A stretch of DNA of 64,000 bases from NCBI GenBank assembly GCA_017506865.1, contig JAFCMP010000005.1, forward strand, positions 124,001 to 188,000. The letters run 5' to 3'. Below are positions 1 through 64,000 of the stretch, in pieces. The notes beneath the pieces are model-generated. The model was given only the letters and a program-made list of their open reading frames with translations. It did no database searches and was not told the DNA's origin. The stretch comes from Tribonema minus (lineage: Eukaryota > Sar > Xanthophyceae > Tribonematales > Tribonemataceae). Both the position numbers and the translations under genes were made by a program. Position 1 is the stretch's first letter; each line of letters opens with the position of its first letter.

Positions 1-271
1 CTCCTAGCAGCAGCCCCTAGCAGCAGCCCTCTACATTGCAGCAACTGTGTGCGCGCCATGCCTCAGCCGCTGCTGAAGCCGCTGGCGTCTACGTTTATTC
101 TGCACCGCGTTAACGCTCGTATGCGTGTGCAAGCGCACACACCACGCGCAAAGACAGGTGCTCAAATTGCTCAGACAGCAGCAGCGGAAGGCAACAATGG
201 CTGTTTTCAACGATGCATGGTGCGACATTGCTGGACATTGCTGGACATTGCTGATGGGCGGCTGCAATCAC

Positions 272-3200
272 CTGTATGACCTGCCCGTTGCTGAAGACAA
301 TGGCGGCGTCCGACAGCTCCAGCACCGTGTTCATGCTGTGCGATGAGAACAGGATGCCCACGCCGTGGACGTTGAGCAGCCGCCTCATGACGCCCTCCAC
401 CCTGACGCGCACTCTGCAATATACATACATACCATACACAAAAACAGGTGCGAGAGGGGGGGGAGGGGGGGGCATCAGCGCACTCTGCGTATACATCCAT
501 ACACCAACAGGTGCGGGCGAGGGGGGGTGGGGGGGTGAGGGGCATCAGTGCATCACACTGCAGAAGATTCCGCAGGTGTACGTCGCGTACTTACAAGTGT
601 GCCACGACGCATTGTCTGAAAAGTGGCGCTGGCAACAGACCTGCGCAAGCAATGGGTTGCATTTGCGGCTTTTCGTGTTGACGCAGCATGCATGTGCATG
701 CCTGCGATGTCAGGGCTTCGGCGTGACATGCGCACGACATGTACCGGGAGGGGGGGCACAGTCGTGCATCCTACATTGGTGGCGTCATATGTATAGCCCT
801 CATGCGTCAAAGCTACTATTGAGGGCGCAAAGCCGCACATTACCAAATCTGCTCATGTGCCCAAGCCTGATCAAGTGCTCCGCTTGAAGTTGTGTGCTGT
901 ATGATGCGCTGCCACGTTGCACATGGGACACATTGAGCTCCATACAGTTGGCTCTCTTGGTGTACACAAACACAAACATACTTGCACAAAAAATACATAC
1001 ACAGCGCTCAGCACTGGCGCCCGTGGCTCACTTCGCGAACACAGCGCAGTGCGCTCGGGCTCAGTCACCCGTCGCACTCACAGATAACCACAATACTGGC
1101 GCCGGCACGCATTCATACGCTGGCATGTACTTTGTGTGTGTACTGTGCACTCACGCACATGCCTTGCCTCAAATCCTTACGGACAACGCGCTTAGTGCAC
1201 TAGCAGCCCAGGAGGCTACTCCTTGCATTTATAGATCCCTTGCAAGTACACTCAACTTTGAAAAGGGTGTTCGCAACTGGTATACATTGATGTATGCACA
1301 TCCCCTAGCTACAAAGAAACGTTTCATCTGCGCTATTTAAACCTTGCATGCCATCCTTCCATTTCAGCAATGCAATGCTTGCTTTGTAGACTCATTTGGA
1401 CACAGCAAATGTGACCTTGCCCCAGCCAATCTGCTAACAGCTGGCAGCTTCAACAAGCACTACACTGTATTCTATTACAGGAGGGGGTGAGGGGGGGGGC
1501 AGGGGGGGCCCCGTGAACATTCTTGTTCAGTATATATGTATGCATCTACTCTCTGTACACACATTCCCTTGATGATTATTGATAATCAGTCACTGTATGA
1601 AGCAGGCCTCACCTCTGATCCTCGTGGTCCAGAAACTCGTCGCACAGCAGCACAGGGGGCTCCGGCCCCGCTACCCCCGCCGCAAGCGCCATCGCCAGCC
1701 CAAAACGCAGCACCTCGCCGCCTGACAGGTCCTGCAAGCACCAGAGCGCAGGAAAACACAATCATTGTAAAACCTTGCTGTCAAGCGTGATGTCATATGG
1801 ATTGCCGCCGCCCATGCGTGACATACTAGCTGATCATCATTGTGACAATGATTCCTGCAGCAGCCGCCTCGTCCCACTGCAGTGGCCATTGCATCACCCG
1901 CATCGAGCCACCATCAATGGGCGCTGGTTGCCAGAAGCACAACAAGCGATATGTCTGAGGTCAACATCGCCATTACGAGTTGATCGCCAAGGGCTGTCAC
2001 TACTTAGCTGGTCCCAGCCCATGATGGATTCCTCTACGGTGCTGTTTGCACGCGCATGCACGTAGTGCTTGCATGCGCCAAACTACTGTGCCAAGCTGGT
2101 TTGAGCTCAGTAGAGCTCCGTCCAAGCGAGCAGTGTGTCAGTTGAAGTGCTACAGCCTATCATGTTCCCATAACGTCGCCCACTGTTGGACACCACCCAA
2201 ATCGCCTGGATGAGATCAATGTCAGGCTGAGTTTCAGTTCTGATCAGGCACGTGGGCAGCAATGAGCTCTGTCACTGCCATTAGGTTTGTGCATGCGCCG
2301 CGCGCACTGGTGTGCCACATGTCCACACTGACGGTATATATGCATGCGTATGTAAGCCTCACAAATGCGAGCACGCACACGTCCATCAGGCACCAAAGCA
2401 GCAGACACACCACAACACCTCACGTGCACCCCTGCCCTGCCGCCCTACATCATCATACACGTCCACGTGAACTCAAATGCAGCGCGGCAGGCAGCGTGCT
2501 GACAGCATGCGCGTGCTACTACGGATATGATGGCACTGTTTGACTCGTGGCAAATGACTGCAGCAGCGGCGACCACGGTCATTGGTGGAAGGCACTTGCG
2601 GTAGACCACACCTTGTCACCTAGAGCTCTATGATATTTTGATTCGTTTTCATGCATGCAAACGTACGTAGTGCGCACTCCAATGCAAGCACTCACACCTC
2701 TGTCAAGCGGTGCAGCAGACACCCAGCTACATACAATCCACGCGCCCCCATACCCAGCCACCCTACATCATACACGTCCGCTAAAGTCGAATATCCACAG
2801 CGCAGCAGGCAGCATGCTGACAGCATGCGCATACCTGCGCCTTGGTCGCCGCCTTCGCCCCCGACTCCGCCATCCTCAGTACGCGATCCGCAATCTCCAC
2901 GACGGCTTCCGCGTGCTGCGCCGGCTATGTATAACACGCGCGCTCAACCCTGCCACCCTACATCATACACGTTCACTGAAGCCGCACATTTGCAGTGCAG
3001 CAGGCAATGCGCTCACAGCGTGTGCGTACCTGCGCCTTGCCCGCCGCCTTCGCCCCCAGCTCCACCATCCTCAGTAGGCGATCCGCAATCTCCGCGACGG
3101 CTTCCGCGTGCTGCGCCGGCGCGGCGCGTGCAATGCGCGCGCGCACGTTCGCCGCGACCGTGTGGCGCGGGTCGTGCGCGAAGTGGCGCGTGAGGTATAC

Positions 3201-5055
3201 CATGCGGTGGTCGCCTGCGCGGAGAATCGGCGCGACGCAGGAGTGAGTGCGCGTGCATGCATGTGGTGTGGAGGTGTGGACGCTAGTGATGAGTGCGCGT
3301 GCACGCACGCGAGTGGGGTGGAGATGTGGTCATGACTGACGCATCGGTCCTGAGGCAGCAGCGAGGTACACCATGCGGCGGTCGCCTGCGGTCGGCAGCG
3401 CAGCCGTGACAGGCAGTACTCGCTGCATCAGTGCCCCATGAGCATGAGTGACTCGCTTTGGCAGTGACTCGTGATGACAGTGCGATATTGACTCGCTACC
3501 TAGTTGCCTATGATGGTGGCTGCATATTCACGTGGGACGGAGAATCGGCGCGACGCAGCGGTGGTAAGCGCGCGTGCGTGCACGCGAGTGGTGTGGATGT
3601 GTGGTGATGACTGACGTATTGGTGCCGAGGAAGCAGCGGTGCGCAAGGCATGTAGTTCAGGCGCGCAAGGGGCGTCAGAGGTGGCGCGTGAGGTGTGTAC
3701 ACCGTGCGCTCGTCGCCGGCGCGGGGGCGTGGACGCGTGGCCGTGATGAGCGCGCGTGCGAGTGAGTGCAGAGTCGTGTAATAAGCAGAGGACTTCTTTT
3801 CCCTATTCAACCACATGCGCCGCTAATTCCTCAAAATCATATGTGTGCGCATGCGCACATTTGCGCACGTACACCTAGCGTTCACGGCTGCTGTGACTCA
3901 TCGGCAGTGTGAATGAAGCACTTGCCCAGCTGAAGAAACGCATTGAGAGTATAGGCCCCTGATTGCGAAGAATCTTATGACGTCTGCACGACGAATCTAC
4001 AATATGAGACTTGTGTTTGTCAGGGTAGGCAACTGTGTTGGTCAGAGTCAGACCAGGAATACTGTTTTGATCGATCGTGCAGTACACACCTGTGATATCG
4101 ACCGTGCCAGAGCTGGGGCTCTCCTTGCCCGCTAGAATCTTGAGAAAGGTCGTTTTACCGCTGCCCGCATCCCCGATCAGAGCTATTGGCCCGGCGCAAG
4201 AAACCGAAATTGATACGTCGTCCAGAGCCCTCTCTCTGTTCTGCGCGAAGAAGAGGTCTTTTGAGAAGACCTTGGTGAGACTGTGAGTGACCACCTCCGC
4301 CGGTTTTGGGGTCCAGATGGGCACCTCTGTCCGGTCCAGTCTGCAGGAATGGAAAAAGGAGTATTACAACAGGGTGAGTGGGGTGCTTACAGACAGGATA
4401 TCAGCGATGAACGCCTCTGGTGGGCCCCGATTTGAGACGCCGGCATGGCGGGAATAGTCAAGTGAGATGTGCCACCAAGCTGTCACACATATATGGACAC
4501 AACAGACAGGACACAGTCGGCAGCAAGCAAAGCTTCTCACAGTGCCTCTAAACTGCAGCATCTGCGATCTCTGCGAGCAGCACTAGTGCAATCTCACGAA
4601 ACCAAATTCCAGGCGTAGAACCCCGCTTAAACTGACTTACCGGGCTGGCGACTTTGTCTTGCCGGGTTGAGGTGTTCCGGATGGCACAGGTGGCACTAGA
4701 GTAAATGCCTTGACCAGCCCTGCTGCTGTCCATGACGCTAGAAGGCACTGGATCTTCATCGTCTGTAAACCCGCTTTCTCTGGGCGGGTAGCGTCTGGAG
4801 TGTTTGGGCAGAAACGCGCCGAATTCGGAAGGACGAGTACGAGGTCAAGGCTAAGGTCTCTTTCGCTGAGCGTCGTGCACCAGCCTCCAGCTGTCGATAT
4901 ATGGGGGTAAAGGCTTGTAGATGCGAATGAAAGTTCAAGTTGAAGGAGAAGTTGTTGTGAACAAAAAAGTGTTCAGATCTAGAACAAAAGATCGAACCAG
5001 CACTGGCGAACTCATATTCCTGATGCCAAGCGATGTCTTCTCGCGTAGCTGCCAT
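272..5055 (-). CDS. ABC-type ATPase, multi-exon, 3' end outside window
   Basis: Nucleotide-binding domain of an ABC protein; the substrate is unknown and no membrane segment is visible. Exons in gene order: 5055-4998 and 4890-4641 (both tentative), 4340-4090, 3214-3030, 1731-1613, 413-272, then an intron leaving the window. Phases agree at every junction. Walker A GDAGSGKTT lies in 4340-4090. The region from Q-loop to helical domain is in 3214-3030. The signature LSGGE and Walker B (VLLCDEFLD, with the catalytic Glu) are in 1731-1613. The H-loop SSHS is in 413-272. Walker B ends in CDEF rather than the usual LDEP, and the Q-loop Gln seems to be Arg in the spliced form. If 4340-4090 is not spliced it reads on into a second Q-loop-like stretch (see findings). 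The start ATG at 5055 and the weak donor GTTCGA at 4997 are uncertain; the family assignment is firm. Confidence 0.82.
408..560 (-). repeat. Tandem copies of an ABC-gene splice acceptor region
   Basis: The acceptor region of the ABC exon 413-272 (around 410-440) is repeated at about 478-515 and again near 555-565, each time beside a G-rich run (plus strand). The copies are imperfect and lie in the intron upstream of the exon in gene sense. Confidence 0.55.
2429..3030 (-). repeat. Tandem duplicates of the ABC exon end and donor
   Basis: The end of exon 3214-3030 is duplicated in the following intron at 2933-2835. The copy reads in frame (AEAVVEIADRVLRMAESGAK, against AEAVAEIADRLLRMVELGAK in the gene) and keeps a GT donor at 2834. 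A third, decayed copy ends near 2520. The flanking intron DNA (a block beginning ccctacatcatacacgt) is repeated with each copy. Weaker pieces of the 5' half of the same exon recur at about 3360-3410, 3535-3575 and 3640-3730. Confidence 0.75.
2578..2662 (+). repeat. Dispersed ~85-bp repeat, copy A
   Basis: First of three similar copies (others at 42624-42718, minus, and 52188-52275, plus). Shared blocks are attggtggaaggca, then cttgtcacctagagctct or close variants, then a T-rich stretch. It lies in an ABC-gene intron, antisense to the gene. It could be a short mobile repeat or a small RNA family; nothing here decides. Confidence 0.6.
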
Positions 5056-5257
5056 GACGAGGATGAGGGCGAGCGCGCACCACCCCAGACACCGCGGTCA
5101 CCGCTCTTAACATCAGTTAGCAAAAAAAACATGGGCTGCGGACGACACCCTAACGTCCTCCAGGCGCAAGCGCTAGCGGGCCAGCACGTCGTGAGGCAGC
5201 TGGCGCTAGTCATCAAGATCATGATATCGTTCAGAGAAATACAGGCACGACAGCTGG

Positions 5258-5640
5258 GTGTTGGAGCATCACGAGGATATGAAGATGGCCTTCAAGCACC
5301 GAATTCAGTCCAAGTCCAAAGTGAAGGCTGTGATATTTTTGCTGCCTGCAGTGGCGGGGCGGAAGAGCACGTGTCCTGTGCTGGTCCCATGTCCAATTTC
5401 CCGTGCGACACCACAATATGTGTGGACACCATAAGAAGGAAAACTGGTTCACCATAAGAAGGTCAATTTAGTTTCCTTCTTTTAAATCAATGGTGTCGAA
5501 GGAAAGTAATAGGACAAGGGACCAGCACTGGACATGTGCTCTTGTAGCAGGCAGCAGACATCCGAGGCTTCACTTGGACTGAAGTCGGTGCTCAAAAGCT
5601 ATCTTTATATCCTTGTAGTGGTCCAAGACCTTCATGCCTG
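5258..5640. repeat. Imperfect inverted repeat
   Basis: The left arm, about 5258-5388, matches the reverse complement of about 5518-5640 over some 120 bases with gaps. Shared blocks include aggatatgaagat against aggatataaagat, and ttcagtccaagt. The spacer of about 130 bases contains gaagg/ccttc pairs and could extend the hairpin. This could be a foldback-type element or a local inverted duplication. Confidence 0.6.
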
Positions 5641-5805
5641 CATTTCTTTTGGCCATCTTAAAAGCACAATCGCAATGGCGCTGGGCTGTTTGCGGCATGT
5701 ATGCGTCAAGCAGCAGATTGCTTTGTGCTGACCTCATGACACGCAAAAGGAGCCTCCCAGATTTAAATTCAGCCTCACAAACAACAGCATGTTGACAGCA
5801 TCTGT

Positions 5806-6034
5806 GTGCAGATGGCGAACATCATACATACAGGCGTGAACAACATGTACTTGATCACATGATCGCGATCTGAACATGTCGATGCGTATGCGCACAACAG
5901 CTCGGATAGACCTACTCGTGTGCAGATCGCGAACATCATACATGCAGGCGTGAACGACGTGTACTTGATCGCATGATCGCAATAGGAAACATGTCGATGC
6001 ATACGCGCACAACAGCGCGGATGGACCTACTCCA
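5806..6034. repeat. Tandem direct duplication, ~115-bp unit
   Basis: Two adjacent units (5806-5919 and 5920-6034) share gcgaacatcatacat, aggcgtgaac, gtacttgatc, catgatcgc and acatgtcgatgc, with scattered differences. Confidence 0.8.
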
Positions 6035-6355
6035 GAACATCCCGTCTACGCTACAGCAGTAAGTGATGCCATTAATGCAGCGACCTCACTTGACACTGCC
6101 TTCACTGAAACTGCATACAGTGAGGCAAGCCATGATGGCAATTGTTGAAAGTGCCGATGCATATCATTCACAAGCAGCTCACTTCAATCACACAAGTACA
6201 TAGCGCAGCATTGACACCAAATCATACGCCCTGAGGGTCTGTTGACCCACCACAATGTTCATTGCAATTCACTGGAAACGGGGCGACACATGCACTGAGC
6301 CTGCGTCTGCTGATGTGGGAGGCCTGATGGGCACTTCACCTGTTGAAATTCTGTG

Positions 6356-8073
6356 TTAATCATCCTCGTCGCTGTCGAGCAAGCTGTCAAGCAGCGCGTC
6401 CTCCGCCCCCCCAAACGCCCCCGCTGCCGACAACCCCCTCAAGACACCGTGCCGTTCTTCGTAGTTGCTTGCGCCTGCCGCCGCCTGCACTGCTGCGCCC
6501 GCCATCGCCGCTGCTGGCGCCGGCGCCGATGTGACTGCACCTGACAGTTGCGCCTGCGAATGCTGATGCTGCGCCAGCTTGCTGCCGGCCGCTGCTGCCA
6601 GCGACACTGCAGACGCACTGCGCGCTTGCGACGGCTGCATCACTGATGGTGCTGCCGCCGGCGCTTGCGCAGGGGCCTTCGTATAGTAGTGGCTTTTGCT
6701 GTAAGGCCCGCTGCTGGAGCCGCTGCGTGGCGCGTCGCCACCGGTCTGCTTTGGCGGCAGCGCTGCCGCCGCTGCCGCCGTCGCTGCCGCTGATGAGCTA
6801 GATGCACCTTCAACGCCGACAGCCAGAGACTGTGTTGCAGCCACCACCATTGTTGCTGCTGCCGCAGCCGCCAACCCGGGTCCTCGCCCTCCTTGCGCTT
6901 TCGCATATGGCGCCGCCGCAGCAGCTGCGCTGGTGCCGTGTGGGGCGTGCGGGGCAGGCTGCATGGACGAGCGCTGCTGCTGCAATGGCTGCAGCGCTCC
7001 GTGCGACGCTAGCGGGGAGATCTGCGTTGACCGGAAAGCTGGCCCCTGCGAAGGCTGCTGTTCAGGCGCCGCTGCCGCTGCAGCACCAGCAGCACTGCCC
7101 TTGCTCAGCGGTAACTGCGCCGCAGGTGCTTGCGACGACGCCGGTGGCGCCTGATCCTGTGAAGCGTGATGCCAGAGCATTCCGCGCCCTTGGCTGGCTG
7201 TGGCCGCTGCTGAAGCTGCTGCGTCCGCCTGCGCCTGAGCACTGCTGCTGCCGCCATCGCCGCCGCTGCCGCCGTGGTCAGCGCGGCTGCCGGCAGCACT
7301 CACATCCTCAGCAGCAGCGCCTCCAGCAGCAGCACCTACAGCAGCAGCTGGCAGAGGCGGCGCCGGCGGTGGCCATGCGAGCTTTGGCGGCGTGCGCACC
7401 TGCGACAACAGCAGCGCCTCGTCTTCATCGCTGTCGATGTTGTCAAGATTCCCCCAGATTGAACCTGCTGACTGCTGCTGGAGCTGGAGCTGGAGCTGCT
7501 GCTGCTGCTGCTGCTGTTGCTGCTCATCGAGCTCCTGTACGCCTGGAAAAGCGGTGCTCGCCTTGCGTTTAGCTGCTGCGCTGGTGCCGTTGCCAGCATC
7601 AGTCCCTGCCGCTGCCGCCGCTGATGCTGCCGCCGGCGTGCGTGTAGCGGGCGTCACCGCCACGCCCTGCAGCCAGCGATAAGGCGTAGCACGGCTCGGG
7701 TCCAAGTGCCCAGTGCTCAACTGCTGCTGTACGCCGGGCGTACTGAATGGCAGTGCTCCTCTCTCCGCGCTCACCGTGTAAGGAGTAACCGCAGCTGCGC
7801 CCGCATTCGCTGTGCAGGGGGTCACGGCAACGGCACCACTTGCGTCGCTGCCTGCACCTGCGCCCGGCGTCTGCTGGAGCCGTGAGAAGAACGGGTGGCG
7901 CGGCGTTTGCTGAGCGTTGATGACCGCCGGCTTCGCGAATGGCAATGGCAGCAGGCTCTTGACAGCGCCGCCAGCTGCTGCCTGCTCGCCTGGCGGGCTG
8001 CGCTGCATGACATCCTGCTGGGAGTGGTGCTGGCGCTGCTGCTGCTGCTGTTGCTGTGACTGCTGCTGCTGCG

Positions 8074-8105
<32 letters not shown>

Positions 8106-9547
8106 GACTGCTGCTGCTGCGAATGTTGCTGCTGCTGCGACTGTTGCTGCTGCTGCGACTGCTGCTGCGACTCTGGCTGGTGCTGCTGCTGCTGCTGCTG
8201 CCAGTGCTGCTGAGGCGGCGGCTGCGGCAGCGGAGGCGAGAGCTGCTGTGCCTGCTGTGACTGCGAGAGCCGCTGCTGCGAATGGTGCTGTAGCCGCAGC
8301 TGTGACTGCTGCGGCTGTGATGCTTGCAGCTGCCGCTGCTGCTGTGAGCCCACCCCCCCCTCGGCAGGCGTCCGGCACACGCGCACTGCGGCGTGCCGCT
8401 GCTGCTGTGCCGCTGGCTTGCGCCCTGAACCCGCCGCCTCCGCCGCCGCGGCTGCAAACGTGTTCTGCAGCTCACGCAGCGTCCTGAATGCAGTTTCCCC
8501 CTCCTCCTCGCCACCCCCCCCGGCGCCGCCGCCGCCGCTGCCGTCGCGGCCGCCGCTGCTTTCGGCAAGATCCATCGCGTCGCTGAAGGCGGGCCCCCTG
8601 AGGCACGTGACCGCTGCCTCCGAGGGCATGGGCGTTGAGACCGGAAACACGGCCATGATGTTGTCGGGATGGATGTTGAGCGCGCGCTGCGTGCCGGGGC
8701 CCGACACCCAGATCGCCGCGCGCCGCAACGCCAGCGCCGCGCCTGTGACAAGGTCGCCGGCGTGTTCGAACAGCGCCTGCTGGTGCACGACCGCCTGGAT
8801 CTTCCCGGTGGGATCCGCGAGGGTGACGACCAGGTTCGCATCCGACGCCTTCGTCGCCGTGTCGATGACGGCGGCGATGAGCGGCGCGCGGAGGTCGTGG
8901 CGCCCCGCCAGGACGTCCGCGATGGCGCACGGGAAGGACTGGCGGAAGCGGCTCTCGGCGCAGAGCGTGCTGCCGCCGGCGGCGGCGGCGCGGTGCTGCT
9001 GCGGCAGCAGGATGTGCAGCGCCTCGCACAGCGCCACCCACGGCGCGCAGTGGAAGTGCCCGAGGGGCTCTGTCTCCTGGCTAGATGTCAGATCCAGAGG
9101 GTGGCTGCCGTTGTCGTCTTCATCGTTGTCATCGACGGTGATGGCCGTGGCAGGAATATCGGTGGTGGAAGGCATGCCTGCTGGTCCCGGCAGCCGCCTC
9201 CTCCGCTTTCCCAAGGAGCTAGTTCTGGGGACCCGCTGCTCCTGTGCGAGCTGGGGGAAGAAGTTTGGGGATTGCTGTTGATGTTGTATTGGGGGAGGCT
9301 GGCGCTCGATGTGGTGCAGTGGTTGCTCGTCATAGTGGGGCTGATTATACTGTGGTTCATGGTTTTGATGGCCATGTTGCTGTTGCCAGGGGACCTGCTG
9401 CTGCGGAGACGCCTGCTGCCTTCCTAGTGCCTGGAACGGCTCAGGCTGCAGAGGAGGGTGCGGCTCATGCCGCCTGTCCGGAGAAGGCGTGTCCTGGCTG
9501 TAGTAGAGCCTGAAACCTGGAGCAAGCGCTCCCTCTGGTCTCGGCAT
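6356..9547 (-). CDS. HROB: HROB-like OB-fold recombination protein, Gln-rich
   Basis: Single-exon frame of 1063 residues, ATG at 9547 and TAA at 6356-6358. The N-terminal third carries the conserved HROB features: a basic KRRRRLPGPAG motif near residues 114-124, then a helical segment and an OB-fold at about 165-305, with DANLVVTLADPTGKIQAVVH at 237-255 and NIHPDNIMAVFP near 291-302. HROB (C17orf53/MCM8IP) recruits the MCM8-MCM9 helicase during homologous recombination; that role is known for the animal protein and inferred here. The rest is low-complexity: long Gln, Ala and Ser runs and an acidic end (SDEDD). CAG/CTG-rich DNA makes many other frames look open on both strands; only this one matches a family. 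Low-complexity lengths may differ between alleles. Confidence 0.8.
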
Positions 9548-9648
9548 CTACTACGTACGCTGCGTTGCTCTACTTCATTATCACCATCGAACTTCAACTC
9601 ATTTGGCGCTGGTGTGTAACTGTCAAGTGATTCTAACTTTTTTGCACG
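9548..9648. promoter_or_regulatory. Compact head-to-head promoter region
   Basis: About 100 bases separate the HROB-like start (minus) from the RJL start (plus), so both promoters must lie here or in the genes. It contains CCATCGAACTTCAAC at 9584-9598; the same 15-mer occurs upstream of the GRDP-like gene at 50052. Regulatory function is inferred. Confidence 0.4.
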
Positions 9649-11028
9649 ATGGCGGCGGCGGTGCAGCAGCTGAGGACAGACCCAGCGGCTGGTGGCAGGC
9701 GGCGGTCTCGAGGCATCGATGACCTCTACACCACCAGAGCAGCGGAAGCGCCACAGAAGAAGCACTGGTGCGTGCGCATCAAGATCATCAGCATGGGGAG
9801 CCTGGCCACGGGCAAGAGCTGCCTCATCAAGCGCTTCTGCGAGGAGCGATTTGTCACCAAGTACATCAGCACGATCGGCATAGATTATGGAGTCAAGCCA
9901 GTAACGGTGCGGGGGCAGCAAGTGAGGGTCAACTTCTGGGACCTGAGCGGGCATCCCGACTTCTTCGAGATACGCAATGAGTTCTACAAGGACAGTCAGG
10001 GAGCGCTGCTGGTGTTCGATGTGTCCCGGAGAGAAAGGTGAGGGTTCTGTACAGTACAGGCTTGTACACGTCGTACTGCTGACACACCACACTACTAGCA
10101 CAGAGAAATCCTGTTGCACGTCTTACGTTTCCACATGACGTGTTAGAGGTACCAATTCAAGCAGTGTGCTCCTGTTACATGATGTGGTGTGGCAGAGAGT
10201 TGTAGAGCAGCAGCAGTCAAGAACCATCAACTTGTCCATGATCAGCATCAGGTAGCATGGCCGTAGTGCATCAAACGGCTACAGCACTGCCATCGAAGCA
10301 GCACAGGATGGTGAGCGAAGCATTGCACGCCTCGTAGCATTACAACTACAATTAAACACTAAGCACGCTGGAGCAAGATAGCAGCGCGGATTTTTTTTGT
10401 GCGCGCTTCATTGCTGGTCCTCCGCTGTGTAATGCCGCGTCCCTGGCAGTGCTCTCTGCTTCCGAAACATTGGAGCTTGTTGAACTGGCCAAATGGGATG
10501 CACTTCTGCTGCCCCATCCAAGACTTGCTTTAGAGCACAGAGCCATTTCATGGAACCACAGAGTCATCGTCCAAAACTGCATCTGACAAATCGCATCTGC
10601 TGACCACTGGCGGGAGTTTGAGGGACAGAGCAGTTTCATGGAACCACAAAGCCATTGTTAGAGACTGCATCTGTCGCATCTCCTGACCACTAGCGGGACT
10701 TTGAGCGAGCTGGCGCCATGCGAGCTCACCATCACACCTTGTGCGCTCGCTATCCTTGTGCGCTGCGTCGTGAATCAACAGCTTTGAGGAGCTGCAAGAC
10801 TGGCTGAGCGAGGCTGCCAAGTTCGGGGCGCAGGGGATGCCGGTGGTAGTGTGCGCCAACAAAGTGGACAAAAAGCGTGCGGTGACAGAGGAGGAGGGGC
10901 AGCGGTGGGCGCGGGAGAGGGGGTACCCCTACTTTGAGACGAGCGCAAACAGCGGGGCCAATGTCGCGGCTGTCTTTGGCCGCTTGTTCGAGGCAGCGTT
11001 TGACAAAATGCAACAAGAAAGCACGTGA
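9649..11028 (+). CDS. RJL-family small GTPase (DNAJC27/RBJ-like)
   Basis: Two exons, 9649-10037 and 10782-11028, give 211 residues; the split codon reads AG|C (Ser). Ras-fold motifs: G1 GSLATGKS (50-57), switch I near STIGIDYG, G3 DLSGH (98-102), G4 ANKVD (155-159), G5 ETSA (172-175). His where most Ras-like GTPases have the catalytic Gln, together with IGIDYGV and RNEFYKDSQG, is the hallmark of the RJL family. The animal member carries a C-terminal J domain; this one stops about 10 residues after the last GTPase helix, so it has none. No lipid-modification cysteine is seen at the C-terminus. RJL proteins are known from flagellated eukaryotes, so a flagellum-linked role is likely but inferred. 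Confidence 0.9.
10540..10704. repeat. Tandem duplication in the RJL intron
   Basis: Two units (10540-10622 and 10627-10704) share ttcatggaaccaca, actgcatctg, ctgaccact and gcgggactttgag or close variants. They lie inside the 744-base intron and do not resemble the exons. Confidence 0.75.
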
Positions 11029-12824
11029 TGTTCAATACTTCGAAGTATCTATCATTGACAAACCTAAAGGCAAGGGGCGACTTGAACTGATGCACATCTG
11101 TGTTCTGCTTGTGTGAATGATGAACTGTTGCGTACTTCAAGTATCAAACAGAACCTGCCACAAAATGAGCTGGCTGCTTGTCAGCGAGCACCTGCTCTTC
11201 ATTCATAGCCCCTCCATCCAAATTCTCAAGGCACAGCAGCCTGCTTGGTTTTTGAAGGCAGTGATGGCCTGCAGCTGAATGAATGCACCGCGCTGGCCAT
11301 CTTGGGGCATCCATATGACCGTTTCGTGTAGAGAAAGGTTGAGGGGGATAGTTGAAGTGAGCTTCTTGCCGTGACGCTCCCCCGGAAGTGAAATGGAAGC
11401 CCCCACCCCACACATGTGCATTTACAGATGAGATGCGTGTTTGCTATGTGTCAGAGCCGAAACCTTCATTGTTTACAGCTGTGAAGGGTAGCCGGACTGG
11501 TGGTAAGTCATGGTCTTCTCGTCGTGCTCCACAAAGCACGGTGAATTCCTGGACAGAGGTGTAAAATGACATCAACAGTTGCCACCACATCAATGCTGTA
11601 CTGGCACTAGCTATTGAATGAAACTCACGCAAAAGATCAGACGTTAAATCTGGTGATTTGGAGCCGCTGGTCTGGTGGTAGCTGGATGAAAGTTGACACT
11701 TTTTCCAATGCGATGTGCCTTTTGACACAAACAAAGTGCCGTGAGAACACAGGCCAGCAGAGGATCCTGAGACGGCACTTACCGTGTCAGACGTTGGACA
11801 AACACATGATGCAAGCATCAGGGCAAAAAACGCATGGGTCCAGGGTTGGTTGCTAACTTTGCTGAAGGTGATTTACTGTGCAGCTACGTTAAGCAAGCAA
11901 TACCAACTCTGAGACAACAGTGTGTTAGACAATGCTAATCAGAAGTCAAGACTGTGAACTTGAGGAACATGTAGCTGTGGAACAAATGGCACAACCGTGA
12001 AGAACACTTTGATGGTTTCCTAGTGGAGCGGTGACTGGTGGCATACGAGTGTACTGCCATGGAGTGCTTTGATAGCATACGACGCATGCAGAAATGAGGA
12101 AAGTACAAGTTATGGTGAATGGAAACCATCAATGCATAACGGCGACAGTGTCAGACCAGACCAGTGGCAGAAATTCGCAATGCTATCAGGAAACGGCGTT
12201 TCCGAAACGCACATGTGCACCTAGCACTTTTGTGCGCTGGATGTGTGCTGGTCCATTGCAGTATCAGAGAATGAGCCCTCAGCTCCGCCCAGCCCTGCGC
12301 CGCATGCCAACTTGATCTACACATGTGCAGCAGGTTCCACGCCAGGCTATGGTGTCAAGCGAAACACAGTAAATCATGGCGAGGTCGCGATACAGTCAGT
12401 CGGCAAGCAAATTCAGGAACACTGACAAACACAGTGATGTTGCTGTATACCGGTGGCAAATTCCACTCCAGGCTTTGGTGTCAAGCCGGACACGGGTGAA
12501 CAAGGAGTGCACGATGCAGTCAGCATGCAGAACCAGGAACATCGGACACATTTGTTGCCATTGCCGTGTATTGGTGAGATGCTGCACTAAATACGACACC
12601 TTCAACGGCCCACTCTTTCAAGTTCCGAAAATGCGCAGTATGCTAACAAGTTATATCTGGAGAGCCAACACAGCACTCAAGTCAACCCAACTAGCCGTGC
12701 GCAGCCTCTTACTGCGGACACCAGATACCAACAAGAGCCATTTGGGCGCCTCGCGGACCAATGCCAAGACTGTTGGTGTTGAACACCATGCCTCATCGCT
12801 CACCTCAATGACAAGGAGTGATCG
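11029..12824. other. Intergenic, no gene recognised
   Basis: Lies between two converging genes. It contains the perfect 14-bp palindrome ATACTTCGAAGTAT just after the RJL stop (about 11034-11047) and a tandem repeat of about 127 bases (12332-12432 and 12458-12553, sharing ccaggct-tggtgtcaagc and a later caggaaca). No ORF matches a known family. Confidence 0.45.
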
Positions 12825-14066
12825 TCAGCATCCTGACGGTTCGACCATGCATTCGATGGTGTCATCGTCCTTAAGGCCGAGTTCGCTGGGCGTCTCGGAC
12901 GGCCACACGAGATCGCCATTAAGGAAGAAGCGCAGCGAAGACACCGGCTTGTCGGCGAACTGCATGCCAGCATAAACGGTAAAAGCCTTGGTCAGCGGCC
13001 TGTTGATGTTACATCTGAAGCATACTTCGAAGTACGATCGCACCTGAGTAACAATTCCGACTGCGTACAACGATTTTGGCCGACGACAGTGTCGCCAGCG
13101 GCGTCGTAGTCGCTGCAGCCGCCGTGACCGCGCCCCGCGCACCAGCCGCTCCATTGGTGCTGCTGCTGCTGCTGCTGCCCGTTCCGCTGCTGCTGCTGCT
13201 GCTGCCGCTGCCGCCGCTGCTGCCGCTGCTGCTGCTGCTACTGCTGCTGCCGCCGCCGCCGGTGCTGCTGCTGCTGCAGCTGCCGCTGCTGCTGGTGGCA
13301 TCAGCAAGTGGCCTCCTCGCAACACCGAAGCCAGCATGGGTGCTGCGGCTGCTGCTGTTGACGCCGCTGACGGGCATGCTGCGACTGCTGCCGTTGGCGC
13401 TGCTGCCAGGGGCGAAGGTGCGCCCACTGGCGGTGCTGCCGCCGCCGCCGCCGCCGCCTATTCTCCACGGCGCACCGGAGAACTCGCACTGAAGTCCTGC
13501 TCCGGCTTCAGCGTTCGCCGCCCTTTTGCAACCTGTGATGTTCGCTGCGCCATTGGGTGCACTGCGTTGTACTGCGCATACGGCATTCCCTCCAGCGTCT
13601 CCAGCAGCTGCTTGGCGTGACGTTACGCCATCTGCTGCGCCAGAGGGGCCCCAAACATGCGCAGGTGGCGACTGCAGGAAGTTTGCCTTGTAGGCCGCCG
13701 TCAGCTTTGCCAGCCTCGCCGCTTGCACCGTCGCGCTGTCGTGCAAGCCTTTCAAGCTGTGATGCACTAAAACGCCTTGCCTGACAACAGTCGCACAGAA
13801 AGCTTTGTATGCGACGGTATCCAGGATATGGCAGCGCCACACGTCGTCTACCATCGGGGACGGTAAATAGCTAGGAGAACCTGATGTATGTATATCGCCT
13901 GCGTGCACCTTGGGCGCCATGAACCTGAGGTAATCCTGCATCACGTCCAGGGCGACACCCTTGCTGAGAGGGTGCAGCGTGATGTAGTGCTTGAGAAGCG
14001 TTGGAGCGTCCACCGCTTCTTTTTGCACAGAACCAGCAGCTGCGCTGCAGACCTGGGCACCGCCAT
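12825..14066 (-). CDS. GRDP-like / SUMO-like protein, copy a, frame-disrupted
   Basis: First of three paralogues. From the ATG at 14066 the frame reads a start like the other copies (AAQLLVLC). A run of five A at about 14022 then puts the rest in another frame, which continues as KEAVDAPTLLKHYITLHP. The GRDP-like core follows (PMVDDVWRCHILDTVAY, then LVHH). The middle is Ser/Gly/Ala-rich. Near 13035, at a GTACTTCGAAGTA palindrome, the frame shifts again into a SUMO/ubiquitin-like domain ending ECMVEPSGC. Two shifts against its paralogues suggest a decaying gene, sequencing errors or, for the second, a 19-base GT-AG intron. The order of GRDP-like then SUMO-like domains is the same as in the intact copy at 50052. 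Confidence 0.6.
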
Positions 14067-15100
14067 CTGGGGCTCAAGTGCTGAAAAGATATACGGGCGC
14101 AGGCTTCGGTGGGAGATGATGATGATGCAGCTGGTCTCTATGCTCTGTCTCAGGCGATGGCCGATGCTGACCTCGCTGTGGCGCTAGCTAGCAGCAGCCG
14201 CTAGCTAGCGCCTGGTATAGCAGGTGTGCCCCCCGACCGTAGGGCGCGAAAATCGGGTTCAAAATAGAGTTGAAGTTCGTATTTTAAAAACTTGACAGCA
14301 TCAGTGTCCCGATATCAGCAGAGTCCCGATCTCAGCTTGTAAACATAGCATCTGAAAGCAATGTCCATGGATGTGTCAATGTCCATGGATGTGTATGTGT
14401 CAATGGACACTGCAACAGCCAGTGAGGAAGAGGGGACATCAGTTTAATCCTGGAGCAACTGGCACCGCGTTGGTCAGCGCTCCTGTAGTTGTCATGTCTG
14501 GTGCCATAGGGGCTCTGCACGCGCTTGATGGCTTGCCACTGCAGCAGCAGCTTGAGCACACACACTGTAGGAGTCGCAGCACATGGTATGATGGCATGTG
14601 TCATGATGTATGCAAACAGTGCAATCTGAGCATGGCTGCTCTGTATAGATAGCCCTGCTTCAGAGTACAGTGTATGCTGAAGGCAGTGCACTGAAGCTAG
14701 AACATATGCACACCTGGCTCCCCGCCAGTCAGCCGGTGCGTTCACAACCAGCGAGACAAGCGGCCGTCAAGGAGGATGTCCAAGTGTGCATACATTGCTG
14801 AAAGGAGAAGCACGTCGTATGCAAATGCTGCCAAACCTCTGCACAAACACTGTTGCATGGCAGCGATTCTCTGTACAATACACTAAAGACCGCAATACCA
14901 TAGCATCATGTGCATGCTGAGCAACTGATGCGGTAACAGTGCACGATGGAATACACAATGCTGTCTGCCACAGTGCAAGTCATCGCGCGCACAACATAGG
15001 ACAGCGCATGCACGTTGCAGCGCCGCACATTTGCTCTCACACAACACGCAGCCAGCCTTGCTTGAGGCCGAGAAAGCACAGAAATGCTAGAACCCGTCAT
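14067..15100. other. Intergenic, probable promoter of copy a
   Basis: No gene recognised. CGAACTTCAAC occurs on the minus strand at 14269-14279, about 200 bases before the copy-a start, matching the motif at 9588 and 49934. A short direct repeat (ttgtccatggatgtgt-like) lies at about 14360-14395. Confidence 0.4.
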
Positions 15101-16262
15101 TCATTCATGGTTGGTCCACGCTGCCGCATTGGGCAGCGAGAGACGCCTATGGGGTGTCAGCGTCGTTGCTGCGCACTTTGCTGCACTGAAGTGACGGGGC
15201 GCCTCATACACGCAGTACAAGACGTCGCCGTCCCTGAGGCCAAGGGTCTGAGCCGTGTCACCGGGCCGAACGTCCCTCCCGTGAACGTTGAACTTGAGGT
15301 ACAAAGGGTTCAGGGCCACGCGGCCACCGTACGCATCGTAAAGCTCGGTGAGCGACGTGAAGTGCCTGAGTGCGAAGAACTGGTCACCGTGGCCGAATGT
15401 CATATCTTTAATGCACAATGTGTTGCTCGCCACTGCTGGCAGGCCGCTGAACAGAAAGTTTTGACTGTTGGCGCCGATGGCCGCACCTGATGCTGCCCCG
15501 TTGCTGATGCCAAGGCGGCTGCCACCGAAGGCGGGGGCTGCTGCTCCACTGATGGCGGTGTTGGCGCTGCGGTAGTTGTTGCTGCTGCTGCAGCTGCTGC
15601 AGCGGCACGCACCGATGCCAGTCTGCTGCCCTGTATATCTGGCATGCAGAGGCGCAGGCTGCTCCAGCAACGTCGCCTTGTGTCCTCTTGCGTTTTTGGG
15701 CCTCTGCCTTTACCGCCGCTGTCCCGGCCGATGCGTACCTTGCTAGCGCCATCGCTGCGTCCTTCGTTGCTCCGTCCGCAGCTGCTGCTTCGCCGGGGGC
15801 TGCAGAAGTTGCAGCCTCACTGGATCCCCACACGTGTGTGGGCGGCGTCTGCTGAAAGCTGTGCACGTACACCGCCCTCGTCCGCGCCACTCCTGCTGCT
15901 GACTCAGGTCTCACGTCGGGCACGCTCACGGGGCTGTGGTGCACGAAGCCGCCAGGTCCTAGGATCGCCTCGCAGAACTTCTGATAGGCGACAGTGTCCA
16001 CGATGTGGCAGCGCCACATCTCGTCCACTAAGGGCGAGGGCATGAGGCGGGCATTCACGGCATTTACGCCAGTCACGTCCATCTCGTGGGCCTTGAGGGC
16101 CATGAACTTGAGGTACTCCTGCGCCACATCTTGGGCGACGGCTTTCCTGTGAGGATACAGCGTGCTGTGGCCCTCAAGAAGGGCAACGGCGCTCACTGCT
16201 TCGCTGCACAAGCGCAGCAGCTGCGACGCGTCTTTGGGCTGCGCCATCTGCGGTAGTTCCAT
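15101..16262 (-). CDS. GRDP-like / SUMO-like protein, copy b
   Basis: Starts at the ATG at 16262. The GRDP-like part has YLKFMALKAH, then SPLVDEMWRCHIVDTVAY, then GPGGFVHH, the same spacing as the other copies. A basic patch (KAEAQKRKR) follows. The first frame ends in poly-Gln at 15408, while the matching continuation (SSSNNYRSANTA and a SUMO-like domain reaching DGDVLYCVYEA) is in the next frame, ORF 15670-15101. An intron of length 1 modulo 3, for example a 46-base GTGCGT...CCGCAG candidate near 15625-15580, or a one-base indel would join them. Copy b ends with about 30 extra residues instead of Gly-Cys. Function unknown; GRDP (PF07173) proteins are described in plants and fungi. Confidence 0.65.
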
Positions 16263-16465
16263 AAGTAGTACTGTGATTTAGGCGTATACCGCCACTTTCG
16301 TCAACTGCCACTTCTCAAATCTTCAATCTTGAACTTCGAGTTGCGCAAAAAAAGAGAAGATCTCCACAGTCGTTTGGGGACTTGTGCGCGTTCTGCAAGC
16401 TGACATCTAGCTGTCTTAAACATATTTGCACACCTTTCAAGTCCTGGAAGCGCAGCATAGACAAG

Positions 16466-19409
16466 ATGCCCAAGGTATCTTCCAAGACGCACCGCAATGA
16501 CGCCCAACAGAAGCTCACCTTGGTGCGGGCCCTGCGAGGAGAGCTGGCAAAGTCCAAAGCCGCTCACGCCGTATGCAAGAAGCGCCTGCGCCGGTACGAA
16601 GTGCAGATGCGCGAACACTTCGACTTCCAGCGACAGGATGCCAGTCCTTTCACTGTTCTACTGGAACATCAACCCGGCCTCCTGAACACAGTCTTCACGT
16701 TCCTTGGACCGGGCCACTGGCTGTACGTCGCCGGGATCAGCAGAGGCGTGCGGGGCATCTACCTCGCCGCCATAGCGGCAGCCAACGGAGTCTACAAAAC
16801 CACCTTCAAGGCAGCGCTGGCGACGACCGCGACTCTCGACCTGGCGGTGCAGGCGAGGGTCTACGCCAACTCGCGGGCCCTGAGCCTGGTCGCCGGGGAG
16901 TACGCGCCGCTGCGCGTGCTCGAGCACGCGCGCGCCACCATCGGGGACTTCATCGAGGGCGCGCCCCTCTCGCGCGGTGCTGCGCGCCGCAGCCGCCTCG
17001 ACGTCCTCGTCTGGCAGCGGCAGCACTTCGGCGGCGGCGGCGCCGCGCTCCTCGGCGACGCCGCGCTGAGCGCTGTGCTGCGCGAGGCCGCGGCGCGCGG
17101 CGACACGGACGTCCTCGGCTGGGCCTGGGCGCAGGCCGTCGCGGCGGACGCCGACGTCGACGCGGCGCCGCTGTGCGCGGCGGCGGCGCGCGGCGGCCAC
17201 CTGCGCGCGCTCCAGTGGCTGCTTGCGACGTGCCCGCTCACGGGCGAGCCGGCTCGCCCGGTGCTGCGGTCGCCGCTGCTGAGAGCTGCTGCGGGCGGCG
17301 GCCACCGCCACGTCATGCGCTGGCTGGAGGACGCGCTGGAGGTGCTGGTCGGAGCGGATGCGGTGTACGCGGCCGCCGGCGGCGGGCAGTGGGAGCTGGC
17401 GCTGGAGCTCATGGCGCGGCCGGTGGGCGGCGTCACGATGGACGGGCTGTGCCACGCGCTGCTCACAGGTGCGGCCGCCGTATGTAAACACATGTATAGT
17501 GTGCGCGTACGTAGATATATGATGTGCGTGTACAAGAATGTATTTTTATGATTTTTACAAATACAGAGAAGGTCACGATGGACGGCTTCTGCCACGCGCT
17601 GCTCACAGATGCGGCGCCGCACACATGTTTGCTGAACATGGTTATTGTACACGTACATGAATGTATGATGGATGTCTACATGAAACTATTTTCATGTAAA
17701 GAAGGTCGCAATGGACGGGCTGTGCCACGCGCTGCTCACAGGTGCGGCGCCGCACACATGTCTATTGTGCGTGTACATAGATCTACTTCGAAGTATATGT
17801 ACATGGAGAAGGTCATGATGGACGGCTTGTGCCACGCTTTGCTCACAGGTGTGGGCCGCCGTATGGGACCATATAGTCATTGCACGTGTACATACATCTA
17901 TGACTCTGTTGACAAGGTCACGATGGACAGGCTGTGCCACGCACTGCTCACAGGTGCGGCGCCGCACACAAGTTTATTGGTGTACCTGCTTATTGTGTGC
18001 GTACATAGATATATGATGTGCGTGTACATGGCACTATTTTGAGTAGAGATGGACACGATGGACGGCTTGTGCCACGCGCTGTTCACAGGTGCGACACCGC
18101 GTGGGTGCGCACATGTGTATATCGTGCGTGTACATATACTTTCTATCTGTAGTTTTACTGAATAGAGACAATAACACACTAAAAACTGCACTGCCGTGCA
18201 GCAGGGCCGACAGTCGTGTCTCTGCACATGTGTCAACGACACCCGTGCTGGCCTGTGCCCCCGGCATGGTGCTGCTGCCGCTGCTGCTGCCGCGCGTCCG
18301 CTGATGGCACTGACTAGGGCGCGCAAAACCGCCTCAAGGGCGGTAGCAGCAGTGGCTGGAGTGCGCACAGGAGCGGAGACGTGCCATTCCCTTGCTCCGT
18401 TTCTTATGTCGGTGTGTGTGTAATGCTCTCTGCTTTGAGTTTCGGCGGCCCGAACGCATGCGCAGCCAACCGTAACTCCAACTGTAAGTGTCGGCTGCCG
18501 CTGCGGCTGCGGGCGAGAGCCAGCAGGCGGCGACGACTCCGCCCGCCAGGCGGCAGCAACTGCATGCCGCAGTGCGATACCTGGAAGAGTCACGCCCTCA
18601 CTAGCTACAACAGCACCTTGTGCACACACACTGTGGCACCATCAAGCATCCAGCGGAACTGGCAAGGGTTTAGACTTGTCGGCAGGATGCGATGCAGACC
18701 GAGCAAAGTCGCGCTGCAGAGGAAGCAGAAAGCTTGAAGTGGTGCAGCGGCGTAAACTGCACGTGCCGCCGCTGTTGCGGCGGCATACAAGAGCACGCAG
18801 GGGCGCCAGCCTCACAATACCACCAACGTCGCGAGCATCTGCGCGCCGCCACACCTGCCTCCGCCGCCGCCGCAGGCAAGAGCACGGAGGCGCGGCAGCT
18901 GCAGTGGAAGCTCGCTTCGTGTTCTCGCAAGCCTCCAATACCAAGCACGTCCTGAGCACCTGTGCCCCGTCACACCTGCCGCCTCTGCAGGCAAGAGCAC
19001 AGAAGCGCATCAGCTGCGCTGGGCGCGCGAGCGCGGCGGCGGCGACTGGAGCGCGGCCGGCCGTACTGACATGCTCGGCCGCGCCATGCAGGCCGGCAAC
19101 CTCGCCATGGCGGACTACCTCATAGCGGAGGGCGCGCAGTGGCCGCCGTGCCTCGCCGGCCCCGACCACAAGCTGCTGTACCCACTGCCGGTGCTGCAGT
19201 TTGCGATCGCGCGCGGGTGCCCCTGGCGGAACTGGTCGGCGGCGGTGTGCGCACGCCTGCGCAGCGGCGGCGGCGCGGCGGGCGGGCGGCGCGCGGCGGC
19301 GGCGGCGGCGGCGGCGCTCGCGTGGGCGCACGCTGCAGGCGCGCCGTGTCACTGCGACTTCACAGACTCGGAGAGCGAGGAGGACGCGTCGGAGGACGAG
19401 GGGGTGTGA
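16466..19409 (+). CDS. Ankyrin-like repeat protein
   Basis: Two exons, 16466-17468 and 18991-19409, give 473 residues; phase 1 agrees at the junction. An in-frame ATG at 16382 is an alternative start. The N-terminal 60 residues are basic and coiled-coil-like. Residues 65-110 resemble a short F-box-like helical segment (LLNTVFTFLGPGHWLYVAGI). Weak ankyrin-type units follow, such as AAARGGHLRALQWLLATCP and AMQAGNLAMADYLIAEGAQW. The C-terminus is acidic (SESEEDASEDEG). Such F-box-like/ankyrin proteins form large families in many protists; the target is unknown. The intron is built largely of copies of the two exon borders (see repeats). It is head to head with copy b, about 200 bases apart. Confidence 0.7.
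17432..18088 (+). repeat. Six tandem copies of an exon end plus donor
   Basis: The last ~37 bases of ankyrin exon 1 (peptide VTMDGLCHALLTG) and the first ~80 bases of its intron recur downstream. Exon-like cores lie at 17432-17468 (the gene), 17573-17609, 17703-17741, 17811-17849, 17916-17953 and 18051-18088. Spacing is about 105-140 bases. The core is better conserved than the flanks. A GT follows the core in most copies; the second has AT. Confidence 0.9.
18785..19030 (+). repeat. Decaying copies of the ankyrin exon-2 acceptor
   Basis: The acceptor and first bases of exon 2 (ctgcag, then gcaagagcacagaagcg at 18985-19007) are preceded by similar blocks at about 18876-18910 and 18782-18810. 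Each follows a cacacctgcc-like pyrimidine-rich stretch. Unit length is about 100 bases. Confidence 0.7.
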
Positions 19410-21047
19410 CGTTCCGTACTTCAAGTGTTGCCGTGTAGTTCAAACTTTAAGTTGCGAGAGAGGGGGGGGGGGGGGGCATGCTGCACGGCGATTTCGAGCT
19501 GCTAAGCGGGGGGGTTATGGACGGTGATAGATGTTGATATGCTCGAGTGATGCTCGTGGTGATATGCTCGAGAGACGGGGGAGTGCGCGATGTCTCGCTG
19601 TGCGTGGCCTTTCATGCTGATATACTTGTCTGTGTACGACCGTTGATATTGACAAACTTCATGGCCACCAGGGGGGGGGGGGGGGGATACTCTGCAGCGC
19701 CATGTGAATTACCTATGGTGCGCAATGAAGTGCCGCAACATCGATGAAGGATGCAGGATTGCATCTGAGGACTGAAGCATGTGAGCTTGGGCATGCGAAC
19801 TTCAATGCATGTCCAGAGAAAAGTCAACTGTGACAGCCTCACATGCCTGTGCGGCGTGCGCTTCGGTGGGAAAAGTGCAGGCTGCTGTGCAGCTAGCTTG
19901 GCAGCGCACCGCACTGAGGTTTCAGCTCTGTGCACTGCATGATTCGGATGTGAGCAGCGCATTGCATCAAGGTTTCAGCTCTGTGCACTGCATGATATGG
20001 ATTAATCCTATCTCTACGCGTGGGCCGCATCAATCCAGTGCTCAGCACATAGCTCGTGCCTGACAAACTTGGCTTCCACAAGTATGCGCATGATGTTGCT
20101 TTGTTGATACTCAACAGTAAATGCACAATGATGCTTTGTTTGGCATACGTCTGTCAGTACAGTAGACTAGTTGGCCCACGTCATTTGCCCACTTTGGCGC
20201 CGAGATCAGCCCACCTCAGGTTCACTTTGAATTTGCCCGTGGGTGGGGTCTTCTGCCTGTATGTTGGTCATTGTGAAGGGCGCCACCTGACCACCAATGC
20301 TGCGTGGAACTGGAACGGCAATGGACCGCAGGCATTTGCATTTGCTTGCACTGTAAGGTTGTTGTGGTATGGTATTTTGAAGTACTTGTGGACTTGGGTG
20401 GTGTCCAATGTGCTTCTGAGGTTGCCATCTTGTGCAGTAATCTAGGCTGCAAAGCAGTGAACAAGATTTGGCTACTTTATGACATGCATTCCATACACAT
20501 ACGATGACTTATGAGATGTGTTCAGCACTCAACTGTTATTTGGGAGCTCAGTGCCTGCAGACATATTTTTCCATACACATACGATGACTTACGAGATGTG
20601 TTCAGCACTCAACTGCTACTTGGGAGCTCAGTGCCTGCAGACAAGATGACGGGTCTCCACTGAGCATTGTTGCGCAAGTATGCAGCCGTGCTTGCAATGC
20701 ATCTGATGTTTTGAGAAGTCTGTTGTCCTGTATGGGCCGGTACTGTTCAAGTATGAGGTGCAATCAATCATTGACATGTGTGGTCCCAGTCACTACGCCT
20801 TCAGATTGCAGATCGCACAGAGAGTCAAAGCATGCGTCACAATGCTCATAGGGTCAGCTCGCAGTCACAAACACATTGTTGGCAGCAAGCTCCAAATCCT
20901 CAGAGTCAGTTCAACATGACATTGTGTATGGCAATCAATCCTGTGCGTCAACGCTGCTCAAAGTCTGTTACATTAGCCTCGCCGCATCTCGGCAGCCGCC
21001 TTCGCCGGCGCCTCAACCATGCTGGCACGCCTGGCACCGCCCCCGCT
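19410..21047. other. Intergenic with tandem repeats, no gene recognised
   Basis: Lies between two converging genes. It contains two G runs (about 19462 and 19671), a duplicated ggtttcagctctgtgcac block (about 19918 and 19974), and an exact-length 80-bp tandem duplication at 20491-20570 and 20571-20650 with only a few differences. No ORF matches a known family. Confidence 0.5.
20491..20650. repeat. 80-bp tandem duplication
   Basis: Two head-to-tail units of 80 bases, nearly identical (differences include atgagatg/acgagatg and gttatt/gctact), so recent. Confidence 0.9.
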
Positions 21048-24000
21048 TCACAGCGGCAGCCGCGTGCTCACGCGACCCGTCGCGACCATATGCACGGCAT
21101 CAATCGCCGGCGGCGGGCGCGCGACTGGCGGCGCGCGCCGCACAATGTTCACCCTCCCGTTGACAACGAGCAGCGGATTGGGGCCCTCAACGACATCCGG
21201 CCCCGCACCAATGCCCGCGAGGTACTGCTTGACGAGCGCGCGCAGCCCCGCGTTCTCGCGCGCAAGGCGCGCCTCCTCGCGCTCCGCCGCGAGCGCGTCG
21301 AGCAGCGCCGCGTTGTACTTCTTGTTGAAGTTGTCGAGGTGCGCGTGGCGCGCGACGGCGCGCCCCGTCGCGGCGTCGCGCGCGCTCGCCTGCGCGGGCC
21401 CCGGCGGCGGCCCCTCGTCGACGCCGTCCGCCGCCGCCGCCGCCGCCGCCGCGTCGCCGCCGCCGCCGCCGTCGCCGCCGCCGGCGACGCGCACGAGAAC
21501 GCCCGCCTCCATGCGCACGCTGCTGCCGCCGACAGAGTCGCCGTCGCGGCGCTCGGCGTCCGCGGCGAGCGCCTCCTCACGCTCTACGGCGTCCGTGTGC
21601 GGCGAGGGGTAGTAGGGGGAGATCTTCTCGGCCTCCGTCTCGGCCTTGCGCGCGAGCTCCGCGAGCTTGAGGACGCGCTCGGCGAGGTCCAGTTGCTCCT
21701 GGGGGGGGGGGGGGGGCGGGGGTTGAGCACTGAGGCACATGTTGAGATCGCGGCACTTCCGCAGCAGGCGAGGTGGCATGCGGACTTGCGACTTGTACTA
21801 CGTCAACGGGAGGGGGGGTCGAGCGCTGGCGCGTATGTTGAAGTTTTACATTGAGCGCACCTGGCGTGCACAGTGATGTGGACGGCTGGTGCATGTGGCA
21901 CATGCATGTGGCACCGTCATACTGACAGCTGCGGCGGTCGACAGCGTTGAGGTGTTGCTTCACCCCTGTGCGCTGATGCGTTCCGTTGTTACCCTCCAGG
22001 GGGACCAGTCACTGGCAGAGCATGTCCTGTGGATGGCTCTGAACAAATGAGGTCGCAGACCTGGCATTGCGGTGTTGTCGCCGCTCATGGCAGGCAGCCT
22101 GGCAGCTCATGCAGTCTGCTGCAAAAGCGCAGAGATGAGCCATGTGCGCAAAACGCCTAACCCTAACCCTAATCCTAACCCTAACCCTAACTTTAACCCT
22201 AAGAACGGTGGGCCGCCGTGAGCGCACCGCGAGACAGGTGACTAGTAGGTACCTGGCCTGAAAGTGCGCATGCCTCACAAGCACAGCCGACAGCGATCCA
22301 ATCCGCACAGCTGGAGCATCGGGACTGAGAGCTCAGCTTGCAGAAGACAGCGGCAACTACGGCAACTGTGACGCACCTGCACCCTCTCCTCAGCACGGCG
22401 GCGCCATGCATCAGGTCCAGCAGCTGCTGCGACCGAAGCGCACCCAACCTCAACAGTCACACCGCAACAGCAACTGCGACGCACTTGCAGCCTCCCCTTG
22501 GCGGGGCGCATTGCGCGTCAGCTCGAGCAGGCGCTGCAATCGAAGAGCGCAGCACCCAACCTCAACCGGCAACTCATGACTTCAACTGTGATGCACCTGC
22601 AGCTTCCCCTTGGCAGCGCGCGCGTCGCGCGTCAGCTCGAGCAGGCGCTGCCCCTGCGCCTCGCGGTACGCGCCCATGCGCGCGCGCAGGCGCTGGAAGT
22701 GCCCCTGCACGGCGCCGCGTTCCTCCGTGAGGAGGCGGTTACGCTCCGCCGCCTCGCGCGCGCTCTGCGCAATCTTGGTGCGCCAGTGCGCGAGCGCGTT
22801 CTGGAGGCGCTCGATCTTGCGCACCTTGAGCTCGATCTCCCTGTATTAAGCGGAGGGGAGAGGGGAGGGGGGGGGGGGGGGGGGGTTAGGCTGGGGGCTG
22901 TGTGGATGATGCTCTGGGGGCGCTCTTTTTTGCGCACGTTAAGCTCATCTCCCTGGGGGAAGCGGGGGGGGTGGGGGGGAGGGAGGTGTGGACAGTGCAC
23001 GGTTTTGTGTTGGTGGTTCACGCTTGGCGTACAGGGGTGGGCTAACCCTAATCCTTACCCTAAGAAAGGGCAAGTGGTGGGGTTTGCATAGGCGCCAGCG
23101 CATTGCACGGGGTCTTGACGGTCTGCGCCACAGCGCTGGACATCCCATAGAGCTGGAGATCCCTAGTTTGGGCGGAGTGAGCGACAAATGGACGAACCTG
23201 TGAGGATGCGAGATTGGTTTTGGTTTCTGCGGCTCGCTCACTACGGCACGGCAAGCATGACTCAGAGTCGTGCAGCGAGTCGCTCACCTGCTGAGCTCCT
23301 GGTCTTTGGCTGTCAGGTACTTGAAATCGGTCGTGCGCTGGTCCGTGTTCTGCAGGTAGTTGATATGCGCCGTCTGCGGTATTGACAGCGGAAAGCGTAA
23401 GCAGCGTGGTATTGTGAGCAGGCAGCATGAGCAATATGCACTTGCCGCATGATATGAGACGGTCACACTCAGTGGGAAAGTTGCAGTTGAAGTGTACTTT
23501 GAAGTTGATGTGCACGATCTGTAACGTTGAGAGCACACGGCACAAGCGGCTGGCACTTGTCACATGATGCCTTCTGCTGGGCCAAAAGTGCAAGTGGCGA
23601 GTGTTCTGCAGCCTTGTGGCAAGAGAGATCTGCGTGCACTCAGCTGCTGAGCACTGTCACGTCGGCGTGATCATTCCATCATATGTCAAGGTGTGTCATG
23701 CGGCGCATTATGAACACATGCCCCCAAATGGCTCAGATTTGGCAAGCATCGTAGGCTCGTGGAATTCTGGGTTATGTGGGGCCGAAGGGAGGCCGGGTGT
23801 CCCGTGTGTTCCCTAGAGGTTACTCCTATGCAGCAACCTACAGTAGTTTGCACTGCGCCCTGAGAGTTTAGGTACCGGTGCTGCAATACAATGCAAGGTG
23901 CAGTGGAAATCTGCATCTATAGTGATGTGCAACGGCCCGCACAATTGTAATCGTGCTCTCCACACCCGCGAGATGCTAAGAATGAGGGGTAGAGGTACGA

Positions 24001-27000
24001 TTTAGTTCACCATTAGGAAGTGATCAATGCCAACCTTAACCCTAACCTTCACCCCGAACCCTTGCCCTAACCTCAATGTGCATAGCCCTGACCTCATCAT
24101 CTACCGGCCTCTGGACCATACAGAGTGTCCCACCTTGCCCGCATCTTCTGCCGAGCATCACCATGACGTCAGTAACCCTCGTGCTTCCAGCACTTAGGGT
24201 TAGATTTAGGATGAGGGTTCGAGTTAGGTTTAGGGATAGGGATAGGGTGAGGGTTGAGGTTTGGGTCAGAGTTGAAGATCAACGCGCAGACTCGTATCCT
24301 GGGGGCGCTTGTGATCGGTCAAGAGGGCCGTGGCAGCGCTCATCATGCCTTGCGCTGAGCATCACCATGACAGCAGTTACCCCTCACGCTTCCAGCACTT
24401 GTGCAGCGTGGTCGACGTGCAGCATAGCAAACTCGAGATCAGCGTCGCGAGGGCACTTGGCAATTACTCAAGGTGGCCGTGGCAGCGCTCGCCACACCTC
24501 TGCGATACAAACTCCAACAAAGGCGGACCGCTTCCTCGCCGGCAAACGGCCTTTTGTCATCATGATCATCATCATGATGACCTCGCGCCTCAAAGTGCTG
24601 CTGCTGACACAAACAATGGCAGGCCGCTTCATCGCCGGCAAGTGGCCTTTTCTCATCATGATGGCCTCACCTCGAAGTGCTGCTCCAGCTCCTCTATCTG
24701 CGTGTCGAGCGTGATGCGCAGCACGTTGATGTCCTCGAGGTTGCGGTTGCGGATCTCCTCGCGCAGCTGCTCGTGCTCCGCGCGCGCCTCTGCATCCCGT
24801 TCAGCCTGCCGACAACGCACGCACGCACGGCAGGCAGGTTCAGACAAGTGGCGCAGTGATTTCTGGCAGTCAATGACGGCTGCATTGGCCTTTGTGGCGA
24901 CCACAGGAAAGTGCAGCCTCAGCGCTCGAACATGTACTGCATCAGGACATTTGTAACGTGCAATTCAGCAGCTGCTTGTGCTCCGCGCGCGCCTCCGCGT
25001 CTCATTCAGCCTGTCGATAATGAACGCGCGGCAGGCAGGGTCAGACAAGTGACGCAGTGAATTCTGGCGGTGAATGACGCACTATGTTGGCAATGCGCTG
25101 CATGGGCAATGTGCCTCAGCGCTCAACGATGTGCTGCATCAGGATATCTTGTGACATGCAGTTCAGCAGCTGCTCGTGCTCCGCGCACGCTCCGCATCTA
25201 GGGCTAGGGTCAGGCGTCACTCATAGGCGATGACTCACTGATGAGCCATGGCGCTCAATGACATGCTACATCATGGTATTTTTGTGACACGCAGTTCAGC
25301 AGCCGCTCTGGTTTGCCGCCCGCCTCAGCCTCTCAGTCACCCTGCTGACACGTCGAGTGGAACCTGGAACAGTGGTACAGCAAGCTGCAGCAGGCCATGC
25401 TGAGCTGCGTGAGCATTTGTGCCGCCCCCCCCCTCCCCCCAGCCCTGACCCTAATCCACTCTGTTGACTGGTGCATCAGTGCTCCACGCCATATGCCGCA
25501 CGCAAGAGGCCTGGGCTGACCTGTTGCTGCTGAGCACTGCAGCTGCAACGGCGGAGCGCCGCTTGCCTCATGCCCGTTCACAGCGGCCACCGCGCGTGGT
25601 GCACTTACTTTGCGCACGAGGCCTGGACGCTGCTGAGTGTTGCCACTGTGATGCGGAGCGTCACCAGCGCTTACCGCGTGTGCGTCCACCGCGGCCACGA
25701 CGTCGAAACGCAGGACTCAGCGTACTGCTGCTGAGCATCGCTGCAACCAAGCCTTTCCGGCGTATCTGCAAAAGGGAGCGTCCCCTACTTCTGCCGAGCA
25801 CTGCTGCTATCGCGCCTTACAGCTACAACCGCGAAGCCAAGTGGCCATCGCTCACCTCATGCGCGTCCACGGCGACTACGACATCGCGCAGCTACAACAT
25901 GCGCAACAGGCTTGGACCATCGCTCGCTCAGCATCGCTGCCACCTGAACACTGCAACTGCAGCGGAGTGTCACTAACCGCTCACCTCTCGCACGTCCACC
26001 GGAGCCACAACGTCACAGCACAGGACTCGCTCTACATCGCTGCTCCTGCAGCTGCTGAGCCATGACGTCGCGCAGCTCTGCCGTCTCGGAGGCGTGGCGC
26101 GCAGCGATCACCGCTCACCTCGCGTGCATCCACCGCACTCTACTGTGTGCCAGGCTTCATGAACATGAGGACTGGACCCCAGGACTGGACCTACTGCTAC
26201 CGAGCAATGCTGCTACCAAGCCCTGCTTCTGTGACAACTGCAAAGCAAAATGTGATTTTGTTCACCTCGCGCGCGTCCACGGCGGCCACGACATTGCACA
26301 GCTCGGTGCACACAAGAAGTGCGCCTACCGCTCATCAGGCACCTCTGCTGAAACATCACAAGTATCATCACGGCCTGAGCACTGCCGCTGTAGTGCGGAG
26401 CGTCACCGCCGCTCACCTCGCGCGCGTCCAACGCGGCCACGACGTCGCGCAGCGCTATGCATACAAGGACTGGGCCTGTCGCTACTGAGCAATGCTGCTG
26501 CCGAGCCTTGCTGCTACTGTGCTGCTGCTGCAGCTGCTGAGTCATGCTGCTACTGAGCAAGTGCTGCAGCTGTGAAGCGGAGCGTCACCACCACCATTCA
26601 CCTCGCGTGCGTCCACGGCGGCCACGACGTCGCGCAGCTCCGCCATCTCGGAGGCGTGGCGCGCGGCGACGCGCGTGCGCTCCTCGCGACAGCCTCCCTC
26701 GCAGGACCCAGCCTACTACTACTGAGCGTTGCTGCTACAAAACATTGCTGCTACCGAGCGCCACTGCAACTGCAGCGGAGGGTCACCACCACACTCACCT
26801 CGCGCGCGTCCACCGCGGCCACGACATCGCGCAGCTACAACATGCGCACCAGGCTTGGACCCGCCGCTCACTCAGTATCGCTGCCAACTGAGCATTGCCA
26901 TTGCAACGTGGACCGTCACCACACTCACCTCGCGTGCGTCCACCGCAGCCACGACGTCGCGTAGCTCTGCCGTCTTGGAGGCATGGCACGCGGCGACGCG

Positions 27001-29956
27001 CGCGTGCTCCTCGCGGAACCCCCCCTCCATCGACACGAGCTCCGCCTCGAAGCGCCGCTCAAGTACTCAGCCTACCGCTGCCGAGCATCGCTGCTATCGC
27101 GCCTTGCTGCTACAACTGTGAAGCAAAACGGGACCACCACTCACCTCGCGCGCGTCCACGACGGCCACCACGTCGCGCAGCTCCGCCGTCTCGGAGGCGT
27201 GCCGCGCGGCAACGCGCGCGCGCTCCTCGCGGAACCCCCCCTCCATCGACACGAGCTCCGCCTCAAAGTGGCGCTCGAGCGACAGGAGGCGCGCGTCCTG
27301 CAGGTCGATGAGGCCGTCCATGCCGTGCAGGTGCGCGCGCAGCGCCGTCTGGTACTGGTCCTCGGCCTCCTCGAGGTCCCTAGGGGGTTGAAGTCGGGGT
27401 TAGGGTTGAAGTTGGGATTAGGGTGTGTGAACAAAAATGTTCGTTGGTCTCGGCGGTGGGGCTGGGTGCGGAGCATATGCGATGGGTTTCGCGAAGGTGC
27501 ACGCGCACCGCCGCACGGTACTCGTCCCTTGTCCTCCTTGAGGTCCCTTAGGGTTAGGGTTAGGGTCACTTTGCCGAGTGCACGTCAGCGCCTCACAAAC
27601 GACTGTCAACACCGCTCAGGACGGCGTCGCTCACCTGTCCAGCATCTGTATGATGGTGTCCTTGCAATCCAGTCTTGCAACTTCACATTTGTATTTATGC
27701 ATTCCGAGCCTCACAGACATCCCGCAACTTTACCAGTCTTGCAACTTCACAATTACATGTAGACTATGCATTACGAGCCTAGTGAACGATGGCAGACATT
27801 ACTCAGCACCATCATCGCTCACCTGTCGAGCATTTGTATAATGGCGTCCTTGGGGTGTCCACGTCTAACAAGTGCACAATTATGTTTACGCACTTCAAGC
27901 TCACCAAGCGACGCTAGACATGCTAGACGCCATTCAGCACCAGCATGGCCTACCTAGGGAGCATCTTTATGATAGCGTCATTGGGTACTTCAAGTACTTG
28001 AAGTACTGGAAGTAGCAAACGACGCTAGACATTGCTCAGCACCATCATTGCTCACCTGTCGAGCATCTGTATGATGGCGTCTTTGCGGTCCACGTCCCGC
28101 TCGTGGTTCTGCGAGAGAATCTCTATGTCGCGCCGCAGGCTCTCCACCTTGGCCAGCCGCATGATCTTGCGCCACTGGTTCTGGATCTTGAGCCTGATTG
28201 CGATACAGAGAACAGTGCGTGACGCGTTACATGCTGCTGTTGTCTCAGGGGAGCGGACACTGGATCTTTAGCCTGATTACATTACAGAGAGCGTTTCACG
28301 GCACATTACGTCGTGTTGTCTGCTAAGGGAGAGGATGGGGGGGGGGGGGGGGGGGGGAGAGGGGTATGGCACTTGTGTCGTCAGCTTGTGTGGCGTGCAG
28401 CCGCGTGAGCGTTCAAACGTGGAACTCGAAGGCTGCCTTCACTATTAAGGACAGCACCGCCAGCGCAAGGACGCACAAGCTGCCTGCTGCCTTTATGGGC
28501 TGTGCGTAACATGTGAAGGCTTGTGATGCAATGCAGAGCTAGTGTGTCGTGCTGCTGCGCACATCTGAGCAGCGCCGCAATGCATGCATACATGCATATG
28601 GTGTCCACAAAGGTGCCGCAGGTCTTTTCGACATATGCTGCATTGGTATATCTGGTGTTGATGAACTTGTTGCATCGGGCTTCGTGACAGATGCAGTTTG
28701 CAGACTTGCAGCACATGTTGAAGGCAGCATGGCAGGCTTCACATGCGATGCGTACCACGGCGTGCGGCAGTAGAGTCACCAACGCTGGATGTCAAGTGTG
28801 ACTACGGAATTCATCCACCAGCTGTCGAACTGGGATCACTCACACAAAACAAAGGGCTTCGGTAGCACAACGCGCCAGGGCTCTAGCGCGCTTGGCAAGG
28901 CAGCGAGATCAGTGAAGTGAAGAACGTTGCTCTGCTACAGTTGCGCACGGATAGGATTAGGGTCAGGGTAAGTGCGATCAGCAGCAACCAGGAATGACCT
29001 CTTGCTACCAGCGAGCAGCTGTCCTGACTGCCGCTAGGATATTTGGATGATGCATCACCAGTTGGTCGCAGTCTAGCTTGGCGCCAAATGATGCCTGAAC
29101 TGCCGCACAAGGGACTGAGTCACGCTTGCTACAGTTGCTCCTGCGGCGGAAGCGGAGAATTGAACAATGTTGAAGAAGTCGCTGACCAGCCACTCAGGGA
29201 TTGTTTTGCAAGGCACAGCATATTGTGAACAGCAATAAACACTGCATGTCGGCAGCGGCAGTCGGCAGCGGCGGCGTCGACTGCACACTGCGGTTTGCTG
29301 CGACGATCGCCAAGGTTGAAACTGCATTAGAGCGGGTTCCCCGGCATTCATGTAGCATTCTGGCACAGAGCAGCACGCGTGGTAGTGCACAATCCTTCGA
29401 CGCTGCATGTACGCGGATCACTTGCTACTTGGTTGATTGCGTGGCGGACTCATGAGTGCTCCCTTGGAGAGTGGGCTGACCCACCGCACCCCTTGCTACA
29501 TCAAGGAGCAAGAAGCAAGTACCTGTTGGTGCGACTGTTTCTTTCCTCCGCCTCCATGCGCCGCTGCAGCTCCATCCTCGCCGCCTGAGCCGCCAGCCTT
29601 GCTGCATCCAGCTCTTGCATCTTGTTGTACTTGGCTTGCAAGTCCCCAAAGTCCTTGCTCTTTCCGTCCTTCTTCTTTACCTGGCTCCTGCCCTTGACCA
29701 CTTTGCCCAGCTGCGCTCCTCCCCGCAATCTTCCAAGCACATGTATCGTGCTGCCCTCTTGCAGCCCGTACTCCTCGAGGCTGACGTCCGGCACCATGCA
29801 CTTGCCCGCGAAGACGAGACAGCAATCGCCATCAGCGGTGGCATGTGGGGCTGTATGTCGCAGCTGCGACCACAGCGCCGTGACATCATCACGTAGGGAT
29901 ATTTTCTTAAGCACAGACGGCTGCCCGTCTGGTGAGTTAACGAAGAGCTGAGTCAT
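21048..29956 (-). CDS. DRC2: DRC2 (CCDC65/FAP250) with N-terminal ubiquitin-like domain
   Basis: Seven exons: 29956-29523, 28193-28056, 27379-27145, 24805-24671, 23373-23288, 22840-22597, 21698-21048. All phases agree, giving 640 residues. Residues 1-80 form a ubiquitin-like domain ending GRLRGG; a basic linker ([15 protein letters not shown]) and a helical stretch follow. From exon 2 on, the protein matches DRC2 throughout: [110 protein letters not shown], and VKQYLAGI...[11 protein letters not shown] near the end. DRC2 is a coiled-coil subunit of the nexin-dynein regulatory complex of motile cilia. An Ala/Gly insert in the last exon is extra. The last acceptor follows a run of about 16 C in gene sense. 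The UbL part is not in the DRC2 proteins I know. Confidence 0.9.
22157..22203 (-). repeat. Interstitial TTAGGG-type array in a DRC2 intron
   Basis: About eight CCCTAA units on the plus strand, some altered, between DRC2 exons 6 and 7. Shorter or degenerate versions occur at 23043-23064, 24035-24080, 24190-24260, 27390-27425, 27548-27566 and 37372-37388. Confidence 0.85.
22368..22640 (-). repeat. Copies of the DRC2 exon-6 end and donor
   Basis: The end of exon 6 (from 22640 down to the donor at 22596) is repeated at about 22475-22535 and 22368-22430. Each copy keeps the cacctgca or cacttgca donor region and the gtcagctcgagcaggcgctg-like block. Unit about 110 bases. Confidence 0.8.
24767..25330 (-). 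repeat. Copies of the DRC2 exon-4 acceptor side
   Basis: The 5' part of exon 4 and its acceptor (about 24767-24810), with the adjoining intron (cagacaagtg-cgcagtga, gcctcagcgctc, catcagga), is repeated upstream in gene sense at about 24968-25145, 25150-25290 and, weakly, 25295-25340. Unit about 175 bases. Confidence 0.75.
25565..27200 (-). repeat. About ten tandem copies of the DRC2 exon-3 end and donor
   Basis: The end of exon 3 (peptide [11 protein letters not shown], donor GTGAGT at 27144) recurs down the following intron. Recognisable copies of tcacctcgcgcgcgtccac and the next 20-70 bases start near 26923, 26793, 26597, 26412, 26260, 26113, 25979, 25851 and 25670, the last decayed. The copies near 26923 and 26597 extend furthest into the exon. 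The DNA between the cores (gagca, then gctgc-rich) is repeated too. Copies further from the exon tend to be more diverged. Confidence 0.9.
27625..28090 (-). repeat. Copies of the DRC2 exon-2 end and donor
   Basis: The end of exon 2 (peptide DAIIQMLD, donor at 28055) is repeated in the next intron at about 27949-27985 (decayed), 27818-27855 and 27630-27665, sharing ctcacctgtcgagcat and tgtatgatggcgtc-like blocks. Confidence 0.85.
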
Positions 29957-30044
29957 GGTTTTCGCTGCACCTTAGCCTAAAACAACTTTAGCCTTGGTCA
30001 AACTTACAGTTACGGCAGTTTCATTCGCAGAACACCTGGAACAC

Positions 30045-33000
30045 ATGAGCATGGAAGCGGAAGCTGGCGACGTTGGTGCCGCCACCAGGGCTGCCTCTGC
30101 TCTGTTAGCACAGCATGTGAGGACGCTGGAAGTGCTGCACGAGGTGCAGAAGGAGAACGCTCGGCTCAGGGCCGAACTCAAAAGGCAGGAGCAGGAAAGC
30201 GCCGCCAAGACGGATGCTGCCGTGGCTGATGCCGTGTCAAGAGCTGTGGCAGAGGCAGTGGCGGAGCCCAACAGCACTGCTGCGTCTCTGCGCAGCTCCT
30301 GTCGCGAGCTAGAGGGCAGGCTGGCGGCGCTGCAGGGAGAGATGGCCAAGCAAGAAGCGGAATCCAGTGAGGTACAGTGATCACGGCGTAAGAAGGAAAT
30401 GTCTGCTGCTTTTGCGTAGACATAGACGTTGCCAGAGCAGATCGCGAGCGCGGTGTGGATGCGCAAATTTTTCTGGTCGTGCTTTTATGCAGCACACAAC
30501 ATCTAATGCCAAGGATGAAGGTGAAATGTGGAGCTGTGAAGCCCTGAGGCTCGTCCGCATGATACCAGTGAATACGCAGGCAGAACGCAGAGACCCGAAT
30601 GGTGAAATGCGGCGGACGCTGAAGAAGAAGTAAACTTCAGCTGTACCGTCGATCTTGCCTGAAGCAGGAGGCACACTGCAGCTGTACTCATCGCCAGCGC
30701 CGCAGCCGTCTGCATGCTTCAATCATCACTGGTGCGGAGTCAGTGCGCGGCCGTGCAACGCCAGTCGCCAGATTCTTGACCACACGGCGACAGAGGGTGT
30801 TGCCGCGGCCAGAGCCCAAACCCGCGGTGCTCTCAACGTCACCAGAAAACCCTGTGCTCAGCAGCGGTGTGCCGCCGCTGCTGCTGACTAACGCAGCAGC
30901 TGTCATCAGCACTTCAATCACGCTGCGTAAGCGCTCAGCATCGTTTCGAATGCGCTGCAGCGACTGGCGGCGGCACGCAGCGAGCGCGCGGACGCGCAGG
31001 CGCAGCTGCAGCGGCTGCTGGCGGCGCACCGCGCGGCGCAGTCGCAGCTGGACGAGGCGGCGAGCGGCGCGGCGCAGCGTGCGGCGGCGCGCGACGCGGA
31101 GGAGGCGGAGCTGCGGCAGGAGCTGCTGCGCGCGCAGAGCGCGGCGAAGCTGGAGGCGGGCAAGGCGGCGCAGGCGGAGAAGCAGCTCGAGGTGCGTGAT
31201 GTTGGAGATTTGAGGTGCGATGGGCAATAAAGCTCGGGGTGCGTGGATTGGGAAGTGAGGTTTGACTGAGCAGCGATGCTGGAGGCGGGCAAGGCAGTGC
31301 AGGTGGCGGAAGCTGCTCGAGGTATGCAAAGTTGAAGTTGAGGCGCGATGAGCAATAAACTTTGAATAGAGCTCCAGTATGTGGATTGAAGTGAGGCGCG
31401 GAAAGCAGCTCGAGGCACGTAAGTTGAAGTTGAGGTCCAGATGAGCAGCTGGAGGCAGCAAAGTTGGCGCAGCGGCAGAAGCGGCTGAAAGAGTTTGATC
31501 ATTTTCTGTGTGCAGAACGCAGGTCAAGGTGCATGAGTTGAAGTTGACATTCCATGAGCGGCGAAGCTGGGCGCTGCCCCGCGTCGGCGCGGCTGCAAAC
31601 GCAGCAGCTCGAGGTGATTGATTTGAAGTTGGTGTTTGCGCGCTGCCACTCGCACATCTACGTGTGTCCGGTGCAAAGCTGCTGCCTCGCGTGAACTAGC
31701 ACTGAGCGCGGAGGACGCCTCAGTTGGTGCGTGTCGCCTGCGGCAGCACCGCGGGGATCGTGAGCGCCATCGTTGCGCCAGTTGGGCAGGACCGGTCCTC
31801 TTTATGTGGCGGACACAGCATGCTGTGCGGCAGACATGGAGCCCCGGCAAGCGGTGCAGTTGTAATACTGGCTCGAGGTCAACGGCGGCAGCATGATGAG
31901 AGGCGCATCATGTGTGCACAGTGCTCATGCGCCCCGCACTAACATGCTACATACACTGTTCAAATCAATATGCAGTTGCAATTTGTAATGCAAAATCGCG
32001 TGTGCCACTGAGCGCGTGCCTGTAGGTGGGCGCAGAGGAGCTGCAGCGGCAGGCGCCCTACGCAAAACGGACGCGCTTGAACCTCAAGCAGAAAGTTACA
32101 TGTGCACTTGCACTTGTGGGGGGGAGAAGCGCCTTACACGGCACCACAATCTTCACTCACCCACAGATGCCCTTTGCACCCCGCCTGCATCTCTCGCCGC
32201 GCTGCCGCCGCCGACGCCTCCTCTCCACTCCGCCGCCGCTGCCGCCGCAGACGAGCGAGCGCGAGCTGCAGCAGGCGCGCGCGTCGCTCGCGGCGGGCGC
32301 GCTCGAACTTCAAGCCCTGCTTGAAGAGAAGCGCGCGCTCGCGCGCCGCGCCGACGCCTCCGCCACCGAGGCGCGCCTAGGGCAGCTGGAGGCGCAGGTG
32401 GGGGAGATGGAGGGGGAATTGGGGGCTGCGCGGGCGCTGCGTGCGGAGTCCGAGAAGGCGCGCCAAGAACTTTCCGCAAAGGTCGCGGCGCAGGAGGCGG
32501 CGTACGCGCTCGTGCGCGACGAGCTCGCGCGGCGCGGCGCGCAGGCGGAGCGCGCCATGGCCAAGGTTAGGCTTACGCATCACTGTTGTGAGTGGAAGTC
32601 TGATTACAGTACTGTCTTGACGTTTCATCTTGAAATTTGGATGCGGCGTACGCGCTGGTGCGCGACGAGCTCGCGCGGCGCGGCGTGCAGGCGGAGCGCG
32701 CCATGGCCAAGGTTAGGGCTAGGAGTGAAGTTAGGATTGGGTAGTTAGATCCACTTGGAACTTGTGTATTGAAGTTTGAATGCAGCGCGTTGCATGACAC
32801 GCTGGAGCGGCGCGGCGCGCAGGCGGAGCGCGCCATGGCTAAGGCAAGGGCTAGGGGTCGATGTTATGAGTGAAAGGGGGTCTGATTGCTCTCTTGAATA
32901 TTCATCTTGAAGTTTGGATGCAGCGCGCGCTGGTCCGCGGCGAGCTCGCGCGGCGCGGCACGCAGGCGGAGCGCGCCATGGCCAAGCTTAGGGCGACGGG

Positions 33001-34281
33001 TGAAGTTAGGACTAAGAAGTTAGATTCGCTTGAACTTGTTGTCGTAATGGTTGAATGCTGCGCGCGGCGCTGCGCGACGGAGGACCGCGCCACGGCTAAG
33101 GTCAGGTCTAGTGGGGGTTCGACGGGCGGGCATGCTGCATTCACTGAAATATTGATCTTGGAGTTGGAATGGTGCGCGTTGCATGACATGCTGGCGCGGC
33201 GCGCCAGGCGGAGCGCAAAATGTATGCTCCTGCTTAGCAAACCCTGCCCCTAGGGCCGACAAGCAGTAATGTAACGTATATGACGTGTTTGCAAAAGGCA
33301 CCAGTCGCTGCACAGTTTTCTTGTGTGGCTCTGCACAAATCCGGCCGATGTGCCCTCTTGGCAACTTCAAGCTGTTGTATCGCGGGGGTTCACTCCTCAC
33401 TGTTCAGAAGAGCTGTTTGCTCCGCAACAGATTAAATTTGAAGAAGCATGATTCTCGCACGCCCTTGCCACACGAGCCTCCAAATGCTGCCCTACGTTCT
33501 GTACACCCTCTCAATTTGAGTCTCAAACCGCGTTTGACCATCCATGCCTATGCTGACGCACAAGCAGTGGCGCAGCGGCAGCTTTTGCCCACGGCGCATC
33601 CTTGAGCATTGACACGCATTTATTACACAGCTCTTACAACAGATTGGAACTGGCAATTGAAGCAGATCCTACAACATATTGCACAAGTGGAGCCACATAA
33701 CCCCTTTTTCTCATGATGCTGCGCAGCTCATGGAGGAGCAGCAGCGCTCGCGCGCGCTCGAGGACGCCGCGGCAAGCGCCGCCGCCGCCGCTGCCGCCGC
33801 CGCCGCCGCCGCGGCGGAGGAGCAGGCGGCGCTGCGCGCGCGCGTCGCTGAACTTCAAGATGAAGTTGCGCGGCTGCGCGGCGAGCTCGCCGGCGGCCCC
33901 ACGCAGTTCGGTCGCTACGTGGACGCGAAGCGCGAGAACCGCGTGCTGCGCGCGCGCGTGGAGGGCCTGGAGGCCGCCGCGATGCGCGCCGGCACGTCTG
34001 GCGGCGGCGGCGGCGGCGGCAGCGCCAAGCAGCGCCTGCTGCTGCAGCGGCAGCAGCAGCAGCAGCGCAAGCACAGTCGCAGCAGCAGCCTGGGCGGAGG
34101 CACGGAGGGCGCGGTGCTGCCGGGAGGGCGGAGATTGTCGGCGCCCGCTGGCCCGGTGTTTGGCGCTGCGGCCGAGCAGGGGGGTAGTGCGGCGGGGACG
34201 CCGCGGTCGCAGGGGGGGGAAGAGAGGGGGGTGGGGAAGATGGTGCTGCCGCACGTCAAGCCAGCCGCCCTCATGTACTGA
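30045..34281 (+). CDS. Coiled-coil protein, head to head with DRC2
   Basis: Four exons, all phase 0: 30045-30371, 30961-31191, 32251-32565, 33727-34281, giving 475 residues. Almost the whole chain up to about residue 360 is heptad-rich coiled coil (LAQHVRTLEVLHEVQKENAR, then AAQAEKQLE, then LVRDELARRGAQAERAMAK). Near the end is a conserved-looking GRYVDAKRENRVLRARVEGL segment, then a Gly/Ser/Gln-rich tail ending HVKPAALMY. I do not recognise the family. Its start is 88 bases from that of DRC2, so the two may be co-expressed and the product could be ciliary; that is inference. The introns after exons 2 and 3 hold copies of the preceding exon ends. A longer frame from a TTG at 29994 is not needed. 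Confidence 0.7.
31150..31620 (+). repeat. Copies of coiled-coil exon-2 end
   Basis: The exon end (aagctggaggcgggcaagg through agcagctcgag, then GT) at 31148-31193 recurs at about 31276-31324, 31391-31412, 31444-31485 and 31560-31615. Several copies keep ctcgag followed by GT or GC. The intron piece aagttgaagttgagg follows most copies. Confidence 0.75.
32490..33225 (+). repeat. Six tandem copies of coiled-coil exon-3 end and donor
   Basis: The exon end (peptide DELARRGAQAERAMAK, donor GTTAGG) at 32490-32570 recurs at about 32639-32715, 32779-32850, 32917-32993, 33053-33112 and 33167-33222. Spacing is about 120-145 bases. The donor GT is kept in the first and fourth extra copies and lost in others (GC or CT). 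Each copy is preceded by a repeated ttgaa-ttggatgcag stretch that could serve as an acceptor. Confidence 0.9.
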
Positions 34282-34607
34282 CGTGGATTTGAGAGAATAG
34301 TGTCTCAGTTTGCGGTTCAGCCTGCTGCGCACAGCGCGAGGCAGCCGATGCGCGCTCGACACAGAATAATACCACAGTAAAGTGACCCCCCTTATGACCC
34401 GTCCTGGAAAAGTTATGAACGTCTTGGAAAATGCAAGAGTCTGGCGTAATTTTCCGAAGTCAAAGCGGGAAAGGAGCTGGAAAGGAGCCGGCTGCTTGAC
34501 GCAGTGCAGTGCAAGGGATACTCCGCACTCACATCATCCGGTCCTATACTGGCCACTTGCAACGATCTCACAACAGCCGACACAGTAGTTCCGCAGTACA
34601 CTACGTC

Positions 34608-35843
34608 ATGAGCGAAGCAGACATCCTCGAGCGCGTTGGCCTGCCGGCGACAGCCAAGAGGGAGCGCTACATTCCAGTGGAGGTGCTCTGGCGACTCACC
34701 AACGAGACGAACGGCGACTTGGAAACTCCCGTCTGGCGACCGGCAAGGCTGTCGTGCCAGAGTATAGTGGTAAATTCAGAGCGCGAAACAGTGGGTTGTG
34801 TCATCGTGTACGAGCCCATAGGCAGCCTTCGCACGGAGTACCACAAGGTCACCTTCATCCAAAACTTCTCGCTGATGGATCCCCTGGCTAAGGGCGGCTT
34901 GGTGCAGTGGCGGCTACGCAGCGCATCGACGCAGCCAGAGAAGGGAGAGGCACAGCAGCAGCAGCATAGCACATTCACCGCCCTCAGCAACGCATCGACG
35001 CTGCCAGAAGAGGCAGGGACACAGCGCATGGCCCAAGCCCTCAGCAACGCATCGACGCAGCCATACGAGACAGAGGCACAGCGACAGCAGCAAAGTCCTC
35101 AGCCCGAGGACGAAAGCGATCCGCGGGACCAGTGGCAGGAGCTGCTCCATCACCAGCAGGAGCGGCGGCAGCGGCACCAGCAGCAGAAGGAGGCGGAGGC
35201 GCTGCAGCGGCAGCACGTCGCAGAGCGCGTGCGGCAGCAGCAGCAGCACGAGCAGCAGCAGGAGCAGCAGTTCATCGCCGAGCTCCGCCAGCACCTGCAC
35301 ACGCACGACAACGACGTCTCACACGACGACGACGAAGCGCCGCCCGCCCCCTTCGACACCGCCCCCACCGTCCCCTGGACCGCGACCCCCGCGCAGCTCG
35401 TCCGCGCGCTCAACGGCAGCGGCAGGGCGCGCATCGACGCCGGCGTCGCCATCTCGCTGGAGGCGAAGCGCGTCGTGCGGCACGGCCTGCGGCGCCGTGA
35501 GGCATGGTGCCCCTGCACGCTCTCGCCTGCGCCGCGCGCGCGCCTGTCCGACGGTAAGCCGACCTTCGCGCTGTACTGCGTGCCCGCCGCCGGCGCGCCC
35601 GCGGACGTGCGCGAGGTCTGCTTCATCGACGAGCGCACCCTCTTCGACTTCACTAAGGGCGCCACCGTCGAGTGGCGCCTCGCGCCGGAGCAGGGCGTCG
35701 GCAGCGGCGGCGGCGGCGGCGGCGCGCAGCTCGCCGCCAAGCGCGGCAGCGGCATCGGCGCCGGCGATGTGCGCCAGGCGCTCGTCGCGGGCGTGGAGAA
35801 GGCGCTCTACAGGGTCACGCACGTGCGCGCGCCGCACGCGTAG
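34608..35843 (+). CDS. Protein with two copies of an unnamed domain and a Gln-rich linker
   Basis: Single exon of 411 residues from the ATG at 34608; a GTG at 34509 would extend it and is less likely. Two ~85-residue segments look homologous. The first (about 40-105) runs from WRPARLS to VTFIQNFSLMDPLAKGGLVQWRL; the second (about 300-365) runs from WCPCTLS to VCFIDERTLFDFTKGATVEWRL. Shared pattern: W-x-P/C-x2-LS, later V-x-FI-x5-L-D/F-x4-G-x2-V-x-WRL. Between them is a Gln-rich linker with three copies of an ASTQPE-like repeat and a coiled-coil QQE/QRQ stretch. Beta-rich pairs of this kind recall Tudor/Agenet modules, but I do not recognise the family. Codon use is strongly GC-rich in the C-terminal half. 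Confidence 0.6.
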   Translation: MSEADILERVGLPATAKRERYIPVEVLWRLTNETNGDLETPVWRPARLSCQSIVVNSERETVGCVIVYEPIGSLRTEYHKVTFIQNFSLMDPLAKGGLVQWRLRSASTQPEKGEAQQQQHSTFTALSNASTLPEEAGTQRMAQALSNASTQPYETEAQRQQQSPQPEDESDPRDQWQELLHHQQERRQRHQQQKEAEALQRQHVAERVRQQQQHEQQQEQQFIAELRQHLHTHDNDVSHDDDEAPPAPFDTAPTVPWTATPAQLVRALNGSGRARIDAGVAISLEAKRVVRHGLRRREAWCPCTLSPAPRARLSDGKPTFALYCVPAAGAPADVREVCFIDERTLFDFTKGATVEWRLAPEQGVGSGGGGGGAQLAAKRGSGIGAGDVRQALVAGVEKALYRVTHVRAPHA

Positions 35844-37392
35844 TGCGCAACTATAGGCGTCTTGGGTCAGGCCGCGAAGCAGTGCGCGCAGGCAGCGCTT
35901 TGTCTGTGTTCGAGCGCTTGCGATGGCGGTCCTTGGAGCTGCTTTCGCGAGCGCGCGGCGCGGCGGAGGGTCTGTGCAGCCACCAGCGCCACAGAGGTAC
36001 ATAGGGAGCGTTGTAAATACAGCACGGGACGCCGGGACGCGCTCGTGCGCATTCAACAGTTGGCAGTGATTCGGTATGGCACATGTCAGCACATGTCATC
36101 CAGTAAGGTGCTCGGACCCTGAGCGTAGTAGCATGAGAGACAAGCGCAGGCGAGTGATGTTCTGATGCCGCATCGGCGATCAAACATGGGCTCCGCATGC
36201 TCATTTGTACTTTCAGTAGTGACGTTGTCAGTGCGGTTTTTTAGTGGCCAGCGCACCCCGCTAGTGTTCTATCAATCATTTGCAGTCCGTTCACGAGTTA
36301 GCGAGGAAGTCCGTGCTATCGCCTTTGCGAGCAAGGCATCTCACTTTTTCATTCTAGCTGTTTGCGTACAACACCACACAAGCACAGACACACACACACA
36401 CAAGCAGTTCTACTTGTCATGTGTGAGTCAATGCATCTTTTTATGGCTGTGCCGACACGCTGTGTTCTTCATGCTGCTCGGTGCTTGTGCTGGCTGTGAG
36501 TAACCGCGCATATCACATGCGTGCCATGCATATGTCCCGGAATGCAAAACCGACAACAGCATCTGATGTGATGGATTGGCTTGCCATCAACCGGTGGCTT
36601 TGTCCAGCCATGCCAGTGTCAACCCACTTATGTACCGTTGATTGCTATCTCGACGAAGAGATACTGTACGTGCTGTGGGTCATTGGCATATGCCCGATGC
36701 ACTCAAAGCACTTGCAACTCATTCACTTGCCTTCAACGCTGGACAACGTTTGTGACGTGGCTCTATGTGCTGTGCTGTATGCATAGTGGTGTGCGTATGG
36801 TGTGCGACGCGACAACTAGCCTGTGTGTTTGTCTGAATCAAAGCAGGTTTTGCATGCACGCAGCACACATGCAGCGGTTGCACATCACATGTATGTACAT
36901 GTAGAAGTTGTGGCCGTTCCTACAACAACAACCTTGTGGCACATGAGCGCGCCGCAGGAGACATTTGTGCATCCAGAATTGACAACATCAGCCTCTGTAC
37001 AGTACCTTCAATGAAACACGTAGATGAAGGCAACAGCAGTGAACACTTCAGATCTGAAGTGGGAACTTCGGCTTGCAAGTGAGTGTGATGGCGTTCAGTG
37101 AGGGCCAGACGCAGTACAAATGCGCGCGTTGACGCAGCCTTCAGCTACCTACCGTATTCCCCTACACCTGCCAATGCAGCACACAATTATCAGTCCTCAA
37201 GGAGCTGCGCCGTGGCATGCGCAGTCCTGACGTCAGCGACACGACAGCCGCAGCATTGACATCATTGCTAGCGAAGGAGGGGTCCGCTCACTCACGACTC
37301 GTGAGTCTTGAGGCGTACATTTAGGCTTGGCGTGATTTTGACTTGCCCCCCTCAGCCTTGTGTTGTCCACTTAACCCTAACCCTAACTGCGC
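35844..37392. other. Intergenic, no gene recognised
   Basis: Lies between two converging genes. It has a short CA run near 36390 and a double CCCTAA unit (37372-37388) just after the zinc-finger gene's stop. Otherwise nothing recognised. Confidence 0.5.
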
Positions 37393-38841
37393 TCACATGC
37401 CGCTGATGGCGCGCACGGCGGCGCCCAGCTGCGCGATCGCTGCCACCAGCTGCAGCGCCTGAGCGCTGTCGACGGCGGCGCGGCGCAACTTCAACTGTGC
37501 CTCATCGAGCTTCCCGTACAGCGCATCGAGCGCGCTCTCACGAACGCGCTTGCGGGCGTGCTCGAACCGCCCCTGCGCCGCGTAGCGTTCCTCAGACCTT
37601 TCCGTAGACTGCGCTGCAGTCGTAACGTGCTGAGCAGAGCCCTCCACCTCCATCGCCTGCTCCTGCGGCGCATCTGTCGCCGCTGCTGCTGCCGCTGCCG
37701 CCGCTGCCGCTGCTGCTGCCGCCGCCGCCGCTGCTGCAGCTGCTGCCGGCGCTGGTGCCGCGCTGCGCTGCGCAGCAGCGACGCCGCACGCGACGCACTC
37801 CGTGACGCCTGCGCGGCTGCGCACGAGCGGCGTGTTGCAGCGTTCAGCGGCGCAGCACTCGCTCAGCATCGTCCAGCCCGACAGCATGCGCGCCGCCAGG
37901 AGCTCGCTGGCGTCGCACTGCTGCCGCTCTTGCGGCTCCTCCTCCCGCTGCTGCTGCGGCAGCGGCGGTGCATGCGCGCTGCCTGCCGCCGTAACTCGCG
38001 ACGCCGCCGAGGCAGCGGCAGCGGCGCTGCTGCTGCTGCCGACGCCGCGGATGCACCGCGGGCAGAAGCTCTCGTCCGCGCCGCGTGCGCGCAGTAGCGG
38101 GGTGACTCCGCACTGCGCGCAGTGCTCGCTCAGCATGGCGTGCCCCTGCAGCAGGTACTGCCCCAGCAGCGCGCTCACCTCGTCGCGCCTGCGGCAGTGC
38201 TCCGCAAATTCCGACTCCCCCATCACTGCCGCGCTATCGTCATCTGCATCATCGTACTGACTGGGATCATCATTGGGATCATCGCGGCTGAGGGCTCCTG
38301 CTGCTGCTGCCGCGGCGACGCGTTGCTCCGTCGCGTGCCGCTTCCGCTCCGGCTCGCCAGGGGAGCTCATGCCGCTGATGGAGGCCGTGGGGGTGGCGGC
38401 GGCGGCGCACACCACGCACAGCACCTCTCCCGCAGCGCCGTTCCTCATCAGAGGTTGATAGCAGCCAGGGGCTGTGCATGCCTCGGCCAGCATCGTCCAC
38501 CCTCGCAACAGATGCTCGGCCACTATGGCATCGCCAGAGACATGTGGTATTCGTGGCGCTGCTGCCATGACTGCCTCCATCTGCGTATCGTCCATGGCAG
38601 CAAGATTGGTGGCAGACGTAGGGCTGCTGTCGCTAGCGCTGTGCGCAGCCGCCCTGTAGGCCTGTTCTTCCGTGAGGCAGTAGCATTGGCAGCTCACACA
38701 GAAGATTTGCTGGTCCCTGGAGCGCAGCAGCACCGTGGAGCATTGAGGGCAGTGCTGAGACAGCATCGCCCAGCCCTCGGAGAGTCGCTCGCCGATTTGC
38801 CTATGTAGATCGCCCATTAGATCAATGTGAGGTTCAGACAT
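37393..38841 (-). CDS. Protein with four Auto-anti-p27 (ZNRD2-type) zinc fingers
   Basis: Single exon of 482 residues, ATG at 38841 and TGA at 37393-37395. Four repeats of the pattern GW-ML-C-x2-C-...-L-R-...-C-x2-C are spread along the chain: about 23-51 (C31, C34, C48, C51), 114-145 (C122, C127, C142, C145), 233-263 (C241, C244, C260, C263) and 322-352 (C330, C335, C349, C352). This is the Auto_anti-p27/UPF0148 fold, seen once in human ZNRD2 (Sjogren syndrome autoantigen p27). Fingers 2 and 4 have four residues between the first Cys pair instead of two. Acidic (about 187-203) and Ala-rich linkers separate them; a helical C-terminus ends the chain. Four copies in one chain is unusual to my knowledge; function unknown. 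Confidence 0.8.
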   Translation of the reverse strand: MSEPHIDLMGDLHRQIGERLSEGWAMLSQHCPQCSTVLLRSRDQQIFCVSCQCYCLTEEQAYRAAAHSASDSSPTSATNLAAMDDTQMEAVMAAAPRIPHVSGDAIVAEHLLRGWTMLAEACTAPGCYQPLMRNGAAGEVLCVVCAAAATPTASISGMSSPGEPERKRHATEQRVAAAAAAGALSRDDPNDDPSQYDDADDDSAAVMGESEFAEHCRRRDEVSALLGQYLLQGHAMLSEHCAQCGVTPLLRARGADESFCPRCIRGVGSSSSAAAAASAASRVTAAGSAHAPPLPQQQREEEPQERQQCDASELLAARMLSGWTMLSECCAAERCNTPLVRSRAGVTECVACGVAAAQRSAAPAPAAAAAAAAAAAAAAAAAAAAAAATDAPQEQAMEVEGSAQHVTTAAQSTERSEERYAAQGRFEHARKRVRESALDALYGKLDEAQLKLRRAAVDSAQALQLVAAIAQLGAAVRAISGM

Positions 38842-41192
38842 CGCATCCAGTAGTTACAGTTGACGAACTCGTGACGCGCCATGTTTTCCGAAGTGAGCGA
38901 GCAGAGGCTGCGACCGAGTCCGCGCGCGAACAGGACGAGGGCGTCAGCCCTCGCTGCTTGTGCTGCAAATGGCGGGTTGCTGCCCTGCCCTGCGAGGCAT
39001 GGAGACGCGTTCGCTCTGTATGCCGGCTCTCACTATGAATCTATGCAGAGCTGCATTACATTCTGTTCTGAGCGTCGGTCCCGGATGCAACAGTTCACTG
39101 CCAAACTTTGCGAATACGTAAAACTATTGCATTGGCGCAGCTGCGGCTTTGCTAAATTGCCCCGAGACACAGATCTGCGTTAGCCAATATAAGCGGTGGC
39201 GGCGCACTAGTCGGATTCACACTCGTGCCTGCACATGTATACCAATCAGTGCACCGCTGCCGCAATGGACTCCGCGCTCACTGCTGCTGTGTCTGTTGAA
39301 GCACGGCAACGGCCAAGGCTGCATGCCAGGCGGTGTGGGCAGCTCCACTTAAAGTTGGCTTTTGTGAAAGTTTGTGTGCAGTCTTGCGTCCGCACTATTG
39401 GACGCTGTGCAGCGCCGCTGCACTTACGCAGCTTGGCATCATGCAGGTGCACCAGATCCATTTATAGCTGTCTGCAACGCCTGCTGCGTGAGCGTCATGG
39501 GCGGCGGGCCAGAGCCGTTGCAACGTGTCGCTCAAGGCGAAGGACAGGCGTGCTGACAGCCAGTTCACCCCGGTATTGCACATCAGGGTTAGGGGGCTGA
39601 AGGGGGGGCGTGTGCGTCAGGCGCTTTCAGTCTCCCTGGCACAAGCGCTTCTGAACACCGATGTCGGACGTCCATGTAGGGCGTGCGACAACACACTTTT
39701 CCGTTGGCTGCATACATGGCCGTGAGTAAGGTGCACGTAGGTAGGTAAGTGAGATATCTGAGCTGCGCATGATGACGCTCCGCCCTTGGGGCGAGAACGA
39801 ACTGAGCGTGTGCTACCGAGCTTTTGCGACGCGCCACTGGCAGGGCGACATTCGCCCCCCTGCGCTTCTGCTCGCGATCACGCACTGCTACCCTAGGCGG
39901 CCCATCACGCATGCGCACGCCAGCGCAGCATTGCAACAGCAGCAGCAGCAACAGCGGCATCGCAACAGCAGCAGCATTGCAGCAAGCAACCGCACGCGCG
40001 CACTCCGCGATGGTGTATGACCTCCTTGTATAAATGTGTGTGTGTCACGGTCGTGTGCGAGAGCGGCTCCGTAGGCAGCTGCTCACGGCAAGATCAACGG
40101 CGGGACCCAACGAGAGAATTACGATACACGAGCAGTGCTGCCCCCCCCACACACACCCCCATCCCCCTTGATCCCTTCCCCCATGGCCCCCTGGGCCTGC
40201 GTGCCCAGGGGCACCCGCACGGCACTGCGAGCGCCGTGCGTCCAAGCCACAAACATACAACAAATACGTCGTTCCGCGGTCCCCTTGCAAGAGACCCCCT
40301 GCACTCCATTGCGGTGCTGAGCTCCCTGCACCGTGTGTGCAGATGCCCGAGCTGTCACCGCCGCGGGCACCCCCCCGCCCCTGGCCCTCCCCCCCCCCCC
40401 ATGTCCCCGTTCTGCAGGGCAGCTGCAGGAAGCGCAGCGCACCGTGCCTCACAAGGGGGGGGGCAGCTGGTCTCGGGTTGCGTTTATGCCCAGTGATCAA
40501 GGGCAACATCGCGGTCATTGAGCGCACTCTCAGACACAGCTAAGAATACGCGCGCACATAGGCGCTGAGCAAATCCGAGCCATAGCTCTCCGTCAACGCC
40601 ACGCAACACCCCTCTCCATGAAGCCCCCCCCTTCCCCCTCCCCCTTCCATCCGACTGCAATGTACCGAACCCCAAGCCATCGCCCCCCCCCCCCCCCCCC
40701 CCCGGGCAAACTTCACATGCCTCGCGCAGCAGCGGCACGTTTCGCGGCCGCCGTCGTCGTCACACGCCCCGTGGTGGAGCGCCCCCGACTCTGATCGGCA
40801 GAGTGGGCTATACTGCCGAGCATCACCACCCCGCAGCAGCGCTCCCCCCTGCCCCCTTAAAGGAGCGGCAGAGAGTGGCTGACCGCCTCCGCACACACCC
40901 CAACGTCCGAGTGGCGGATCGTTCAAACACTGAGCACCACCTTCGTGTAGCACCGCTCGCCCCTGCCGCCTCATAACGGCTGACTGATGAGCACCATCAG
41001 CGTGCAGCGCCGCTCGCCCCTGCCCAGATAAGGAGCACCAACCCCCCCCCCCCCCCCCTAAAAAAGGAGCGGCAGAGTGGCTGAATAACGAGCATTATCA
41101 GCGCGCAGCACCGCTCGCCCCTGCCCCAGGTGAGCAGCATCAACCCCCCTGCCCCCTCAACCCCCTCCCCCAAATCTCCCCCCCAATCCCCC
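38842..41192. other. Intergenic, C-rich, no firm gene
   Basis: A frame from the ATG at 38881 to 39183, 39 bases from the zinc-finger start, could be a head-to-head gene but resembles nothing known. A CAG-rich stretch lies near 39940-39990. From 40135 to 41190 the plus strand has many C runs, the longest about 22 bases near 40681 and 15 near 41043, mixed with repeated cagcaccgctcgcccctgcc-like blocks (about 40945, 41010, 41105). Confidence 0.45.
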
Positions 41193-41389
41193 TTACCGCC
41201 AGCGCAGGTTCTCCATCTCCTCCACCCACATGCCGCGCGGGTTGGTGGGGTCGCCGCCGACGGGCGAGATCGCTGCGGCAGTGCTCAGCGCGCGCGGCGA
41301 GAACGCAAAGCCGTACGCCGCCGAGTCGATGGCCATGTCGTCGCCGCCGCCGCCGTAGTAGTTGCGCGTGCTCTCCTCGCCGCCGCCGC

Positions 41390-41421
<32 letters not shown>

Positions 41422-43519
41422 TTGCGCGGCCGCACGAGCGGCTCAAAGTCGAAGTGGTGCGCGCCGCGCGCCGACTCCGTGTCGGTCAGGCACGGGCCGG
41501 CCATGTTGTCGCCGCCGATGCCGGCGGCGGCGGCGGTGGCGGCGGCGGCGGCAGTGGCGCCGCTGTTGTCGGCGGCGCCGCTGCCGCTGCCGTTGCCGCG
41601 CACGGTGAAGGGCGCCTCGGTGCCGGTGCCGCGCGTGGTGAAGGGCATGTTGAACCTTTGTGAACGCGCGCAAGGGTGGGGTGCGCACATAGGATTGACA
41701 AGGAAGGGTTACAGTCTTTACCACAGTCTTTACCATGCTGAAGTTGGGGCTGGGGCAGCTGGCTTTTGGCGGGTCTCGTACAGGTTGAGGCGGTCACGCG
41801 CAGCAGCGCTGCGCAGCGGCGCTGCCGCCGCCGCGATTGCTGCCGCCGCTGCGCCTCTTTGCAGCTCACAGTTCGCGACTTCAGTCAGCTGTCCTTGAGT
41901 AAAGGATTCGAGAAGGCTAAAGCTGAGAAGCAGACACTGCCATCATCCGGGCGGCAGCCAGTGCCCAGAAGCTCTACACAAATCAGTGCAACAACACGCG
42001 ATGGCGTCACTTATCCTATGCGCCTACGTACATACCTACATGGAATGCAATCAATGTGGTGGTTTTATTTGGGGGGGGGGGGGCAGAGGATGCAGTGCAT
42101 GCGAGGCAATTGGCTACCTGGGCACAAATGTCCTGTAATGCCCCCTATCCTAATAACGTGTGTCCGCTTCTGCTTCTTTGACGGTATACTGCAAGCTGTG
42201 CATCATGTGTCTGGTTGAATAGGAAGTCTGTCATTTGACTAGACGTTTGCACGCACCTGTCGAGTATGAAGGGGCTCATGCTGCCCATCAGGCCCCTGGG
42301 GCGACGGGAACGGCAGCTCCGACTACATTGACTTCACACTTGAATTATTACTTCAATCAAGCATACTAAACAGAAGCGCGCGCGCACCTGTCGAGCATGA
42401 AGGGGCTCATGCTGCCCATCGGGCCCGGCGACAGGAACGGCAGCTCGGACTGGAACAGCTGATCCGCGTGGTGCGGGGTGGGGAGGCCGAGCCCCGCAAA
42501 GTCGCCGCGCGCGGTCGGCAGCGGCGGCGGCATGTCGCCGTCGCCAAATATGCCGTTGCGCGCCTTGGCCTGTGAGCGCGCGGGAGTAGGTTAAAGGGGG
42601 GGCGTGAGCGGTTGCCGGGTGTTGCACGATACATGGAAACACATCAGAAGATTGCAGAGTTCTAGGTGACAAGGGATGGTCAGCCGCAAGTGCCTTCCAC
42701 CAATAACGGTGGTCGATGCGTGCCGTTGCGCGCCTTGGCCTGCGAGCGCGCACAAGGAGGTGTAAGGGGGGGCATGAGCGGTCGTGGGGTGTTGCAGGAG
42801 GGGGGGGGGCGCAAAGTCGCCGCCCGCGGTCGGCAGCGGCGGCGGCATGTCTCCGTCGCCAAATAGGCCGTTGCGCGCCTTGGCCTGTGAGCGCGCGGGA
42901 GTTGGGGTAAGGGAGGTGTCACAGGATGTTGCACGGGGGTTGGGGGGGGGGAGGGTGATGTTGTGCTTGGGCACACGCGAGGGGGCGAAGCGTAGCGCAT
43001 GTGAACGGATGGTAAGCTGCATTGTACCACTAGATGTTGATGTCGCAGTTGAGCGCCCGAGCTGCGCTGAAAGCGCAACCAGCCCTGGCGTGATCTCATC
43101 ATCCTCACTCACACGCCTACATCGCTCGAAACCTACACCATGTCGCGCACACCTGCACAGCACCCCGCCCCCCGCACACCCCCTAGCTTCAAGACTTCAA
43201 GTACTTGGAAGTGCATACTCGCGCTGTGCGCACCTGCGCGCCCTCCCCGTCCCACGCCTCCGCGGCCGCCGCCGCCGCCGCCGCCGCCGGCGACGGCGGC
43301 GCGAGCGCGCGCTGCCGCTCGTGGTGCAGCCACACCATGGACGCGGGCATGAGCCTATCGCCCGCATGCGACAGGAGGCCCAGGATCAGCCGCACGTGCT
43401 TGCCGCGCCGCTTGGGTGTCGCGGGCGTCTGCGGCAGCGTGGCAGCGGCGGCGGCGGCGTTGACGCGCGTGCGCTTGTTCTCGCGCTCGCCGTCGCCGTC
43501 ACCGTCGGCGGCGGCGTCT

Positions 43520-43556
<37 letters not shown>

Positions 43557-46500
43557 TCGCGCCCTGCGCGCGCAGCACCGCCGCCGCGCGCGCGCGCTGC
43601 TCGAAGGCCTCCGCCGCGACGTCTGTTTGGACAGGGGGCAAGGGTGCAAGCCTTTTGTGTAAGTGGCCCATATACAGGTGAGATGCACAGCGCAGTGGAA
43701 TATTGTGTGGCCTCGACGGCGGAGCAGCGGGGGGCGGCAGCAGCGGCGGCGGCAGCGGCGGCGGCAGCGGTGGCGGCGGCATCCAGCGCGCGCACATGCG
43801 GTGTCGCAGCAGCTGCCTTGATGCGCTGCTCAAACGGCTCTGCTGCCTGTGTCTTGACGAATGCACACGTGATATGGAATGTAGTCTTCAAATCACCGAG
43901 GCACTGTTGCCATTGCACCAGAGCACAGAGCTCCTCGTTCGAGCTGTCCAGACCAGCATCCTAGCAGCACACGCTAGATTCTGCTTCACTTCGGGTCGGT
44001 ACATGCTTCTGAGCACATGGACACATGAAAGTCGGTAGTACCTTTGACGCCAAGCTGTTCTAGCCCGTCGGCGAGGCCCGTGGACGCCGCCTTGGCCGCC
44101 TTCTTGCGCGCTTCTGCCGCCGCCGCCGCGCTGTCCGCCGTCAGAACCTCAACGTTGGTGTTCACAAAGAGCTCGGGGCGCTTGCGCTTGGGCCGCGCCT
44201 CCCCCCCCTCCCCCTCCCCCTCCCCCTTCGCCTCCTCTGAAGCGCTGCTGCTGCCGCCGCCCATTGGACCGCCGGCAGCAGCGGCAGTGGCGGCGGCGGC
44301 AGCGGCGGCGGCGGCAGCGGCCGCGGCGGCGGCGGCGGCGGCGATGGCAACGGCGGCGCTGCTGCTGCCGCCGCCGCAGTTGCCGTGCTTCTTGCCCGCG
44401 CTGTGCCGCGCCGCCTCTAGGAAGGGGTTCTCGGCGGCAGTCGGCGATGCCACAAAGGGCGCGAGGATGCCGCCCATGGGTCCGCCGCCCCCGCCGCCGC
44501 CGCCGCCTCCGCCGAGCACCGCCGGCGGCACGGGGCACAGCAGCGCCATCTGCTGGTGCTGCTGCTGCGAGATGACGGCCGGCGGCAGCAGCGGCGCCGC
44601 CGGCGCCGGCGGCAGCGGCAGCTGCTGCTGCGGCGGCGGCGGCAGCAGCAGGCCCTGCGCGTCCATGGCGGCGAGCGCGTCGGGGGCGGCAGCGGCGGCG
44701 ACGGCGGCGGCGGCGGGGTGCTGCTGCGGCACGAGGCCGAGCACTGCTGCAGGGAGGGGCGGCTGCAGGGCGGCGGCGGCGCCCATGGCGTGGTTGGCGA
44801 TCTGCTGCATGTCGTGCAGCGCGTGCTGCGCGCGGCGGCAGGCGAGCGACGGGGGGGTATCGGGGGGGGGGAGGTGGGGGGAGGTGAGGGTCTGCGCGAC
44901 AGCCATGCGCCGCGTTCACGGGTACATGGGTGTGCCTCATGGGGACATGTTTGCGTGTAGGAGGCACAGCCGGGTGCAATGCGGTTGCGGCGCGAGCGGT
45001 GCAGCAGAGTTCTGTTGAGTGGCGGCCGTTTGAGTGCCTCTATGTTCCGCAGCGTGCGGACAACAGAGGCGACCTTGCTTTGGACCACTATGGTAGCAAC
45101 TTTTGCTATATGCACTTGTGGTCAGCGGCTGTCCACCACAGTCCACGTGTGAACTTCTGCGCACTTGTACTGTCGTGCTCACGTCGGCGATGACGCGCAC
45201 CTGGTGCAGACCGCCTTCATGGCGCCATTATGCTCTTGTAGACTGTGCAATACCAGCCATTCATTCATTCCCTCATCGTACACATTTGCTTTCACCAACA
45301 GTCAACTGCAGTCTACGTGAAAAGTCCACTGCAGTCCACATGAGTCCGCCGCAGTCCACATGAACTCTGTGCGTACCTGCACCGTCGCGTTCACGTCCGC
45401 CATGGCGGGCACCTCTTGCAGCCCGCCTTCATGGCGCCATTGTATGCGCTTGCATGCTGTACATTACCAGCTATTAAATCACTCACTCACATAGTTCATA
45501 ATTGCTTTTCCTAACAGTCCACTGCAGTCCACATGAGTCCAGCACAGTCCACGTTTGGATGCACCTGTACTGTCGCGTTCACGTCCGCGATGGCGGGCAC
45601 CTGGTGCAGCCCGCCCTTCTGGCGCCGCCGCGCATTCTTACAGATTCCAATACACCAGCAATTCATTCACGTCACGCAGTCGTTGTACCTACTGGCAGAG
45701 TCCACCACAGTCCACGTTTGGACGCACCTGTACCGTCGCGTTCACGTCCGCAACCTGGTGCAGCCCGCCCTTCTGGCGCCGCCGCATGTTCTTGCGCATG
45801 GTCGAGTACCAGTGATTCTTGATGGCGTTGTCGGTACGGCCCGTGAGCAGCTTGGCGATCTCGGCCCACTTGTTGCCGAGGCGGCGCTGCGCGTTGTAGA
45901 TGACCTGCTCTTCCTCGTCGGTCCACGGGTCGCGGCGCAGCGACGGGTCGAGGTGGTTGAGCCACCTGCACATCGAGAGAGTTGAAGGGTACAACACATC
46001 AGGGGCAGTAACCATTCAATTTTGTGTATGCGTACCTGGTCTGACATTGCTTGCCGGAGCGCACGGCGCCCTCAACCTCCTCGCTTGCGCTCTGAGCGAT
46101 GAGGGACCAGCGCGCATCAACACATACCCACATGCCCCCCCCCCCCCACCCCCACCCCCAAGTGAGGCAAACGCCTGCAACTGCCTGCATGTATCCGCCA
46201 GGCAGGCCCGCATTGCACACACATGGACGCGGTGACTCAGCAGCACGAGGCTTTGCAAATATTGTACTTCAATGTTGTGGAAGCATACCTGGTTCGACAT
46301 TGCTTGCCCGAGCGCACGGCGCCCTCGACCTCCTTGCTCAGGTTCTGAGCGATGAGGGACCAGCGCTTGACGCCGTAGTGCGTGACGAGACCGGAGATGG
46401 CGTCGTCCTCTCTTTTGCTCCACGCGCGCCGCTCGGGCCTGCGCAGCGGCAGCAGCAACACGTAGCGTGCACGGCGTGGTGTGTCAGCATTGTCGGCGAT

Positions 46501-47664
46501 CCGTGCAGATGCAGTAGAGGCCTTGATTGTGGTTTGCACGCGCAGCGACGCCGGTCTGCGTAGGGCAGCAGACAGAGCTTCGCAGGCGAGTGCTTCATGT
46601 TGGCCACTGAGACGCGGGCGCCGGTCGCGATTGTCGATGAAAAATGTGGCACATGGTCTTACGCACATGGGCTGTTGACCACAAGAGTCGTAGGATGCGA
46701 TGCATGTGCAGGTTGCGCTCTCACGGCGCGCGCTACTCGTGAGCAGCATGTGTAGGAGCAGCTGGCGCTGATGTTTTTGAATTCGTATCGCAGCTCGTAC
46801 TGTCGCAGCTGCACCTTTCGACGCCACTCTGAGCTCGCATGTAGTGGCAGCAGCGGTTACAGCTGGAGAATGACGGTGCAGCACGGGCGTTCCTTAGCTT
46901 CAAGTTCAAAGCTGTGCGCGACAGGCAGCAGATGCGCCAGGGGCATTGCGGGATGCCATGCGACTAGCTCTGTGATGATTAAAACGCATGATCACATATT
47001 AACTCTGTGGCCTCAGGACAAGTGTGGTCGCTCCATGCATGGCCCGCTTCGTCGTGTGTGCCAGGCAATGCAGTTCTGCGCGACCGGCATGCAGCACGCA
47101 GTGGATGAAGCGCAGAAAGGCTGATGAAATCACACCATCTAGGAAATGATGACCTGCTTGCAATGGAGCAGCGTGAGTGCTGGAGCTCCACCGTAGGGGA
47201 GGGGGGGGGCAGACAGCGTCAGGAAATACAACGACGCTCTACTTCAACGTGGATAGGTCTGTCAGGTGCCCACTCTGTTGATAGTGTGAAGATGTTTTCG
47301 GGGTTTCGTTGCCTGCACGTATTATGATTGCGTGCTCTTCATGTCACATTGCCGTGGTGCAGCGTGCGACACAGCAGAAAAAGCTGCCACCAGTGGACTC
47401 GACTCGGGGTACGTTTTGTGGTGCCGCCCGCACGCGCAACGGTAAGCGCCGGCGCTGGCTTCACAATTTACACTCTACCACATGGTAAGCGTATCATAGT
47501 GATGTGGTCGGTAACGTTGTTAGCCCGGCGTACGTCGCGCTGCTCGTCGCCGTGCGAACTTGCCTGATGCCATCGCCCCCGTCGCCATTCTCCCCTTCGA
47601 TGTCCATGTCAGCACCTTCTGGTCTGTGGGCGGGGCTGTCATAGTAGCCCTCCATCTCGAACAT
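41193..47664 (-). CDS. R2R3-type MYB transcription factor
   Basis: Exons in gene order: 47664-47534 (tentative first exon), 46438-46289, 45965-45728, 44825-44042, 43622-43234, 42569-42388, 41655-41193. Phases agree at every junction; about 778 residues with the first exon. R2: RAWSKREDDAISGLVTHYG...WSLIAQ...SGKQCRTRW. R3: DPWTDEEEQVIYNAQRRLGN through GRTDNAIKNHWYSTMR. The GKQCR-RW-NHLDP and KNHWYSTMR segments match the 3R-MYB/c-Myb class; no R1 is seen. A long Ala/Gly/Gln-rich region, KRKRPE and KRTRV basic patches (nuclear import likely), and a Phe-rich FTTRGTGTEAPF segment follow. Family members bind DNA and often act in cell-cycle or developmental control. First exon (acidic, donor GTACGC) is the weakest part. 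Confidence 0.82.
42250..42905 (-). repeat. Border copies around the MYB exon 42569-42388
   Basis: The donor side of the exon is copied downstream at about 42253-42330 (cacctgtcgag-atgaaggggctc block). The acceptor side is copied upstream at about 42720-42750 and 42808-42897 (gccgttgcgcgccttggcct followed by g-gagcgcg). The upstream copies are separated by the dispersed repeat and G runs. Confidence 0.8.
42624..42718 (-). repeat. Dispersed ~85-bp repeat, copy C
   Basis: Minus-strand copy of the repeat at 2578 and 52188, in a MYB intron and in the same sense as the gene. It shares attggtggaaggcacttgcg and cttgtcacctagaactct. Confidence 0.6.
43706..43862 (-). repeat. Duplicate of the 5' part of MYB exon 43622-43234
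   Basis: In gene sense this block reads an acceptor CACAG, then AAEPFEQRIKAAAATPHVRA and an Ala run; the functional exon reads AAEAFEQRARAAAVLRAQGA and an Ala run. It is in the same phase after its acceptor apart from small differences, so it could serve as an alternative exon or be a decaying copy. Confidence 0.75.
45160..45780 (-). repeat. Four tandem copies of the MYB R3-exon end and donor
   Basis: The end of the R3 exon (peptide GGLHQVADVNATVQ, donor at 45727) recurs at about 45563-45640, 45375-45445 and 45165-45230. Blocks of cagtccac-like intron DNA repeat with each copy; unit about 190 bases. The extra copies carry a small insertion (gcgatggcgggcac-like) not in the gene. Confidence 0.9.
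46035..46130 (-). repeat. Duplicate of the MYB R2-exon end
   Basis: Downstream of the R2 exon, the intron repeats its end: the peptide RWSLIAQSASEEVEGAVRSG is readable, followed by KQCQTR and the GT donor. The match to the functional exon covers about 95 bases. Confidence 0.88.
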
Positions 47665-49638
47665 GACAGCAGCTCGCCAGGTCCACTTGCCACCACGCCA
47701 CTGCCAGACAAGTGTGCAGGCCAGAAGCAACTCAGTGCACACGTGACAGCAGTGAGATGGAAGTTCTCAGGCTTTGGGCAGCGGTCGCTCAGATCTCGTC
47801 TAGCACCGCGGGCTGAAGGTTGGAGCGTGGCGATGGACCTGCAGTAGGCTACTACGCTCTGTGTCTTCCTGCACCGCGTGCTTTTTTGTTGTTGCCTTGC
47901 TGAAGTGTCAGCCAGTAACCGAATCAGTTACACCTGAGGGTTTGGAGAAATGTGCTCAAGGAGGGCTACGACGGCGAAGTCAGGTCATTGCGGCGCGAAG
48001 GAGCTCAGGTGGTGCACTCATGCTTGTACTCTCTAGTGTCACTTGGGGCGCGAAAAAAGGCGCAGATGATTGATTTCAGCCATGCTACAGAGTCTGCATG
48101 CATCTTGTGGCCACGGTGACAAACTGAAATTTTCTCAGTGAGCGTTGACAATCACTCTCAATGACAAAGCCCCATGGGCTTGTGTCAATGCAAGTGTCAC
48201 GCAAACAGATGTGTGGCACGTACTTAGTGAACGCATGTACGGATGGCCTGGAGTCGACGTGGACTTGCATGTCAAGCACTGCAAATACACCACAGGAAAC
48301 ACAATACTTCTGAGGTATTCTTTTTCCATGTGACCTCATTCGATGGTGTGACGTGGGCGGTACACACATGCACCAGCATCTGTTGACGCTGCAGCACTCT
48401 GTGTCCCTGCCTTTTGGTCTTTCTCCAAGCGCCCTGCTGCCTGTGAAACCCCCAATACGCTCGTGCCTTGCAGCAGGCAGCGTCCCCACCATGAGAAGCA
48501 GAGAACATTCAAACAGACTCGTTGTATCCAGCGGTACGGACGGCCAACATCTTGCTAAGGCACTGTCGCGGATTGCAATGCATGTCCCATTCGGGGCTGA
48601 TCTGCCAATTCTGTCACACTGTTGACGCGCGTCGCCTGACAGACCGAACTGGGCAAAGCTCGATCGGGCTCAGAGAGCAACCCGGGCTCAGAGAGCAACG
48701 TGCCGCATGCAGTCCCGCTCAGTGTGCGTGCTTCGAAGTCAGCCGCCATGGCCGTCCACCGGATGCAGCCATTGTGGGGTTGAACTGCCATGTCGACGAG
48801 GCGTTGGTACCAGAACAACGCAGGCGAACAGTTACATCATGTAACCGATGCACATTCGCCGCCCCGGTCCCATAGCTGCGAACTCAGTGGGCGTTCTCTG
48901 TGGAACTTGCACGTGGCTGCACTGCAGCTGCGATCCATTCTAAATGGCAGCGACATCAGCCAAATTCGCGCTTCCACTCGTACCATGTGCTCTTGGGCGC
49001 TGCCACTGCCAGTGCTGCTGCTGCGGCGGCGGTGGCGCCTGCAGTGGTTGCGGCAGCAGCAACCACCAAGGTTGCCGCTGCTGCATTGGCACCAGAGGCG
49101 GTGGCGCATGCTGCCTGTGTGTCTGCTGCTGCGGCGGCAGCAGCCCCAGGTCCCACTGGCTGCTGCTGCAACTCACATCAGACCGAGGCGATAGGGCTGC
49201 TGGAGGCCGAAAATGGAGTTTCTCAATTGCCGCATGCAGCTACAAGAAGCGCTCGCACGAGAAATGAACACGACAGCTCTGACACCGCTGCTGTGCCTTC
49301 CCCCATGGCCGGCGGTCCGCATACCTGCTGTGAGTTGATCGCCGCTGCTGTAGCAGATGCCTGAGCCGCTACAATCCTGCCGCCACTGCGGTCACTGCTG
49401 CTCTCAGGGCGCCTGCAGTCACAGCCACCGCTACCTCCAACGTTGGCGCTGCCATCGCCGCTGCTGCTGCCGCCGCTGCCACCACAGCAGGTGCCGCCTG
49501 CGCTGGCGCTGCACTACCCGGTCCTGCCACTCTCTTGGTGCCCTTTTGCCGCCAGTTTCCCTTTCTCGCTGCTGGTGCCGCATCATATGGCGGTGCTGTC
49601 ATGGTGTCGTGGAGGAGGGAGGCTGCATCTGACTGACT
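47665..49638. other. Region without a firm gene; Ala-rich frames on both strands
   Basis: 48900-49364 (plus) and 48956-49171 and 49369-49602 (minus) are open and Ala-rich because of GCN/NGC repeats, so each strand mirrors the other. The minus frame from the ATG at 49602 has the more protein-like start (ARKGNWRQKGTKR). I cannot choose a strand. Confidence 0.3.
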
Positions 49639-49933
49639 TCAGCAGCTCACATCGCGATGCGTGCGGTTCATAGTACGGGCGGCGCTCACTGCCAGCTCAA
49701 AATGGCACGGCATGACACACGACTGCAAATACCGAAAGTAGCTCATGCCAGCATAACTTGGAGGGTCCCAAGGTACAACTCGGGCTGTGACGGAGCTTGG
49801 ACTGGGGATATGATCTTGGTGTGGCATGTGCGTTTGCTCCGAGGAGGCAGGACGAAATACCGCCAGCAGACGGTGGGGGGGGCTGGAGATTAGCGCTGGC
49901 TGGTGTGGCTCGCTCAGCCTCTTTCGTTCCCAT
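49639..49933 (-). CDS. Possible small gene, head to head with GRDP-like copy c
   Basis: An ATG at 49933 opens a frame that, after a run of eight C, would have to shift by one base to enter the more protein-like frame ending in VPWDPPSYAGMSYFRYLQ and SAARTMNRTHRD, where a GTGAGC donor follows. No family recognised. The start is 119 bases from that of the plus-strand gene, like other head-to-head pairs here. Confidence 0.28.
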
Positions 49934-49970
49934 CGAACTTCAACACTTTTCGAAAAAAACTTCAACGCGC
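49930..49970 (+). promoter_or_regulatory. CCATCGAACTTCAAC element upstream of GRDP-like copy c
   Basis: The 15-mer at 49930-49944 is identical to the one at 9584-9598; a second AACTTCAAC follows at about 49958-49966. It lies about 110-120 bases before the ATG at 50052. Regulatory role inferred from repetition only. Confidence 0.35.
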
Positions 49971-50051
49971 CATAACAAAAACAAATAATGTGTGATGTCA
50001 ATTGACAGACTTTACTAGCACACAGCTGCACGCGGGTGCCTACATAGATCC

Positions 50052-51128
50052 ATGTCCGCCCAAGGAGTGCTGTCACCCTGCGATCCCCGAACGTACAGCG
50101 GTGCACCGCAGCTTGGTCCACAACGTCCAACGGCGCGAAAGTCGGCAGCGCAGGTCCTCGCTGTAGCTAGCGAAGCGGTGGGTGCGGTCGCGCTGCTTAA
50201 AGACTACACAGCCCTACATCCGCACAGGAAGCGCATCTCCCTTGATGTGGCGCAGGAGTACCTCAAGTTCATGGCGCTCAAGGTGCATGCAGGCGATGTG
50301 TCTGGAGGCACATCAAAGTTTTCGCCCCCCGTCTTCGTAGACGAGATGTGGCATTGCCATATTCTCGACTCAGTGGCCTACCAGAAGTTCTGCGAGGCAC
50401 TGCTAGGGCCAGGGGGCTTCGTGCACCACAACCTGGCAGGCATGTACGACGATGCGGTCGTGAAGAAGGCGCGGCTGACGACGGCGATGGGTGCTTACAG
50501 CGTAAGCTTCGCGCAGCGGCCGCCACTGCACATTTGGGAGCCTGGTGGCGCAGCAGCGGCACAGAGCGGAGCGGGAGCAGGATCAGGCGGCACAAGGAGG
50601 GATGCGTCAACAACGAGTTTCGTCAAAGCTGAGGCGGTGGCCATTACAGGTCACAAAAGGCCGTGCGACGATGGCGCTGGCTCCGCAGCCACCAGCAGAT
50701 TCCGGAGCGACGGCAGCGGCGCGGCCATGACTGCTGCCGCAGGCGGCGGCAGCAGCAGCAACTACAATCGCGGCGGAGCCACAGCACGCGCGTCTGCTAG
50801 CGGCGGGTGTAGCACCAGCGGCAACGCAGCGGCGGCCGCTGCCCCGATAGGCCCGAACGGGACCGATGTAAGTCGCACACAAGCGGATGCGAGAATCACG
50901 CTTCGCGTCCAATCTTTCGCCGACGCCCTCATCATCAGTTTCGCTGTCAAAGCTTCAACGAAGATGGGTTGCGTGTACGAGACGTATGCTCGCCACATGG
51001 GCGTAACTGCGCGCGACTTGAGGCTGTCGCTAGGCGGGCGCCGCTTAGGTTCCGACGAAACGATTGCCGAGAGTGGCTACAAGGAAGGTGACATGGTAGA
51101 AAGCATGATAGAGGCACATGGGTGCTGA
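50052..51128 (+). CDS. GRDP-like / SUMO-like protein, copy c (intact)
   Basis: Single exon of 358 residues, ATG at 50052. The GRDP-like region spans about 30-170: helix AAQVLAVASEAVGAVALLKD, YLKFMALKVH, then VDEMWHCHILDSVAYQKFC (V96 onward) and FVHHN (123-127). His/Cys in WHCHI and the HH pair could bind metal; that is inference from their conservation in all three copies. A Gly/Ser/Ala-rich middle follows. Residues ~280-358 are a SUMO/Rad60-type ubiquitin fold: ITLRVQ, a second strand IISFAVKAS, VYETYARHMG, then LGGRRLGSDETIAESGYKEGD, ending MIEAHGC. SUMO precursors expose Gly-Gly after processing; this one ends Gly-Cys, as does copy a. The enzymatic or binding role is unknown. Confidence 0.75.
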   Translation: MSAQGVLSPCDPRTYSGAPQLGPQRPTARKSAAQVLAVASEAVGAVALLKDYTALHPHRKRISLDVAQEYLKFMALKVHAGDVSGGTSKFSPPVFVDEMWHCHILDSVAYQKFCEALLGPGGFVHHNLAGMYDDAVVKKARLTTAMGAYSVSFAQRPPLHIWEPGGAAAAQSGAGAGSGGTRRDASTTSFVKAEAVAITGHKRPCDDGAGSAATSRFRSDGSGAAMTAAAGGGSSSNYNRGGATARASASGGCSTSGNAAAAAAPIGPNGTDVSRTQADARITLRVQSFADALIISFAVKASTKMGCVYETYARHMGVTARDLRLSLGGRRLGSDETIAESGYKEGDMVESMIEAHGC

Positions 51129-51465
51129 TCAGCGTCAGTGCTTTAGGTCCACGTGCGGTGCCGCGGAGGGAAGGGTGCAGGGTGCGGGCGGCTGTCCTCA
51201 TGTGACAGGCGGCCTGCCGTCATTCATTTCGTAAATTAAGTCATGGTCACATTATGTCGAGCATGCGCGCTGGGACTTGCCGTCATTGTGCACATGTCTG
51301 TGTTGCTGTGCGCTGTCCACATGTGTGTCCATTTGCGTGTGTCATGCATTGCCCAGCAGCTGCTGCCTGTTGAATCATGCTGCTGTGAAGATGCGGCAGT
51401 TGCGATTTGCAAAATGATGGTAGAAAAGGCCCGCTTGCAACTTACATGCCCCTTTGACCTTGCTG

Positions 51466-52156
51466 ATGCCCCCGATTTACGACTTGTAAGTGTTCTGGCG
51501 AGACGGAGCGCTTTAAAGGCAGCCACACGACCGGCGCACGCCTTCCAGGGCTTGAGAGACTACCGCTGGGCTCCGGCCCAGACTGCTTGACGCCGCCGCA
51601 TGCGCATGCCGCCGCGGACGCGCCGCTTCTATCGCAGCAGCAGCTGGCGCAGTGGCAACAGCGGCTGCTGTTGCAGGAGCAGATGCTATTACAGCAGTAC
51701 CAGCAGCAGCAGCGGCAGCTGTTGCAGCAGCAACAGCAGCTGCTGTCGCAGCAGCAGCAGGAGCGCGGTGCCGCCGCCGCGCCGCGAATTCCGCAGGCGC
51801 CGCCGGCGCCGCCGCTCGTCTGGGCGATGGGGCCGCGCGGCCCGGTAAAGCCTGCGGGCGCGGGGCCGCCGCCGTGGCGCGTGAGTATGACGCTCACGCC
51901 GCGCCCGGAGGGACTGGGCATGAATATAGGGGGCCATGGCGCTGTGGGAGGGTGCGCGGTGCTGGGATTCCGGCAGCTCGGGCGCGGCCTGCCGAACCCC
52001 GCGCAGGACGCTGGAGTGCTGCCCGGTGATGTGCTGCTCGAGTGTGACGACGCGGCGTGCGGCACTTTCGATGAGACATTGCAGCAAATGCGCGCCGCCG
52101 TCGCGAAAGGCGAGCCGTTCGCGCTTGTCGTGGAGCGGCGCTGCGCGCCGCCGTAG
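51466..52156 (+). CDS. PDZ-domain protein with Gln-rich coiled coil
   Basis: Model: exon 51466-51485 (MPPIYD + TT), a 37-base GTAAGT...GCAG intron, exon 51523-52156; 217 residues. Phase agrees. Without this splice the frame has no ATG until the Gln stretch. After a Pro/Ala-rich start comes a Gln-rich coiled coil (QQQLAQWQQRLLLQEQML). The PDZ fold covers about residues 130-214: VSMTLTPRPEGLGMNIGG, FRQLGRGLPNPAQDAGVLPG, DVLLECDDAACGTFDETLQQ, FALVVERR. GLGMNIGG fits the carboxylate-binding loop, and DAGVLPGDVLLEC the central strand-helix. PDZ domains bind C-terminal peptides; the partner is unknown. The very short intron contrasts with the long introns elsewhere and needs transcript support. Confidence 0.7.
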
Positions 52157-54410
52157 GTGGAGGCCGCGAGCTCTGCGATATATATACACGATTATTGGTG
52201 GAAGGCATCCAATTCGACGGCTGGTCAACCCTGTCACCTAGAGCTCTACGATCTTTTGATTCTTTTCCGTATATGTTATGCATCGCCATGCGTTCAGCAT
52301 GTGGTGACCACCTTGTGCTGCGCACGGTAAGTTGCGTTTGTATGCAATGTGACGCCACAGAATGGACATACGTGTATTATACTTCTAACATCATACAAGC
52401 AACACCATGCGAACGTCATGGTTTGAAAACGAACGTGACATGCTATCAGTCACCTTGCGCTGCACACGGTTACCTGCACACATATGTCGTTATGACACCA
52501 CGTAACGGACACAATACGTCACACAGTCAGCACCGCGCAAACATTGCAATTGGAGGCAAATGTGCTGTGCTGTCAGTCCAATGATGCACACGAGCCTGTG
52601 CATTGACAGTGCGTGACGGAATTGGTGGTGCTCGTTGGTGACTGGCCAGAATGCTGATGAAACAAGCTTTGTTTTGTAGGCTGTGCAAAGGTGGGGACAT
52701 TATGAGCTCATGTTGTACTGTTGTCCATTTTGATCACAATGTTTACTGCGCACAAAAGCATCCGCGGTCAGCACCCAACAGCTCATGCACTGCGGCTACT
52801 TCGACGCATCTCTTTCAGTGTGGCAGCTGCATACTTCAGATGTAGATGCATCAGCGCGTGTTGCGCTGTCAAGCAGCACTAATAACATGACAAACTGCAG
52901 TGTGTATCACGACAAGACAATGACATGGAGAACAGGTCGCTCTGCCACAACGGAACACAGCCAAGGCAGGTGTCACAGTTACAGCACCATATGCTGAAGT
53001 GCAGCTTATGTTATAGACGTGCTGCTGCTGTACAGGCTGACCGCGCCTAGTACAAGAATGTGCCATGATGCAGTTGCATTGGCGCTTCAGTCAGTTTTGG
53101 TGAGACTGCAGGATCTGTGTCGCGGACTGTACAGAAAGCGCTTCAAGGAGGTTGCAAGGATCACAACCTCTGGGAAGGACGCGTACTTAACTCTCTTCTA
53201 AAAAGTGGGGACTTACTCTGCACTATGGCGATGCACGCCATGGAAGGCAACATGCCTGTACATTTAAGGGAGGTAGATTGGCATCGTGAGGCACACGACA
53301 TCCATCAGACACTGCACAAGACACGACAAAAGCTCTACGCCATGCCGTCAGTACGTGCCACCATCGGGCAGTGTGCCCGCCAAGCAGCGGGCGGACACCG
53401 TGTGTCGAGGACCGATGACATCCGTGGGACGACTTCACCGCCGGATCCCCCACGTGGTTGCTGCGGCCCAGCACTGGCCAGCAATGAGTACGCCTGATCG
53501 GACTGTCAATTTATGTGTGCTGGTTGAACTGGCGATGGCACCTGCACGCGTGAGTGACCGAGGACCTGCTGCTGCCGCTGCTGCAGCGTGAACACTGCCC
53601 GTCAGTTCCCTTGTGGCAGTCTCTGTCTATTCAAGTTTTGTAAGCGCACAAAAGATTGCGGGGCTGGCTGTGCGCACACTGCGTCGCCAGACATGGCACC
53701 AGCTGCCCCACCCACTGCTCATGCATTGGTGTCATTTGCAGACACAATTGGTGTAGGCATTCGGGTCGAGCACTGCGCTGTGCACCAAGTTCAGATGCTC
53801 CTGCTCTCCGCCTTCTCACGCACTGCGTCAACCTTAGCGCACATGTGGTATATCCAGTCATTCCATGCACTTTTGCGCAAGTGCTGCCAACAGCGGCACT
53901 TCGCGTCCTTCGCGCCCACGAGGGCCTTGCAACCTCGCCGTGTTCTCGAGCGATTAATGTTGCGGAACCATTACGCACCCAATTGAGATTCAGCCCCGCC
54001 AGTAAAAACCGCTGAAGCCTCCAATGTTGAGCCGGTGCGCTCATGTACGCCGCATCGCTTGCTGGCGTGGGACAGTTGCTAGTCACCATGATCCCCTGGC
54101 TCGGCCTCAGCAGCAGTTGGCGCCATTACGCTCCTGTCCATGCTGACTAAGTGATTTAGCTGACCGCCGGTTATCGGTGACCCGACTTCAACAGTTGTTC
54201 AGTTCAGGAGTTGAAGTGTGGCCTCGCGTGGAAAGATGATCATTGCGCATGCATGCAAAGATCAGGATCGCCTGGAGACAACACAGCATTGCCACTGCTA
54301 CTCGATTGCAGTGAAATTCAACACAAGCTCGCTGCGAGACTGCTGGACAGGCACTTGATACACAGGAGCATCAGCTACTGCAGTGGGAGCCAGCAGAAGA
54401 GAGAACGCGG
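52157..54410. other. Intergenic, no gene recognised
   Basis: Begins with copy B of the dispersed repeat. The remainder has short frames in all registers and no recognised family. Upstream of the YEATS gene, 54185-54225 has gacttcaacagttg and ggagttgaagtg, loosely similar to the AACTTCAAC element. Confidence 0.45.
52188..52275 (+). repeat. Dispersed ~85-bp repeat, copy B
   Basis: Copy of the repeat at 2578 and 42624, starting 32 bases after the PDZ stop codon. It shares ttattggtggaaggca and ctgtcacctagagctct, followed by the T-rich tail. Confidence 0.6.
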
Positions 54411-55169
54411 ATGGAAGTCGAAGCATCAGCGACATCCGAAATCTCTGCCCCAAGATCGGCTGCGGCGTCACCGTCACCGCCATTGGCTGCTGCCATGCTA
54501 GCTACAGGAGCAGCGACAGCAGCTATGAGCGGAGGAGGGCCAGCAGGCGGAGAGCGGATGAGCGGCGTGACGGTGTGCTGCCCGGTGGTGTTCGGCTGCG
54601 TGGCTTTCCTGCTGGGGAAGGACGGCGACGAGCTGCACACGCACTGCTGGACGCTGTACGTGAGGGGGGCGCACGGGGAGGACATCAGCTACTTCGTGTC
54701 CAAGGTGGTGTTCACCCTGCACGCGTCCTTCGAGCCCCCCACGCGGGAGCTCACGGAGTGGCCGTACGAGGTGACGGAGAAAGGGTGGGGTGAGTTCGAG
54801 GCGAAGATCACACTCCATTTCAAGGACCCCGCAGAGAGGCCCATTGATGTGCCGCACCCCGTCAAGCTCTATGCGGACGCGGGAATGCCGGCACCGGGGC
54901 CAGGGGTTCCAGTTGTCACAGAGCGATATGACGAGATAGTGTTCACAGACCCGAAAGAGGGGTTTTTCGCCTGTCTCATGGAGGGGCAGACCGCGGCGGT
55001 GCGCGAACACCCGCAGCTGCAGTATTACAAGGACTTCTCCGCGGAGGAGGACGTGCAGAAGCTCGCTGCTGCGCGGGAGTACGTGCACGGCGAGCTCGAG
55101 GCCGTGAAGGATAGGATTCTGAGGCTGGATGCGCAGATCAAGGACACGCCTGCCTCATCGTTTCGATGA
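54411..55169 (+). CDS. YEATS-domain protein (GAS41/Yaf9-like)
   Basis: Single exon of 252 residues, ATG at 54411. After ~48 Ala/Ser-rich residues the YEATS domain spans about 52-195: HTHCWTLYVRGAHGEDISYF, VVFTLHASFEPPTRELTEWP, the diagnostic EKGWGEFEAKITLHFKD, then VPHPVKLY and a strand around ERYDEIVFTDP. A helical C-terminus (EEDVQKLAAAREYVHGELEA) fits the coiled coil by which GAS41/Yaf9 joins SWR1/NuA4-type complexes. YEATS domains read acetylated or crotonylated histone lysines. Length and layout fit YEATS4 (about 227 residues in human) rather than AF9/ENL. No intron needed. Confidence 0.9.
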   Translation: MEVEASATSEISAPRSAAASPSPPLAAAMLATGAATAAMSGGGPAGGERMSGVTVCCPVVFGCVAFLLGKDGDELHTHCWTLYVRGAHGEDISYFVSKVVFTLHASFEPPTRELTEWPYEVTEKGWGEFEAKITLHFKDPAERPIDVPHPVKLYADAGMPAPGPGVPVVTERYDEIVFTDPKEGFFACLMEGQTAAVREHPQLQYYKDFSAEEDVQKLAAAREYVHGELEAVKDRILRLDAQIKDTPASSFR

Positions 55170-56639
55170 CATGAATGTACAGGTGCAGTTCTTAAGTACT
55201 CCATTTTGTTGTGTGGCGGCCTTGCCGTGTGCTGTGCTCGGCTGTACTGTGGCTGTGTCGAGCAGCGGGTGTCCTGCTGTGCACTTGGGTCATGTGCTGC
55301 CTGATGATGTTACTGCTCTGACTCGGCGCATATCCACACAATGCATAATACATGCTACACATCAGCTTGGCAGCATGCCGGTGTAATGCTCACAGGTAAG
55401 TAGTCGCGAATGCGTGCGCAGCATGATGTCGTGCGCAGCATGATGTCGTGCGCAGCATGATGTCGGTCTCGATACCTCGACACACGGAGTGGATGATGTG
55501 TTCATTTCTGTTCCAGAGAGTCTGTAAGGCTCAAATAGCCCTGGTGAACATAGCAAGCGGCAGTTTCTACAACAGGCCATTGTGCTGTTTACAAATGAAT
55601 CAATGGGCGCCTTGCACATATGTCGACAAGTCATTGATGGTGATAACCTGCCAATGAAGTGTTTGTGCACCACCGCACAACCTCTGCCGCTACCGGCAAC
55701 ACTGGCCCTGTGTCATTCAACGCTATGAATCGTCAATCATCGTGCACATGTACATGCAATGTGCCATTGGTGTTCATCATGCCTGAGAAACTGGTGAAGC
55801 ACGTTTGAGCAGTCGGAGCCAACTACGACAAGTCCATGAGCGCAGGTGCAGGTTCCACACAATGTGCAAGTCTGCTTTGTTCATTGCGGGTGCACTCTAT
55901 GCGCACTTCATTGTTGAGACTCCAATGAATAGCCAACGTCCATTATGCGTAGTCGCAACCAGACCTTGGGGCACAAGCACTGCAGACGCGCACAGCTATA
56001 AAGTCTTGAAGAGAGGCCAGCTGCATTCCAGGATGTGATCATATTGCAAGTCAAATTGTGTACGGCACATGCGTCGACACATTACTGAGAGACTGTTGTG
56101 TAACAAGAAAGCACAAGCACCACCCTGGGCCCCTTGTATTGGCTGCGCGCAGCGCAGCCCAATGAATGACACGGACCGGCTACCAGAGGCACACTGACTT
56201 CGGAATGGTGTACAGTACAGGTTTGTTGCAGGGACGTCAAGTTGGTCGACATTGCATCGGCTGCACGCAGCGCAGCCCAATGATTAACACGGACCGGCTG
56301 CCAGAGGCACACTGACTTTCCAATGGTGTACAGGCGTGTTGCAAGCACGTCGATGTGGCCTATTAAGCATTCGTCAAGCATACTTGGCCCCATCTGCATG
56401 TGTCACTCAAACGGCTGCGCGAAGCGCAGCCGTTGATGTTGATGCACATCGTCACCTCAGGGAATAGACACCTCAGGGAATCTACACCTCAGGGAACTTG
56501 CACAGCGTCAGACAGGTAGCCATTTCATCGACAGACAAACATTATGAATCTTCAACAAAAAAGTCCAATGAATATCATACATTTCAGCATGTTTCTGGAC
56601 GACACCCCACAAGGCAGGACCCACAACAACGAAAAAGTA
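55170..56639. other. Intergenic with short repeats and hairpins
   Basis: Contains a 17-base unit repeated about three times (agcatgatgtcgtgcgc, 55417-55466), a tandem duplication of about 125 bases (56138-56262 and 56263-56352), an 11-bp perfect hairpin at 56410-56434, and an acctcagggaat unit three times (56454-56495). No protein gene recognised. Confidence 0.55.
56138..56434. repeat. Repeat units carrying a GC hairpin
   Basis: GGCTGCGC-GCA-GCGCAGCC (8-bp stem) at about 56140 recurs with one mismatch at about 56264. It recurs as a stronger hairpin at 56410-56434 with stem AACGGCTGCGC and a GAA loop. The first two are followed by the same ccaatga-ta-cacggaccggct block. Confidence 0.75.
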
Positions 56640-56712
56640 AGGAGTCTGAGGGAATCGAACCCCCTACCTCGTGCATGCTAAGCGCGCGCTCTGCCAAATG
56701 AGCTAAGACCCC
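56640..56712 (-). tRNA. tRNA-Ala (AGC)
   Basis: 73 bases fold into a complete cloverleaf. Acceptor GGGGTCT pairs with AGACTCC and includes G3:U70, the alanine identity pair. The D arm is GCTC...GAGC. The anticodon loop TTAGCAT gives anticodon AGC, with one C-A mismatch in the stem. The T arm has loop TTCGATT. A and B boxes (TAGCTCATTTGGCAGAGC and GGTTCGATTCC) are typical of RNA polymerase III genes. No intron, no encoded CCA. Confidence 0.95.
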
Positions 56713-57370
56713 ACGAATTTGTTTTCGTGACAGTCAAGTATGATTCTGGTACCTGATGCATTTAACATTTGCCACTCCAGGTGATGATGCGCCGTTTGTT
56801 TCGTGTCTGATGGACGTAATCCTGGTATCTGGTGGTTTTGGTATCTGCCACCATCATCTTCTTGCAACACTTTGGTGCTCGGTGCGCCTGCTCTGCTCCT
56901 TGCACCTTTTTCCCCGACGGCATGGGGCCTCCACTCCACCCCGCTTCTCTTCATTTGCGCATCTTTCGAAGCTCAAGCTAAAGTTCAACTTGCGGCAAGC
57001 CGAACGGTCTCGCAGCGGCAGCCCCCTTTTTGCTGTCAGTGCGCAGAGCCTGCGCGTTTGTCTCCGTGCCCTTGAAAGCAGTTTTTATGTGCGGCGCACC
57101 TTGCACACATTTGCGTCAGCACATTTTTCTGTGTACAATGCGCATGCCAACGCTTTCGTCCCTGCACAGCATGATGTGCGCCACGGCCTTTGCCGTGGCG
57201 CGGTGCCTGTGCTGATGACTGGAGCCAGTTGAAATCCATGCTTCTTTCCGCCATCTGACTGAGGGTACTGCGTGGTACTACTGGTATGCACGCCTGGCAA
57301 GGACCATGATGCCACAGTGTGCCGCACACCGACTACTCGTAGTACATCATGTAGAGACTGCAGTGAGTGC

Positions 57371-57556
57371 GGCAGCGGCAGCGGCAGCGGCAGCGGCAGC
57401 GGCAGCGGCAGCGGCAGCGGCAGCGGCAGCGGCAGCGGCAGCGGCAGCGGCAGCGGCAGCGGCAGCGGCAGCGGCAGCGGCAGCGGCAGCGGCAGCGGCA
57501 GCGGCAGCGGCAGCGGCAGCGGCAGCGGCAGCGGCAGCGGCAGCGGCAGCGGCAGC
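57371..57556. repeat. (GGCAGC)31 microsatellite
   Basis: 31 uninterrupted GGCAGC units. Every frame is open on both strands (Gly-Ser, Ala-Ala, Gln-Arg and their complements), so the ORFs here are a by-product. It is flanked by a diverged direct duplication: 57233-57312 and 57702-57774 share ttgaaatc-atgc-tctttt and tatgca-gc-tggcaaggac. Confidence 0.97.
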
Positions 57557-57871
57557 GGCGCCAGCAGCGGCAGTGGCACATGACCTTGAGGGCGCCGCCG
57601 CAGCGCGCGGCAGCAGACTGAGTCGCTGTCACCACTGTAGTGACTGTGCTGCTGGCACAGTGGTCAGATCGGCAGTTGCGTCCATACCTGAGTGCGCGGG
57701 TTGAAATCTATGCCTCTTTTTGCCATCTGACATTAGGTAGGTATTCTATAGTGCTATGCATGCTTGGCAAGGACTCCCGTGACAACAACGGGGGAGACAG
57801 GGATGCGGCAGGCCAGCTGCTGGATGCCCACAGGCACATCATTGTAGACGGGTGAAACGTCATGATGCCAT

Positions 57872-58396
57872 ATGAATATCCTCTTGATGCTGGGCGACAT
57901 AGTGTCGCCGGCATTCGACGTCGGAGATCACCTGCCGATAGCCTTTGGCGTTGTCAGCCGCTGCGGCAAACTCATGCCGCTGATGCTGGTGGTGGCAACG
58001 ACTCATCGGATGCGTGGCTGTGGCAGTGGCGGCGCGCTGCTGTTGAGCTGGGGAATCCTCAGGGGGGGTCCAGGCCTGTTCGAGAATGCCTCGTTGTGTG
58101 TGCCACTGATCTTCACCGCCTTGGCAAAGTATGCCGGCAAGCATCATGAGGCAGGCGGCCTGGGGGGGGCGGCGCAGCAGCTGACCTTGCCCCCCAGCGG
58201 CCGGCAGTGCATTTCAACGCTGCGCATTCGGCGCGCGCTGATGAAGAGCGGGCAGGGGGCACAGATGATGGCGGCCGCAGGCTATGGCAGCCGCGCATCA
58301 GCGGCAGCAGCCAGCGCACCAGCAGGGGCAGCAGTCGCCATCGCAGCGGCGTGGCTGATGGCATGGGTGAGGCAGGGAGCGGCGGCGCGGTCGTGA
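57872..58396 (+). CDS. Unassigned ORF upstream of the inverted duplication
   Basis: 174-codon frame from an ATG at 57872. The N-terminal 50 residues are hydrophobic; the end is Ala-rich. It may be the 5' part of the gene continuing at 58371-59198: a GTGAGG donor lies at 58367, but the acceptors I see do not restore phase. No family recognised. Confidence 0.3.
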   Translation: MNILLMLGDIVSPAFDVGDHLPIAFGVVSRCGKLMPLMLVVATTHRMRGCGSGGALLLSWGILRGGPGLFENASLCVPLIFTALAKYAGKHHEAGGLGGAAQQLTLPPSGRQCISTLRIRRALMKSGQGAQMMAAAGYGSRASAAAASAPAGAAVAIAAAWLMAWVRQGAAARS

Positions 58397-58511
58397 GCAG
58401 CCGCGCGAGGCGGCCTCGCCCAGTGCTGCAGCAGACTACTCGGGGTCCGACTGCGACAGCAAGTCAGAGTCGGAGTCGGGCGCAGACTTCGACGTCGCAG
58501 ACACCACTGGC

Positions 58512-59198
58512 ATGATGGACGTCGATGCCGAGCCTGACGACAACAACGACCGCTGGGGTGCAGAAGCCCACAGCTTTGGGGCCCTTGGCCAGAACAGCCA
58601 CGGCAACGGAAGTCAGACAACACGGCAGCGCACCGCGATGGCACTGCACACCGGCGAGGGACTGCGTTCAGCGGCACCCTACAGTAACTCAAGCTACCTT
58701 CCGCCTGCGACGTTCAACGAGCGCGACCACGCTGAGCAGTGCGCGGCGGCTCTCCACGTGGTCGCGCAGGTCGGCGGCAACAGCGGCGTGCAGCAAATGA
58801 TGCTGGGCCTGATGCACGACTCGGCGTCCCGCTTTGTGGCGCTCTACACGGTAGCAGCCGGCTCGCCGCCGCCAGTGGGCCACGTGCTGCCGCCGTCTGC
58901 CGCTGTCTGGTCCACACCAGAGCAGCAACTTGAAGACACCATGTCAGTGCACAGCGGAGCACGCTTCTACACCATGCGTGGACGCACAGCTGCCGCCAGG
59001 GGGGACCTTGGCTGCATTTACGTAGATTACGTGCGACTGCTCCGGACGTACGTGCAGCACGGCAGCGGAGCAAACGGCATCTTCTTCGAGCCGTTCATAG
59101 ACCAGTACATGACAGAGGACACGGACGGTGCGGCGGTGACAGCACCGGTGTACAACGTGCGCGAGATCGAGGTCTGTGTATACTATAGCGGTCTATGA
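58512..59198 (+). CDS. Unknown protein, plus-strand arm of an inverted duplication
   Basis: 228 residues from the ATG at 58512. The frame is open from 58371, and the extra codons (acidic, DCDSKSESESGADFD) have a counterpart in the other arm, so an upstream exon is likely. Segments conserved between arms: NNDRWGAEAHSFGALGQNSH, GNGSQTTRQRTAMALHTGE, VGGNSGVQQMMLGLMHDSA, GHVLPPSAAVW, DYVRLLRTYVQHGSGANGIF. No domain recognised. Survival of this arm's frame while the other is broken suggests it is, or recently was, the functional copy. Confidence 0.5.
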   Translation: MMDVDAEPDDNNDRWGAEAHSFGALGQNSHGNGSQTTRQRTAMALHTGEGLRSAAPYSNSSYLPPATFNERDHAEQCAAALHVVAQVGGNSGVQQMMLGLMHDSASRFVALYTVAAGSPPPVGHVLPPSAAVWSTPEQQLEDTMSVHSGARFYTMRGRTAAARGDLGCIYVDYVRLLRTYVQHGSGANGIFFEPFIDQYMTEDTDGAAVTAPVYNVREIEVCVYYSGL

Positions 59199-59900
59199 AC
59201 GGCTTGAAGAATATGCCGTTCGCGCCACTGCCGCGCTGCACATACGTTCGCAACAGCCGCACGTGGTCCACAAAGATGCAGCCAAGCTTCCCTCCTTGCG
59301 GCTGGCAGTGCTGCGCGTCCACGTATGGTGCAGAAGTGCGCGCCGCTGTGCGCAAGCATAGCATCTCACTTGCTCGAGTCTGTACCACACAGCGGCGGAG
59401 GGTGGCAGCACGTGCCCACTGACGGCGGCGAGCCTGCTCGTACCGTGAAGGGCGCCACGAACTGTAACGCCGAGGCGAGCACTGCATGGCATGAGGCCCA
59501 TCATCATCTGCTTCATGCCACTATTGCCGCCGACCTGTGCGCCCACGTTCAAGCCGCCACGGATTGCTCAGCGTGGTCACCCTCGTTGAAGTTTGCAGGC
59601 ATCAGGGTAACCCGAGAAGGGTGCCGCTGCTGAACGCAGTTCCTCGCCGGTGTGCAGAGCCATCGCGGTGCGCTGCCGTGTTCTCTCACTTCCATTGCCG
59701 TGGCTGTTGTGGCCAAGGGCCCTAAAGCTGCGGGCTTCTGCACACCAGCGATCGTTGTTGTTTGATCCGACGTCCATCGTAGTGTCTGCATCCGATTCCG
59801 AATTCGACCCGCTGTCACAGTCAGAACGAGTAGTCTGCATAGGCCCAACTCGAGCGGCTGCTCGTAGCCGCCGTCCCCTTCCCTTTCTCACCCGTCGCAC
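59190..59900 (-). pseudogene. Broken minus-strand arm of the inverted duplication
   Basis: In minus sense this region matches the gene at 58430-59110 in order: acidic Ser/Asp stretch, NNNDRWCAEARSFRALGHNS, GNGSERTRQRTAMALHTGEE, then in other frames VGGNSGMKQMMMGLM, SGHVLPPSAAVW and the region before GIFFKPFIDRYS. Several frame changes break it. Confidence 0.75.
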
Positions 59901-60545
59901 CTGATACCGCCAGTGCGACGGTAACTGATGCCCCTGGTGCGCCGGCTGCCTGCTGATGACGCAGAAAGGGCAAACCTGCGGTATCTACTATGCCCCTGCC
60001 TGCCCTTCGTCAGCGCACGCTGATGAGGCTAGCTGTCGGATCTCAGGCAACCCACCTCGGCGCCAGCGAGCAGTGGTGGATGCTCGCAGCCTGAACTGAA
60101 CTGACACTGAACGACGAACGACACATGTGCACACGACACACCTGCCCATCTTCAAGTTGAACCAGGTTCAAGTTGAACAGCGAGGTGGATTTGTTGTTGA
60201 GCCACACACACATGAGTGAGTGACACACACAGAAGACGAGGTAAGTCGTGCTGGTATACATGTCTATCTTGTACCACTGCACAGCCACTGACCGTGTTTC
60301 GGCACCGAATCAACCCGAAATCTGTTGTAGCTCAGAGCAGCGTGGGACCTCAACAGATGCGTCCGTGCGACCATCAGGCCGGCAACGCAAGTGCGCGTCT
60401 GAAGCGACAACGTGACGCTGCTCTCGTCCCTGTTCACGTTCAGAAATGTGTGACGCGTCAGCCTGCTCGGCGTGCTGGGCGACCCGCTGCTGTCCGTCAC
60501 CTGGCCGGCCTCCCTAGACTACTAGTAGTACTAGTAGTACCTTAG
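59900..60545. other. Intergenic / possible 5' region of the LRR gene
   Basis: Two ttcaagttgaac units lie at 60150-60178. Near 60470-60515 a frame reads LLGVLGDPLLSVTWPASLDY before stops; this may be a 5' exon of the LRR gene. A tag-tac-tag triplet run (60520-60540) precedes the likely acceptor. Confidence 0.35.
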
Positions 60546-61634
60546 CATTGAGGACGGCGCGGACGCTACCGGCGCCTACCTCCCCCCCGGCCTGGCTGTG
60601 GGGGAGCTCGACGTGGTCATCTCGGGCTCTTGGCCAGACGGCGGGGGGCCGACATGGATCGAGCGCGTGCTCAGCAGCACGCGCGCCGGAGCGCTCAAAT
60701 TCTTCAGCATCGGCACAGAAGACTTCGCGACCATGGCCGCCGTGCCGCTGCCCGCTGGCATCACTGAGCTGGGGCTGCTGTGCGTGGGCTGCGACGAGGA
60801 GCCCGACCACCACCCGCCGCTGCAGGTGCCGGACAGCGTCACGGAGCTCCATCTCAGCGGGGTCCCCCTGCGCAAGGTGCACGCGCCGCTGTCGCTTGCC
60901 AGCCTCCGCCTGCACTATTGCAGCGCATTCACGCGTCTGCATGAGGCCTTCGGCGACATGACTGCTTTGGAGCGGCTCGATGTAGTGGAGTGCGCAGCGC
61001 TCAGCGAGCTGCCGGAATCCATCGGCAACTTGAAATCGCTGACCTCATTCGGCCTGATAATCTGCCACTCGCTCACGAGCCTGCCCGAATCATTCGGCGG
61101 CATGACGGCGTTGACCTCGGTCGACCTGAATGAATGCGAGTCACTCAAGAGCCTGCCAGAGTCGTTAAGCTGCCTGACGGCGCTGACAACGCTCAACTTG
61201 ATTGACTGCCAGTCACTCATGAGCCTGCCCGACTCCTTCGGCAACTGACGGCGTTGACCAACCTCAACTTGGGGCTTTGCAAGTCACTCACAAACCTGCC
61301 CGATTCATTCGGCAACTTGACACCATTGAAGTCGCTGGGCCTCGCTGACTGCAATCAGCTTGTCAGCAAGCCAGAGACTCTTGAGTTTAGCAACCTGACA
61401 TCGTTGACGTCCATAGACTTGGCATGGTGCGAGTCACTTGTGAGCCTGCCTGAGGCTGTTGGCAGGTTGACCGCGTTGACTGCACTTGAATTACAAGGAT
61501 GGAAGTCACTGAAGAGCCTGCCCGAGTCGGTTACCGGATTGCAGGCTTTGACTGAGCTGAATGTCCGCAACTGCCACGTTGCCATTCCGCAAGAACTGCT
61601 CGACCGTCCGACACTACGTATACAGCACGATTGA
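60546..61634 (+). pseudogene. Leucine-rich repeat gene with one frameshift
   Basis: Open from a likely acceptor at about 60545 to a TGA at 61246-61248, then in the next frame (61254-61634) to a stop. The second half is a series of ~24-residue LRRs of the type L-T-S-L-x-L-x2-C-x-S-L-x-SLPES-F-G-x-L/M. At about 61243 the repeats elsewhere have aacttgac where this one has aactgac; a single missing T ends the first frame, and the repeats carry on in the next. At least ten repeats in all. The 60 N-terminal residues are not recognised. LRRs of this kind occur in plant disease-resistance proteins and in many protist families. Either a pseudogene or one sequencing error. Confidence 0.7.
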
Positions 61635-63565
61635 TGCCCGTGGCGCCCAATGCCATCAATAACGTCAGCTCGGGCTGCCACCGGCCCTAGGATGCTGAAC
61701 CAAAAATCAATGATAAATGGCACCACGAACACTGTGGCACCGTGTGGCACGCAAGACACATCAAAGCGTGCCTCAGGCTGGTCTGTTGCATTGACATGCA
61801 AGACACATTGAAAAAGCGTGCCACAGGCTGATTTGTTGCATCTTCACATGCCATTGGTGACTGCTCATTGGCAAGAGAGGGGTGAAAAATCAAACACACA
61901 CCTCACCTTCCAGAATTGCATCATGTTGCTGTATGCCAGTGGAGCAACGCACGGTTGCGCATACTCACAGTAGCAACAGCACGCAAATGAGGCACAACAG
62001 AAATGTTTCTGTCAACGATTGCGGCTGTCCATCACTGATGGCATGTATGACACATTGTGCTGTAACAGTTGCTTCCCGGACTTGATCTGCATCAAGTTGC
62101 CCTCACATAGATGTGTATGGTGGTCCGCTGCAGCTGCCACACCATGTCTGCACCATATTCTTGCCAAGTATTATGTATTTACATCACAGCGAGTCTGCTC
62201 ATGAGCGCTCAGGTTAGGAGTTGGCTGCCTTTTTGAAATTGCTGCTCATGAGGCAGCCCATGTGCCTTCTGAGCCGGCCGCCGGGCACTGGCAGGCGGTT
62301 ACTTGTGGACTGTTGTATTTAGGTGGACACTTGCGTGCGTGCGTGCACATGACGTGACCTCGTACCTTGAAGTCTCTGTTTGGGCCCCAAGGATCGCCGT
62401 GCCTGTTATGCAACATTGACACGAATGACGCTGGCGCTGACTATGGCCAGACATGGCGGCTATTGCCTGCTGCAAGTCGTTCCGCGCATAAGGAGTGTGC
62501 ATGTGTGTATCTGCAAACATCCGTCAAGCGGGTGCTCGCCGCCACAAGCGGTAGTCTATGTAGTCCGCAGGTTATGCAGCAAAAGAAAGCGCACATGGCA
62601 ACGGAGCACTTGTGGCCAGTTCTGTCACAACTGTCAGAACCATAATTTATCACATTGCTCAGCGTCATGACAGCTCTCATGAGTCATGACACGCGCTGAA
62701 TTGGTAGGTCCTTGGCTGACCGCAGCCTCTGCCTATGTGACACATGTCATGGCAGCTGCTGTGCCAGTGCCGGTTGCGCCACACTGTCGCCCGCATCATT
62801 GAGCCCCCAAGCGCCACACGCGATGAGCGCTGCTGCCACGCCGTCAGCAAGCATCGTCACGCGCACGTGCGCCATGGGTGCAGAGCAGGCATGCAACTGC
62901 TTCTGTTGCGCGCGCGCCAACCGTGATTTGCCTGCTTCGGCATCAAATCTACTGTTGGATACGGCCGCGGTCGCGCGCGGAAGCCTATCCGCAAGGGCGC
63001 GTGCGCCGATAGTGCAACATTCCCAGCCCCACGAGCTCTTCCAGTCTGGACAGCGATCTGGCGGTGGCACCTCTTTGGTGATGGCACCGGGTGGGCCGAT
63101 TGCGCGCCGCCGCCTCCTGCTCCACAGCCGCTGCAGCCCGTGGCCGTTGAACGCCAATTCATCGGCGCTGCATGCGCTAGGGGCAACCACCGGCCGCGAC
63201 CTCAGGCTGATGCAATCCTCAAGCAGTTGAACATCGGCTGTCGCTCATTGGAAACGGGCACCGCTGCCGTGGCGCTGCGCCGAGCGATGTGGAGGGGGGG
63301 GGGAGGAGCGGGTACTGCTGCAGTGCCGTTGCACCGAACGATGCGGGGGGGGGGGGTGCGTCGCCTGCACGCGTACCGCAAAGGGCGACGCTCCCATCTA
63401 CACAGATCGCGCTCCGTCATTGGCTGCCTCGCGACAAAGGGTGTGGCCACCACGACGCGGTCAGTGCGACGGGGCTTGTTGGTGGCAACAGCAGCTGCTG
63501 GTCGCACACGATGCGTGCCATATGGCGCTGATCGGCCGGGGGGGGGGTGGAGGGGCAGGGGCATG
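61635..63565. other. Intergenic, no gene recognised
   Basis: Contains a tandem duplication at about 61745-61800 and 61795-61855 (gcaagacacat and caggctg-t-tgttgcat blocks) and G runs near 63295 and 63345. Frames here match nothing known. Confidence 0.45.
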
Positions 63566-64000
63566 TCATTGACCGCCAGGGTGGAGCACCAGCGCGGAGA
63601 CCCCCAGGATGACGGCCACGGCGACGGCCAGAAACGCGGGGTTCGCCTCCGGCGGCGGCTGGTACTCGCGCACGACGTACGCGGGCTTCTTCTCCAGCAG
63701 CTGGCCGTCCTTGTACGGCACCTTGGGGCCGCGCTTGAGCTCGCGGTAGCGCGAGGCGTCGAAGGCGTCGTCGATGCCGGCCGTGAGCCCCGCGCCGAAG
63801 GTCACTAAGTCGGCGGCCTCGAGGTCGAGCTTCGGCGCCGTGGCGATGTACAGGAGCTCCTTGGCGACGGTGCGCACGTCGCGGTCGGGGTGGGTTCTCA
63901 TGGAGCGCAGAAGAGTCACCGCGCCGTCGTTGTCGAGCACGCCCTGCAGCGCCTGCGCGAGCCACAGCTTGAACTCGCCGCCGCGGCGGCTGTCCTCGCC
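63566..64000 (-). CDS. C-terminal part of a helical-repeat, membrane-anchored protein
   Basis: The frame is open at the window edge, so the 5' part is missing; 144 residues are visible, stop at 63566-63568. The start has an ARM-like helix pair (WLAQALQGVLDNDGAVTLLR, then DVRTVAKELLYIA). A basic/Pro-rich stretch follows, then a single likely membrane segment (AFLAVAVAVILGVSALVL) five residues from the end, as in tail-anchored proteins. I do not recognise the family. Confidence 0.6.
   Translation of the reverse strand, partial: GEDSRRGGEFKLWLAQALQGVLDNDGAVTLLRSMRTHPDRDVRTVAKELLYIATAPKLDLEAADLVTFGAGLTAGIDDAFDASRYRELKRGPKVPYKDGQLLEKKPAYVVREYQPPPEANPAFLAVAVAVILGVSALVLHPGGQ

Follow-up and report, generated by a model that had tools for sequence, protein, structure and literature searches.

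Introns of unrelated genes at this locus contain tandem copies of the exon edges that adjoin them, and the question is how such copies arise, why they lie at exon borders and whether they have any function. The window, by which we mean the whole 64-kb stretch of DNA analysed here, was compared with itself by BLAST; border-derived tandem arrays were found in at least six genes, on both the donor and acceptor sides, in agreement with the repeats of exon edge, splice site and intron that a preliminary description had noted in named genes. The reading that we consider probable is one of tandem duplication spanning an exon-intron border, followed by amplification of the copies and their neutral decay.

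Border arrays in the window

Each border array begins in a live exon edge, crosses the splice site and continues into the intron; this unit of exon edge, splice site and adjoining intron is repeated one to nine times, head to tail at one locus. The arrays are minisatellite-like in this sense, and both spacing and breakpoints are variable inside many of them. The arrays, in window coordinates, are as follows.

2739–3120, minus strand: ABC-protein donor array; live exon tail to 3030, donor GT at 3029
17432–18136, plus strand: ankyrin-like gene, donor array; live border 17468 to 17469; five copies
18804–19017, plus strand: ankyrin-like gene, acceptor array; live AG 18989–18990, copy AG 18874–18875
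24763–25199, minus strand: DRC2 acceptor array; live exon start ∼24805; two upstream matching stretches, one with a mapped junction
25633–27279, minus strand: DRC2 donor array; live border 27145 to 27144; nine mapped-junction copies
27329–27553, minus strand: DRC2 acceptor array; live exon start ∼27379; one upstream copy
27627–28096, minus strand: DRC2 upstream exon, donor-type copies of a 15-residue stretch (self-BLAST)
31141–31620, plus strand: coiled-coil gene, donor array 1; live border 31191 to 31192; three mapped-junction copies
32493–33216, plus strand: coiled-coil gene, donor array 2; live border 32565 to 32566; four mapped-junction copies
42249–42451, minus strand: gene at 42249–42916, donor array; live border 42388 to 42387; one copy
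42495–42916, minus strand: gene at 42249–42916, acceptor array; live AG to exon start 42570 to 42569; two upstream copies
45131–45793, minus strand: MYB donor array 2; live border 45728 to 45727; three copies
46015–46366, minus strand: MYB donor array 1; live border 46289 to 46288; one copy 253 bp downstream

The ABC array has one strong copy at 2925–2739 (84% over 187 bp, d 196; self-BLAST), and the next exon of this gene, judged by eye, starts with DLSGGE near 1732. Copies in the ankyrin-like donor array each comprise 35–37 nt of exon, the splice site and intron, and the DRC2 donor array sits in a 2.34 kb intron. Donor array 1 of the coiled-coil gene is defined by self-BLAST to 31359 and beyond 31359 by copy and junction mapping only; in donor array 2 the copy junctions are GT, GC, CT and GT, and TRF additionally gives a two-unit period of 275. 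Some junctions were placed off in the mapping, by 4 nt in ANK_a and by 1 nt each in DRC2_a1, DRC2_a2 and DRC2_d1; the copies concerned enter the core-conservation and breakpoint counts, are excluded from the GT/AG count and, having no reading frame, lie outside the codon-position, star and age tests.

Protein homology supports the assignment of the live border at two borders, those of DRC2 and MYB. The DRC2 exons, joined over the array-filled intron, give a gapless alignment to residues 111–222 of DRC2 chain 7ju4, and the MYB exons join gaplessly at GKQCRTR|WLNHLDP when compared with c-Myb (1h88), the gaps in that alignment lying earlier. At the homology-checked borders it is the outermost site, the first donor or the last acceptor, that yields the conserved protein; use of the live sites in splicing is deduced from homology, that is, from sequence comparison.

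The exon part of the unit is 21–95 nt long in 16 border arrays from kinesin genes (described below), reaching 135 nt in one DRC2 copy, close to the 30–95 nt first proposed, and the intron part in the same 16 arrays is 44–194 bp. At least two copies could be mapped in 16 of 28 arrays. On the exon side the breakpoint stays within 5 nt in five of these 16, nearly does so in two and varies in nine, so that only a minority of arrays point clearly to one founding duplication. The idea that breakpoints are constant in most arrays was rejected on this recount, as was the idea that the copies are mini-exons, in which an AG would precede the donor copies; AG is present at 5 of 38 copy starts.

Preference for exon borders

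Of 28 repeat arrays counted in the window, 17 cross exactly one predicted exon edge, where 8.8 are expected (P 0.002). Confinement of the arrays to a single contig, named beforehand as an observation that would speak against the phenomenon, is not seen, since arrays of the same type are found by self-BLAST in kinesin loci on contigs C141, C516, C13, C180 and C526. Within 17 homology-defined kinesin introns (4 of 21 having been dropped as ambiguous), 16 of 20 local repeat arrays cross an exon border and four are wholly intronic, against an expectation of 4.2–5.2 border arrays. None of 200,000 simulated placements reached 16 of 20 when 4.2 were expected, nor did any of 1,000,000 when array-subtracted introns and single units were used (expected 5.2), the array and unit values in these simulations having been entered by hand from the repeat listings. 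The kinesin loci are not a random sample, the first five having been chosen for their long spans, and a kept intron is present in 8 of 12, repeats in the remaining loci being outside the placement counts. All 16 border arrays belong to four of the eight loci, L019–L022, and the five kept introns of L027–L030 have no border arrays. In L026, a locus with no kept intron, repeats make up 51% of the sequence.

Fifteen arbitrary 10-kb pieces of the genome gave a similar picture, with 14 border arrays among 27 (5.9 expected, P 0.002) and 18 of 304 predicted edges crossed, nine donor-like and nine acceptor-like; in a CCT gene (L039), exon copying is found at 1 of 10 borders. As a control, 60-mers were taken from the middle of exons, and 3 of 11 match the adjacent intron beyond all nulls, because the arrays extend up to 95 nt into short exons. 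Random placement would put fewer arrays on exon borders than are observed.

This preference might be only apparent if tandem duplications occurred anywhere in a gene, those within exons were purged, and border arrays simply stayed recognisable for longer through their exon part. The four wholly intronic kinesin arrays, the better conservation of exon parts (see below) and the fact that the border preference has no mechanism found for it are all compatible with such a process. When exons are removed, however, exon conservation can no longer make an array easier to find, and even then 9 of 17 arrays have an end no more than 10 bp from a splice site, compared with 0.43 expected (0 of 500,000 simulations), and we regard this explanation as unlikely.

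Contribution to intron length

Lengthening of introns is usually ascribed to transposons and other insertions. Among the sampled introns, those with arrays have a mean length of 1259 bp (n = 13) and those without, 624 bp (n = 4); with the arrays subtracted, the mean of the array-bearing introns falls to 632 bp, and the length analysis gives a rho of 0.82. Tandem copies, which for the most part derive from the intron's own borders, account for the extra length in this sample. Together with the border excess, these lengths give good support to the proposal that local duplication across exon borders is a way in which introns lengthen.

Constraint and decay of the copies

Differences between the copies and the live exon number 56/713, 56/706 and 103/707 at codon positions 1, 2 and 3, or 7.9% at each of the first two positions and 14.6% at the third. 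The third-position excess fits expectation, because the live exon changes there too. Changes common to the majority of an array's copies number 12, nine of them at third positions, and the four that are common to every copy are all at third positions. The GT/AG bases are retained in 131 of 142 instances (7.7% changed), the same rate as at codon positions 1 and 2, and stop codons interrupt read-through as far as the first or second donor copy in 12 of the 13 cases tried. The copies thus look neutral, with no sign in their sequences of constraint on protein or splice signal.

Exon parts are nevertheless better conserved than intron parts, as the preliminary description had stated; this holds well for donors (0.88 compared with 0.71, the exon part being higher in 13 of 14 arrays) and weakly for acceptors (0.81 compared with 0.75; 9 of 14 arrays). 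Most of the difference would arise because the source exon is constrained while the source intron drifts: if the exon source hardly changes, a copy should differ from it in proportion to t, whereas a drifting intron source should give a difference of ∼2t and the exon core would seem the better conserved. Most of the better-conserved core is thus probably a property of a constrained source and not of a working copy. Between copies, the donor core also scores higher than the intron part (0.80 compared with 0.69), a likeness that exceeds what a constrained source by itself would predict.

This last observation, and the retention of GT in all nine mapped-junction copies of DRC2, could be taken to mean that the copies are functional and kept by selection, as alternative mini-exons, as decoy splice sites or as enhancers that recruit splicing factors. 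The first two codon positions and the GT/AG bases change at equal rates and read-through meets stops, which argues against this, and the coding and splice-site constraint expected of functional duplicated exons is not found in the copies. We consider function of this kind improbable, and a role for the copies as live cryptic exons, as had been suggested, finds no support.

Age and genealogy of the copies

Mean exon-part divergence ranges from 4 to 16% across 11 arrays. Copy divergence fits a single age in nine of the 11 and unequal ages in two, and the summed test over all 11 rejects a single age (P 0.0006). A gradient, with the nearest copy youngest, is clear in DRC2 (rho −0.86) but was rejected as a general rule, the mean rho over 13 arrays being only −0.33; over all copies, distance from the border does not correlate significantly with identity for donors (rho −0.27, P 0.10) or acceptors (+0.14, P 0.41). 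Adjacent copies are no more alike than distant ones (0.745 compared with 0.757; higher in 6 of 13 arrays).

If the copies were independent, forming a simple star, 16.9 shared changes would be expected, which fits the 19 found; private changes are too few (98, with 134 expected). By codon position, majority-shared changes are in excess (third positions 9 compared with 2.3, others 3 compared with 0.7); at third positions there is also a shortage of private changes (34 compared with 54.5). A simple star of independent copies is therefore not a full fit. In a post hoc count by eye, 8 of 10 copy pairs that share a change lie two places apart, a hint of amplification by two units at a time; a whole-unit lag test for such amplification gave P 0.14, with 9 of 13 arrays in that direction, and we do not argue for it.

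Origin of the arrays

On the probable reading of border-spanning duplication, amplification and neutral decay, tandem duplications would occur with breakpoints on either side of one exon-intron border, and the first would be tolerated because splicing could still use the outer site. Near-identical copies might then multiply by slippage or unequal exchange, and diverged copies would freeze and decay. Of selection and a mutational hotspot at transcribed exon-intron junctions, we think the hotspot the likelier cause of the border preference. A stronger form of this idea, which we offer tentatively, is that in this lineage the junction is a hotspot of DNA duplication, where breakage linked to transcription or splicing is followed by repair that duplicates ∼85–280 bp across it, so that introns would grow outward from their splice sites and leave behind fossils of older exon sequence. 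Such a hotspot could arise, for example, if RNA paired with its gene and the introns looped out, placing branch points exactly at both exon edges.

The Rogers model, in which tandem duplication of an AGGT-bearing exon segment creates an intron and the arrays would be left over from its birth, invokes a DNA event of the same kind, and the account in PMC4974935 describes a potato intron born after duplication of an intron-exon boundary. Here, however, donor copies lie beside the donor and acceptor copies beside the acceptor, copying different exons, and self-BLAST gives no match between the donor and acceptor arrays of one intron. Moreover, the kinesin paralogues L019, L020, L021 and L028, which have in common an intron position at LTRxLx|(D/E)SLGG, carry differing arrays or none at that intron, which implies that it predates its arrays, and we judge this origin very unlikely. 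An assembly artefact is equally hard to credit: tandem repeats are error-prone in assembly, but an artefact would yield near-identical copies at any place, whereas these copies are diverged to the extent given above, with unit lengths that vary from gene to gene, and the borders on which they lie belong to six genes of the window and four kinesin loci. Mobile elements with splice ends, introners among them, could explain arrays at introns on several contigs, but each unit is built from its own exon edge and no dispersed family was seen with three array queries against their own 158 Mb genome, in a search that ignores simple and very common words, making this explanation extremely improbable; two queries matched only themselves, in line with the distinction from introners drawn at the outset, and the third matched other places only through an 80-base stretch rich in CAG-like words.

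Significance and comparison with known systems

Each array would hold a simple neutral clock in which the copies keep older exon states, and comparison of copy decay with exon change could tell mutation and selection apart in one and the same sequence. If junctions prove to be true hotspots of duplication, splicing or transcription would shape DNA mutation. For gene finding there is a warning, since such introns contain many intact-looking splice sites and pieces of exon.

In intronic minisatellites the tandem units measure tens to hundreds of bp and undergo amplification and decay, and the arrays resemble them in both respects; we know of no genome-wide anchoring of minisatellites on exon borders. 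Among the literature matches listed, border-anchored arrays across a genome were not found, and one boundary-crossing duplication was (PMC4974935). In that case, from the potato RdRp gene, one tandem duplication is described whose unit joined the 3′ end of an intron to the 5′ part of the exon after it, an event of the kind seen in an acceptor array here; it is presented as one instance, in which a new intron was created, whereas here many arrays, donor and acceptor, lengthen existing introns. The tandem genomic duplication model, as outlined in PMC3443670, has a duplicated exon segment supply both sites of a new intron; local tandem duplication with splice-like sequence is common to both, but each array here copies one existing border. 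Introner elements, on the account in PMC9860276, are likewise a genome-wide process acting on introns, and copy themselves into many genes to make new introns. Unlike introners, the arrays that we tested are private to their locus and take the host exon edge as their material.

Border repeats in the window

Inspection of the sequence bears out the preliminary description, which had claimed that introns of unrelated genes hold tandem copies of the adjoining exon end and splice site. Head-to-tail repeats of the first or last tens of exon bases, together with the splice site and some intron sequence, lie within the adjoining intron in the genes that it named and in at least one further gene (42249-42916). 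These direct repeats are local and dense, and are found on both sides of introns, forming acceptor arrays at exon starts as well as donor arrays at exon ends. The assembly that contains the window is eukaryotic, with 158.18 Mb in 554 contigs. Among relatives with a species name, a light-harvesting exon is most like Chattonella subsalsa (57% identity), other sequences being closer at 80-83%; a raphidophyte-like stramenopile alga would be no more than a fair guess.

The DRC2 exons flanking a 2.34 kb array-filled intron give one gap-free 112-residue alignment (E 3.7e-20) to a solved DRC2 chain (7ju4, from Chlamydomonas), and the MYB exons, compared with c-Myb, meet at the border with no gap. These matches to homologues indicate that in both genes the outermost splice site yields the conserved protein, the copies being, on such alignments, predicted intron sequence.

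Features of the window
6359-9547 (-): a long gene of one exon, encoding an HROB OB-fold domain (Pfam E 1.4e-15) and many glutamine and alanine runs
13012-14073 (-), 15411-16277 (-) and 50019-51125 (+): three related open frames with, by eye, a common VDxxWxCHI...VAYxxFC stretch; the last has a ubiquitin-like domain at its end
27627-28096 (-): upstream DRC2, several donor-type copies of a ten-residue exon end
37396-38853 (-): p27 autoantigen family, four matched stretches in a single open frame
57369-57578: thirty-five GCGGCA units (96% match), with two or more frames open
60998-61317 (+): leucine-rich-repeat gene whose open frame holds a 72-bp tandem repeat, which belongs to the protein and is no intron array

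Placement at exon borders

Kinesin motor exons were found by Pfam profile (132 matches), and 12 loci were taken, with splice borders set by a profile that was built on seven further kinesin genes in this genome; 17 of 21 introns, from 8 loci, were retained. This sample is biased to long introns because the first five loci were chosen for long spans. Exon-edge 60-mers beat every null in the adjacent intron at 15 of 34 borders (5/17 donors, 10/17 acceptors), as did 3 of 11 mid-exon control 60-mers. Sixteen of the 20 local repeat arrays in the 17 introns cross a border, compared with 4.2 expected by random placement, or 5.2 when shorter pre-amplification introns are allowed for. With exon sequence wholly removed, 9 of 17 kinesin arrays terminate within 10 bp of a splice site (0.43 expected); the border excess is therefore not produced by exon conservation.

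The 16 border arrays cluster by gene, four loci holding them all (L019, 4; L020, 7; L021, 2; L022, 3) and the kept introns of four others (L027-L030) none. Expression or chromatin may matter in this clustering.

A coding-periodicity model trained in this study was run over fifteen 10-kb pieces, each chosen by its contig number and a fixed position. Of the 49 kinesin exon segments on which it was first trained, the model recovered 40, placing borders with a median error of 10.5 nt. The fifteen pieces contain 27 arrays covering 6.6% of bases; the window is richer, with 28 arrays and 16.9%. Exactly one predicted exon edge is crossed by 14 of the 27 (5.9 expected, P 0.002), and 18 of 304 predicted edges are crossed, nine donor-like and nine acceptor-like. 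Roughly extrapolated from 27 in 150 kb, the genome-wide total would be tens of thousands of arrays. A chaperonin gene is slightly affected, with one exon-edge copy and one array terminating near an acceptor; some chaperonin profile matches duplicate the start or end of the adjoining exon match (for example 21979-22639 of contig C51 and 352998-353558 of contig C5), as expected of such border copies.

Intron length and growth of the arrays

Kinesin introns with arrays average 1259 bp (n=13) versus 624 bp without (n=4), and intron length correlates with array bases (rho 0.82). Minus their arrays, the former average 632 bp, a difference from the array-free introns, only four in number, with P 0.70. 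Four kinesin paralogues have in common an intron at LTRxLx|(D/E)SLGG at which arrays differ or are absent; the arrays are therefore younger than the intron at that position.

Among 16 multi-copy arrays, five keep their exon-side breakpoint to within 5 nt (the ankyrin donor array and kinesin arrays L020_0_a, L020_2_d, L020_2_a and L022_1_a), two nearly do so (L020_3_a and L021_1_a), and in nine it varies. This variation may reflect partly decay of match ends and partly repeated separate duplications. Of a 168 nt unit, exon sequence makes up 51.5 nt on average, a share below that predicted by uniform placement (P 0.001). A single age fits the copy divergences in nine of 11 arrays, the other two having an older outlier; summed over the 11, uniform copy age is rejected (P 0.0006). 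Copy comparison and a lag test found adjacent copies no more alike than distant ones in the same array. By eye, 8 of 10 copy pairs sharing a change lie two places apart, a possible sign of two-unit amplification, which the lag test failed to establish.

State of the copies

The 65 copies compared depart from the live exon at 7.9%, 7.9% and 14.6% of codon positions 1, 2 and 3, respectively. With positions 1 and 2 equally changed, coding constraint on the copies is not visible; the third-position surplus is what the constrained live exon itself would have changed. Nine of 12 changes common to more than half of an array's copies are at third positions. Splice dinucleotides of the copies retain 131 of 142 bases (7.7% changed), the same clock as positions 1 and 2.

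The better conservation of the exon core, also noted in the preliminary description, is evident in donor arrays (identity 0.88 on the exon side, 0.71 on the intron side) and weak in acceptor arrays (0.81 and 0.75). A constrained exon source set against a drifting intron source accounts for most of this excess. Between copies, likeness of core and intron part is 0.80 versus 0.69 in donors and 0.75 versus 0.71 in acceptors, the donor core leaving an excess beyond that account.

Relation to known mechanisms

In a genome search that ignores simple repeats and very common words, two arrays had no match elsewhere, and all matches of the DRC2 array to other places fell in an 80-base stretch with many CAG-like words. 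Judged by these three arrays, the repeats appear not to be a mobile element. No genome with introns lengthened by border-anchored arrays was found in the literature searched, a scope outside which most subscription-journal papers fall. Related events are already published: PMC4974935 describes a single duplication crossing an intron-exon boundary, and PMC3443670 describes intron gain by tandem duplication.
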